From positions 248,001 to 312,000 of the forward strand of contig ML213506.1 of NCBI GenBank assembly GCA_004369045.1: DNA of 64,000 nucleotides, in the 5' to 3' direction. Position 1 is the first letter of the stretch, and the number at the start of each line of letters is the position of its first letter. Shown here piece after piece: positions 1-64,000 of this stretch. Under the pieces are notes generated by a model. That model searched no databases. It worked only from the letters and a program-made list of their open reading frames with translations, and was not told the origin of the DNA. The position numbers were made by a program, and so were the translations under genes. This stretch comes from Heliocybe sulcata (taxonomy: Eukaryota > Basidiomycota > Agaricomycetes > Gloeophyllales > Gloeophyllaceae).

Positions 1-1
1 C

Positions 2-2569
2 AGCCGATTCCACATTCTCCCCTGTTGCGTGGATTTGGATGGAGTTGTCGATAAAGAAGGTGAATCGTATACAAGCGGCGGCTCGCTTGCGGCCGATATC
101 TACAAAGGAAAGCATGGAAATCGGGAAGTGAGTGTCAAGGTCATGAGGTCATACGACGACGTAGAGAATCGGCAAATGCAGGAGGTAAAGTTACCCAGTG
201 GTCCCCTTTGGACACCGTCCTAATCTGTCTCACACAGATATTCTACCGCGAAGCCGTTACCTGGAAGCACCTGAAACACGATAACATCGTTCCCTTTTCG
301 GGAGTCACGACTGTCCAATTGTACAACACTGTCGACTCTCAAGGTGCTCCTTCGCAATGTATGATATCGGACTGGATGGGGCTGGGAAATATACGGGAAT
401 ATCTCCAGCATTCCCCTGACGCCAATCGATTGAAGCTAGTGAGAACATTCCGCGCCCGCTTATTATCATCTTAATAGCTTGCATGCTAGATTATCGACTG
501 CATAGAAGGCCTGCAGTATTTGCATAAGATGGGTCTGGTGCATGGTGATCTTAAGGGTGTAAGTTTACATCTTTCTGATAGCCGTAACATGCGTTGACCT
601 CACCTGCAGGTGAACATCCTCATCAATTACAACTCGAGCGCGTGCTTGTACGACTTTACACAGACGAGTCTATGGTCTTATCGCCCAAAGACGAAGCCGC
701 TACTTCCTACCAACAGTGCCGCCTCAGTGTGGTGGATGGCCCCGGAGTTGCTGAATGATAGCGGTTCTATAGCGTGCAGTTCGACCGACATTTTCTCTCT
801 GGCTATGCTAATGCTTGAGGTTTGTGTTATATCCACAGCTGCGTTAGCGTTGATTTTGATTTGAGATCAGGTTTTCACCGGAAAGCGTCCCTTCGCAGGT
901 CAATATGTCGCAGTATTGGAATACGTGGTCAGCGTATACCAGTCCCATGTCGTCCCGGAGAGATACCCCGGCGGCTGTGATATCGGCATAAACGATCGGA
1001 TATGGACGCTGATGACACGATGCTGGGAGCGTCAACCAAGCTGCCGTCCAAGACTTCCGGAGATACTCTCCCTGGTTCAGGACGAGGATAATTCCGGACA
1101 AAGCGTCACCCCAGAAACGCAGTCAAGATGCGCAAGCCGGAGCTCCAGTCGAATCTCCTCTATGCCTTCTCACGACTCGGAGAAGTCAGACACTTCCATG
1201 AGTACCGTGGATATAGATCAGTTGTACCAGGTGACATATATACCTCAGTATACCACGTATCCTCTGACTTGACTCATCGAACGACAGTCCCTGCTGCGAA
1301 TCGATCAACATCGCCGGATCCGTTCTCTGCAATTTCATCAACTTCAGACGCAGTGCGCCTGCGCGGAACGGCTGCCGTCCGAGTACACAATCCTTGACGG
1401 GCTTCAGAGAGAAAGTGACAGCCCGGTGGCAAAAGGCGGGTTTGCGTGGCAATACCATGGGCGGTACAGAGGTCGTGAGGTTGCCATCAAGGTCCTAGCG
1501 AGAGCTACTAGCGGCCATGAGTCGGAAGCTGTTAGGAAGGTGAGTAGAGACAGGAGTCTGGAGACCACACATTGTTGAATGGCTGGTCTTATTACCAGAG
1601 CTTTGTGCGTGAAGGGCTCATCTGGAAGCAATTGGATCACCCAAACATTGTGGGATTCATTGGTGTTTCGGACACCGCTAAGCTCGGGATCCGCACACTG
1701 CACGGCCGACCGTGCCTTTGCCTTGTGAGCGACTGGATGCCGAGCGGAAATCTGGTGGAGTATCTGAAGAAGAATCCGGGCGCGGACCGTGTCGGTCTTG
1801 TAAGCTACTTGTGTTATGAACGCTATATTCCCACTCACCTAATAATGCGGTTATAGCTTGTTCAGGCTGGAATGGGTTTGAACTATCTACATTCACTGGG
1901 GATTGCGCATGGAGATCTGAAGGGGGTATGCCCAGCTTTTCGCGAACTGCTGTGAAACCCAATACTGATGGAGCGCCCAGGTCAATATCCTCATTGACAG
2001 TGAGGGCCATGCTAAGCTGGGCGATTTCGGGCTTACTAGAGACGCCTACGATCCGAATATGGATGTCCTCAGCCATGTCTTGTCGGATATCACCATGGCC
2101 GGAACTTGGAGATGGATGGCTCCAGAAATGCTCTGGCCTCATCATTTTCGTCTTCAGCGCTCGGCCTGCACCACCAAGAGTGACATTTATGCCTTTGGCA
2201 TGGTCATGTACGAGGTACGCTTCCTCTGCGCATAGCATCCTATTGCGCACCGGTTCATTTGGGGAGAAGGTGTTTTCGGGTCAAATCCCGTTCCAGGAAT
2301 CGCAGGATACGACTGTGATACTCAAGGTGTATAGACAGGAGCGGCCCTCCAGGCCCGGCGGGGAGTCCACGGAAGCGCTGACCGACTTTATGTGGAATGT
2401 GATAGAGATGTGCTGGCAGCAAGAGCCGGAGAAGCGCCCCTCGATTCACGCTGTTCTGGATGCGCTTGAGAAGGCGGGTAAAGAGTATGTTGTTTCACCC
2501 AGCCGTCAGGCGACTATCAAAGGCAGGAGGCGGAGACAGAATCGTGCTCCTCTGGATAATGGCACTTAA
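2..2569 (+). CDS. Tandem-kinase protein: degenerate kinase domain followed by a complete TKL-type kinase domain (5' partial)
   Basis: A predicted Ser/Thr or tyrosine-kinase-like kinase. Exons read: 2-184, 238-438, 490-558, 610-819, 871-1230, 1288-1539, 1599-1799, 1857-1925, 1981-2214, 2270-2569; every exon is a multiple of three. The frame is open at the left edge, so the true start lies outside. Domain 1 has the beta3 lysine (VSVKVM), HGDLKGVN catalytic loop and MAPE, but DFG reads DFT, which suggests weak or no activity. Domain 2 has VAIKVL, HGDLKGVN, GDFG and MAPE, so it looks catalytic. A 57-bp GT-AG intron (1231-1287) with a CTGAC branch-like site spans the only stop between the domains, so I join them as one gene. 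The two halves share intron positions, and two exon pairs have identical lengths (201 and 69), pointing to internal duplication. The alternative is two adjacent kinase genes. Confidence 0.75.
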
Positions 2570-2647
2570 ATATTGATATATGTCCGTCCTATCATAAAGT
2601 CCTTGAGTTATAAGAATATTTAATCCCGTAAATAGCACCATGCGCGT

Positions 2648-3941
2648 CTAGTCTACATCGACGGGGTTCCAGCTGATGGATCCGGCCTTGCCCCGGTCTA
2701 GCGCGTCCAGTCGATCCATGTCGTCCTTACTCAATTCAAAGTCAAAGATCTGTGCGTTCGACCAGATACGTTCGAACTTCGATGATCTCGGTAAGGGAAT
2801 GAACCTTGGCGGTCCAAACATTAGCTCGGGTAATACCACAGGAAAACGGAGTACGTACCCTCGTTGTACCGACCAACGGAGAACAATCTGCGCAGGATCC
2901 TTCTGGTACTGTATAATAACCATCAGGACTATTTCTGGAAGCGAACTGTTGAGATGTATACCTCATTCGCGACCGAGAGAATGACTGGATGGTTCATCCT
3001 GCCTCGCATCATGGGGCAGTAGGCTTGGATGACGATGGAGTTGTCTCGGCAGTATGACATGATATCCTTCTGTTGACACAATGGATGCAACTGAACGCAG
3101 GAATTAGTGGCTGGACAGCGAAGTCTACGAAATTCATTACGTACCTCGATCTGATTGACGACAGGCATCTCGTACCCGGCCTTCTTAATCTCTTCTAGAT
3201 GTTTCACGCCACTAAAGCACAGACTATGAGATGTAGGTCTTGTTATTGGGCCGAGCACTTACTAGTTAGAGACGCCGACACTCTTGATCTTGCCCTGGTC
3301 CCGGCAGTGCAGCAATGCTTTGTATGTGGCCAGTCGACGTGCTGTACCAGAGCACGCATCGTGGATGAGAAATAGGTCCACGTATTCTGAGGGACACCGT
3401 GATTAATAAAGTCGCCGAAATGAAATGGCATGAAGACGAACCTAGACCCATGCGCGTTAGGGACGAGTCAACGGCGTCTAGCGTAGTGTCATATCCGTGA
3501 GATGCACTGTATATCTTAGTGGCTGTGATGAAGAAGCAGGAGGTCAGTACGCAGTGGCCGAGCGGGTGAAGCTGAAATGCTCCTACACAGAAAGGCTTCT
3601 TCTCGATCCAATCCGCTCGCTCGGAAGGCCTGACCCACTTCAGCTTCGTTCGAGTATACCTGAGCTGTATCTATGTATCTAGAAAGGCAGAAGCAAAAGG
3701 CGCCACAAGAAATGAATCGCCGGTCTTACCTGTATCCCACTTTGAATGCTTCGAGGACGCAAGGCTTGGTGGCCGTCTTGGGGTCCACGAAGGCGCCGCC
3801 GTATCCGTATCCGACTCCGAAGCCTATAATGGGAATGGAATGACCTTCGCGCCCGCCAGAGATGAGTCTTCTGTGCATGGATTCTCCCCTAGCCGGCTTA
3901 CCTGAGGCCAGACGTATTGTGGACTTGATTGTTAGCGACAT
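2648..3941 (-). CDS. Aldo-keto reductase
   Basis: An NAD(P)H-dependent carbonyl reductase of the AKR superfamily, expected in the cytosol. Eight exons on the minus strand: 3941-3730, 3678-3587, 3522-3442, 3386-3263, 3211-3145, 3090-2962, 2908-2859, 2804-2648. They sum to 912 nt, 303 residues, which is normal for the family. The catalytic tetrad is visible: Asp in YIDTAQ, Tyr in VYSNEAEVG, Lys in LSTKIY and His in LIHDA. The C-terminal cofactor-side motif FIPLPRSSKFERI and the region QKDPAQIVLRWSVQRG are also typical. The start is the ATG of MSLTIKS; sequence about 30 residues later (PIIGFGVGYGYGG) matches the usual N-terminal strand. It is tail-to-tail with the kinase gene, with only 78 bp between stops. 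The substrate cannot be predicted. Confidence 0.88.
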
Positions 3942-6430
3942 ATCTCCTCTATACAGTCTCTTCTCGTCGTTTCTAATATTAAACTTTAAGGCTCCTTATA
4001 CGGTCGGTGTCGGGTAGATTGCATCGGAGTTTATGTGGGTCGGCTGCATGAGAATACTACTCCCTATCCGCGACTCTCGGCAGCGACGAGGACATGACCT
4101 CAGGAATTGTAAAATTCATGACACAGTTAATCAAGGAGCAAGGGATACACCACCCCGCTGTGAGATGGCAAGTCCTCCTGGGCCGCGAGCTTCGCCTTTC
4201 ACTCTGGCAACGGCTAGCCGCACTCGCTGTTGGGACCCTGGCCTGTGAGTGCGGCACTGTTCATCAGCTTTGTTCCTGCGGGCAGTGCTAAATGCGTGTC
4301 AGAGTAATCACTTCAAATCCCGACTCTCAAGGCCGCACTAAGTCCTGAGGCCTGAGCAGCGAGACCGCTTGCTGCCTGTATACGCTCCTCGGAGCTTGGT
4401 AAACCAGTACTGCATCGCCTGATAGCTCGTTCTCGCATCACAAAGTGGCAAGAATATTATGATGGTGAGCCGACCGCACAAGGTAATGTTCGTCTAGCTG
4501 ATCATGGATTTGGAATGCGCCGTCGCTCCGATGCCTTTTTTCTCCACCTTCCTTGTCTTGCTCAGCGCCATGGACATTCAATTCAGTGCTGTTTGTCGCG
4601 GTACATGGTGCTCGGAGCCTTTTCATACATCCACGAACTCCACAGGATTACTTGGACCTATCTCTCAAGCCTCCTCGCCGCTTCATTGCATTTACTTTGG
4701 GCCCAAATGCTCCGCGCTCATCGATGCATCACTTGTACGGATCAACGACAGCTGTTTATCAATTTCCGTCGTCCATCCACTCCCATCAAATTTCTCATCG
4801 CATAGTCACCCGAGAGCACTGTCGACGCAAGACAGAAAGCCAGCCACAAGGGCGAAATCTGACCGCCCTCCGTCAGCAGATATCTAATCAGGTCACGTAG
4901 CTTCACGTGCTATGAGTGGGCGTACGACATATCTCGCTTTCATTCCGATGTCTCGCTTTCATTCCGCACCATATCATGCGCTGCCAGACTGAGTCGCCAT
5001 CACGACCTGGTGACCTGGTGACCTTCATAAGAGTCCTCTGAAGTCCGGATCCCCGGGCCGCCAGTCTTCAGCTAGCCTCGACTTGCAATTGGCCGCAAGG
5101 TATTTCCGATGCCATGCGGATGGATACCTTTCATGTATTCTGAACGCTGTATCCTCATCGCCGATTCTCCTTGGGGTAAGAACAGTGCGTTCTTTACAAT
5201 AGACTGCACGGACCTTTGTCTTCGCCGCAAGGCCTAATTTTCTCAGCTCGGAGGTAAGAGCGTCAACTTGATTTCTCAGAAACTATAGTTATCCTGACGC
5301 CATTACTCGCTCAGCGCATCCTCGTTAGATACGTGTTATGCCGACGCCCGGCCAATTCATGACGTTACTCTCAATGGCCTATGTCCCGCCATTTAGGGGC
5401 TTAGCTGAAGCAACACATCCGCTGAAATTGTTTCAGGCACTGGCTCCGTATATGTTAATGGGTTTCACATACACTTATCGTGGATAATATGTACGTCCTT
5501 CACAGTATCAGCTATATATGGCCTCGACGACGATCTCGATCCTGGGTGTTTGGCCGAACTTCGCAACTCCTCTTCTCTTCAGCTGGCCACGCACCTCACT
5601 CCCCTCTTATTCTGAATATTGGTTCTCTTCTGCTAGGTATACAGGCCGGCCTGCATCCCCTGCCTTTAGACTCCATCACGCACAATAGGTTCCCGCCCGA
5701 CAGGTATGTGAGATCGTACCTGCTCCAGTCCCGTCGTAGAGGAGCGAAAAGTGCGTCCCAAATGATACGGCCATGAGACGGTGAGAGACGTATGAGCTGC
5801 AACTACTTTGACAGGTCCTCCAGTCCCCTCAGCGCTTCCCCGGTCCCGTCAGATCCGCTACCTAGGACGAGACTGCATTCCCATCCGGACCAGCTTCGCG
5901 TGCCGTGACTAGAGCGTAGCATAGACCATGCACTTCTCCTACCCGGTTAACCTTCAGCCTTCGCAGTATCGTCGCCGTGCTCCGCGATTGGTCGAATGAC
6001 TGCATGCCTCTCCGCTGCGATGGAGAACCATGCAGAAATGACCATCACGAGTGCGTCGGTCTTGTTTCCATCTGTTCGATCAGTTTAAAGGTTTAAACAG
6101 CGCACTCCAGCGACAATATATATCAACGTCAATGACTCCAATGTTAATAGGAGAGATCGAACGTGCATCTTCAGGAACGTTCCTCGGCTCGCCCGACATC
6201 GCCCGCGCACTGCTATGGCTCCAAATAACAGACGCCCTGCTGGCCTTGGTCGCCTGCCTTGCGGTAACATCCAGGTCTGTGACAGGTCGACTAGCATGCC
6301 TGGGCGGTTCCTCCGGGATATAATGGCAGTTCAGTGGACTTCATGTGCATAGCCCGTTGACCGCAATCGAGCGACGATAAGGTGTACCTCCGACCAACGT
6401 CAAAGTGCCTGGGCTTTTTATAACGCATCC
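3942..6430. other. No supportable gene
   Basis: About 2.5 kb between the aldo-keto reductase and the membrane-protein exons. Open frames are short, overlap on both strands and show no family motif. A hydrophobic stretch on the plus strand near 6190-6280 (LLWLQITDALLALVACLAV) could be an upstream membrane exon of the next gene, but I could not connect it by splice signals. Confidence 0.5.
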
Positions 6431-6499
6431 GCGAAGGCGTTGGCACTAGTGGGTGAGAATCACACTGAGCCTGTACTATTAGTGCAGGCCTTCGATGGA

Positions 6500-7123
6500 G
6501 TTGCCGAGCTGGTGCTTGATGTACGTCGAAGTCAGCCTAGAGGCAAAAATAAGGCCAGATACCTACGTGTTGCGTCCCTGCTGTAAGCATTGTCCTTTCT
6601 ATCCACGTAACCTACCGAGCTAAACATGCCATGCTAGCCTGAGGACCGGAATTCTGTACTCGGTCTCCCTTCTACTTTCCGCCATCTTCTTTGGCATCTT
6701 TCAATCAAGTCAGGGTACATATGCCCTTGTGGCGGTACGGTTCCTTGTTCCTACTTTTAGTACTCTGCTGACTGGTCCACGTAGCACAGGCCATAGTGAT
6801 CCAAATTGCACAGCAACTCGTCGTATGCTAATTATATTTATGACTCCATGTTCACCTCATACCCTTCCCTATAGGGCATCTTCCCGGCTGTCATCATCCT
6901 CATGGTCGCGCTGGGGGAAACATCCGACCAGACAGTCGTCTACTCAGATGGTCAGAACAACCTTGCGCAGAGGAGCTATGTTTCAAGCATTCACTTCGCG
7001 AGCCCGCCTGCCGGTATTCAGTCCTTAAGTGGTGCGACCGATTTGACGTATTCCATCGCGCTCCAAACCAGGAGTGATATCTTGGAGTCCTTAGTACATA
7101 CGGAAACTGTGGATAAGGTGTAG
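6500..7123 (+). CDS. Multipass membrane protein, 3' exons only resolved
   Basis: The readable exons end in hydrophobic segments like the last helices of the seven-helix hypothetical proteins common in agaricomycetes. Exons supported: a basic cytoplasmic stretch followed by RVASLL, ending at the GTAAGC near 6583; an exon starting near 6635 (LRTGILYSVSLLLSAIFFG), ending at 6714; 6785-6822 (AQAIVIQIAQQLV); and 6875-7123, beginning GIFPAVIILMVALGE and ending in a polar tail. Introns 6715-6784 and 6823-6874 have GT-AG ends and keep the frame. I could not assign the upstream exons or the start, so the left coordinate is approximate. The family is inferred from the pattern of helix, GIFP-type helix and Ser-rich tail. 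Function is unknown. Confidence 0.5.
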
Positions 7124-8013
7124 ACCAGGGAAGCATTCCAGATGTTGCACCAGCTAAGGATGCTTCGTCATTTAACAGCCTCTGAGACTGCTTTCCTTTT
7201 GGCTGAAGTGTTATTCACATTGCCGTCGCTCTTTGATTCCAAGCTATCGATATCAATGTCTCTCCTTGTATATTTAGAAGTTTCTCTATGTTCGTTTCGA
7301 GTCTCGGTAAAAGGCGGGATTTTAGATATGCAGATCAAGTAACATAAGGCGACGCGGATGTGTAGGAACCGCCAAGGTGCACAGTGGGTTGTGCATTTCG
7401 ACGACGGTCCCGCGTAGAACGGCCACTTCTGTAACATTACAAACAGCATATTTTGGCTGTTATTTGCTGTGTAGTATTGAGCTGCAAATATTGAGTACTC
7501 GGAGTACTGGCGACAACTCAAGGTCACACGCCAAGGCTAGTCTGACGCGGAACCAAGGGAATTGGGCATGCAACGCGTCTGATCCCGACCAGATCATGTC
7601 ATGTAGGGGGAATATACAGGACATGAAGCCGGGGCTTAATTCATGTTTAAATGCTTTCCAAGAGGGAGCAAACTCGTGTGGACGATGTGGCTGTATTGTG
7701 GCGGAGAGGCCCAGGCTTGAAGCACGTGATGTCACAGAACCGGGTCACAGCAGTACTAACACAACTGTGCGCCATTTACGATATTCTACTCTAACCCAAA
7801 TCGACGAGAACCACCACGGCCCCATCCATGCGCCTTCATCGGCCTCCGGACATAAGGCGTCACTGTCTCATGCTTATGGGTCGATCATACGGTATGATGA
7901 CACATCATGATTCATGAATCCTGGAACTCGATGCACAGGAAAGCGCAGGTGTCTCAGTAACCCAGCACAAAGGCGAAGAGAAATACAGACAATATTTACC
8001 ACCTCCGCGTATG
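7124..8013. other. No supportable gene
   Basis: An open frame of 177 codons on the plus strand (7377-7910) has no recognisable motif, no clear intron signals and cysteines in no known spacing. I see nothing else in the stretch. Confidence 0.5.
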
Positions 8014-10072
8014 CTAATCTTTTCCATAGGCTTGCTTGATGAGATCAGCACATTTCTCTGCTACAGCGACGACGGGAGCCATAGTGTGAGCAGCGATTAT
8101 CTCCGGAAATACGGATGCATCGCAGACACGCAGATTCTGTATGCCATGGACTCTCAACTCGTCATCCCCAACACCTGGAAGCTTGTCCTCGGTCTCTGGT
8201 CCCATGCGACAGGTCGATGCATAGTGATAGCAAGTGCGCGCTCCCGTTCTGATGAAATGGTCAACATCATGGTCTTCTTGACTCGCCGGCACTCCTAAGG
8301 GTTTGAGAGGATAGCCTTGGACCCCAATCTCTTGCCCAAGGCGCATTGAGAGTTTGACGCCTTTCCTAAGGGGCACATAATCGCGAGGGTCGTTCAAGAA
8401 GTCCAGATCGACGATAGGGTGGTCCCGAGGGTTATGTGATGCCAATCGAACCGATCCCAGTGATTTGGGCGTAACAAGACAGGTAAGAAGGGTAACGACA
8501 CCGATTTTCTGTGTATTATTGTATGCGTTCAGGGCGATGGGTTTGATCTCGATATCCGGGATGTTTTCTGGCAGAGTGGGATCAAGGTCCTTGGTATCCG
8601 TAGTCACGACCTCCATTCGATCATTGAGTAAGGGGGTCCTCAGGAAAATCGCCATCTGTACAAACGGCGTGGAGAGAAGACCTCTACCGTTAACCACATA
8701 CTTCAGCAGTTCCACGATACCTCGCCACGGTTTCTCCAGTAATAGATGGATCGTGTCCTCCAAGGGCGCCTCGAAGGTGATCGGAAGGTCAAAGTGGTCT
8801 TTCTGTGATGCATTGAGACCAAGCAAGGAAAGACGCAGAAGAGCACTACATACCAGATTGCTCCCTACCCCTGGCATATCACGCACTAGTGCTATGCCGT
8901 GTTCTTGAAGATGCGCTCGTGGACCAAGACCGCTACGTACATCCATCATTGACTGATCGAAGAACGCAAGGCAGAATGTCGTTCACCTGAGCATCAACAG
9001 CTGGGGTGATGCAAGCGCTCCACAGCAGACTATGACTTCTCTTCTTGCCTGGACGTAGTATGTATTCGCCGATGCGGCGTTGCCTCTATAGTCTTCAAAG
9101 TACAGACCTTCCGCTCGCATACCTGCTGATGAGTTCCTGATGATCTCAAGGCGTGTTGCAAGAGCACGCGTGCATATCTTCAGGTTCCGAGATCGCGCTG
9201 AAGCGACAGAGTGAGGCAGGAAGGCATGGAATGTCGACGCGCGATACACCTTGTGGTCAATGGCTACATCCAGTGTTCCACATGCCACCGCAGGAGCAGT
9301 TGGGGAGTTGAGGTCCGGAATGGACGGGATCCCAAGGCGCTCGGCTGCAGGCCTGAAGCTGTTGCTGAAGTCAGTTATCGAGTATCGTGTGCATAACAGC
9401 CGGACGTACTAGTTGAGAAACGGAAAGGATAGATCGGTAAATGTTTGGTTTTCCCAGGGTCCTTTCCAGAATGAGTCGTACTTGTGAAGTCGAACCGTAG
9501 CTGATAGTTGTACGCACCGGTATGTCCACGGAAACGGGAACGCGGTTGGCTGAGCGTTCGTTCGGATTTGATAAAGTATGGGCAGAGATCGTCGTAGCAC
9601 CAGTTAGGATGGCCCATAGCTTGCCAGTTGTTGTACTCTGAGGGTGCCCCCCGTGTGTACAACATTGCATTAACTCGAGACGTTCCTCCAAGACCTTCGC
9701 CGCGCGCGATACCGACAGTCCGATCGTCTACGTGTTTCATCGGTTTGGAAGGCCATTCGATGAACAGGCGACTCCCGTTATTCGGATTTGCTGACAGAAG
9801 GGGAACTTTAGAGGTCCAGGTATCGACTGCACCGCCTCGCTCAATGAGCAGGACCGACACGCTAGGGTCTTCGGACAGTCGAGCAGCGAGACAACAGCCG
9901 GCCGTCCCACCTATCGAGGCTCGTCAGCTCACGTCCTCCAAACGCATCATATCGTACCTCCTACGATGATGTAGTCATACGTAGCCTTGGTCAACGCATC
10001 TGCTGTAAATGGGATAGTTACGGCTACATCCTTGGGAGAATGCTCAGGATAGGAAGATGAGAAGGGCCGCAT
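8014..10072 (-). CDS. GMC oxidoreductase (FAD-dependent)
   Basis: Glucose-methanol-choline family flavoenzyme; in these fungi the family includes aryl-alcohol, alcohol and glucose oxidases, usually secreted or peroxisomal. Six exons: 10072-9958, 9910-9518, 9461-9410, 9364-8987, 8932-8854, 8802-8014. They sum to 1806 nt, 601 residues, the expected size. The N-terminal dinucleotide fold reads YDYIIVGGGTAGC, split by the first intron. Other family signatures are GEGLGGTSRVNAMLYTRG, the second GMC signature (GALASPQLLMLSGLGP across intron 4) and DMPGVGSNL. The C-terminal active-site region has YHYASTCRMG and AAHTMAP. I see no clear N-terminal signal peptide, so a secreted role is not supported. 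The start ATG is the first one in frame before the FAD fold. The model is intact. Confidence 0.9.
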
Positions 10073-11723
10073 GAGACTAGATGGATACTGCGGCCAGTAT
10101 AAGGTGGCATAGAGCTATATAGTGGAGAGAGAATTGTGATGAAGGGTAATTCATCCAATGACGACCAGTGCGACCCCGAAACCGGAGAACAGATGAAAGA
10201 CAGATGGCCGGATTGGCCGAGGCGGCGATGTAGAACACTTCCTATACCCAGGGATCATCGAGATGGCACTCTGCAAGGAATAATGGAGAAATAGTGCCGT
10301 GGTCGGCGAGCCTGGAACGTCCGATAGGGCGAATAATGGAAGACGGAGTGACGCCCTTCGATACATCTCGAGCTGTGAACGATGTCGATCCTGGACGGAA
10401 ACGTTCGGACACAATAAGTAGCATGTTCTGCAGTGCGTAAATGTATAGTAGCGTCGGGAGTGGCACTTGCTGACACTAAGCGATGCATAAAGTCAGCACA
10501 ATTTCTGCTGTTGTCTAATGATTCAATATTCAGTCAAACGCCTTCACGGTCCGAGGATCGTCTCACCCTGCTATGTTGGTATCCAAGATTCGGTTGAAGC
10601 TGCGATAATCCCGTCTGTGTAGGCTCCTTCGCAGCGGACTTGGAGATGCTGAGGGCGACCCTGCTGGGACGGAGAAACACTTGCTCTCGTTTCTGGCCAA
10701 TGAGAACCTGTGGACGGCAAACGCCGCGGTGTCGATGAGGGGGAGTTTTGTGGTACTTTACTGGCTACTGTCAGACACGCCTAAAGCAACACGGTACTAG
10801 GCGAAGGTTCATGACTACGGAAGGTATCATGATGTACACTGCTCTCATCGGCCTATTCACTTATTGTGATACAACAGAGCTCTAGCATCGCGGCTCCATT
10901 CTTATTCCCACCACTCCTTCTCGCGTTACTAACACACTGCTGTCACCTCGACGAAACATGCTCCGACCAACTGAGGACACATCCGTGCCTTATCTTTAAT
11001 AAGATCGCCAACCTTCATGACAACCTGCAAATATTGCAAGGCGAGAAGTTACTTGGTCAGAAGTTGCCCCCGGCTGTGCTTCCGGTAATATTTTCAGAAC
11101 GAATCCGCCTGAAACTGCTTCGTTCAGGATCAAGCAGCTTATGAGAAAACGCCAGAAACATTTCGTACTCGTGATCAACATAGGCGTCAGCGCTTGACGG
11201 AACGGAAAACATGACGCTCGGGAACGTGACTGGGGCGCGGCGCAGAGAATGCTTCCGAGCTTCGTCCTGGGTAGCGTGTGCCATGTGAGGTTAGATCGTG
11301 ACCTATAACATCAAAAACTTGACTGATATGCAAGCACGAAGGCCACTTGGTCCACTAGTATCGCCGTTCTCCATGCCCGGTACCACCGTTCCCCGTAGCC
11401 CACGGTCAGGTAAGAACCATTTAGAAACGACTGCTGCAGCTATTCCAGAATAGAACCCCTTGCAACTGTAGACCCGGTTGGCCTCAAGCCAGGCACGTAC
11501 TAAGGAGGACCCCGATCGACATATGCATGATGAAGCACCTCCGGGAAATTTCATCTTTGATTCCGGCAGAAGCATGCCGGAAGCACTACCCCGCGCAACT
11601 CTGCTATTTTTGCCGCGACAATCTGGGGAAGACCGCTCATGTTATTAAGACGGACAATGACATGGGCGTACAGCGACTTCTTACCCCGACACCAATACCT
11701 GCGTCGAGTATCAGTCCCGCAAA
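10073..11723. other. No supportable gene
   Basis: Open frames here are all below 93 codons. A minus-strand frame at 11284-11057 has somewhat coding-like composition but no partner exons and no motif that I recognise. Parts of the stretch must be promoter for the two divergently transcribed genes on either side. Confidence 0.45.
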
Positions 11724-13241
11724 ATGGCCGTTATGGACCCTCCCAGCACTCTCAAGCCCGCCGAAGTCGCGCTGGCGATGATTGAGCACGGCATAGCAAA
11801 GCATCGAACTAGATGGGACATGGTTTTCTGGAAGGCTGTTAGTGTCTATCTAAACGTCTATGAGGACGACCCGCTCACCACCAGCGCATAGTTCCTCGCA
11901 GGTGTCATGCTGTCGTTCGGAGGCCTCCTTGATACCATTATTTCAGGAGGATCCACGGGTTTAAACGCCTCCAATCCAGGTCTAGTCAAAGTTTTGGGCG
12001 GCTTTGTCTTCCCCGTAGGACTCGTAATGTAAGTGCAATATTCAATAAAGCGGGGTTGCGTCTTGATTCTCGTTTTACAGGATTGTGCTGCAAGGCCTCG
12101 AACTATTGACCAGCAACATGATGGTGCGACGTGCTGTTCCTGTGGCTCCACATGGCGTGTAACACGACGACAGATTTTCCCAATGGCCATCATGAAGCGT
12201 CAGATTCCATGGTGGAGCTTGCCACTCAATTGGTTCATTGGTGAGTAATATTCTGTCTGATTTTTAGTGTGAAGCTGGACACACATCCTTAGTCACTGCC
12301 GGCAATCTCACGGGCAGCCTCTTCTTCGCTGAAGTTCTGGTCAAGCGTGAGTAGTGCCGAGTACGCTCGCTCCCGCTTACTTTTATGCTGATGAGTTTAC
12401 CAGAGACGGGCATCGTCTCCTCGCAACCATACATAGCTTATATCCAGAGCTTCGCCATGTGAGTATATTCAGCCTCGTATGAGCACCTCCTTCTCACGAG
12501 AAGATAAACTTAGCCGGAAAGTCATTGAGCCACATTGGTACCAGATCTTCCTCCGGGGTATCGCTTGTAACTGGCTGGTCTGCATTGCAGTGTGGGTAAG
12601 CACTCTCACGTGGCTAAGTACGAAACTGTTGCTTACATTTTTGCTCCAGCAAGCTGCCGGTGCAAGGGAGACGTTATCAAAGGTGAGAGTGGTGTCCTCA
12701 TGGAGACGAGCTGTTATGCTCACAGGGTGTCTTTAGATCATCTCCATATGGATTCCCATCTGGGTCAGTGGATTGTCCTGTCATGGTTCGCGATTTACTG
12801 ATATTGGAGACGTGTCATCGACAGATCTTTGTCTCTTGTGCTTACGATCACGGTCAGTAACGGGATTCTTCCTCGGTGTTTTTGCGGACGTCTGACGAAC
12901 CTGTCTTCTCCAATTAGTCGTTGCTAACATGTTCTCGGTACCCCTGGGAATCATGTTCCACGCCGAAGGAGTAAGCCCCCGCTTTCCCAACGCGTCGATC
13001 CCTTCCTGACTTCCTCCAGCTGACTGCGGCGATGTACATCCGGAAGTCGCTCATTGCGGCGTACCTGGGCAACATTGTCGGTGCACTCTTCGTCGCATTG
13101 CCTGCGACCTATTTTTACCTCTCCGACCATAATGCGGGAGGGATGCGCGGTGTCGAGGAAGGTGAAGGTTTCAACGGCCCGACTGAATTGAAGGAGACGA
13201 GGAGTGACGATAACACTGTCAATGATAAGCGAGAGGAGTAA
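11724..13241 (+). CDS. Formate/nitrite transporter family membrane channel
   Basis: FNT-family pentameric channel for small monovalent anions (formate, nitrite), expected in the plasma membrane. Twelve exons: 11724-11837, 11892-12028, 12081-12123, 12174-12240, 12293-12346, 12404-12458, 12514-12595, 12650-12682, 12737-12763, 12825-12852, 12918-12970, 13020-13241; 915 nt, 304 residues. Family sequence is clear: KPAEVALAMIEHG at the N-terminus, AGVMLSFGG, PWWSLPLNW, TAGNLTGSLFFAE, RGIACNWLVCIAVW, QAAGARETLSK, VVANMFSVPLGIMF and the final helix AAYLGNIVGALFVALPA. The cytoplasmic tail is acidic and polar. Two in-frame ATGs (11724 and 11733) are possible starts. Exons of 27, 28 and 33 bp make this gene easy to mis-annotate. 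I see no nitrate or nitrite reductase gene next to it. Confidence 0.9.
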
Positions 13242-14410
13242 GCACGGTCGTTTCGAATTAGAGTGTGAGACCATCTCCACTTTGATTACTCGGCTTTTTA
13301 GGCCATCTTCGCTCCTATGTATGATTATAGCATGTAAGGCTTTGTATTATTCCGGTATTCTATCCTTTGTGATATGTTTTTTCCTTGCTTTGGTAATTAT
13401 CCGTTGGTCAAAGAGTACTCCATACCTAGAGAAAGACTGAATGCAGCGAGATCAGTGCGATTTGTCCGCTCTTGTCAGGAAAGCGGAGTAGGTGTTATAT
13501 CTCTGTTCGCATAGCTTGCGAAGGCGCGGGACTTTGGGACTTTGAAACAATGGGAAAGCTCGGCTATCCCCGGAAGTAGTACTTACTCGTCGACGTCGAG
13601 GGTAGCATTTCAGAGGGTAGCATTTCAATCCTCCGAAAACAGCCATCTATGTGTGCATATGCCTCACTGTGAGCATCCACTGATTTAAAAGATCGGCAGA
13701 ATTGGGCATGTGCATTTTTACTTGGGGGAAGCGGGCCATTGCGTTGCATGGCATTTTACGAGTCCTGAGGTTCGCCTACTATTTAGTAATGCATTATTAA
13801 TGAAGTTCATTATCAAGCTTGGGTTATGTTTCTAATATATGTAGAGATGTAGTATATTACTGTTCGAAGTCCGGATCTCGCGACCAAGTCCACTTCAAAT
13901 GCGTGTTGTAGTGGATTCCCACGGTAAGAACGGATCCAAAGGAAGATGACCACATAGAAAATCATCACACATACGATAATTCACGAGGATATTCAGGAAT
14001 GTACTTCAAATATTGACGACCTTATATATAAATTTTTGGGAGGATACGGGAAAATTTGAACGACGAGGGACAAACGAAAGCGAAGGGACACTACAAATCC
14101 CAATTTGTAGTCATTTTGTAGTCAGGACTACAGACGGACATCAAAGCGGACTTTCAATTTACTAGTCGACACTACAGAAAAATAATCCCACGACTTCTCG
14201 GCATTGGATTCCCACGCTGCTGCTGTTCGGTAAACCGCTGTACTTTTGCGCGTAAGGACTCCTCCTTCGTACCTCAGGACTCGTAACCCATGCAGGTCGT
14301 CTCCGAGTATTAATACCTTGGTTGCTTACTATAATCGTAGGAGCCATGCTGCAGAAAGATCGTTATATAACTACGACCATCCGACGAGCTCCGAGCTCCG
14401 ATCTCTTCGA
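13242..14410. other. No supportable gene; one short inverted repeat
   Basis: AT-richer than the rest, with no credible open frame. Around 14093-14150 the sequence has several copies of a CTACAAA/TTTGTAG-type word in both orientations, able to form a small hairpin. Its meaning is unknown. Confidence 0.5.
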
Positions 14411-15621
14411 TGGCTCCGTTTCTTAGCATTCGCCACCAGCCGTTCAAGACGCTGTTCGGCATTTGCGATGTCCTAGTTGTGGCTTTCATCCGGATGCCAT
14501 CATGCGGCTCAAGCCCGGATGGAGCCTTAAGCGCACCCTCATGATGAAGTACTGGCAACACGTTATGTGGTTATCCAGGACGTACGTTGCGGTTGTCGCC
14601 TGTCTTCTGTATCTCACGTCTAGCAAAGGTTCGGCACAACCGCAATTAACCCAGACCATAAGGCTCTCGCTCCTGGGCAGAAGGGCCTCTGGGTAGCCCC
14701 TGTACCAGAGGAGCTGATAGTCGGTCCCCTCAAAGAAGTGGCGGTAAGGCAGGCGTCAAGCCCGTCGGACTTCCAGGTTACTGGATGGACCGCGAGGGGT
14801 CTGACGTTCCCATGGGCACTCCTCCCCGACAAGGGGAGAAGGTCGTCCTTCATTTGCACGGCGGAGCCTACGCTTTTCTTTCGGCCAACCCTCAAGATCC
14901 GACTGCTCACATAGGTCGTGGACTCTTAGAGCGATGCGAAGCCATAGGAAGAGTCTTCTCCATCGAATACAGGCTTACATTGACACCCAATTACGAGCCT
15001 GTCCATCCGTTCCCGACACAACTCCTTGACGCGCTCACCGGGTACCACTACCTTGTCAAGACTGTCGGCTTCTCCCCGGAGGACATTATTTTGGAAGGCG
15101 ATTCCGCAGGAGGGAATCTCGCCCTCGCATTAACTCGTTACCTGGTGGACCATGAGAACCCAGAGGATATTGCGTTCCTCCCTAAGCCTGGCCGATTGCT
15201 ACTCATGTCTCCCTGGTGTGATCTGAGTCCCGTCCGCGCGACACCCGGTTCGTCGTGGACAGAATTTGCACACATTGACTACATCGAGGCAGTCGATATC
15301 CAGAAAAAAGCGGAGATATTCTGCGGTGCATTGGGCTTGGCCGAAGCAGAAGTGAACCCGTACATCTCTCCGGCTTCGACCCATCCGTCCATCTCCGTCT
15401 CGTTTAAGAATTTCCCCCGCACATTCATACTATGTGGTGGCTCGGAAGTGTTTAGAGATCAGATTCGCGTTCTAAGGGATAGGATGATTAGAGATATGGG
15501 TGAGGAGAATGCGGCTTACTGCGAGCCGGCGGATGGGATACATGATTTCCTCGGGATGGACTGGCTGGAGCCAGAGAGGACGAATTCATGGAATGAGATA
15601 GCAAAATGGCTTAACCAGTAG
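14411..15621 (+). pseudogene. Alpha/beta hydrolase copy 1 (HSL/steroid-esterase type), damaged 5' part
   Basis: Paralogue of the three other hydrolases in this window (at 17.0, 21.1 and 26.5 kb). The catalytic part from 14785 to 15621 is open and well kept: oxyanion-hole motif LHLHGGAYAFLS, nucleophile GDSAGGNLAL and a C-terminal His in GIHDFLG. The N-terminal part matches the paralogues only if the frame changes twice. First, exon 1 lacks the block for about a dozen residues present in the other copies (after FIRMP, near 14500). Second, a single base is missing near 14745-14752 relative to the 26.5-kb copy. The intron at 14582-14628 is conserved. The gene is therefore a decaying copy, a shorter protein starting at 14785, or an assembly error. 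Lesions lie only in the N-terminal third. Confidence 0.65.
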
Positions 15622-15768
15622 ACTAAGTACGAAGTCTGTACGTCAAGTCTTTCTCGATGCGAGCGAGTTAAATGACAGGCTTGTACCAGTTCTGAACATT
15701 CGCATTGAGTTCTGTATAATACATTATTTGTTACACCGCAGGTGGACTCCTTCTCGTACATTCAACTT

Positions 15769-16554
15769 TCATACCGCGACAGAAGCATCCGGGAAATGCT
15801 CCATCGTCCCGTCCGCGAGCATAACGATCATAGTCTTCCTCGTCTTTGCCATCTTCCTCCTTCTCTCCATTGCCCGGACTTGCCTCTCGTAATCCTTCAG
15901 CTGTGCCATAAACCCACGGTTTGGCTTGACCACGGCCCTCTTCAGCCTGCACCACGCCAACGCCGCATCAAGGGTCATCCCATGCTTCGCAATCAAGTAT
16001 GCAATGACAATGCTTGCGCTGCGGCTCATCCCCCAGACGCAGTGCACCATCACCCTCGCGTTCTCGTCACTTGTGAGACTGGCATGGAGCCATTCAACGG
16101 CGGCGTCAAGGTATCTGATGAGGTTCGCATTGCACACGTCCTCGATGGGCAGGTACATATGCTCCACGTCGTGTGCGAAGCGGACGGACGGCTTTCGGAC
16201 GACAGACAGGACGTGTGTGATGCCGAGGCGCTCGTGCACCTTGGGACATGTGGCGGTATAGAGGTCGCAGAGGTGCAAGCGCGGGATGATCTCGTTCTCT
16301 TGTGGAAGGAAGTCGTCGAATGCAACCTTTTGGGTGCAGATAATGCGCAGCTCGCGCCGTTGGAAATAGTCGTCGCCAAGCGTATGAGAGCGGCGCATAG
16401 AGAGTGGCTCGTCAGCTTTTGGAGGGTACTTGGGGGCAGCGACTAGGGTCGTCTGGTGTTGTATTAAATTAGTCTGGTTGAATCATAAATAGGGAAGACT
16501 CACTTCTGCTCCTAACTGCGTCGCTTTGACAGGGACAACAGCTGAGACGTTCAT
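15769..16554 (-). CDS. Dual-specificity protein phosphatase
   Basis: Cysteine-based phosphatase acting on phosphotyrosine and phospho-Ser/Thr. Two exons: 16554-16504 and 16452-15769, together 735 nt, 244 residues. The active-site loop VHCVWGMSRSASIVIAYL fits HCxxGxSRS. The general-acid aspartate is probably in the PIEDVCNANL region upstream. The N-terminal exon is short (MNVSAVVPVKATQLGAE), and the 51-bp intron 16503-16453 has good GTGAGT and CCAG ends; a later internal Met (MRRSHTL) is an alternative start. After the catalytic domain comes a basic helix rich in Arg and Lys (about residues 205-225) that may affect localisation. A long open frame runs on the opposite strand (15742-16446), but it only shadows this gene. 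Intact. Confidence 0.85.
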
Positions 16555-16997
16555 GATAATGGTGAGAGACATTGTTGTGAAGTAGTTGTGAGAAGTTAAG
16601 TGAGTCGAAAGGGTGGACACCGCAGCCATTTTATAGGGAAAGTCTGCTGTGGAAGACTCTAGGTTATTACAAAAGAGCCTGCGTTGCGATCCCGTCCGGA
16701 AGCGGTGCGCTCGGACGGGATCCCAATGAGCTTCTCCGCCACGATCGCAACTGTGGCATTGTCTGAATTGGAATACCTACCGGCGGGATGGTTCCAGCCC
16801 ATACCCAAATGGTACGTCCTTCAGAGTGGACCAGTGCGACGTCCGGGAGCCATAGTATCCCCGCACCGGACCTGTCGCACAATGGGCGGATAAACCAAAA
16901 TCGGTCGAGGAGTAATAACTACAATCCAATTCCATGACGAGTGTTTGAGCAAGGAGGTAGATACAGCTTTCTTGTTTGTGATAATACAACCTGTGAA

Positions 16998-18229
16998 TTA
17001 AGATGAAAGCCATGCACCGATCCTTGTGAAAGTGTCCGTCCGTTCAGGCTCGTGGTAACTGAAAGCCGTATAGTCGTGAATAGCGTCGGGAGGCTCGTAA
17101 TAAGCAACATTCTCTTCCCCAAGATCTCTCACAAGCCGATCCTTGACCACACGAATCTGATCCCTGAGCATCTCTGCGCCACCAGCAGCGATGAACGTCC
17201 GCGGGAAGCCCTTGAACGACACCTTGAGCGCAGGATGCAGCGACGCAGGCGAGATGTAAGGGTTGATATCAGCCGCGGCGGCACCAAAGGGGCCTGTGAA
17301 GATGTCGACGTTCCTGTGTATGCCCTGGAGAGTGATGTAGTCCGTGTCGACGCAGGTGAAGAGCGACGAATCGGACGTCTCACCCACAGTACCGAGGTCC
17401 ACCCATGGAGACATGAGTACCAGGCGGCCCGGGGGTGCCAGCGCATCCATGCCAGGTTCGGTAGCATATTCGACGAGGTAACGGACCAGGGAGAGCGCAA
17501 GGTTTCCGCCTGCAGAGTCGCCTTCGACGATGATGTCTTCAGGGGCGAAACCAATCGTATGTACGAGATGGTAGTAGCCGGTCAACGCATCGATGAGAGC
17601 TGTAGGGAAGGGATGGGTGGTGGGGGTGCTGAGACGGTATTCGATGGAAAATACGCGTTGGATGTCCTTGCTGCGATTGAGGATCCCGCGGCTGATGGCA
17701 GCTGTGGGGTCGTTTGGGTTCGCGGAAAGAACCGCGTACCCGCCACCGTGTAAGTGGTAGAGAACCTTCTCGCCGGGCATGGGTGACTTGTGGATAGGAA
17801 TGTCTGATCCTTCTCTGTCCAGCCAATATCCAGGAAGACGAACCGGGCCCACACGTGCCGCAACAGCCATGCACTTGATACCACCGAGAATGAGTTCCTC
17901 TGGGATAGGTTCGACCCAGTCTCCCTTTGCATCTTTGACAAGAGCGAGATGATCAGGACTCCGCATAAAGGGGCCAGTCCTGGGATATGTTGTAAACAAC
18001 CAGCATACCTGCTTGGCAATTCGTACACTTACTTTGCGGAGATTGCTACCCCCTTCTGTAATATCCTCACCCGGATGGTCCGCCATAGCGACCATCCTCG
18101 TCTTGGACGGAGGAAAGGCGGCAAGTAGATGATTGTCCAGATGGGCACGTAGATGAAGGCCGTCGTCAATCCTTGATACGCCCAGTACAACCCTTTGAAG
18201 GGCTGCTGTCTGAGACTAAGTAATACCAT
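16998..18229 (-). CDS. Alpha/beta hydrolase copy 2 (HSL/steroid-esterase type)
   Basis: Two exons: 18229-18033 and 17979-16998 (1179 nt, 392 residues). Exon 1 encodes a hydrophobic, possibly membrane-anchoring N-terminus (FIYVPIWTIIYLPPF) followed by the RPRRGWSLWRT motif shared with the paralogues. Exon 2 has the oxyanion-hole motif YHLHGGGYAVLS, nucleophile elbow GDSAGGNLALS and a C-terminal catalytic His in AIHDYTAF. Family members hydrolyse esters of lipids, steroids or aromatic acids; the substrate here is unknown. It is the most divergent of the four copies. Its start lies 140 bp from the start of the oppositely oriented DUF3128-type gene, so the two probably share a promoter. Confidence 0.88.
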
Positions 18230-18371
18230 AGCCCCGTACTTCGCTGTCGACTGGGAAAGCGATAGGGATAGCGTGTTAGTATCATTGCTTCTGAACCCCA
18301 CAAGCGGTGGCGGCGCGGAGGAAGTTCGCCGTGCAGGACAATTCCGAGCTCACTTTCTCTGACGCCACCAT
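18228..18371. promoter_or_regulatory. Probable bidirectional promoter
   Basis: Only about 140 bp separate the predicted start codons of the hydrolase (minus) and the DUF3128-type gene (plus). Transcription signals for both must overlap this stretch or lie within the other gene's transcribed region. Confidence 0.45.
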
Positions 18372-18871
18372 GGCCGGCACTGACCTGCAGACCGCTGTAG
18401 CTCAAGAAGAGGCATACCTTGTCAAGGTGCACCCTACACCGGAGGATATCCCAACGTGCACCTCCCTTTTCGACGCGTTTATTTCTTGCAGCGGTACGTT
18501 GTGCCCGCCGCATTTACCGGAAGATCACATTGACGAGTGTTTACTAGGAACTAAGAACCAGGTGAAGGCGATATACAGGTACGGTGAACGAGCGTCGTGC
18601 GGTCACAAATGGGAAGACTTCAAATTCTGCCTGACCCTCAAATCTCTCCCTATGGAGGAGAGGCGGCGTGCGTGGCTCAGGCGACGGGCGGAATGGTGGG
18701 CGAACAGGCGCTTAGAGCAGAGTAGCGAGGATATATGGGATATTCGAACGTGCGTGGTTATTGTCCTACTCAAGCTAACTATCGTGATATCTTGTTTGCA
18801 GAGAACCTTTGCAGGACTGGCCTCCGGCCACCGTCGCCGACGAGGCCTCGGGCGGGCAGACTGTGGCATAG
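18370..18871 (+). CDS. DUF3128 / Emi1-like CX9C-type small protein
   Basis: Small cysteine-containing protein of the DUF3128 family; the yeast relative Emi1 is linked to mitochondria and early meiotic induction. Exons: 18370-18493, 18548-18749, 18802-18871 (396 nt, 131 residues). The family core is YRYGERASCGHKWEDFKFC followed by LKSLP, then a Trp-rich stretch with RAEWWANRRLEQSSEDIW and WDIR. Earlier cysteines lie in PTCTSLFDAFISC. The chosen ATG sits in a good context (GCCACCATGG); an upstream in-frame ATG at 18307 would overlap the promoter zone. Intron 1 is 54 bp with no stop in frame, so gene finders may read through it; removing it restores the family spacing before QVKAIYRYGE. Confidence 0.82.
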
Positions 18872-19397
18872 ATTTGCTCTACAATCCTATGATCACTTAC
18901 CTCGCTGTCGGCTCTGTTCGTCTATCTTCTGGTCTTTGGCTCATTCCCAAGTGAGGACGACGCGCCTACGAGACCGACAATGCGCTCACCCCCACTCCGT
19001 CTTTTTTTGATGTATCAACGCCTAAGCGTAGAGTCGGATATTGCCATTTTCTCTCTGGGATATGGTCGTTATTATGAGATCATAATGAACATTTCCTTGA
19101 GAGGATCTATGGCTGCGGCTGACTTACGTGTCTTCGCTTCATAAATTTTGACCATACGTATCCTCTGAGCTAGCTATGAGACAAATGTGCAACTACATTT
19201 GGCTCTTGTTCTACTCCGTTTGCCGCATTCTGCGCGTTTCCTTCCCTTGGAGTTATAACCGTCTCGGTCACGCGGCGTCTGAACTTGAGCCCAGCATCTT
19301 CAGCGCCTAACTGCCGCAAGACCTCGTTTTCCAGTGCTGTCCAGCCGGGGTGCTCGCACTTTCCCCCAAAGGTCGTAGAATCAATGTGAGTCTGTCC
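18872..19397. other. No supportable gene
   Basis: Intergenic stretch between the DUF3128-type gene and the BTB gene. No motif or credible open frame seen. Confidence 0.55.
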
Positions 19398-20476
19398 ATG
19401 AATACTGCAGAACCGCTCCAATCATACAGCAACGCTGGTGTAGCAGATATGGCTGAGGCCGCGTCAACCGTGACTATCGATACTGCCGACGACACTGCCA
19501 ATGGAGGGTCCGGCGCTGAAGTCGGAGTCACCAAGTCCAAAGATCTATGGTTCGACGACGGTAACATCGTCATACAAGCAGAGTCGACTGTCTTCAAGGT
19601 ACATCGAAGCATATTGGCCCTGAACTCGGCTGTCTTCAAAGACATGTTCGCCGTTGCTCAACCTGAAGATGGCGAGCAGTTCGCGGATTGCCCTCTGGTG
19701 AATGTCCAAGACGAGTCCGATGCTATGAGCCACTTCCTTAAAGCGATGTATATACCTGGGTAAGCACTCCCACTGATAGTCAACTGATATCGCTGATAGC
19801 AAGTTAGATACACCGAAGCAATCACCGATTTCCTCCAAATCGCTTCGGTCGCTTATCCACCAAATACAGCGTCAAATATTCGCGCTCTTTGTCGGTGGAT
19901 AAGCTACGCTCAATCTGCCCTACAAATTTCAAATCGTGGAATCGCAGTCCTCAAGTTCTCCACCCGGACAAGCTCCTAACACTCGCTCAGGAATGCAACC
20001 TCCGGATCTTCCTTCCTGCGACGATGAACCAGCTCTGCCTCTTGGGGCACGACTACATGATAGACCACGTCCCCGCTCGCGAGGATATCAAGCTGTGTCT
20101 CGCTGGGCGCCAGACAATCATCGACGCCTGGCGAAAGCTGGTCGGGCTGCCGCCGCTTGCCCCAGAAGATCGTTCACTGTTACTGTTCCGGTCTTCTAGA
20201 TCAGACTGCTGCCAGCAGCAAACACGGGATTTGACGATGGTCCCAGGTATATTCGCCATCATGTCCGACTCTAAAATCCATGTCCACGATGCCGAGGCCA
20301 TCAAGAAGATTTCGTCTGCCGCCTGGCAGAAGCTATGCGTAGACTGCGCGTCTACGCTACGCCGCAATGTCGAACGCGCACGCCAGTCAATATGGAACGA
20401 CCTTCCCGGAATGTTTGGGCTTCCTCCCTGGACGGAGCTGAGGAAGGAGACGGGTGACGAGGGAAATTTTGATTGA
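19398..20476 (+). pseudogene. BTB/POZ domain protein with an apparent frameshift
   Basis: Basidiomycete BTB protein, a family thought to act in protein interaction or as ubiquitin-ligase adaptors. Exon 1 (19398-19759; an alternative in-frame ATG is at 19449) ends the first half of the BTB fold: the core is DLWFDDGNIVIQAE followed by TVFKVHRSILALNSAVFKDM. Intron 19760-19807 has GTAAGC and TTAG ends. Exon 2 opens in frame with TEAITDFLQIASV, but from about 19850 the expected sequence (LSTKYSV, then the PT-W pattern at CPTNFKSW) lies in another frame. That second frame then runs open to 20476, including LTLAQECNLRIFLPA and a C-terminal helical region. One missing base near 19850 explains it. It could be a true pseudogene or an assembly error; a normal intron cannot explain it. 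Confidence 0.65.
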
Positions 20477-21085
20477 AGCAGGACGCCGCACGCTATCTGT
20501 GACACCGCGTTTTCTTCGAAGGGCCATTTATACGCCCTCTACAGGACAGCTATCTATGTAGTCTTGTTTGTGCTATTCCGACTAGTCTTGTCGTGGTACA
20601 GCTGCAGCGGTTCGCGGATGCGATCCGCGGTGCGTTGCCGAGGTGCTCACCGCTCCGCATTAGGGTGCCTCACGCCGAGGATTTCCGACGTGATTTCAGC
20701 TTGTTTTTGGTCTCGCTTTCTCGCCGATTTCGCTCTCGGAGATCGCCGGTGTTTGAAAAGGGGGAGTCCTGACCAGACAAGAGATGACAGCACGGGCGAA
20801 AACCCGGCGGAAATTGGGAGGTTTCACGTTCAGGCTTATTCCACCTTGCTTTCAAGAGTATTTTCAATGAAACAACGATGGAAATCATGTCAAAAGCACG
20901 TCGCAATCCTGTGAAAAGCGCCAACGTGAAACACCCTAATAATTGACAGCAACAATCAAATCCAATAGTGAGCAAAACGGTTTCGTTTATCGGACCTGAC
21001 GGACGTCCTGGCCATGGCAGGTCAGTTAGTCAGTCGCCATATCAGTTGGCCATAGGAAGGCAGCGCAACGTACCAAAATAACATT
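20477..21085. other. No supportable gene
   Basis: Convergent 3' regions of the BTB gene and hydrolase copy 3. Nothing recognised. Confidence 0.55.
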
Positions 21086-22348
21086 CTATTGACCAAGCCA
21101 CTTTACTATCTCATTCCAGGAATCAGTCCACTCCGGCTCCATCCAGCTCATACCAACCGCAAGAAAGTCATGCACCGCATCCGGAGGCTCGTAGTATACC
21201 ACATTCCCGTCGCCCATGTCTTTGACCATGTTGTCCCTCAACACGTGAATCTGATCTCTAAGCATCTCAGAGCCTCCGCACAGGATAAACGTGCGGGGGA
21301 ACCCTCTGAATGATACGGAGAGAGACGGGTGTGTCGATGCAGGGGAGATGTAGGGGTTCACTGCGGCCTCGTCGAGCCCGAAAGGGCCACAGAATAGCTC
21401 GGCTTTGTCTTGGATGTCGCCGGGGTGGAGGTAGTCTATGCCAGCGAGTCGGGACCAGGACGAGCTCGGCGTCGTGGGGATGCGGCTGAGGTCAGTCCAA
21501 GGGGACAGGAGGAGTAGCCGACCAGGCGGCGGTGGGATATTTAGACTTTCGTGGTTCCGGTTCTCTACTAGGTAGAGAGTCAGCGCCAGAGCGAGGTTCC
21601 CCCCTGCGGAGTCTCCGTCGAGGATGATATCAGCCGGAGAGAATCCGACCGTATTCACAAGATAATAATAGCCAGTTAATGCATCGATGAGTTGGGTAGG
21701 GAAAGGATAGGCGGGTTGGTTATCGGGCGTGGTGGTGAGCCGGTACTCTATTGAGAAGACTCTCCCAATCGAGGGACATCGCTTCAGCAGCTCTAGGCCG
21801 ACATGCCTGGTTACGTCTTTAGGAGTAGCAGAGAGAAACGAGTAGGATCCGCCGTGAAGATGAAGCACGACCTTCTCTCCGGCTCGTGGGGGCGCGCCGA
21901 TAGGCACCACAGCGCCCGACTTATCTACCCAATAACCAGGCAGCTTAACAGGACCGACACCTGCTTTAGCTGCCATGTCCTTGATACGGCCAACGATCAG
22001 ACTTTCAGGGACAGGGTCTATCCAAAGGCCGTTTTGCCCAGGAGCAAGAGCCCTGTGGTCTGGAAAGACCATGATCTTGCCGAATCTAAGGAGCAGCTTT
22101 GATATGTTAACGCTGCTTGAACAACAGTAAAAGATTGAAGCTCACGTTCTGGACACAAATACTGAAGTACGCCATGTCTTCACTCTGACCGTGCGCGCCA
22201 ATCCCCATCCTCGCTTGGGCCGCATAAACGGCAGTGCATGCACAACGAGCAATATGGGCGTCTGTACAAATCCAAGGAACAGGAGGTAGCATGGTATGAA
22301 CAGAGTCTTGATGGGCCGAGGCAAGACGCTGTAGTTGAACAGGACCAT
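21086..22348 (-). CDS. Alpha/beta hydrolase copy 3 (HSL/steroid-esterase type)
   Basis: Two exons: 22348-22146 and 22085-21086 (1203 nt, 400 residues). Exon 1 gives a hydrophobic N-terminus (YLLFLGFVQTPILLVVHAL) and the RPKRGWGLART motif, matching the paralogues. The acceptor at CCTTAG gives RTFGKIMVFPDH, aligning with the other copies at the same junction. Exon 2 holds LHLHGGSYSFLS (oxyanion hole), GDSAGGNLAL (nucleophile Ser), a probable acid-residue region near DQIHVLRDNM, and His in AVHDFLAVG. The copy looks intact. Closest relatives here appear to be copies 1 and 4. Confidence 0.9.
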
Positions 22349-22959
22349 AGTACTTGTGATCCTCTCGAGAGCTGGAGACGGTTTCCAGATGTCGAGCTGG
22401 AGAGGGTAAGCTGGTCCATCATGGTGCCAACCCAGTAGATATACGCGCCACGGTGGAGATCGTGGGTGTAGCTAGCCAGTTTAACTCTCTTTAACGCAGA
22501 GCAAGCCTGATGCTAATATTGAATTGAGGCCGGTGCCGCACCACTCATGATCATGAGCCGCCGTGAGTCACGTGATGCCTGATGCAACGCGCTGAAACTT
22601 GACGCGTGACGCACCGCATACATCCATTGTAATCATTCATGCTATCATTCCCATGCACCTCTGTACTCGGGAGACACTTGGTACTAAGTCGAATGCCTTG
22701 GGTAGGTCCTCCGATACTGAACGTGGCAAGCTCAAGGTCTCGAAGACGCGTCACCGAGGCCCAAGTCGTTCGGACAGTGGCGGGAACAGTGCGCCCGGCA
22801 AGGAAGAGGGACAAGAACGAGGGGCTCTAGAGGCATTAGGTACCTCTACGAACAGAGAGGATGCTCCCTTCATGCAGTCGACGCCCTTGGGACGATCCAG
22901 AAGAAAACCAAGGTAACTGAAAGAATCTTCGCGGCACAATCAACGCAGGTCTCATCCTC
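22349..22959. other. No clear gene
   Basis: The first part is the upstream region of hydrolase copy 3. Plus-strand open frames from about 22600 have Arg/Ser-rich, low-complexity composition and may belong to the hypothetical gene that follows, but I cannot define exons. Confidence 0.4.
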
Positions 22960-23874
22960 CTTGCTACCGCCCTCACCGCTGCAGTCTATCTCGGAAGACT
23001 TGCGTCCATCAGCCGTCGATGTGAATGAGCTTCTGATGTCGGAAGAGGAGATCATGACGAACGACGCGGACGATGCTTTCCGTTTCCTGACGGCTGAAAG
23101 GAAACTGAAGAAGAGGAGAGGACAGAGCGAACGTCCAGCGTTCAAGAAGAAGGAAATCTGAGAGCAGGTCTCTGAGGATACGTCGATGACTTGTATGCCT
23201 CCGTATTGGTTGAAGCTTTTGCTCAGCACGAACGCCCGCAGGGAAAGGAGAAAAGATTCACCGAAGAGTCGACCCCACGACCCCCAGCTACTCCTGACAA
23301 ACACGCTCTCAAAACACAGGTCCATGGATACTCCTTGTAGCACGCCTGGCACAGCATCTATGGCATCCACGCCGTCCCCTTCGAATCATCTGAGCTTGCC
23401 CCTGGCAACTCTCGTAGCTCCGGATGCCACGCACAAGGACGGGGATGCAAGAAGTTGCGCGTACAACCTGTGCAGAGGTCCTAATATGACGAGATCCTTG
23501 ACCCCTGGAGTACACGAAGAAGCCGGAAGGCATGCTGCCCAAGCGGCATGTGAAATGAAATGCCGCTGCAGGAAGCAAACGTGCCTCAATAAGAGTGCGA
23601 GGCAAAGTCCGGGACAAGGCGACTGGCAGCGAGGATGAACCTGTACAGAAACACAGGCCTTCGACCAAGGTGCAAACGGAAGGCCTCGGCTACCGAAGTC
23701 AAGGGTAAGAGCATCGATATCGAGCCAGAGGACGCGGAGGTAAGTTCGTTTTACTCGCACCCGCGGAGAATTCTTTGCCTCACAGCTTTCGTGCAGAGAC
23801 GGAATGAGAGCCTGGCGTACTTTCAGAAGCTAAACCGATATGAACTCCAGAAGGAGAATGTCTATGTTGTATGA
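22960..23874 (+). CDS. Hypothetical Ser/Lys-rich protein, exon structure uncertain
   Basis: I do not recognise this protein. Plus-strand open pieces have coding-like, polar, low-complexity composition: an acidic stretch (DVNELLMSEEEIMTND) followed by basic residues ending near 23161, Ser/Pro-rich sequence around 23330-23420, and a basic stretch CKRKASATEVKGKSID. The last step is the best supported: a GTAAGT donor after EPEDAE near 23740 and a GTGCAG acceptor near 23796 join it to a final exon with ESLAYFQKLNRYELQKENVY, stop at 23872-23874. Other exon joins are not resolved, and a long minus-strand frame (23370-22870) competes. It may be a nuclear protein by composition only. Confidence 0.3.
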
Positions 23875-24423
23875 TACACGCCCGAAACCCTGGAGCGGTT
23901 TCGGACTTGAAGCGCACAATCGATATGACCGTCTCCGGATGGGTCTACGATCAATATAGCATCGTGCATATACTTTGGACGCTGTGAAGAGCGGCTCTGC
24001 GTCGTGGCCTTCCAATCGGCCATATCTCTCCACTCAATTGTACTCGGCACAAAGCCCGATCATCTCTTGCATAGCTTCCGCAACTCTAAAGGACAACGTT
24101 CAGATCCAAACGGAGGGTCGATATATGCTGGGTGCCTTTACGCTGTACTCTCTCACTCGGGCATTTCTCACCACTGCGATTACGCACAGAATAGAGAGCT
24201 GCCGCGCAATATTACTTGCACAGCTTCGTACCGAAGCTGTGCAGGTCTCTGCGAACCATCCGCAAAGTTTCTAACAAGCAATGTCTCGAGTTAACCCCGC
24301 GGGCAAAACTTGTCACGAGCATCCGGTATGTGATAGTTGACCAACACGAGTGGCTATAAAAGCGTCCATGGTCCCGGTCAAATCAAGCCAGAGCGAAAGT
24401 CCTCATATTCGAATCATCTAGTC
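23875..24423. promoter_or_regulatory. Upstream region with TATA box of the Ser/Thr-rich repeat protein
   Basis: No gene seen. A TATAAA box at 24355-24360 lies 69 bp before the ATG at 24424. The rest of the stretch has no recognised signal. Confidence 0.5.
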
Positions 24424-25557
24424 ATGTTCCTGGCCTACGTACTTGCAGTTCTTCCCGTTCTGGTCTCTCAGAGCTTGGCGATTCCAGTCGAATCCTCCGT
24501 CGCGAGCAGTGGCTCCACTGTCGTTGTCTCCAGCGCGGCAAGCAGCCCCACGACTGTCACTGTCTCGAGCTCCAGCCTGGAACCGGCCACGGTACTCTCA
24601 TCCGTTGCCGGAAGTCCCACTATCATCATTACCTCCAGTGCTGAGCCGACTACGGTGGTATCGTCGGCTTCTGGTAAGCGATCCTGTACGGCTGTCATTT
24701 CCATCCCTGACGTGACGTCGATTTCGTTCTTAGCTCTCGAAAGCCCTACAACTGTGATTAACTCCAGCGTTGGGGTATCACCATACAGTTCGGTGCTATC
24801 GTCATTCTTCCCTACTACGACCGGTGTCGCGAGCGCTTCGTCGTTCCCCACCAGTGAGGCTTGTCCTAGCGTCGTTACGTCCATCGTAACTGCGTACCCG
24901 GGTAGCGCAAGCCCTTCCACCATAGTGTCCATCACGTCGGCCTTGTCATCTGACACTATCGTTTCCTCTGTAGCATCAGCTACAGTCTCCGGCACCGCCG
25001 TACCCGCCACCCAATCTGGCACTGTCGTGTCCTCCGTAGTGTCAGCTACGGTTTCTGGGACCGCCGTACCCGTCACCCAGTCTGGCACTTNNNNNNNNNN
25101 NNNNNNNNNNNNNNNNNNNNNNNNNNNNNNNNNNNNNNNNNNNNNNNNNNNNNNNNNNNNNNNNNNNNNNNNNNNNNNNNNNNNNNNNNNNNNNNNNNNN
25201 NNNNNNNNNNNNNNNNNNNNNNNNNNNNNNNNNNNNNNNNNNNNNNNNNNNNNNNNNNNNNNNNNNNNNNNNNNNNNNNNNNNNNNNNNNNNNNNCGTGT
25301 CCTCCGTAGTGTCAGCTACGGTTTCTGGGACCGCCGTACCCGTCACCCAGTCCGGCACTGTCGTGTCCTCCGTAGTATCAGCTACGGTCTCTGGGACCGC
25401 CGTACCCGCCACCCAGTCCGGCACTGTCGTGTCCTCCGTAGTATCAGCTACAGCCTCTGGGACCGCGGTTCCCGCCACCCAGTCTGGCACTGTCGTTTCC
25501 TCCGTCGCCTCTGCCATCCCATCTTCCAGCATTATATATACAGTGGGTACTGCTTGA
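24424..25557 (+). CDS. Secreted Ser/Thr-rich (mucin-like) protein with 22-residue tandem repeats; contains an assembly gap
   Basis: The N-terminus MFLAYVLAVLPVLVSQSLA is a good signal peptide with a likely cut before IPVESS. The rest is almost all Ser, Thr, Val, Ala and Pro, expected to be heavily O-glycosylated and located in the cell wall or outside the cell. The C-terminal half consists of near-identical 66-bp units (VVSSVVSATVSG then TAVPATQSGT), alternating VPA/VPV variants. A run of 205 N (25091-25295) lies inside the array; the frame is the same on both sides if the gap size is right, but 205 N is about 3.1 units, so the true repeat number is unknown. No GPI signal is seen at the C-terminus (IIYTVGTA). 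A 354-codon minus-strand frame through the array is a by-product of the repeat. Confidence 0.75.
   Translation: MFLAYVLAVLPVLVSQSLAIPVESSVASSGSTVVVSSAASSPTTVTVSSSSLEPATVLSSVAGSPTIIITSSAEPTTVVSSASGKRSCTAVISIPDVTSISFLALESPTTVINSSVGVSPYSSVLSSFFPTTTGVASASSFPTSEACPSVVTSIVTAYPGSASPSTIVSITSALSSDTIVSSVASATVSGTAVPATQSGTVVSSVVSATVSGTAVPVTQSGTXXXXXXXXXXXXXXXXXXXXXXXXXXXXXXXXXXXXXXXXXXXXXXXXXXXXXXXXXXXXXXXXXXXXXVSSVVSATVSGTAVPVTQSGTVVSSVVSATVSGTAVPATQSGTVVSSVVSATASGTAVPATQSGTVVSSVASAIPSSSIIYTVGTA
24957..25508 (+). repeat. Coding tandem repeat, 66-bp unit, interrupted by N gap
   Basis: At least five visible 66-bp units flank a 205-N gap (25091-25295). Units differ at a few silent sites and one Ala/Val position, and the outermost copies are the most diverged, as expected for an array that expands and contracts by unequal exchange. 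Confidence 0.85.
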
Positions 25558-26527
25558 AGGCAAGTCGTTTACACAATCGTTGTTTTCAAAGACACTGATT
25601 CCAATGCTGTCCGCCATTAAACTTCCTTCAGGCAAATATTCTTCTCGCCTCGCATTCCAGATGCTGTCCGGATGGAAGATGTCCTTGGGTTTTCTCATGA
25701 ATGGACCTTCCAGCTTATTCGCACTTCCACGTTCGTTCACAAAGCAACGTTATTTACATCACTGTTGTTCGCAAATGAGTTATGATATTACAGCGAGTAT
25801 AACGACATGGAGGCTGAAATGCTGTTGGAAGCGCTCAGACTAGCCCTCTAATTCTGTGGACAAAGACATGACACTGACGAAAACATGATACTGAGCAAGT
25901 TTCGTCAGGTAACGCCGTATGAAAGTAACAAGAACAACCCTACAGTTTACGACAACTTTACAGCAACCGACATCAGCGGCCGCGCCTCTTCTCACAAAGC
26001 ACATTATACACACTCATGTACGCAAACGCCGGTACAGTCTCAATGGACGGCGTGTCCGTGATATTTCATGTCGAAATCATCGAGCTGCCCGTCCCGCGGC
26101 GGGTCCGCGAGTGCGCCGTGCGCCAGAACGAGTCATGGTAGAAGAGCACGTGGGTTGTACGAGCGCAGTCCTTCTGCGATAGACCAACCGGTGAGTACTT
26201 AACATTTTGAAGGTCGAGAAACAATCAGGAATTCGGGCAGACCCCATGTTGTTTACAAGATACAGTTAACTGAACTTTCGAACTCATCGAACTTGGCAAG
26301 CATCCTGTGCTTAGCGCTTAGGAGCTATCCGGCGAAGCAGACACATCAACAGTCTTGCGCTAATGTCGGCCCTACCGAGCTCCTATCGCCAGCGACTCAA
26401 TGAAACTACGAGTCATATGTACTTCATGCTCGCTGAGGCGCCCAGTAACCAAGTTCGGTGCCGATGTATGCAGGTATAACTACCGCACTCATGCCAAACT
26501 CATGGCCGCAACAGTAAACCACCTCCA
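25558..26527. other. No supportable gene
   Basis: Short open frames only; nothing recognised. The right end is the promoter side of hydrolase copy 4. Confidence 0.5.
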
Positions 26528-27765
26528 ATGGCGCCCTTCTTCAGAGCACACCGCGAGCCCTTCAAGACTTTGCTTATTATCTGTGATTCCCTTGTGATAA
26601 CTCTCGTCAAGAAACCGATATGGGTTATCAAGTATGCTCTCCCCTTTATGCGCCCTAGGCGCGATTGGAGTCTGCAGCGCACCCTTATCACGAAACACTA
26701 CCGCCACCTCTCATGGTTAGCGATGAAGTGAGTCTTGACCATACACTTAGTCGTCAGTTGGACTCACCTCCTCGACGAAGATATGGTGTGCCTATCGTGT
26801 CGCCAGACCATACGGCTCTTGTGGCCGGACAGAAGGGCAGCTGGATAGACCCCGTACCGAACGAACTCATACTCGGCCGGCTCAAGGACATGGCAGCAGC
26901 CTCAGGTGTCGAACCCGTCAGGCTTCCCGGCTACTGGTTAGACCGTGACGGGTCGGACGTGCCACTCGGCGCACCCCCTCGGCCAGGGGAGAAAGTTGTC
27001 TTCCACCTGCACGGCGGAGCCTACGTCTTCCTCTCAGCTAACACTCAAGACCCCACCACCGAGATCGGTCGAGGCCTGATGGAGCGATGCGAATCCATAG
27101 GACGAGTCTTCTCCATTGAATACCGGCTCGCGGCGACACCCGACAATGAGCTGGCGTACCCATTCCCGTCGCAGCTCCTCGATGCTCTGACGGCGTATTA
27201 TTATCTCGTTCATACCGTGGGCTTTGCACCGGCGGATATTATCGTCGATGGAGATTCTGCAGGGGCGAACCTCGCGCTTGCGCTTACGCGTTACCTCATA
27301 GAGACCGCATCTGATGCGGTCCCTGCACCCCCAGGCCGACTACTTCTTCTGTCCCCGTGGTGCGATGCGGGTCCTATCCGCGCGACGCCTAGCTCTTCGT
27401 GGGCACAGTTCGCGCACATAGACTGCGGGCCCGGTGCCCAGTTACAGGAAGCAGCGAAGATGTTCTGCGGCCCTTTGGGCTTGGCCGAAGCGGAAGTCAA
27501 CCCATATATCTCCCCAGCTTCAACCCATACGTCCATGTCTGTCTCGTTCAAGGGCTTCCCGCGTACGTTCATACTCTGCGGTGGCATGGAGGGGTTGAGA
27601 GACCAGATTCGAGTGCTTAGGGATCGGATGGTTCGAGATATCGGGGAGGAGAATGTGGTTTACTGTGAGCCGCCAGGCGCGATACATGACTTCCTTTGGG
27701 TGCCATGGGTTGAACCTGAGAGAACGAATGCGTGGCATGAGATCGCGAACTGGCTTTCTCGATAG
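26528..27765 (+). CDS. Alpha/beta hydrolase copy 4 (HSL/steroid-esterase type)
   Basis: Two exons: 26528-26727 and 26781-27765 (1185 nt, 394 residues), intron GTGAGT...GAAG. Exon 1 reads MAPFFRAHREPFKTLL and then a hydrophobic segment plus RPRRDWSLQRT, the same layout as copy 1, where part of this segment is missing. Exon 2 carries FHLHGGAYVFLS, the nucleophile elbow GDSAGANLAL (the other copies have GDSAGGN), and a catalytic His in AIHDFLWV. It is the closest intact match to the damaged copy 1: both share DREGSDV/DRDGSDV and LGLAEAEVNPYISPAST. The substrate is unknown; small esters or steroid-type esters are typical of the family. Confidence 0.9.
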
Positions 27766-28507
27766 GCCTGTTACTTTTTGTGCGCCCCTTAATGTTCAGT
27801 CTCAATCATGTCCACTAACATCTTCGTGAAGACTCTAGATATTCTATGTACGCCGGGCCCCTGCGCTTATCAATGGCGCGGTATATGCTTAAATTACGAC
27901 ACTTAAAATCCAAGCTAATGTGGGACATCCGGGAGCATCGTATCTATATCAATCTTAGTTATTGGCGCTTCGTAGTATATGCTAGAATGCAGCCACATGC
28001 GCTCTGGACTGTAAAAGTGCATACCGTCTCCTCGACGGAATGCATGATACTCGCCACGTACTAGGATCAGTCGCGACGGCATCATTCCCAGCGGCAGTCT
28101 TTCTCCTGCTAAGCCGACTTAGACGCGCCATATGGGCTCCTTTCTTTTCTGAGAAGACTCATAACTGGACATATGGGAAACTGAGTTTGCAAGACTTCTG
28201 AAGCATGCAAACAGACAAGGCATACCCGCCTGCCGTCGGTCTGTTGTCCGGCAGCAGCCGTGAAAAGTTACCATATACGGCAGTGGAGAAGCCTTTTCAG
28301 GCCTTGGCCTCTAACGGCTCATTCAGACGGCCACGGAGCCCGAAAGGCAATAATATGGCTGGTGCCGGCCCCGGTGAGTTCAAACACATCTTTCAATACG
28401 GGAAAGACCGTGCGCATGATCAATTGAAGGGCATATCATACACATAATCCTACAGCAGGAGTACAAGAGAGGGAACCCCCGCAAGCCCAAGAGCACGGGC
28501 GAGTCAC
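27766..28507. other. No supportable gene
   Basis: Convergent 3' regions of hydrolase copy 4 and hemerythrin-like copy 1. An 80-codon plus-strand frame (28205-28447) has no motif or support. Confidence 0.5.
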
Positions 28508-29082
28508 TCAAGCAACGCTCTTCTTCGCGTTGACGAACTGAGTGGCCAGGGTCTTAAAATCGGACATTTCAGCATCATGAACTCTGCGGGTTGAAGGATC
28601 ACACTCACCGCGCTCTCGCTCGAGGAAAGCTTAGCCTTGATGGCGGGCCACTGCTGGCTCTCCTCCTCGTCAGAGTGAGCAATGAAGGTCGTGACGGCCT
28701 TGGTGACGACGGCTTCGTTAGAGGAGGCGGCGGCAGCGTCGGCGACCATCTTGTTGATCTCAGCGTGCTCCTCTGTAAATTAGTGTAAGCCATCATACGG
28801 CGTGCTCGATATCGCAAAGCACTCACGCTTGTTGGAGGCGGCGCTCAAGCCGAACTTGGAGTAGTCAGCGTAGATGGATGCATCCCTAATACCAAGCGTC
28901 ACAACACTGCTCTCAGTCAGTTGTAGAGAAAGCACTCACTCAGCAGCGCTGTGCGCCTTGATCTCAGCGATCAGGGTCTTGGCGAGGGTGACCTTCTCGG
29001 TGCCGGTGGCAGCCTTGTACTTGCCGAACAGGCTCTTGACGTTGTCGTGGTCAGACTTGATGGTGGCGAGGACGTCAGACAT
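28508..29082 (-). CDS. HHE hemerythrin-like protein, copy H1 (subfamily A)
   Basis: Small four-helix metal-binding protein of the hemerythrin HHE family; such folds hold a di-iron site that can bind or sense oxygen, iron or NO. The role in fungi is not settled. Exons 29082-28940, 28885-28827, 28772-28609, 28552-28508 (143, 59, 164, 45 nt) give 136 residues. The ligand pattern is H12, H44xxxE48, H70, H100xxxE104, seen in SDHDNVK, AHSAAED, EEHAEINK and AHSDEEESQQW. There is no signal peptide, so it is probably cytosolic. Subfamily A marks are TGTEKVTLAKTL and DAAAASSNEA; this copy has Ser in place of Ala at residue 10. A TATAAAA box lies at 29155-29161 on the coding strand, and the conserved leader block precedes the ATG. 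Intact. Confidence 0.9.
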
Positions 29083-30219
29083 TGTGATGAGTGTTCTTCC
29101 TTGAGCTCGAGTGAGTGGTTGGAGGATAGGGAATCTCACAAAATACGGGATGCGTTTTATACCTCGCGTCCATGGCTACAGCCTATCTCCTGGACGTTGT
29201 TTCCTGTCGCGGTTAGAGCATAAGGATGTGTATCGTGACCTGAACACCGAGTAGACTCAGCGGGCACAGTAGGCCTTCCCGTCCTTGTTGATGGTGGCAT
29301 TACTCCAAATGGATTCTCGATGGCTCGTCGCTGGCGAAACGGGGTGCGCACCATTGGAGGACGCCATATGACGCTCATCTGCCTCCGATCTCGTCAAGAT
29401 CGAGAATGGTGGCCATTCCGCTTCCACCAATCCCGTTGACCCCGTTGTGCGACTTCCTGTAGCTTCGACTGCGGAGGCTTCTGGATGCAGATCAAAGACT
29501 TCCAGTCTACCAGGCACCACTTGGTAGCGACAGTTATTCTTGGTTATTGACGACGAAAGTTCTTAGACGAGCACGCCATACCATGACCATAGCGCAGAGA
29601 CCAGAGGAAAGCCACTTGTCAAAACCTCTATCCTTGACCTCAGAGCAATTGGGCCTAGATATCCCGCGACATACTGAAGCAAACTGTCCTGTAGCTGACC
29701 CAGTTGAACGTGGCATGACGTGATAAAGAGGAAGAGAGACCCATCGAGGAGCACAGCATTTAGGACTACCTCCGAGGCTTGTGACCTACTGATGCGGATC
29801 TGATACGGTCGGATACCTGCTGTCATGGCTGGGATATCGTTGGATCCAAGTACGAAGCATACACAAGCACCGTATTAAGGATATGCGCGCTCGAGCAGCG
29901 CAGTCTCTCCATATGGACAGGAAGGCCGTCAGAGCCAGAAGCTGTCGAGCGTTGGCAGCAGCATGAAAGGCACCGTCTCTGAGTGAACCTTGTCAGCGGA
30001 CAATCTGGAAAGCTCGAGGCGGCCAGGTGTGTGCTAAAGGTATACCAGCCGCCATTAGAGTATAATAGCTCAAAGTTAAGATAGGCACGGAGAGCGGAGA
30101 GCCTGATCTCGGAAGTCCATGGCTGAATATGTTGCCTCAGGAAGACGTGGTAGTCCGGTGCAAAGTACTTGTTATAACGCTAAACCTGAGGATGTAACGG
30201 CAAAAAAGACAGAGAAGGC
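29083..30219. other. H1 promoter and gene-free stretch
   Basis: The first about 80 bp hold the H1 leader and TATA box. Beyond that, open frames are short and overlapping, with nothing recognised up to the transposon. Confidence 0.5.
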
Positions 30220-30228
30220 GGCCAGCAG

Positions 30229-30418
30229 CAGGCTCCTAAAACCAGCCGTCGAGCGTTCTCGTTCCACTCTGAGGGCATGTGGGAAGAACATATGTATTAG
30301 GAATATCTGACATATACCAAATATACTCACTTACCATAAATAGAAGTCAGCTAAGAGGAAGAGAACGCTCTGTGACGGCTGGCCAAAGTGGTAGCCGGAG
30401 ATCACCGAGGGTGACGCG
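30229..30418 (+). repeat. Left 190-bp terminal inverted repeat of the MULE
   Basis: Reverse complement of 37856-38045, no mismatch seen. The match ends abruptly at both outer and inner edges. Confidence 0.92.
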
Positions 30419-30685
30419 AAAACTCAGAAAAGTCAAGAGAAGTCATTTGATGTCCCATCTATCGATATTTGCCAGTATTTACTTCTTGTCCTAGAATGGA
30501 TTACCTCGGTAGCAAGTCACACTTACGTCACAAATGTTCTGCGCGAGTACGCTAAGCCTAAATACAAGTATGTGCAGTCGATGCACCGTTCTGTCGAGCC
30601 TGCCGCTGCATGTTCTACACGTTGTAATAGACCTTGAAAATATCAACATGGCCTGGAGATGTTCCAAACCTCCTCGATGGGCCTC

Positions 30686-30984
30686 TGTTGAGCGGTATGT
30701 GGCGGTTGTGGCGTCGAGCCGCGTTAGACGGAAGTATTTCCTTTCTTCTCAGTATTGATGTCGAGTCCCTATTGGCTAGTCGGCGTTAGCCGTAGTTAGT
30801 AGGTAAAATGCGTCGAACGCACGCGTCGCTCCTCAGCCTGTTACACCATTCCCGGCTGAGGAGTAAGTCATGTTTCCTAGTTGCTAGAGATTACAGTTAG
30901 CTGATGTATAGTGTAGACCTGTTTCACAGGTATAGTATAATAAGAGCCTGTTACACCATTCCCGGCTGAGGAACCTGTTTCACA
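30686..30984 (+). repeat. 5' LTR of the copia element
   Basis: 299 bp, TGTTG...CACA. It includes an internal doubled segment around TTACACCATTCCCGGCTGAG. Same as the 3' LTR by eye. Confidence 0.93.
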
Positions 30985-33900
30985 GGTTATGAGCCCAACG
31001 GCGCAGTAACAAGGTTCAAATTCGATACCCAAAAGCGCTGGTGCGCATATAACTCTCGGTGTTTATTTATCAGGCAGCGCGTTGAAGCGTGAACGCCTCG
31101 GACGTCTTTGCAAGACAAGTTCGGTATATATTTGAAGTTTCACTACGGCGACGCGCAAACGAGCTCGAAATGGGAGGCGATAAACACCTGTGGTTCGCTA
31201 TGCGCGAGTCAGAGGTGCTGAAGTCGGACGGGAAGAACTGGCTAGAATGGAAGGGTAAAATCAAGGCGGCGGTGCGAGCTAAAGGTCTGCGCGGCCATCT
31301 CACCGGAGAAACGAGGCGACCCGGCGTGGTACGGGACGGCAGCGAGGACGAACGCAGCGACTACCAAGAAGCTTCGAATGTCCTACCCCCGAGAACATCA
31401 TCCCCTACGCTCGCCAGCAATACGTTGGCCGCCGAGGCAGCGCTCGCTAAATGGGAACAAGATGACGAATACGTGAAGACCTCGATCACGATGAACATGG
31501 GAGATACAGTCACCTTGGGACTCGACGAGACGGACGACCGTACCGCTTTCGAGGTCTGGAACGTTCTACTCAACAAATACGAGCGTCAAACGCCTGAAGC
31601 CGCCATCAATGCCCGCCGCTACTTGGAGACTCGGAAGTTCAAGGAGGGCACGAGCCTTGAAGCACACTTCGATGAGCTGCGTCGACTCCGAAAGGAAGCA
31701 AACAACTTGGGCGCGAACATTCAAAACCCCGAGTTCCTCATCATCATGTGCGAATCTTTACCCTCTTCGATGGAGAATATCACCAATCCCGTACGCATGG
31801 CCAACCGCGATCCGGACGATGCGATTCAAGCGATAACTTCGCTGTATCTCAGTAAGCTGATGAAGAGCGGCAAACCCGTCGTGACGAGCGACAGCGGCCT
31901 GACCACAGCAGCTTTTGTCGCGCATACACCGAGCCAAGCGCCGAGGACCACACTGGTGTGCAACTGGTGCGGGTGGGGAAGGCACTCCAGGCAGAATTGT
32001 TACTGTCCTGGAGGAGGGAAGGACGGGCAGCAGCCCTCGACGTGGACTACAAAGCCCAAGCCCAAGCGTGGATCGCCCGCCGACAAGTTCATGCAGGATA
32101 ACAACTTGTACGAACGTTCGACCACCAACGCTCCTCCTCCCCGAGGACCTCAGACTACTCATCCCACTGCATTTCCGCAAGCAAGTATGGCGACGTACGA
32201 CTACAACATATTCATGGCCAGCATTGATCCCGGAGATTTCGATGAGGGCAACGCCGCAACTGCAGTATCGGTCGTGACGGCAGCGTCGACACCTACTTTC
32301 ATCGACTCCGGCGCGACTCACCATTACTTCACACGACGGGAATCCTTCGTTGACTACGTCGAGATCGTGCCTCAGACAGGCCGAGGTGCGAAGAAGGGCA
32401 TGAATTTCACCGTCGTTGGTGGTGGGACAGTCTTGATGAAGGTCACGGTTAACGGGCAGGAGACCGCGTTAGTATTCCGGGACGCCGTACATGCTCCCGA
32501 CCTTCGAGCAAACCTCATCTCCGTGCCGAAGATGGATCTGGCAGGCTACGAGGTGTCGATGCGAAACGGAACAGCTAGAGTTCTTACTCAGGAGCAAGAC
32601 CCAAGGCTTTTATTCTTCGGAATGCTAGAGGTCAACCTGGGCAGTTGCTTGTACCGAATGGAAGTGGACTCATATATTACCGAGCTACCGAACCACATCC
32701 CGCGCCTCGAGATCACCTTCGACCCACGAGCGCTGGTCGCTTTCCATACTGACGGGACTGACCTGGCTACCTGGCATCGCCGTTTCGGTCACCTCGGCGA
32801 AACCGCATTGCGTCGAATGGTAAAGTCCGGGGTCGTACGCGGGCTCCAGATCAGTGGCGACAACTTGGTCGGAAAGTGCGAAGACTGCTTACAGGGCAAG
32901 CATGCGCGGGCACCCTTTAGGGATTCGGAGCGAGAACCCCATCCGAATCACCGGGCGTACATCGACTTGCTAGGCCCACTGCGGGTTCCATCAGTTGGAG
33001 GCGCACGGTATGTCATGACGATCGATGATGGTGCGACGTCGTACCTGCACCTGTATACGCTGGAAACCAAGAACGCGGACGAAACCTTGCGATGCCTGGA
33101 ACACTACCACAGACTGTCGGAACGCCAGACTGGGAATCGCTTACTCCGAATTCGCACCGATAACGGCACCGAGTTCAAGAACGCCTTATGGAGCACTTAC
33201 ATCGAGAAGCATGGCATAATCCACGAATTTACCAGTCCATACACCCCCCAGCAGAACGGCGTTGGCGAACGTGGACATCGCACACTCGCAGAGCGCGTGC
33301 GCTGCATGCTGTTCGAATCGGGTTTACCCAGTAACCTGTGGGCGGAAGCATTCCACACCGCTGCGTACCTCAAGAATCTTTCGCCTTCAGCGCGACAAGG
33401 TGGGCGAACACCGTACGAGCGATGGAATGGTCAAGCACCTAACGTTAGCCACCTACGCCCATTCGGCTGTGTTGCGTGGGTGAAGGTTCCTGACGAGATG
33501 CGCACTCGACTCGACCCAAAATCCATCAAGTGTCACCTGATAGGATATTCAGACGGCGCAAATTACAGGCTCTGGCACGTACCCGAAGATGGTGTGGGCC
33601 ACGTTATTCGGTCGCGAGACGCCATCTTCGAAGAAGGGGTTGGGCATCGCACCATGTCGGTCGAGGGGGGGGACGAGAACGTCGGAGTGGGTTTTCGTGA
33701 CGAGGATGAAGACCCGATCGACTCGCCATGGAGCGCTGATGACAAGACACAGCCCGAACCGATGCCAGTGCTGGTGTCGACTGAGGAGAACCATGAACCG
33801 ATACCAGCGCCAGTGGCACCAACTGTCGATCCTAGGACCTCGTCGCGGGTGCGGAACCCCAATCGTGCTATGATCGAATCGCTGGAGTCTCAGCAACGCG

Positions 33901-35269
33901 AGGACGAAGCTCGCATGGCTAGAGAACCGTGGGCTGACGATGATCGCACTCCAAGCAGTGACCATGTGAGAACCGTAGACGACGCCCACGCGTTATTTGC
34001 GGCTTTCGTGGCTTATATCGCTGAGGCAGACGAAGATAAGGAGTACATTTTCGTCGACACAGAATGTGCTACGCCAAACACGTACCAGCAGGCTGCCTCG
34101 CGTTCCGACATCTGGACTCCGGTGATGGCGAAGGAGATCGCGGGTCTGGAGAAAATTGGCACTTGGACCCTTGTGCCTCGGACCAACGACATGAACGTCG
34201 TAGGTTCGAAATGGGTGTACGCGCGCAAGTTTAATGAGGGCGGAAAATGGAAGCCGAATGCACGCCTTGTCGCAAAAGGCTTCACGCAAATTCCTGGGGT
34301 CGACTACTTCGAAACGTATGCGTCGGTCGCAAGCTTTATCTCGTTACGGACAGCTGTTGCTATTGCGGCGTATTACGACATGGAGATGGGTCAAGACGAC
34401 GTCGAGAAGGCTTACCTCAACGCGACACCCGACGAAATGATCTTCATGGAACAGCCGAAGGGTTTCGAGTCGAAACAGTTTCCCGAACACGTCCTCAAGT
34501 TAAACCGCGCGCTCTACGGACTCATGCAATCAGGCAATGCCTGGTGGAACGAGTTGAACAACACTTACAAAGAGCTAGGTTTCGAGTCCGTGCAAGCGGA
34601 TGAATGTGTTCGAGTTCGATGGGATCCAGACACTGGCATGACCATGACGGCGACCTACACTGACGATATCACTACCGCGTCGGACACAGTGGAGGGTCTT
34701 CAGGAAGCACGGAAGGATCTGGCGAGCCGGTACCGTCTCAGTGCAGGGGGGGAATTAAAGTGGATCTTAGGGATTCAAATCGAGCGCAATCGGGATGAAC
34801 AGCTGTTGCGATTGAACCAGCGTCAGTATGCCGAACGAGTTCTGAAGCGGTTCAACATGCTGGAAGCCCATCCGGTGCTGACACCGATGGAACCGGGACT
34901 GCGACTATCGCGCGAGGCGACGCCGACGACGCCTGCGGAAGAGGCCGAGATGAAATCGATTCCATACGGCGAATGCTTGGGGGCTATCATGTACCTCACG
35001 TACGCTACTCGGCCGGACTTGGCGCACGCTGTCGGTGTTCTCAGCAGGTTCATGTCGAACCCGGGTGTTGCGCACTGGCGAGCCCTGAAGCGAGTCCTAC
35101 GGTACATCAAAGGCACTCTTGACTACGGTATAACTTACTATGGTCAGAAACACGCTAAGTCATCGATTCAACCCACCTTGTACTCGGATGCGTCTCACGC
35201 CGATTGCCCGGACACTGCTCGTTCCACTCATGGCCATGTCACTATACTCGCCGGCGGACCCGTTGAAAG

Positions 35270-36790
35270 GCACTAACACGCGACGAAACCCGCACAGACC
35301 TAAAGGGGAACAACAACCACAAAGCGTAGCACCAATCCCTTGGTGCTAGATGGCTGCGAGGTCCGGGGCGACGAAGGGTATAATAAACGTTCGGAGGGAT
35401 AGGGTAGGGTAAGACGTATAGGTGGGGCTAAAGGTTGATTGGCGCAGACCAGTCGCGGTCGTGCGGCAGTCTCAATTCAATACGCACACTTCGGGAGACA
35501 CTTGTATCGTACTCCGCTTGACGATGCGATTCTAACGCACTCGGTGCGCTCTTGGTGCGATAACTTCTCGGGCTGTCGCGGAGCGCGCGCTTGTCGCACG
35601 GTCTCGGAGGGAGCGGGATCGGGATCGCCTACACAATGCGATCGAGGCACGCGTACAATGCCGTCGGTGCGAAGTGCGACGCTTCTAAAACTCGAGACAA
35701 ACTCGAACGCGGTTAACGAGACGGGCGGCGCACGAGGCCGGACTTAAGAGAAAACTTGGAAACGAAAGGGCTCACTTGTCGCGCGCGCTGTCGGAAGGGT
35801 CGCGCAAACTCTGGTTGAAGTCGGAAGACCGTCGAAAGCCTTATACTCTGGAGGAAACTCTTGCGCCGAGAACGAGATACGAAGGGTGAAGATAACTTGC
35901 ATTTTCGAGACAAAGAGAAAGGGTATAAGTACAAACGTAGCCGCTACACTACTCGCAGTCGCACATGAGGAGAAAACCGTCTCCCGCAAACCATCTCCTG
36001 CGTCGCGCGCTCGTCCACAAGGCGCGCACTGCCCCAACCGCCCTGTACCTAACTTTCCTACCAATCCCATCGTTTCCGCGCGGCGCGGTGCCTGCATGAG
36101 TACGCTCGTAGCCTAGCTTGAAACGCGCGACGAGTCTTGTCCTCGCGCCACGCCGTACGAGACCTTGCGTCGACGCGGCTGTGCCACAGTAACTTGAGTG
36201 GCGGGCGTAGTTGCCGAAGAGCAGCGCGGCTGTGCCGAAAGGGGTAGTGGGTCGGGCGAGTGATGCGTCGCGCGGAGGGAGCCAAAACCGATGATGGAGG
36301 CGGTGAGTTGATGCGTACGGGCGCCCTGAGCATGCGACCCGACGGGCGGCGAAGGCGATGATGGGAACGACAGGCGGGACATTGAGTGGGATGGTCGATC
36401 TAGAATGACTCGATGGCCTAGACTCCTCGGGACCGACCGGACTGTGTTGTGCCGAGTTGCCGTTGACTCGATCGGAAAGATCTGGAGGCCGAGGCTTACG
36501 CGTCGTTGTGGCTGAGTCCAAGAATAGTCTCCGAGACAAGAATAGATCGGTTTGTATTGAGTCCCGCTGAATAGAGTGAGTGTCGCCGCGCTGCGGGGAA
36601 TAGAGTCGCGAGCTCGCCGCCAGAGTGAATAGTCGGGGTCGCCAGTATAGTCGTCGCTCGCCTTCCAAGGAGCTGTCAGCGGCGAGCGAACGTGCAATAG
36701 AGTCGCAACGTCGCCGCGATCACGAAACGACCCTGAAAACGCGTTTTCGGAGCGCAGAACCCTGATCGGCCGTATCACCGTATCCTGGAG
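35270..36790. mobile_element. Unidentified insert of about 1.5 kb inside the copia element
   Basis: Copia-type sequence stops near 35.27 kb and resumes near 36.79 kb. The block between is GC-rich, has no copia similarity, no obvious terminal inverted repeats and no clear target duplication. Its minus strand has a 239-codon Arg/Ser-rich frame of no known family, probably a composition effect. Edges are approximate. It must have arrived after, or moved with, the copia element. Confidence 0.55.
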
Positions 36791-37160
36791 TTCGAAGCGC
36801 CAAGAGGTCGTAGCATTGTCCACTACGGAATCGGAATACATCGCCACGGTACATGCAGGCCAGATGGCGTTCTGGTACATAAAATTCCTACGCGACCTGA
36901 TGCACCCACCCATCCTTCCCATCGTCATCTACTCGGACAGCTCGGGCGGGGAGAGCTTGGCCAAACGCATGTCGAACTTCAATCGCGTACGGCACCTTCG
37001 CGTACGCTATCACTGGCTCCGGGACGCGATCAAAGACAAGGAGTTGGCGGTGGAGCACGTACCAGGGCAGGATAATCCGGCGGACATCTTCACCAAGCCG
37101 TTGACCGCGCCGATTTTGCAGAAACATATTGGAGTGCTGGGGCTTGACACCAAGGGGGGG

Positions 37161-37459
37161 TGTTGAGCGGTATGTGGCGGTTGTGGCGTCGAGCCGCGTT
37201 AGACGGAAGTATTTCCTTTCTTCTCAGTATTGATGTCGAGTCCCTATTGGCTAGTCGGCGTTAGCCGTAGTTAGTAGGTAAAATGCGTCGAACGCACGCG
37301 TCGCTCCTCAGCCTGTTACACCATTCCCGGCTGAGGAGTAAGTCATGTTTCCTAGTTGCTAGAGATTACAGTTAGCTGATGTATAGTGTAGACCTGTTTC
37401 ACAGGTATAGTATAATAAGAGCCTGTTACACCATTCCCGGCTGAGGAACCTGTTTCACA
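37161..37459 (+). repeat. 3' LTR of the copia element
   Basis: 299 bp, follows a G-rich polypurine tract and is followed by the GCCTC target duplication. Confidence 0.93.
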
Positions 37460-37460
37460 G

Positions 37461-37872
37461 CCTCGCAATTGACCAGCTGCAGTCGGTACTGAATTATCTT
37501 CGTGACTGCGGCGCAACCGTCGACAATTTCTTCATGGTGCCGCTTGAGTACGGTAGCCTCAGCAACAGTTATGGAGCGGCTAATACTATGCAGATCAGCA
37601 ACGTATTATTGAATGTGTTGGTCACTTACCCGAACACTCGGCAGGAGCTCTTCACTGGGAACATAGCAAATATTATGAAGTCGGACTATCCACAGGAGAT
37701 ACAAAAACTTACTGACATCAAGACTGGCCTAGGTTTCAAAACCAGTGCTGCTACGAGTGGGCAAATAGATGCATTGAAAGGTCACTCAGCACGACGTTTC
37801 GGGGATGGTGGCAAACAGGAGCAAATAGCATATAAACGAGGCTGTTTAGAGGTTCCGCGTCACCCTCGGTGA
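37461..37872 (+). pseudogene. Coding-like fragment inside the MULE, possibly captured
   Basis: The frame reads AIDQLQSVLNYLRDCGATVD followed by NFFMVPLEYGS and continues to a stop inside the right inverted repeat. Its composition is coding-like, but I cannot name the family. Upstream sequence left of the copia element (30419-30685) belongs to the same MULE interior. A fragment of a host gene carried between MULE ends would make this a Pack-MULE-like element; it could equally be a remnant of the element's own gene. Confidence 0.4.
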
Positions 37873-38045
37873 TCTCCGGCTACCACTTTGGCCAGCCGTC
37901 ACAGAGCGTTCTCTTCCTCTTAGCTGACTTCTATTTATGGTAAGTGAGTATATTTGGTATATGTCAGATATTCCTAATACATATGTTCTTCCCACATGCC
38001 CTCAGAGTGGAACGAGAACGCTCGACGGCTGGTTTTAGGAGCCTG
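37856..38045 (-). repeat. Right 190-bp terminal inverted repeat of the MULE
   Basis: Partner of 30229-30418. The adjoining GGCCAGCAG at 38046-38054 repeats the bases just before the left repeat. Confidence 0.92.
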
Positions 38046-38448
38046 GGCCAGCAGTAGTTACACTTGTCGGTTGGGCATACATCGGTCCAGGATCGGAAAG
38101 CAACGTGGTCGTTAAACTCACTGGCCATGGCCATGTGAAGTCACGTGAACGGACGCGGCAACATGGCACGATTGTGCCACAATAGACCTCATAAGCCACA
38201 CACGATTCTGGGAGTCGGTGTAGGAGTTTCACTTGTACAGGAGTTTATTTGGGGCTCTCGGCCTTAAATTCAAGTGATATTGCGTCGAGTCGTCGGTTCC
38301 AGCACAATTGCACCCTCATGCATCATGACTAACATCGATTCGTTACCGTTGAGCTCCGATTCGCCCCAGGGTATGCATAAGAATCATGACCCCAATTTGC
38401 ATTTCTTATTGTACAGGATATAATACAACAGAAGATGCAACCCTACGT

Positions 38449-39018
38449 TCATGCAGCACTCTTCTTGGCGTTCACGAATTGGGCAGCAAGGCTCTACGCG
38501 TAGCGTACGTGTGAGAAGCAGGCCTAAGCAAACGAGGACAAAGCTTACCGAGCTCTCGCTAGCAGACAGCTTGGCCATGATGGCCGGCCATTGCTGGCTC
38601 TCCTCCTCATCGGAGTGAGCGATGAAAGTCGTGACGGCCTTGGTGACGACGGCCTCGTTCGAGGAAGCAGCAGCAGCGTCGGCGACCATCTTGTTGATCT
38701 CGGCATGCTCCTCTGAAGTGGTGTTAGCATCTTACCGGCCTGTGGGTATCTATCAGACTTACGCTTGTTGGACGACGCGCTCAGACCGAACTTGGAGTAG
38801 TCGGCGTAGATGGAGGCATCCCTATGAGATCCAAGTTACCGCTGTACCATATACCTGTTATAGCAAGGTACTTACTCAGCCGCACTGTGCGCCTTGATCT
38901 CAGCAATGAGGGTCTTCGCGAGGGTGACCTTCTCGGTGCCAGTGGCAGCCTTGTACTTGCCGAACAAGCTCTTGACATTGTCGTGGTCAGCCTTGATTGT
39001 AGCGAGGACGTCCGACAT
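38449..39018 (-). CDS. HHE hemerythrin-like protein, copy H2 (subfamily A)
   Basis: Exons 39018-38876, 38821-38763, 38712-38549, 38493-38449: the same 143/59/164/45 lengths and intron phases (2, 1, 0) as the other copies, 136 residues. Ligands H12, H44/E48, H70 and H100/E104 are present. Subfamily A sequence (TGTEKVTLAKTL, DAAAASSNEA); the C-terminus is AAQFVNAKKSAA as in H3. Residue differences from H1 are few; lysine 113 is replaced (WPAIMAKLSAS). The leader ends CACTCAAGCAACATG. The TATA-like box is GATAAAA at about 39091-39097, weaker than in H1, H6 and H7. The gene lies 395 bp from the right target duplication of the MULE. Intact. Confidence 0.88.
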
Positions 39019-40499
39019 GTTGCTTGAGTGTCTTCCTTAAGCTCGAGTGAGTATCTGGAGGATGGAGAATTGTAGAGGAGATGCCTGCTCTTTTATCTCT
39101 TGACGCTCTGCTTGCGCGTATCGTCCGGATGTTATTGGTGTTCGGAGCCAAAGCATCGTGACCTCGTCGCTGAGTAGAGCATCGGAGACTGTTGCTGGAC
39201 CCGCCTTTGCAGATGTGCCTGAACAGGACGGCCCACGACTGCCTGTAAAAGAAGGCGAGAAAACACAAGGCTTGCGATTGGAGGACTGGGCATAACACCT
39301 GTCCAGTCGATACTCGGTACGATCGAGACACGCACATCTCGCCCTTTAGCCCCACTTCAGCCAATCTCCTGTTCTTAGTTATGCGACCTCGGTTAGCTTC
39401 GAATGTAGACCGTTATTAAGCACGTGGGTCACGAATCCAAGCCAGATTTGTGATGTTCGTTCCGATAGGAGCCAACCTTTGCTGGTTTGTGCGCTATTGC
39501 ACCGCGGAAGTGCCAAGCAACACGTGACCTCTTTGCCATGGTCGAAGAGAGAAGGTCTTGTAGTACGACAAGAAGGTGGGACCCTCATACTTGAAAAGAG
39601 AGACAAGAGTATGACCCGGTTCTGGTAGACTCAAAAACAGGCCGTTCGTAGGCCCACGAGGGATCCTCCACGCATTTGGAGACGTGCTTATTGCGACAAG
39701 ATACTAGCTTGCATTCGGCCGCGTGACTGACAAAGATCGGAAGCATAGGCGATGGCGGAGATAACACCCTCAACGCACCATCCCTGATGGAGGGGAACAA
39801 CGACAGGAGATCAGAAATAGCTAAGCAGTCGCGCTGGTTGGTACCATCACAGCTCCCGTTCCTGAGTAAAGTCTGTTGAGCGTCATTTGGCCAAACTTGC
39901 TCGGAAACAGCTTATACGCCAAGAGTGCGCACTAGATGCACCCAAAAAGCTGGTACGTTTCCTATCAGGCAAGGGATCGAGGCCAAGTAGTCGCATTCCC
40001 GGTTGTTCGAAGACAGATCTCGAGTTCCGTGACAAGCCGTCATCCCAGTAGTAAGTACGCGAAAAGAAGCCGGGATCAGGTCAGTTTAATGTCTACCGAC
40101 ACCACTAGAAAATTGCTGTAGAGATTGCCTGGGTTTGAGGGTAGGGACGTATATCGTCGCAAGGTGAATGTGATGAAGGAAGCACTTAAGGAATTCAGGG
40201 AAAGTACACCGGCAGTTGCCGACGACAACCGCGCGTTACTCTTGACTCCGCTCGTGCAATCTCCTCTGCGCCTTCGGTACTAACATGGCTTGATGATGAC
40301 AACAGTGGATGGCTCTCTCTCGGATGCATCTTGCATTTCCTTGTCGCGAGTGCGTCGCAAATCAGCGACATGTGGAATTTGAAACCATCTTCCCCGAGTC
40401 CGCCGAGCGACCCCCACTGCAATAAACATAGAGTCGACGACAGGTTGGGTGTCTCTGGACGGATAAAGAACTGTGTCTCTCCTTGGGATCATCTGTGTC
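39019..40499. other. H2 promoter and gene-free stretch
   Basis: Leader and TATA-like box of H2 in the first 80 bp. No credible gene in the remainder, which ends in the promoter of the P450 gene. Confidence 0.5.
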
Positions 40500-42859
40500 A
40501 TGTCGTTGCTGCATATTCTTCTGCTTTTTCCATTATTGGTTGGGATGAGCAAGCTCATCCGCAGGTCATTCACTTCCACTGGCGATTCATTCTCTCAGAT
40601 CGCGGGACCAGCTTCGGAGCACTGGATCAAAGGTAAACGCATATCTCTTACCCTGAGAGCTTGCACTGACATTGGAGTCTCCAAGGTAATTACCATAGGA
40701 TATTCCAAGATGGATTCGACTACAACCTGCGGCTCGCGCACGTATACGGAGGAGTAGCAAAGATACATGCCATGTTCGGCGTAAGAGTGCTTTGAACCTC
40801 TGTAATCTCTCTCCTCATGTGTTGAGCATAGGGTCAGCAACTTTACGTCTCCGATCCCCGGGCCTTGCATCACATGTTGATCAAGGAGCCACACGTCTTC
40901 GAAGAGACTGATATGTTCATCATGTCCGCGACAATCAGACCCTTTCCCTCTCAATATTGCACTCATTTTTAATCTTCTTACAGGGGTAACGGTTTGATCT
41001 TCGGCGAAGGCCTCATATCCACGACCGGTATCAGGATATCCTAACGGCACGCACTGCAGGGTATACTGATTCATGTACCAGGTGACCAGCACAGGAAGCA
41101 ACGACGTATGGTCAAACCCGCCTTCTCTACAGCCAATCTACGTGCATTAGCGCCAAAGCTCCAACGTGTTGCTCACCAGCTTTGTGCCATCCTGCGGTCT
41201 CAACTAGACCAATCTCCTGGTAGAGCCCTGGCAGCTTGAGCTCAAAACCTCACTTCTAACAATGATAATAGACGCTCAAGAGATAGATATCCTACCTTGG
41301 ATAAATCGATGCGCCTTCGAATACGTCAGTACCGCATGCCTGGGCCGAACTTTCAATGCCTTGACTCCGAACGAATCGAACGAATACGTCGAAGCCGTTC
41401 GTAACCTAGCGTGAGTGCTAGTCCCGCTTTCAACATCTCATTAGTATATGAAGGTCTTCTCAAGCCCACAGACGCTCCGACTGCTTTTTCTTCGACCACT
41501 CATACCATCCGTGGTCCGGCACTTCTCACCTTCCTTACGATGCAAACTCTCCGAATGGCTCCCAATGGAAGCGTTTCAGAACGTGAAACGCTTGGTAGAT
41601 ATAATGCATCGCTGCAGTTTACGTATTTCTGCGGAGAAGCGGTCAATGCTATCTGAAATCCGCGACGGTGCAGAGGGGAGCGATATCATGTCTATCCTGC
41701 GTGCGCTTTTACACTTTCCTCCATATGTCATTGCTGGAGCAGTCAAATCCATCTAGTGAGGACGAACGAAGCTTCTGTCCAAGCCGACCAACTATCTGAT
41801 GCTGAGCTTGTAGCTCAGATGAAGTACGCAATCCCTGCAGTGCGACGAGTGTAGTGGACTGACTCCTCCCATAGCACGTTCATATTCGGAGGCTTGGAGA
41901 CCACTACGTCCACTATCTGCCGCATTCTACATATATTGGCTATTGAAGATCACGTCCAATCCCGGCTGCGCAATGAAATTCGTCAGGCGAAAATGGACTA
42001 TGCCTCGGAACCCCGCGGCAAGGCGGAATCATGCCCGGCCATAGATCTGCCATACGATGTTCTCATGAATCTTCCATACCTCGACGCGGTAGTGAAGGAG
42101 ACGCTCCGAGTGTATCCTCCGACGTCTCTTCTAAGCCGGACGTCAGTCTTACCGTTACTATAAGTGCACAGAAATACCGCTGACAGGATATCAGAGCCCG
42201 TCAAGCGAGTGCCTTGCCACTGGCCAAACCCGTACAATCCGCCTAGGGACGATGGCTGCTATCCGTGCCCGTGCCGAAGGATACGACTGTTATCATATCG
42301 ATACTTGCTGCAAATCATAACAAGGAGGTGTGGGGAGAGGATGCTTCTCTGTGGAAGCCTGAGAGATGGTTGAGTACGGGTGAGGCAGTCGGGAAGGATG
42401 CGAGGACGGATGGCGAGAAGTATCCTGGGGTTTATGCTAACATGTAAGTCTCTATAAGGTTGGCGGTCCAACGGCTGAAATATATGGGGTCTTAGGATGA
42501 CGTCTCTTGGTGGCCCGCGTGCATGCGTGTAAGTGCTTACTGGTGCATCGCTTTAATCTCGCTGTCTGATTTCAATGGTCCAGGGGTGTCAAATTTGCCG
42601 AGCTGGAAATAAGTGAGCGGCTCCTCGCTTACCATTCCGCCACATCTGAACGACTTTTCATACAGAACAAGTCCTCGCGACTCTCCTATCGACCTTGCAC
42701 TTCTCTGTGCCTCTTGCAAAGGACGGGAGCGGGGAAAAAAAGGATATATACTGGAAGATGAACGGTCTTCAAGTTCCCGTAGTGCAGCCACCTCATGGGG
42801 ATGGACGGACGGCCCAAGTTCCTCTCGACGTGAGACTAGTGAGCGAGCGGGATTTCTGA
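40500..42859 (+). pseudogene. Cytochrome P450 with one in-frame stop codon
   Basis: Heme monooxygenase of the ER-anchored fungal type. Thirteen exons: 40500-40632, 40686-40780, 40832-40923, 40984-41027, 41082-41219, 41281-41410, 41465-41700, 41757-41823, 41875-42141, 42195-42443, 42496-42528, 42584-42612, 42666-42859; 1707 nt in total, keeping frame throughout. There is an N-terminal membrane anchor (SLLHILLLFPLLVG), HRKQRRMVKPAF (C-helix), I-helix FIFGGLETTTST, ExxR as KETLRV, KPERW, and heme loop SLGGPRACVG with the cysteine (the usual leading Phe is Ser). The C-terminus is normal. A TAG at 42244-42246, between PLAKPVQSA and GRWLLSVPVPKD, interrupts the meander upstream region. Everything else looks functional, so this is a very young pseudogene, a sequencing error or an unrecognised splice. 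Confidence 0.8.
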
Positions 42860-42995
42860 ACGGCGGACTTCCAGGCATTGTTTGATAGCTCGTCGAGGAT
42901 GTTGGCTGCGTGCAATACAATCGTGCGCATGACCCATTGTATTCTCTTATAGTACAGCTACAATACACAAGGAATATCGCATTCACCCCGAAACC

Positions 42996-43565
42996 TCATG
43001 CAGCGCTCTTCTTTGCGTTCACGAACTGAGCAGCGAGGCTCTGAGGTACGGCATAGGTGAGAAAGAGGGCTGGTGCAAAGGCGCTTGGAACTTACGGAGC
43101 TCTCGCTAGACGACAGCTTGGCCTTGATGGCGGGCCATTGCTGGCTCTCTTCCTCATCGGAGTGAGCGATGAAGGTGGTGACGGCCTTGGTGACGACGGC
43201 CTCGTTGGAGGACGCAGCAGCAGCGTCGGCGACCATCTTGTTGATCTCGGCATGCTCCTCTGAAGCGGTGTAAGCGTCCTACCAACCTATGGGTATCTAT
43301 CAGACTTACGCTTGTTGGACGACGCGCTCAGACCGAACTTGGAGTAGTCAGAGTAGATGGACGCATCCCTATGGGTCTCGAGTCAGCGGTGCAGGCATAG
43401 ACTGTTCCTCGAGAGAACCCACTCGGCCGCGCTGTGCGCCTTGATCTCAGCAATGAGGGTCTTCGCGAGGGTGACCTTCTCGGTGCCAGTGGCAGCCTTG
43501 TACTTGCCGAACAAGCTCTTGACGTTGTCGTGGTCAGCCTTGATGGTAGCGAGGACGTCCGACAT
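42996..43565 (-). CDS. HHE hemerythrin-like protein, copy H3 (subfamily A)
   Basis: Exons 43565-43423, 43368-43310, 43259-43096, 43040-42996 (143/59/164/45), 136 residues. All six expected ligands are present. The donor after exon 1 is GTGGGT, weaker than the GTGAGT or GTAAGY of the other copies. Exon 2 has Ser for Ala in IYSDYSKFG. The C-terminus is AAQFVNAKKSAA, shared with H2, so H2 and H3 are probably the closest pair. The box CATAAAAA lies at about 43638-43645, and the leader CACTCATCACAATG matches H1. It is tail-to-tail with the P450 gene (136 bp between stops). Intact. Confidence 0.88.
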
Positions 43566-44864
43566 TGTGATGAGTGTTCTTCCTTAAGCTCGAGTGAGGG
43601 TTTGGAGGATGGGGAATTCGAGACGAAGTGCGTCGCGTTTTTATGCTTTGAGCGGCTTGCAGGAGCCTACTTGCCGGGGAGGGTTGGCTCTTCAGCGTTA
43701 GCACTCGCCGCAGGGACATGTGGACGCTCATGTGTGGTCTGGCTTCGGTGCTGAGCGCTGAGTAGACGCAGCTCGGACACTGTTGTCGCCTCCCGCCCTT
43801 CCAATCCATTGCGGTGCATGCAAGCTGGCGACATTAATATTGTATCCAGAAACTCGACGCCAGTGATTGGTCGTGGCGATATGACGTTTCCCTGCGGTAG
43901 ATCCGCTCGAGATGAAGAAGCACCTTCGCAATTATTGCCTTTGTCCGGACCAATGCGCGTGGGACGATTTTGTGACTTCGAGCAGCAAAAGCCTCCGTAC
44001 TTCTAGATCCATGGCTTGATGGTGCGGAATGAATGGAACTAGGCACCATCCCGTCTCCTCGAAGAACCCTGTTTGATTCTTGAAGCTTCCGCCATGTACC
44101 CTGCTGTAGTTAACTGGGGCGATCTGGCACATCATCCGACTCCTGACACAAGCAGAAAGGGGAACCCTAGCGGTGTCGCGCATGCAGCGCATTGACCAGA
44201 CGGACTGCGGCGTGCGCGATGTCTTCATAATGTCAGCGCTGGTGAAATATACACCTCGGGTATCCCATAGCATTCCTTTATCTGGAGTTTATCTGATATC
44301 CAAATTATCGGTAAAATTGCGAAATCCCGACAGTAGCGGCACCGACTTGCGGAATTGCTTGAGAATTGGGCGTTGTACAGCCGAACTTGCATTGCGCACT
44401 AGCGACCTGGCGGGTATGCATATGCAGGTCTGGATATTAGCCCAAGACAACTTGCAGTCTTGAAGACGCGCTGAGCGACCCAAGAGTAATTGTGAAAGCA
44501 AGGTTTGGACCAAGTTTGAACTACAAATCCTCGGAGGAACACGAAAAGAAATCGGCGTTGTCCGGAGCTGGGTGACACGGTAGACGCGTGACGTCACGTG
44601 CTCGTGCCGGGCGCATCCTTCGCAAACTACACGACGCGGCTACCTCAGTACTAAAGTGACGGTTCTATCTCTCTGGTACTTGTCACCCGCTCAAGTGTTT
44701 CGCTTGAATATGCAATGGATGCAGCACTTGAACACGCCGACAGAGATCCTCGAGGTATGCTGAGAAAATCCGTGCATGCTTCATTGGGCACACATCATAC
44801 AGAAGAATCGTACAGCTCCAATGTAGCTTTCCTCCGATTCTCATCTGCCACTGTGATCAAGAAC
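43566..44864. other. H3 promoter and gene-free stretch
   Basis: Leader and TATA-like box of H3, then about 1.2 kb with only short open frames and no motif. Confidence 0.5.
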
Positions 44865-45439
44865 TTAGGCGACACTCTTCTTCGCATTCATGAACTGGGA
44901 CGCCATTGACTGCAAACATAGTCAGGATTCGATGAAGACACAATATTGTCATGAGGATACGCACGGCGCTCTCGCTGGAGGACAGCTTAGCCTTGATGGC
45001 GGGCCACTGCTGGCTCTCCTCTTCGTCGGAGTGAGCGATGAAGGTGGTGACAGCCTTGGTGACGACGGCCTCGTTGGAGCACGCAGCGGAAGCGTCGGCG
45101 ATCATCTTGTTGATCTCGGCGTGCTCCTCTGTAGCGAGCCGGGTTAGTATATATCAATATCAGGTGTACGTGGTAGAAACTGACGCTTGTTGGAGGCAGC
45201 GCTCAAGCCGAACTTGGAGTAGTCAGCGTAGATGGAGGCGTCCCTGTCATATGCAGGTCAGTATGACCTCTCGTTTATGCCGAAGAAAATGCTTACTCCG
45301 CAGCGCTGTGTGCCTTCATCTCGGTGATGAGGGTCATAGCGAGGGTCGTCTTCTCCGAGCCAGACGCGGCCTTGTACTTGCCGAACAGGCTCTTGACGTT
45401 GTCATGGTCAGCCTTGATGGTAGCGAGGACGTCCGACAT
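44865..45439 (-). CDS. HHE hemerythrin-like protein, copy H4 (subfamily B)
   Basis: Exons 45439-45297, 45243-45185, 45128-44965, 44909-44865 (143/59/164/45), 136 residues with all expected ligands (ADHDNVK, AHSAAED, EEHAEINK, AHSDEEESQQW). Subfamily B marks: SGSEKTTLAMTLITEMK in helix 1-2 and MIADASAACSNEA in helix 3. Last exon SMASQFMNAKKSVA, stop TAA. Third donor GTGCGT is a weak form. TATAAA on the coding strand at about 45514-45519. The leader is slightly altered (CTCTCACTCACAATG). Intact. Confidence 0.88.
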
Positions 45440-46895
45440 TGTGAGTGAGAGATGCTTCCTTGGCTCGAGTGAGTGTTGGGAGGATGAGGGTTCTAAGGGC
45501 TGGCGTGGTGCTCTTTATACCTCTCAAGTAACCTCTCTCAATCGTGTTGGCAACTCTGAGTTGGCTATCATAGTGGCATGACCAGTACGCTGCGTATCCT
45601 CTGCACGGACATTATTGCTCAGTTGCACGTCTAGGTCTTCCAACGAGCGGTGGCGTATGCCGCAATTTGGGTTATCGTCGTCGCGGTTCAAAAAACGGTA
45701 CCCGCGATTGGTTGGAACTTATGACGTCCAGTTAATCTTGGACTATTGGATATACGGTAGGATTTCTCTTCTTCCTCCGGACCAGTACGAGGGTACTGAT
45801 TTTGTTCCTTCTCCTAGCTTCGATCTTCTGGGCTTCGGGACCTGATCGGTATGGAATTCATATACGAAATATCTCTGCATAGAGTCTCTTCATATGGCGC
45901 GGAAGATCGTTGACTCGTGTCTTAGACATGGGGACTGCGATAGCTCAAGAGCGACCGAGGTCATATGTTCTTGGAATCTGCGACAGAAACAAGCCGGTGC
46001 TTGTTCTACCTTTGGCAACCAAATGTCTTCCAGTCAAGGTCTTCCCCTCCTTGACAGGCTGCATTTGTATAGAGACTGCTTCCGCACATACGAAGTAAGC
46101 TCCAGCCCTCCAATCGCGAGTCCTCTCAGGCACGCATATACACCGTCAGTCCGATAAGATTGCTATCGATGCATGCGAAGAAAATGCGGTGATACCCATT
46201 GACTCCGTTCCCGCGTGAAGGCTCTGAACCTTGTACAGATATAACCTGCCGCGATCCGTGGATAGATGATCTCTCAGCACATGATCACGGAGAGGCGAAG
46301 GAACTCGGAGTCTTTAGGTCCGTCGTTGGACCTTTCATCATTACTTGCTGATGAGGAGATCCCAGTGCATCCATGGCATCTTGGTTTAGGACAGATTTAT
46401 TTGGTCATTTGGGCGAAGCGTCCACTACTGTGGCACGCTGCCAGTCAAGCAACAAGTATTCGCTGGTATAGAGTCATTCATGAAGGCACAGCCCCGGAGT
46501 GATACAGCATAACCACGAAGTCCATAGTATTCATTGAACAATCCACAGGCCCGCCCCGTCGGGACCGGTACCGCAAACCTCCGCAGGACGGCACGGCTGA
46601 CTCTAATCCGTTCATGCATAGACCGACATGGTTCTCTCCGCTGGATGTGCAACGTACACTGTTCACACGCTGAGATCTCACCGATGAGTCTCCATTTATG
46701 CGAAGATCTCTAGAAGCGGGTCGATATGCACCAAGTCCCAGGATGGCTCCGTGACCGGCAAAGGATCGAAACTTCTTATCAGCTCATTCTAAATGATCGT
46801 GCGCACAATCCATTGCAAGTCATCCTACAACAGGGCTACTACTGGACAGATACCAAACGCCCCCCCCCCCAGAACCCCATACCCGAATAGATCGC
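45440..46895. other. H4 promoter and gene-free stretch, with a C homopolymer
   Basis: No credible gene. A run of about 12 C at 46859-46870 lies about 25 bp from the H5 stop, in its 3' flank. Confidence 0.5.
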
Positions 46896-47476
46896 TTAGG
46901 CAACGCTCTTCTTCGCATTCATGAACTGGCTGGCGAGGGTCTGTAAAAAGACGCATCAGCATTGCGATATGGTGTAGGAGAGATAGAGAAGCACTTACCG
47001 CGCTCTCGCTGGAGGACAGCTTAGCCTTGATGGCGGGCCACTGCTGGCTCTCCTCTTCGTCGGAGTGAGCGATGAAGGTGGTGACGGCCTTGGTGACGAC
47101 GGCCTCGTTGGAGCAGGCAGCGGAAGCGTCGGCGATCATCTTGTTGATCTCGGCGTGGTCCTCTGTAAAAACAAATTGCGTTAGCACCGTAAGAGTGAAT
47201 GTTGAGGACTGTATGACTGACGCTTGTTGGAGGCAGCGCTCAAGCCGAACTTGGAGTAGTCAGCGTAGATGGAGGCATCCCTGCCAGATGCGAGTCAGTA
47301 TGAGCTCTCAATTCGTACGAAGAAAATGCTTACTCCGCAGCGCTGTGGGCCTTCATCTCAGTGATGAGGGTCATAGCGAGCGTGGTCTTCTCAGAGCCAG
47401 ACGCCGCCTTGTACTTGCCGAACAGGCTCTTGACGTTGTCGTGGTCAGCCTTTATGGTAGCGAGGACGTCCGATAT
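46896..47476 (-). pseudogene. HHE hemerythrin-like copy H5 (subfamily B), start codon lost
   Basis: Exons 47476-47334, 47280-47222, 47162-46999, 46940-46896 keep the 143/59/164/45 lengths, the frame and all six metal ligands. The codon at the place of the ATG in the six other copies is ATA (47476-47474): coding strand GCAGCATATCGGACG versus GCAACATGTCGGACG in H2. The next in-frame Met is at residue 35 and would drop His12. An upstream in-frame ATG at 47623 lies beyond the TATA-like box (TATAAG, about 47550-47555), so normal transcripts would not carry it. Third exon begins EDHAEINK, as in H6. Either it is a recently silenced copy, or it starts at ATA or another near-cognate codon. Nothing else is broken. 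Confidence 0.82.
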
Positions 47477-48580
47477 GCTGCTTGAGTGTCTTCCTTGAGC
47501 TCGAGTGAGTGTCTGGAGGATGGGGGTTTGGATACCTAAGGCGCCCCTTCTTATACTGAAGCGTTGCTTTCTTGCGCCTACTTCCCGGATACAAGGTGCC
47601 TTCATCCATGCTCTGAATACCAACTGGACCGTGACATGGACTCTGAGTAGTCTCGATTCAGGTGCTATGCGACTGGGGCCTCGGTGCCGGCGATGGTCCT
47701 CGAGGAATGGCCCAGCTACGATTGGATGAGATATGCCACCCCACTATCCCAGTTTCGGAAAAGGTGTTCTGCGCATGCCAGAATACTGCCGGGGTTAATG
47801 TTATAGTTCCCGTTCTCTACCATCGACGATGGTCACGAATATAGCAGCGGAGAGATCGGTGTACAGCGATTGTGCTATCTTGAAAGAAGTCTCAGCTTGG
47901 AATTAATGCTCTTTCAAACCATATCCTCACCATTCCAATCTGCCTATCACCTATCGAGATTATGGCCACCGCAGCTATCATGAAATGCAGGGCGGAGGCC
48001 GTGGAATATCAACGCTGGATAGATTATGGAGCTGAATGTCAGCCACGAAACAAGGACCGAATGAGATAACAGAAAACACTTCCTAACTCACTGTGAAATA
48101 CTCGTTCTACTTGCGCTCCATAGCTGTCTGCTTCCGAGTCCGCGTGACCTGATATATCCAAATGAATCAGCTTGGATAATTTTACTGCGATCGTGAGCTC
48201 GGATGCTGTGGATATGGCAGTCCATGTTGGCCATCTCATACGGCCGCCTATGGACAGCATGCAAGTGACGGAAGAAGTTAGTGAGATACCTGCAACAAAG
48301 TGGCGAAGAAGACAAACAGTCATGTTCCACATTGCCACCGAGGGTCCTGCCTAGACTTTGTCCAAGCATAGAATCGGAGCTATCGTTAAAGATATGACGT
48401 CCAGCCACTCGCTCCAACTGAGGTTTGAAGGAAAGCTTTGTACGGCGGTAGCAGTGATCGCTCGACAAGGGTTCTTCGAATCCCGTATATGCATTTGCTG
48501 GTAGTACAACATTGGATAGCGGTAGATAACAAGGAAGATAGACGGACGAAGAAAACCAAAATAATCCCTGATACAGCAGT
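47477..48580. other. H5 promoter and gene-free stretch
   Basis: H5 leader and TATA-like box, then about 1 kb without recognisable genes up to the 3' end of MCM2. Confidence 0.5.
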
Positions 48581-51500
48581 CTAGAGCTGATCATCCCTCT
48601 TGAACCTTTTCTCGATTGTGCCGTTCTCGAGCTTGTACCCATTAGTCCGGAACAGCTTCGAGTGTAAGAACGGCGTAGTGTCATAGATATCATGCTCTTT
48701 CGCCTAGCCAAACAGGTCAGCATGCACCAGACGAGAGCCTGTGGAGTCCGACTTACCCGCTCGTCAAGTTCGCTGACTTTGACAGAGACCAGTTCAGGCT
48801 GCTGATATCGCTGCAACTGGTGGAACCGCGCCTTCTCCTTGACAATCTGGCCAAGGATGAAGGCGAGCAGCTCTTCGTGGTCCTTGGCTTGCGTGAGATA
48901 TTTGCGGAATCCCTACAAGCCGACATGTCAGAAACAGAGCACAAGGGCGCGACGAGACATATACTCACTCGCTCTAAAGTCTTCTTGATAGACATCTTCT
49001 GGGCGTTGACAAAGCTCCCCACGGTAACGGATATAGCAAGGTCGATATCATCGCCACGAACGTACTCCCGCAGAGCCATCTTGGCACTGGCCTCGGCCAT
49101 CCGGATCATACTCTCCAGGTGACGAACAGTGATGGGGTATGAGCCAGTAGCCATAGACTCGCGCCGCAGGTCAGAGAACAGACGAGACAACTTCTCTTGG
49201 TCGAGGTCGTACAGCTTAGGCCGGACTTTGTCTCTGGCGTACATGATATACTTGCGCAGGAGGTCTTGCGGGATAACCTAGTCGCTATCGTCTAAGCAAT
49301 GAGAAGCTAAAGCGTAGTATAAGCCACTTACATCTGCGTCGAGCGTCGTTCCGACTTCCATCTCATCCTTTTCCGCCTCGAACTTGGGATGACTCCTCAG
49401 ATGGCTCCCCACCACGAACCGCGCTAATAGTTCATCCTGAACCGGGTCGACGGCGTCCTTGACCACACACAACACATCGAAACGGGACAATATGGGCTCG
49501 GTCAACTCGACGTTCTGCTGGAACGGGATAGTCGGATTGTAACGACCGCGGATCGGATTAGCTGCCGCGATGATAGCACACCGCGCCTGCAACGTCGTGA
49601 CAATACCAGCCTTGGAGATAGAAATCGACTGCTGCTCCATGGCCTCATGGATAGACGTCCGGTCCGCATCGTTCATCTTATCGAACTCGTCGATCAAACA
49701 TACACCCTTGTCCGCGAGGACCAGAGCACCGCCCTCCAACGTCCATTCGCGTGTGACAGGGTCCTTGCGCACACTAGCAGTTAAACCGACAGCCGAGGCT
49801 CCCTGACCCGTCGCGTAGACAGACCTGTGCGCCGTCTTCTCGACGTACTTCAAGAACTGCGACTTGGCGGTACCAGGATCACCCAGGAGAAGCACGTTAA
49901 TGTCGCCACGGATACGATGTTTCCTGTTGATATCTTTGGGTACTCCACTGAACAAGGAGAGGGCGATGGCTGTCTTGATATCCTCGTGTCCATAAATCGA
50001 CGGAGCGACGGACTTGACAATACGCTTTCGGATCCGGTCATCGCGGGCCATGGCGCGAATTTGCTTTTCGTCCTCTTCGGTCAAGCGGAAGGCGGCGAAC
50101 TGGTCTTCCTTCTTGTTGATATGATTCGCTTCAAGAACCGTTGAGAACACAGGGAAACCGTTCTTCGAGTTCAGCGATGCGTCAAAATTGTTGCGGTAGA
50201 TTCCAGTGACTTCCTGTGGTGGCAGCAAGTGAGAGGATATTCGCGAAGTTTTCGAGAAAGAACTCACGATCTCTTCTCCAGGTTTAGCCGAGTCTATGAG
50301 GTCCCACAAGAGTATGACTTCACGATGTCTAGGAAGACGACCCGCAGGCACGGAGCCAGGAGCCTCTTGCAGAGTCATCTTCTGATAGTTCCGGTATATA
50401 GTCTACCCAAAGATGAACCTCTGGGCTAGTCATAGTGAAGACGACTGCTTACCTGATCGGAATTGACAGTGAAAGGCCCTCTACCCTCACAGTTGGGACA
50501 ATAGCTGATCTTTGTCTCCCTCGTCGAGTCTTGATAGAAAGGTCCTAGCACAGCGCCACACTTCTTGCAGTCGAACTTGACATACTTGAGCTGGGGGAAT
50601 ACACCAGTTCGTCGAGTGACAACACCAGTCACTCGGACGAGGTTATTCAGATCAGCTCTGCGGAGGTCTCGCAATGACGTGACAAGCGGGAGGTCAGTGA
50701 TCCGGACGTGGACCTCGGAGTGGATACGTTCGTAGTTCGGGTAGTAAACGAGGATTGCAGTAAGGGCGACTTCGTCGAAGATCTCGAGCATGGCGCTCGG
50801 GGAGTTGGTTAGGAAGTATGCGAGGATTGGCTTCGATAAAGCAAGGTGGAGATAGGAGACCTCCAGAGATTCGGAGTTGTCTGGACAAATTACGGGCGTG
50901 AGCTTCACTGCCTGTGAACGAATTTCGAAGACTTACTCTCTCCAAGACTGCGGATGCGCTGGCCATATACAGATGCACCGTGTTCGTCCACGTAGGTCAT
51001 CAGGAAGTGACGGAAGTGCTTAACAATGGATCGCCGGACGCGGTCATTGGCAATCCATTCAATTATTGACTTCGCTTTTATGTCTCCGAGTTGTTCCAAA
51101 GGAATCTCCTGTATTTGCAATCATATGAGCATGTGAAGGACGTGGAAGACAGGAATACAGACGTCTTCAATACCGTCCATATCATCCATATCCCGGCGCT
51201 CGTCGTATTGCCGACGCGTACGTCTCTTCATACCAGACAGAAGGCCCCCTGTCTCATCCGCCTCGCTATCCGCGATGCCATCGCTTCCTAGCAAGAAGTC
51301 TGGCATGCGACTCCGGCCTGCCGCTCTTCTTCCCTGTCTGCCGCCTCTCTCCAGTCGGTCTCTCCGAGCCATCTGCATCTCTGCCGCGCGACGTTGCCCA
51401 GCCGTCATCTCCTCGAATTCTTGCTCGTCATCGATATCGGCCTCGGAGTAACGATCTAGCATTCCGTTCTCTGCATAGTCCCTAATACGCGGGTGTTAGA

Positions 51501-51830
51501 TGACGGAGATTATGGTATAGAAAACACTCATACTCGTCAAGGTTTGCGCCGAAAAGATCCTCCCCATCCTCCTCCTCCTCTTCAGCTTCCTCGTCCACGT
51601 CTCTCACAGCATCGCGCTCATCCATGCTGTCATCCGTGTCTGAGAAAGGAGCAGGAGGGGATGAGGGTGGCAAGGAGGATTCTGAGTCGCGTCGTGTTGG
51701 GCTGGGGCGCGTTGGCGGCGACGACCCTGCTGCCCGCGTCGGGGACCGTGTTCGCTTATTCCTTCGGGGTGTCTGAGACTGCAAGCATTGCTTTAGAAGA
51801 GTTCCCTGCAAGATTGAAGAAACATACCAT
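48581..51830 (-). CDS. MCM2: DNA replication licensing factor MCM2
   Basis: Subunit of the MCM2-7 replicative helicase, nuclear. Ten exons: 51830-51828, 51778-51534, 51481-51163, 51108-50937, 50880-50453, 50402-50268, 50213-49332, 49277-48969, 48912-48757, 48703-48581; 2772 nt, 923 residues, normal for MCM2. The N-terminal tail is Ser/Pro-rich and acidic ([18 protein letters not shown]). Next come the MCM2-specific [17 protein letters not shown] and SLGE...[12 protein letters not shown], then the zinc finger CKKC...CPNC. The ATPase core has Walker [10 protein letters not shown], Walker [10 protein letters not shown], arginine finger LSRFD and a C-terminal winged-helix region. The start is unusual: the ATG is followed at once by a 49-bp intron (GTATGT...TGCAG), giving [10 protein letters not shown]. 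The exon 3 donor GTCTGT is atypical. This is the conserved single-copy anchor of the window. Confidence 0.95.
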
Positions 51831-52004
51831 AGTTACGATTGAAGGCTGTCGCTCGAGTAGAGATGGTGAGGTCTGTAAAGTCGAGCGACGCGACGCGTCT
51901 GACACGCTAATTTAGGCGGACTTTGAAAGCGCGTCTCTCATGTCTCACGCCACTACGGCAACGTCTCGTCTTTGTGATCATATTCATCCGCTCTATCATT
52001 TGGG

Positions 52005-53046
52005 TTACTGTACCATTCTGCAAGAGGCCTCGAGAATCATCTGGTATAATTGCAAGTATATCTCGGGTTGGATTGCTTGCTTCAACTCCCGAACTGTGGC
52101 GACCTCGCTTATCGTCTCATCATGTCTATAGCTGTACACCGCCATAAGAATCTCTGTGCATGCTGGACAAGTAACGCGATTCAACCCAAGTGTCAGTTCC
52201 TCAAAGCTAGTTGATGACATCTTGGAATACTCCAGCCTACCGGCGACTGGAGCTCGTCGATATAATCACGCAAGCATCTAGAATACTGTACACGAATCAC
52301 CCAAGATATTCCCGTCAACCACCTCAAACTTTCGCTGGTATACTTCTCCTTACGATCGTTCCATGCTCTGATATCTATTATCAAGTGTTCAACGTTGACA
52401 GGTCGATAGCTGATGCAAGAGTAGCAAGGTTCACGCAGGAACGGCGGCAATGTGTATGTCCGCACTGTCCTCGCTATAACAGTCATGGTGGACGATGGTA
52501 CAACATCCGGGTAGAAGGTAAATAGTGCCCGTCTCCAGAAGCGTCGAGCGACTGTCTTCTTACTTGTCACACAGAGGATATCGAACCAGCCCTTCTCGAA
52601 ATATTGGACTGTCTGATCGTCCCAGTAGCAAGTTCTCTACGGGATACGGAGTGTCTGCGTCATGGCACTCTTCGTCATTCAAATCAAAACTGGCTCCGTC
52701 CTTTTGAATCAGGTACATCTGACCTCTGTCCCGCTTTAGCCATTGCACTTCCTCATCCCTTGACAGGTCGCCGTGATCATCTGCGCTTCATAAAGAAATG
52801 ACGGATATAGCGCGCCAGTCCGATCATAGGTCTCGAAGCCACAAGACTACTAACTTCGAGAAGATACGATATCAGGAGCATGAGACTGGTTCGAATGAAG
52901 AAGAGATGTCGTTCTCTATCTTTAGTATCGCAATAATAGGAAGACGTTGTCCTCCGCAACCAATCACAGTAATGGCGTTCGACGTCTTTTGCCAACAATA
53001 TGTTGGGTTCATCTGCCACCGTCTGCTCGCAGATCGAGAGAAACAA
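52005..53046 (-). CDS. Hypothetical protein, exon structure uncertain
   Basis: Consecutive minus-strand open pieces have coding-like composition: near 53046-52780 (DVERHYCDWLRRTTSSYYCD), 52748-52560 (EECHDADTPYPVENLLLGR), 52570-52193 (VRTYTLPPFLREPCYSC, VNVEHLIIDIRAW) and 52220-52005 (ELTLGLNRVTCPACTEILM). Short GT-AG introns could join them, but I could not fix the boundaries and do not recognise the family. It may be one of the many fungal leucine-rich or F-box-type proteins lacking a detectable F-box; that is a guess. Confidence 0.3.
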
Positions 53047-53139
53047 CAGTGTCCGTGCTGAATCTTGCTCAGCGATCAGGCCATGACCCTAGGATAGCCA
53101 ACTCAGAGGCGTCAGCACTGTCCACCTGAAGACCAAAGG

Positions 53140-53217
53140 TATAAAGAGGGCTGGACATCCCTCGAAATCCCCATCCTCCAGACACTCACCCGAGCTCAAG
53201 GAAGACACTCAAGCAAC
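53140..53217 (+). promoter_or_regulatory. H6 core promoter and leader, representative of all seven copies
   Basis: TATAAA, then about 30 bp, then a block of the form ATCCTCCA-n-ACTCACYCGAGCTYAAGGAAGACACTCA, then the ATG. The same layout, with the box 78-80 bp before the ATG, is seen in H1 (29155-29161), H2 (39091-39097, GATAAAA), H3 (43638-43645, CATAAAAA), H4 (45514-45519), H5 (47550-47555, TATAAG) and H7 (60993-60999). The block lies in the likely 5' untranslated leader. Tight conservation outside coding sequence suggests shared strong expression or a leader function. Confidence 0.7.
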
Positions 53218-53791
53218 ATGTCGGACGTCCTCGCTACCATCAAGGCTGACCATGACAACGTCAAGAGCCTGTTCGGCAAGTACAAGGCCGCGTCTGGCTC
53301 GGAGAAGACCACGCTCGCTATGACCCTCATCACCGAGATGAAGGCCCACAGCGCTGCTGAGTGAGTTCTCATCAACGCCCGCCAACACGCTCATACTGAC
53401 CTTTACCTTCAGGGACGCCTCCATCTACGCTGACTACTCCAAGTTCGGCTTGAGCGCTGCCTCCAACAAGCGTCAGTCTACCACATATATCTGATCTTGT
53501 TATATACTAACCCGGTTCGTTACAGAGGACCACGCCGAGATCAACAAGATGATCGCCGACGCTTCCGCTGCATGCTCCAACGAGGCCGTTGTCACCAAGG
53601 CTGTTACCACCTTCATTGCCCACTCCGACGAGGAGGAGAGCCAGCAGTGGCCCGCCATCAAGGCCAAGCTGTCCTCCAGCGAGAGCGCCGTAAGTCCTGA
53701 CCCACTCCGTAGCCAGCGGTCTGATTCTTAACACGCCTTTCTCCAGAGCCTTGCCTCTCAGTTCGTCAACGCCAAGAAGAGCGTTGCCTGA
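53218..53791 (+). CDS. HHE hemerythrin-like protein, copy H6 (subfamily B)
   Basis: Exons 53218-53360, 53413-53471, 53526-53689, 53747-53791 (143/59/164/45), 136 residues with all six ligands. Subfamily B (SGSEKTTLAMTLITEMK; MIADASAACSNEA) with EDHAEINK in helix 3 as in H5, although it lies on the other strand and on the far side of MCM2. The C-terminus is ASQFVNAKKSVA. TATAAA at 53140-53145, and leader CACTCAAGCAACATG as in H2. The stretch CCTCCAGACACTCACCCGAGCTCAAGG matches the other leaders closely. Intact. Confidence 0.9.
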
Positions 53792-54883
53792 GCATGATGT
53801 TCGTAACGGGGTGGAACGGGATTGGGATTGGGGCTCTGGTCTTGTATCTGTACGATAAGGAGCAATTGATCATGCGCACAGTCACCGTATTTGTTCGAGA
53901 TGAAGATGGACCGCGATACTCGTACGTCGAAAGATACTAAGGGGCCCATCTGCCGGCTTCGGAAGTCCTCATATCAGAAAGGCACACAGCGGCATACTTC
54001 TTAAATACTGCCTGAGTGAACTGCAATTAGTGATTAGAGCGTCAATCTGACCGACTCTTGGGCTTTCCGCTCAGATGCAGGCGCCAACGTACGGTGTCGT
54101 AACACCGCCACCAGTAGAATTTGAAACTGCCTTTCCCGTCCTTCCAATCAGTCGGCTATTTTCCCTCAGTCACCCTACGCGTGCGTGCTCGCTATGCCGT
54201 CTCTCTCAGGAAATCCCTGCAGCGGGAGAAACGCTGTCAACCAGGATAACTACTACTTTACTACTTCCGACATCCGCCCGGTTGCCGTCACGGTAGTAAA
54301 TAGTAAATATGCCTGCTTAACGGGTGCGAGCTGCAACATGATAGTATGCAACGAACCACCTTCATTTCGAGCTGATCTTCTTTGTTCATACTTTCGAGTC
54401 CCATTAATCAGACGCGAGGACGGCAGCATCACAGCGCCGAGCCCGAGAAATCACCTTCAGTAGGCCTGGTCGCAGAAGCAGCGGATCTTTGGGGCGCGCC
54501 GTCTCAAGGGATGCGAGCTGACCTCCTGGTTCAGCAGGCACATCTGCAAGAATCCCGACTACGATTGTAGTGATCGATTTCTTCCTCGCCATCCACGACC
54601 GAGGGGCAAGCAGTGGCACGCGTAACTCGATGAGCGCGATACCGACTCAAATATTTGTACCGAATAGTGACTATCTCATGACTCCCTGCTCTATGGCGAT
54701 CTTCTCACTGGCTTCTCTTTCTACTGATCTTCTCTTGACACCCGTCAAGCGTGTCGTACCAAGTCTTTCATGACATTCTCCGCTATGAGGGCAGGGAAGT
54801 TCGCTTATTTCTGGTGCCTGACGAGCTCAATAAAAGGTCACTGCACATGATTCATTTTCTCAAGTCCTGTCTGTTTACACGGA
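53792..54883. other. No supportable gene
   Basis: Only short open frames without motifs; the right end is promoter of the acyl-CoA oxidase-like gene. Confidence 0.5.
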
Positions 54884-56887
54884 ATGCGCTTATCATCTTC
54901 TCTGGCTGCTGATCAGCTCTTTTCCGAGCCTGTCTCGTCTCCAGATGCTCTGGACTCGAGGAGCCGCGCCGAACGCGCGTATCTGCGTGCGGAGGCCATT
55001 GCAAGACTGTATTGTGAGTGTGCGCACGTATCAAGATATCTTTCATACCCCTGACCGGATCTATCAGGTCTGAGCGTCGAAGATATCCAGTCGTTGTCTC
55101 CGAAATTCTGGGAATTGCACAATGATCCCATACTGTGCGCGGACGGCGCAGCCGCTACGCTGCTCACCATCCAATATAACCTTGTTGTCGGAACCCTAGC
55201 TATGCTGCGGGGCGGCCGTGAGGACCTCAAGACGCTGATAGATGATCTATTAAGTTACAGAACCATGTACGTCTCCATTCCTTCAGCCCCAACTTTATCC
55301 TCTCTAATTAGCGCCAGTGGCCAATTCTGCCTCACTGAAGTGGCTCATGGCCTTGACGCTGCTAATCTCGAAACTACTGCCACATTATTGCCTGACGGGT
55401 CGTTCGACCTACATACTCCATCCGAAAAAGCTGCAAAGTAAGACCATATACCGCTTCTCTCCAGTAGATGTTTTCTGAACCCACCGGCTGCAGGTTTATG
55501 CCACCTACCATCCCTGTTCTCGGCCGCCCGTGTATCGCAATCGTCTACGCCCAGATCATCATTGAAGGTGTCCGGAAAGGAGTGCGCCCATTCCTCGTCA
55601 CATTGAACAACGGGCATTCTATGAACCTCGGTATCTCGGCTAGGTCAGGACATGTGCAATATGCAACGAATAACAGCGCTTACTCTCTACTCCCAGACTC
55701 CTCCCTCCCCGTCACGGCTCCTCTCCTGTCAACCACTCTATCACGTACTTCCATCACGTAAGGCTCCCCGGCACAGCTTTGCTAGGCGACCTCGAGACAT
55801 ACGGCTCAGGTCGCGAACAATTTTTGCTTTCCATCTGGCGAGTAGGCATCGGTGTCCTCGCGCTGAGCTCCATTCTCCTCCCCGTTATCCAACTTTCAGC
55901 CTACGTTGCTGGTCGGTACAGCTTCCGAAGAACCGTAACAGATTGGCAAGGATCTCAAGTCCTTATTATTACCTTTCCGACGCAGCATATTCCTGTCTTG
56001 ACCGCGATTTCGCAAGCATTCGTCTTGAAGGCTTTTAACGAGTACGCGATCAAAGTCTTCCTCGATGATGGCACGGATTACAGGGTCCGACATGGCGTCG
56101 TGGCGTGCTTCAAGGCTGTCATGCTGCGTGCGAGCCACAGATCTTTGCTAGCGTTATCCGACCGCTGCGGAGCGCAGGGATTATTCGGTCATAATAGAAT
56201 TGCGTCCCTGTTCGTGAGTGGCTATAGTGTTGACGGTGCTCCCACCATATGATATGGAACTTTCTAGGACGAGATGCGGGGGATTGGTATAGCTGAGGGA
56301 GACGTCCTTGTTCTTTCGATACGTACGTCGTATTCTGGGTGCATGAAATCGTCTACGAGACTCAGTCGACTCACTTAGGCCTTGTTTCGGAACTGCTTTT
56401 GAATCGATACTCTCTGCCTACCCCCAAGGACGACACAAGTCTTCTGGGCAGATACGAGATTGGGATCTTCGACCACCTCCGATCAGCGATCCACACCTCC
56501 AACCATCGCAGCTCAGAGTTCGCTTCCTTGGTCCTCCCAAAATGCTTGAACATGGCCGAAGCCATAGGTCATCGCATGGCATACGAGGCAGCTCTCTCCC
56601 AAGGCGTTCCTGCGGTGCTCATCCAGATCTTCGTCCACGACGCCGTGAAAGAGAATCTGGCATGGTACATAGAACAAGGCCTCTTCACATCCGAAAGCTT
56701 TGCGCGCACCGGCGCCGCCCTCTACAACTTGGCTCTTCCTGACCTCGAGGGGTGGATAGAGGACTTGCAGGTCGGGCCGTACGTGCAAGCACCGATAGTG
56801 TCGGATTGCAGTTGGGCCCAGTTCGTACGCCAGCTAGATTATTATACTGGGGATACTATGGGTGAGAGGGCTCGGTCGATGCTGTAG
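54884..56887 (+). CDS. Acyl-CoA oxidase / acyl-CoA dehydrogenase family protein
   Basis: FAD-dependent enzyme that introduces a 2,3-double bond into acyl-CoA, usually the first step of peroxisomal beta-oxidation. Exons: 54884-55013, 55068-55266, 55312-55437, 55494-55643, 55697-56213, 56268-56322, 56379-56887; 1686 nt, 561 residues. The FAD/acyl-binding middle domain is clear: GQFCLTEVAHGLDAANLETT, then LHTPSEKAAKFMPPT and HSITYFHHVRLPGTALLGDL. The C-terminal alpha domain has LSDRCGAQGLFGHNRI and GIAEGDVLVLSIR, corresponding to the family's Cys-Gly-Gly-xG and EGD motifs. It ends in ERARSML. SML resembles but does not match the strict SKL-type peroxisome signal, so targeting is uncertain. At 561 residues it is shorter than classic 650-700-residue oxidases. 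Intact. Confidence 0.85.
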
Positions 56888-57623
56888 ATGTGAGTTCGTT
56901 ATCGTTCGAGTGGTGGGTAGCGCTTATGATTGTGGATTGTAGGGGCGGTGATTCGTAATTGACCGATAGAAGTTGTGTTGTGATATGCGTCCTTGCGTAT
57001 GCGAAAATAATGGTGCGCAACCTGGGATCGCCAGTTTCAGTGGATCGAACCCTTCGGGAAAATATCTGATTTTCTTGAGACTCGGCGTTGCAAGGGGATT
57101 ACGACTCTTGCACCGTTGGCGCGGGTTTTACGCTGTTCCTCATCCGTGGAAACGGCTGTACCGCCACTGTGCGCTTACTCTGACAGGCTCCCCATCAGAC
57201 ATTAACGTACAGGAACATGCATGCGTCACGGTGCTCGATCTACTCCGCGAACCCATAGGACGGAATGACAGAAGAAATGCGTTCCATTCCATGCTGTCTC
57301 TCCCTTCAAGGACTGAGGGAAGGTCGGGGATACAACGGAGCCGAAGATCAGTACCAATACAATCAGTGCGGAAGGCGAGCTAATCTTTCTCAATCTCGGG
57401 CAAGACGGTTCCCGCTTTCTTGGGCAGCCAAGTACTGCTCACAGATGATATGAAGGCGATAAAATCTGAGGTGACGCCGGCGCTCGTAGGGCACAGTGCC
57501 CCGGTGCTGAGACGGGTGCCTCATTCTCATCTCAGCTAGGATACGCTTCTGTTTAGGGGCTCCTTGGCGGCGTCAGGCTCACGAAATACCAACGTGGAAG
57601 AACCGGCCAGACTTCAAGATAAC
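56888..57623. other. No supportable gene
   Basis: Intergenic; promoter side of the next P450 gene at its right end. Confidence 0.55.
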
Positions 57624-59801
57624 ATGGACACCCTCGCGGTATTCTTGGCCATAGTACGTTGCCTACTGCTTGCATTCATACAACTTTGCACTAATACATA
57701 TTCCAGGTCACTTGCGGCACCTTGCGCAAACGAACTGTGAGAGGAGATACGTCCCTTCTCGCCTTAGCTATTCTGTTCGCATTAACCGCGGCCAACCAGC
57801 GAATTTATGGAGTCGACAGGAACCTGTGGTCTGCTGTATTGGACGCCACCCTCTTCCTTAGTTTCTACCTAGTTACGATTGTTGTCATAACTGTCGTCTA
57901 TCGGCTCTCTCCCTTGCATCCACTCTCCCGTTTTCCTGGACCACTACTCTACAAAGTAACGGGCCTCAAGCTCGCGCATACGGCATCCACAGGAAAGAGG
58001 CACCTTATCATCGCCGACCTACACAAGAAATATGGGATATTTGTGAGAACAGGTACGAGACCATTCCAAGAGAAAACATCTGAAGTGATGACACTTTACT
58101 TAAAGGTCCCAATATATTATCCATCAACTCCCGAACGGCGGTTCATTGTATCTACACTACGGCGCAATGCATGGACAAAAGTGACGCTTACAGGATGGGA
58201 CGCCTCGATGCAGGTGGTCTGTTTTTCCTGAGAGATTTGAGGAAGCATAATGAGCGCAGGAGAATCTGGTCTAGAGCATTCACAAGTGCAGCGTGCGGAA
58301 AATCCATGCAGTCTTTCCTTGGCCCTGCGTCCACGCTGATTCTCATGACGAACAGGTTGGATTCAGCCTCGAGGATTCTGGACCGACGTACTCGGGAGCT
58401 GGTCTCATGCATACGGAGAAGGCAAAATAATGGCGTCGTCGATTTGGGAAGGTGTATACAACACTGGTCCTACGATGTAATGGTACGTGAGACCTCTTTA
58501 AGTTTCCACTTGGTGGTAGATTATTGATGGTCGGTGTAGGGGGACCTTACTTTCGGAGGTTCAAATAGAATGGTAAGAGTCGCTCGCCAAGTATCGTCTC
58601 TGTTACCATACTCACCAGCACAATGTCTCGATGCAGGAACTCATGCAGGACGACGACAAAGCCAAGCTCGTGGAAGGCGGTCAGAAGGCGTCTGCGCTGT
58701 TCGACATGTGAAGTCCATTGTTTCCACCATACGATATCGATCTCATCTGTACCTTGCCGCAGACTCGGGAACGTCCCACCACTATTCGACATACTTTCAT
58801 ACCTGCAGTTTCTTGGGGACCTTGACTCGTTACAGATACTATCCAGCAGGTTATTAGATACGAGAAAAAGGGTCCGTCCTCAGGATGCGAGTCCAGACAT
58901 CTGTTCTCACCTGGTAATCATTCTCCACCCACTGGCCCAATCTGCTAATCAGCTCCGTCTCCTGATGGATCTCAGCTCTTTGAGGATAGCTCCTCGCAAG
59001 CGGACCAACTGAATATCCGCCAACTCAACCAGGATACCCTCTTCGCTATTCAGGCAGGTATTGCCTTCAGTCTCATCCCGATTCATTGGTCCTGACCACA
59101 TTTCCTCGAGGCTCTGATACCACCTCTGGCGTGTTGACGTTCACCCTATTTTATATCATATCAGACAACAAAGTCTACGGACGTCTTTCTCAAGAGCTCA
59201 AAGGATGTTTCCCTACTGGGGAGATCACATTCAGCGATCACAGCAGACTACTCCAGCTACCATATCTATCCGCGGTGGTGACGGAAGGCCTTCGTCTTGG
59301 CTCACCATTCCGCGCTTTTCCCAGAGTGGTGCCGGGTGGCGGAACGATAATCGACAATACTTTCGTTGCGGGTGGTACCATAGTCGGTGTACCAGTCTGG
59401 GCTCAGCACATCTCTTCGGAGAATTTCTGGCCAAAACCCGAGCAGTTCATACCTGAACGATGGCTTGATGGAGGGTTAGGACCTGGTTCAATTGCGAGGA
59501 AGAGTGCAATTATGTCATTCTCATCCGGTGAGCTGAGGGTCCATGTAAATCATACAGAAGCTATATGTCACGCCGGGATTGTGCAGGGCCCTTTGGTTGC
59601 CTCGGCAAGGCTCTGGCATTGAAAGAAGTGCACGTAGCCGTTGCTCAACTTCTACTGTCTTTTGACCTGCAATTCAGCGCGGGTTTCGATCACAGAAAGT
59701 TTCAGGAAGGAATTCAGAATACGCTGTCCTCGACGTTCGCTCATCCATTGACCGTCAATGCCACTCTCTGCGATGCGGCTATTTCTGCTCTTTCTACATA
59801 A
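57624..59801 (+). CDS. Cytochrome P450 with long multi-helix N-terminus
   Basis: ER-bound heme monooxygenase, intact. Exons: 57624-57653, 57707-58052, 58106-58482, 58540-58572, 58637-58707, 58763-58913, 58976-59057, 59111-59527, 59587-59801; 1722 nt, 573 residues. The N-terminus has two or three hydrophobic helices (SLLALAILFALTAANQ; ATLFLSFYLVTIVVITVVY) before the proline hinge HPLSRFPGPLLYKVTG. Then come a GPNILSIN segment, W.R.AF as RRRIWSRAFTS, the I-helix AGSDTTSGVLTF, ExxR as TEGLRL, PERW and heme loop FSSGPFGCLGKALALKEV, which is split by the last intron. The polytopic N-terminus resembles certain basidiomycete P450 clans; I do not assign a CYP number. It is oriented like the acyl-CoA oxidase-like gene just upstream (737 bp apart). 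Confidence 0.9.
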
Positions 59802-61071
59802 GACTTTAATCCCACGCATTTCAGCACTCTGCCCTCTCCTATGCTGTCTGCTAAGAATCGGGATAAAACCACCGTGTGTGGCTCACGGCGTGTGACGATC
59901 ACGTGCTGTCACGCATTACCCAGCCGGAATCCTGCAGCGTAGCCGGTGAATCTGCGGCGTCGGCTATGCAACCTTTGAAGTACTCTGGTGTGCTAGCTCC
60001 TTGGGGTGAACTCGTGGTGCATTCCTAGTCTTCACCGCATCCGCCGACTCCGCCTGGCTATCTTTGGTGCGGCCGATCATCGAATAAGTAATCCTGTCCG
60101 GATACGTGGAGGTTTGATTGCAGAGCTAAGAAAACGATGCTATCTGGAAGGTGCTGCGCTGATATCTTACTTGTTAGGCTCTGAGGTCCATCTGACCTGC
60201 TCTCAATCGCAAATTGTAATGCCACCGCATCACAAGGTATACTCAGAGACGGAATCTTTGCCTCGAGAGTTGTCGATTTTCTTAGCCCTACTGGCGATTC
60301 TGCTTTTGCGCAATGACCAGGTAGCAGGATGACAGAGAACAGTTCTAGGATAACTGCCTTCTGTGCTAATACAGGATGCCGCACACGGTCCCCCAGATTT
60401 GCAATAATTGCTACCTTAATGAAGTAAGTCGCGTAACGGATTTGAGACACTGATACGACACTGAACAGTCGTACCTATGTGGGGAGGCTCAATGGCCTTG
60501 GACATTTATATTTTGCGAGGGAATGCGCGGCCATCTGTGACCACTGCCCAATTGAAGGATTATGCATGTGGTAATCCAACGGTGCGCTCGTTCAGACGTT
60601 CAAACGTTCATGCCTGGTAGATCAGCGGTCGGCGGCGGTTTTGAAGATAGCACGGCTCTCGGAACCGCCTCGGCCCATGAAAAGAAGCACCTACATAGCA
60701 GAGCGAAGCAAACAAGTCGTCCGGGATTGGGTCGGACAAGATAACTTTTGCTTCTCGACCTGTACCATATTTGGATCCGTCTAACATCATACCATACAGT
60801 CCAATCACGAGTGGCGCGTTTCTGCTGGGCTATCAGTCAATGACTTGTAGAGCCATACGGAACAATCTTCAAGGGCACAAAGTAACAGTGTCCGCTGTTC
60901 TACTCAGCGGCGAGGTCACGATGCTCTTCACAATGCGATAGCGCAATGCAGGTAATAATGTCCGGGAGGACGCTCTAGCCAGAGGCTAGAGATATAAAAG
61001 CAGGTGCGTTCACGCTTGAAAACTCATCCTCCACATACTCACTCGAGCTTAAGGAAGACACTCATCTCACA
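59802..61071. other. Gene-free stretch and H7 promoter
   Basis: No gene recognised. TATAAAA of H7 at 60993-60999 and its leader block (CCTCCACATACTCACTCGAG) just before the ATG at 61072. Confidence 0.5.
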
Positions 61072-61643
61072 ATGTCGGACGTCCTCGCTACCATCAAGGC
61101 TGACCACGACAACGTCAAGAGCCTGTTCGGCAAGTACAAGGCCGCGACTGGCACGGAGAAGGTCACCCTCGCCAAGACACTGATCGCTGAGATCAAGGCC
61201 CACAGTGCTGCTGAGTGAGTACTGACCGAAACCAGCGAGGGACGCACATTGACATGCGATTACCAGGGACGCCTCCATCTACGCCGACTACTCCAAGTTC
61301 GGTCTGAACGCTGCGTCCAACAAGCGTGAGCACTGACCTCCTGAAACAAACGGTTCTGGTGGCTTACGTGTTCTGCTGTAGAGGAGCATGCCCAGATCAA
61401 CAAGATGGTCGCCGACGCTGCTTCCGCTTCATCCGATGACGCTGTCGTCACCAAGGCCGTCACTACCTTCATCGCTCACTCCGACGAGGAGGAGAGCCAG
61501 CAGTGGCCCGCCATCAAGGCCAAGCTGTCCTCGAGCGAGAGCGCTGTCAGTAATTTCTATCTTGATGATCTCTCACCTGGTTCTGACAGTCTCTCCAGTC
61601 CCTCGCTACCCAGTTCATGAGCGCGAAGAAGAGCGTTGCCTGA
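61072..61643 (+). CDS. HHE hemerythrin-like protein, copy H7 (subfamily A)
   Basis: Exons 61072-61214, 61267-61325, 61382-61545, 61599-61643 (143/59/164/45), 136 residues, all six ligands. Exon 1 is subfamily A (TGTEKVTLAKTLIAEIK), but later exons are the most divergent of the array: SKFGLNAASNK, EEHAQINKMVADAASASSDD, and the end ATQFMSAKKSVA. TATAAAA at 60993-60999; leader CACTCATCTCACAATG close to H1 and H3. The third donor GTCAGT is atypical. It is the last copy at the right edge of the array. Intact. Confidence 0.9.
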
Positions 61644-62103
61644 GCGCTGCTTTTCATGGGGAGTTCAGATGTGGATTCTCTGGATGTATGGTCTTCTTGT
61701 AACATACGTTGCAATTGATCTTGCGCACAGTCATCCTTCATTATGACGGTACATGGGGACTTCATGAGTAGTAACGAGCATTGCCGAAAATCTCTTGCCG
61801 AAGCGAGGCAGCCGCGGATGTATCAGGAAATATTCCAGACTATGCCGACCTCGAAGAGTTCCATGACGCCCTTCACCCAGGTCAACATTCACGACGTATC
61901 ATGCGGCATGAACGAACGAACCACTCTTGTGCGGACTGCGAGATGCAGGTGAAGTTGCTTGTGTTTCCTAGATAGTCGCTCCAAAAATAACAAGACCGGG
62001 CGAGCGGGAATTATACCCGGAACGGACGCAGTCCATAACATAAGTAGACTTGGTAAGCCTCAGTGTATAGAATTACGAAGGCTTGACCGGTTCACCACGA
62101 GCA
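61644..62103. other. No supportable gene
   Basis: 3' flank of H7 and upstream region of the short-chain dehydrogenase; nothing recognised. Confidence 0.55.
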
Positions 62104-63291
62104 ATGGCACCCCCTCGATATCCAGGAGACATCAACATCACTCACCGTCAAGACGTCTACCCAGGTATCGACATAAATGGCCGCCTAAAGGGTGCAGCGC
62201 AGGGGAAGATAGTTTATATAACAGGGGTAAGCCAGTGTGACCGAGGAGAATATCTAGGGTCCGATACTCACAATGTCGAGTAGGCAAGCCGCGGGATCGG
62301 AGCAGCGACTGCGCTAGCATACGCCCGAGCAGGGTGCAGAGGTCTCTTCCTCACAAGTACGAGCCGGTCCGCTGCAGACTTGCAGGCGGTTGGTCAAAGT
62401 CTCCGAGCTCAAGTGCCAGGCGTAGAGGTCGAGGTGTGCGTCGCGGATGTCACTGACGAGAAAGCAGTAAAATCGAGCGTGGATAAGTGCATAGAGAAGT
62501 TTGGGAGAATCAATGTGGTGATTGCAAATGCCGGGTATCTGGAGAAGTGGACGAAGATCGGGGAAATAGATCCTAGCGAGTGGTGGTTGAGCTTTGTAAG
62601 TCATGTCAAGTATCGCCTAGTGAAAGCGCACTAACTGACTGAATCGTATCTAGGAAGTCAGCATTCGTGAGTGAGAATGTTATGACGATATGCGCGAGAG
62701 TATACAAGTGATCATCGGATGCGCCGCCAGGAGGCACGTTCAGCGTCATTCACCACTCGATTCGTCACCTGGTCGCGACCAAAGGCCACGCAGTGCTACT
62801 TTCGTCGGGGCTTGCGCAGATCCTGAATCCTGGTTCAAGCGGGTACGCGACAGCGAAGCATGCGCTAAACCGCTTAGCGGAATTTATTCAAGTGGGTAAG
62901 TGATGTGCAGAAGAGTTCAGCGGGGCTTCGTTTTATTGAGATTAGCGTCGACGTCTAGAATACGGGGTTGAAGGCGTCAAGGTGTTCTCCATCAATCCTG
63001 GCGGGATTCTGTGGGTCACTCTGTCAGCCATCAATGAAGACTTCACTAATCCACCCAATATCCCCCAGGACGGCACTCTCGTCGAACGAGCCATGGCTTC
63101 CCCCCCATATGACAGATACAGTGGAGCTGGCCAGCCAATCTATGGTACGGCTGACAAGCGGTACAGAAGACTGGCTGAGTGGCAGATACGTTAACTTTCA
63201 GTGGGATCTGGATGAATTAGAGACCAAGAGGAAGGACATAGAGGAGAAAGACCTTCTCAAAAACAAACTAGACGTAGGATCTCTAGCTTGA
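62104..63291 (+). CDS. Short-chain dehydrogenase/reductase, one apparent homopolymer frameshift
   Basis: NAD(P)-dependent SDR with Rossmann fold. Exons: 62104-62226, 62284-62595, 62654-62666, 62731-62895, 62959-63291. The cofactor motif TGASRGIG is split after ITG by intron 1. NAG occurs as ANAGYL, the catalytic Tyr/Lys as GYATAKHALN, and serine in VLLSSGLA. Exon 3 is only 13 bp (EVSIR region), yet it is needed to keep frame and family sequence (EVSIRGTFSVIHHS). In the last exon the frame changes at a run of seven C (63100-63106): upstream reads LVERAMASP, downstream reads HMTDTVELASQSMVRLT and then WLSGRYVNF. With six C the whole gene would be 315 codons. A base-calling or assembly error in the homopolymer is the simplest explanation, but a real lesion is possible. 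Confidence 0.8.
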
Positions 63292-63941
63292 AATACGCAG
63301 TGACGTTGCACGACATTGCGGCGCGCACATGCGCACAATTTCATGGAACGTAACAGCGGACGTGGCTGTAGACAGTGTAAAGCAGGTTCTACACAAGCGC
63401 AGGTTCCACACAAGCGTCGCTGTGGGCGTTGTGGGCGACACGTTATTTGCGGTTATTTCGGATGTGGCGTTTTGTGTGCCGTTGGTGGTGACACTGTGAC
63501 AACACATCCCCTCACCACCAACTGCGAGTATTCTGTATTCTGCTCGCTCCCATTGCCAATATGCGATATATTCTGCTTGCTGTATTATACCTGGTGTTTA
63601 ATGGTGCGGAAACGAGACTCATATCAAAGTTCTGCAGTATCGGGTTGGCGGTCGCGTCATGCATAGATGTGGACAGAAGACGTGAAAGCAACAAGGAGCC
63701 TGTGCTTTCTGGAACTATGCTTGGATACGTTGCTCTTGGCTGCTCTCTGCTCTCTGCCCTTGGAAATCAAATGGATGTACAAAGCGCAAGTGGCAGGATT
63801 TGACCATCTGTGGCCAAAGTGCACTCGCTTAAGACGGTCTATAAAGGCGACAATAATGCTGTCTCGCACACGCAACCCCGCCTCACTCGGTTATCTTAAC
63901 TACCTTGGATTACTCCTTGATTTTTACCTCTTACGAGTATC
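63292..63941. other. No supportable gene; TATA-like box near 63839
   Basis: No clear gene. TCTATAAAGG at about 63838-63847 lies roughly 100 bp upstream of the ATG at 63942. Confidence 0.4.
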
Positions 63942-64000
63942 ATGTCCGGAACGTTCGACCGTCTCCCGCGAAGATCGTTGAAGCGCTCACGCAATGACGA
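63942..64000 (+). CDS. Possible start of a further gene, cut by the window edge
   Basis: ATG followed by an open frame (SGTFDRLPRRSLKRSRND) to the end of the window, with a TATA-like box about 100 bp upstream. Only 19 codons are visible, so function cannot be judged. Confidence 0.3.
   Translation, partial: MSGTFDRLPRRSLKRSRND

Follow-up and report, generated by a model that had tools for sequence, protein, structure and literature searches.

The 33-kb span 28508-61643 of the window (the whole 64,000-nucleotide stretch of Heliocybe sulcata DNA analyzed here) is probably a dispersed gene cluster, made up of seven paralogues from the fungal single-domain hemerythrin-like (HHE) family, and six of these appear functional. 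The family itself is already known, and the additions made here are the local copy number, a constrained 5' leader and the codon bias. Gene models from the window gave seven copies, H1-H5 on the minus strand and H6 and H7 on the plus strand:

28508-29082, minus strand: H1 HHE gene (exons 29082-28940, 28885-28827, 28772-28609, 28552-28508)
38449-39018, minus strand: H2 HHE gene (exons 39018-38876, 38821-38763, 38712-38549, 38493-38449)
42996-43565, minus strand: H3 HHE gene (exons 43565-43423, 43368-43310, 43259-43096, 43040-42996)
44865-45439, minus strand: H4 HHE gene (exons 45439-45297, 45243-45185, 45128-44965, 44909-44865)
46896-47476, minus strand: H5 HHE gene, otherwise open, whose first codon is ATA instead of ATG (exons 47476-47334, 47280-47222, 47162-46999, 46940-46896)
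53218-53791, plus strand: H6 HHE gene (exons 53218-53360, 53413-53471, 53526-53689, 53747-53791)
61072-61643, plus strand: H7 HHE gene (exons 61072-61214, 61267-61325, 61382-61545, 61599-61643)

Exon lengths were 143/59/164/45 nt in all seven copies, giving a spliced CDS of 411 nt and a product of 136 residues, and every intron was GT-AG and 50-59 nt long. These direct gene models agreed with the earlier note, which had described seven copies on both strands with the same exon lengths and the ligands H12/H44xxxE48/H70/H100xxxE104. Comparison of the window with itself revealed DNA identity of ~79-89% among the copies over 523-643 columns, far beyond chance; the equal exon lengths reflect common descent and do not represent seven independent observations. 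No eighth copy was detected in the window by tblastn, and since the window stops 2.4 kb past H7, further copies may lie rightward. The copies do lie where the earlier note had put them, but its term "array" is a loose one, because neighbouring HHE copies are 1.9-9.9 kb apart, with unrelated genes and a Copia element between them. The following neighbours were located:

48.1-50.9 kb, minus strand: MCM helicase, between H5 and H6
~55.8-56.2 kb: acyl-CoA oxidase-like (ACOX-like) stretch, a weak match, between H6 and H7
~59.1-59.6 kb: P450, between H6 and H7

No iron-uptake, ferritin-like or NO-related neighbour was present among the stretches searched, so the context gives no functional clue. Between H1 and H2, nested transposons occupy 30229-38045, a Copia element lying inside a TIR element. 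The Copia LTRs (30686-30984 and 37161-37459) are 100% identical, begin and end with TG..CA and are flanked by a 5-bp target duplication, GCCTC; their identity indicates a very recent insertion. The enclosing element is Mutator-like: its inverted repeats of ~197 nt share 99% identity, and its duplication, GGCCAGCAG, is 9 bp long. Left of the HHE cluster lies a second dispersed family, four Abhydrolase_3/steryl acetyl hydrolase-like genes on both strands (14785-15621, 16998-18095, 21086-22072 and 26665-27765), as well as a tandem repeat with a 66-bp period (24883-25557); the open frame that contains it (~400 aa on the plus strand, ~350 aa on the minus strand) had no Pfam match.

Seven copies are present as claimed before, but not seven intact ones. 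The start of H5 (minus, 47476..46896) reads ATATCGGACGTC, with ATA as the first codon (context AAGCAGC ATA TCG GAC GTC), and the other six copies read ATGTC(T/G)GACGTC; the cluster thus consists of six plainly intact copies and one of doubtful function. In H5 the next in-frame ATGs, at codons 35 and 41, both lie past ligand H12, so that a start at either would remove helix 1 together with this ligand. Because H5 showed a low dN/dS when paired with H4 and H6 (0.05-0.08) and its codon bias equals that of the other copies in strength, the loss of the start looks recent, or looks like a sequencing or allelic variant. Upstream of H5 (47476-47605, minus strand), the frame is open without a stop to an in-frame ATG at -129, which would add a 43-residue, strongly basic extension (pI 12, charge +7.6) resembling a mitochondrial presequence. 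The TATA-like box, at -79, is closer to the gene than this ATG, and the extension frame may therefore be due to chance.

The product (136 aa, ~14.4 kDa, soluble-looking) contains ~108 of 136 residues that are invariant across H1-H7, including H12, H44, E48, H70, H100 and E104, and the order H-HxxxE-H-HxxxE is invariant in 7/7 copies. This order is the InterPro di-iron motif of the HHE domain (IPR012312) (PMC12022348). The HHE identity that had been proposed for these genes was borne out by profile search: the three copies tested matched Pfam Hemerythrin PF01814 with scores of 30.3-31.6 bits (gathering score 25.3), residues 4-106 aligning to profile positions 2-121 of 127, and among the bacterial relatives found by profile searches one matched PF01814 at 63 bits. 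The aligned bacterial relatives retain the six ligands; in them position -4 from H44 is also acidic and the residue preceding H70 is Glu. The best NCBIfam match, to the PA2171 family, scored 20.3 bits where the cut-off is 190, and none of the matches listed was a RIC model. Neither one copy nor the profile found a credible match among PDB sequences, and viral contigs contained no relative of the HHE protein. Structure prediction from a single sequence, run for a bacterial relative in place of the fungal protein, gave an all-helical model of low confidence (pLDDT 68.6) with no significant fold match in PDB. Each intact gene would give nearly one and the same protein, a predicted four-helix bundle with a putative di-iron centre held by H12/H44/E48/H70/H100/E104.

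Conservation among the copies extends upstream of the start codon. A leader (the CATCCTCCA..ACTCACTCGAGCTYAAGGAAGA block in H1) precedes each copy:

29083-29134, minus strand: H1 conserved 5' leader
39019-39070, minus strand: H2 conserved 5' leader
43566-43617, minus strand: H3 conserved 5' leader
45440-45491, minus strand: H4 conserved 5' leader
47477-47528, minus strand: H5 conserved 5' leader
53166-53217, plus strand: H6 conserved 5' leader
61020-61071, plus strand: H7 conserved 5' leader

The conserved leaders of the earlier note were recovered as a stretch of ~50 nt that has been kept, unlike flanks and introns: 21 of 54 columns of the 52-nt leader are invariant in all seven copies, compared with 1-4 in intron cores, 1-5 in upstream blocks and 2 downstream, and introns and flanks are mostly unalignable among copies. 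A TATA-like box lies before every leader (TATAAA/TATAAG in five copies, GATAAAA and CATAAAA in H2 and H3). A structured RNA in the leader was considered and rejected, since the consensus fold was weak (-3.9 kcal/mol) with no compensatory pair and an Rfam search of the window gave no match. Leader similarity groups H2/H5/H6 and H1/H3, and intron similarity is a mosaic, in which intron 1 pairs H4 with H5 and intron 2 pairs H4 with H6. The leader ends are AAGCAAC/AAGCAGC in H2/H5/H6, CATCACA in H1/H3 and CTCACA in H4/H7, a grouping unlike that of the coding sequences. Runs tests were significant for all polymorphic CDS sites (p 0.0013) and for leader plus CDS (p 0.0003), results that uneven rates alone could yield, and not significant on silent codons alone (p 0.44). 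The mosaic patterns are at most suggestive of some gene conversion or exchange between paralogues.

Codon usage pooled over the copies gave an ENC of 30.8 and a GC3 of 0.84 (per copy, ENC 30-42 and GC3 0.79-0.87), compared with an ENC of 47.9-65.3 and a GC3 of 0.49-0.75 in ten neighbouring coding stretches, and the lysine codon in the copies was AAG in 101/101 cases. Bias this extreme would mark high expression, on the indirect basis of a comparison with ten neighbours. Elsewhere in the agaricomycetes, the Coprinopsis cinerea HHE gene CC1G_07511 is second in a mycelium-specific list (752 vs 0; PMC3606632), and a Moniliophthora roreri HHE gene rises 7.7-fold between days 30 and 60 of infection (PMC3948071); both are single table entries for strongly or differentially expressed genes, and they are likened to the present copies by their HHE annotation.

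Pairwise comparison of all copies gave a dS of 0.22-0.78, a dN of 0.010-0.072 and a dN/dS of 0.04-0.16. Selection for dosage, one of the two kinds suggested in the earlier note, draws indirect support from this dN/dS range, the codon bias and the conserved leader, and we infer that the copies were probably kept for dosage of an abundant di-iron protein that would likely act in labile iron and peroxide/NO handling rather than O2 carriage. Strong transcription from a TATA-like core promoter, together with the constrained 5' leader, would yield large amounts of one protein, which may handle labile iron and react with peroxide or NO at its di-iron site, as do RIC/YtfE or the mycobacterial hemerythrin-like protein (HLP). 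Two observations run against dosage: the start of H5 is lost, so not every copy was kept, and the proteins form two sub-clades (H4-H6 vs the rest), which may point to some specialisation.

The other suggested kind, selection for fine variation, is weakly supported, since residue substitutions are mostly conservative and none falls at a ligand. A rival explanation, that the copies are sub- or neofunctionalised isoforms of two protein types (H1/H2/H3/H7 vs H4/H5/H6), stage-specific or tuned near the iron site, appears possible but doubtful. In the CDS tree, H4+H5+H6 and H2+H3 were each supported at 100, with the placement of H1 and H7 weakly defined; the H4-H6 group had support of only 67 on third positions, and its members have nine residues in common (S26, S28, T31, M35, T39, M41, I77, S81 and C84). 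D69 (H5/H6) and Q72 (H7) adjoin ligand H70, and the sequence upstream of the leader is near random level, leaving room for different regulation. However, the ligands are fixed, dN/dS is low both within and between the groups, and the strong codon bias and the leader are common to all copies.

Passive birth and death, in which the region duplicates genes readily and the number of HHE copies is not itself selected, is somewhat less probable still and seems to us unlikely. The four Abhydrolase_3 genes on both strands (14.8-27.8 kb), the nested transposons and the start codon lost in H5 are in line with it; however, extra copies under no selection should decay, whereas six copies are intact at a dS of up to 0.78 with a dN/dS of ~0.1.

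A 2008 survey recorded fungal single-domain hemerythrins in 10 Ascomycota and 3 Basidiomycota (PMC2556348). Like the present proteins, these have an HHE domain in which the second His of helix C is lost and Glu replaces Asp in helix D, although an Asp is reported for helix C where Asn (N74) occurs here (PMC2556348). In most eukaryotes of that survey the count is one or two, with 5 in Naegleria gruberi and 13 in Helobdella robusta (PMC2556348), compared with seven within 33 kb here. RIC/YtfE has the same ligand order, H-HxxxE-H-HxxxE, with ligands H84, H129/E133, H160 and H204/E208; its E125 and E159 lie at the mouth of the iron channel, and Fe-S cluster formation on IscU requires both (PMC8117158). 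Equivalents of these two residues are E40 (-4 of H44) and E/D69 (-1 of H70), so that the six ligands and the channel carboxylates are all found here. The ligand spacings differ, however (x44/x26/x43 in YtfE vs x31/x21/x29), and YtfE is longer, at 220 residues, with a further domain at its N-terminus and vicinal C30/C31 (PMC8117158). This N-terminal RIC domain with its vicinal cysteines is absent here, the first ligand being preceded by 11 residues. The hemerythrin domain of FBXL5 likewise resembles the present protein; it and the domains of BRUTUS/HRZ sit in ubiquitin-ligase proteins, whereas here the domain stands alone. The domains of plant BRUTUS and of HRZ have the same six-ligand di-iron motif as here (PMC12022348). 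The mycobacterial Mka HLP, a hemerythrin-like di-iron protein that is monomeric and stands alone, has NO peroxidase activity (PMC8913304); it is likened to the present protein by this description and belongs to a separate class in which a Tyr serves as ligand.

O2-carrying hemerythrins have HxxxH in helix C and an Asp ligand in helix D; the motifs here are H70AEIN74 (H70AQIN74 in H7) and H100SDEE104, and the O2-carrier ligand scheme is therefore absent. An oxygen carrier or store like invertebrate hemerythrin is hence most improbable: the Pfam family is common to both and the ligand scheme related, but N74 replaces the second His of helix C, which makes oxygen transport unlikely, E104 replaces the Asp of helix D, and the departure of fungal hemerythrins from the O2-binding motif has already been described (PMC2556348). 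The oxygen handling that the earlier note had listed is accordingly disfavoured in the sense of O2 carriage.

In our literature search, whose coverage was partial, we found no paper assigning a function to fungal HHE proteins and no HHE gene cluster in Agaricomycetes, an absence that such coverage leaves unproven. In its most far-reaching and quite speculative form, the dosage reading would make the locus a copy-number device, in which near-identical di-iron proteins, partly homogenised by gene conversion and driven by a common constrained leader, would serve the mycelium as a major cytosolic buffer of iron or of peroxide/NO, and H5 could be moving to a new compartment via its 43-residue presequence-like N-terminus. 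If confirmed, the cluster would point to a major protein of iron or peroxide/NO handling that has gone unrecognised in mushroom-forming fungi, and it would offer a natural copy-number series for testing that protein.
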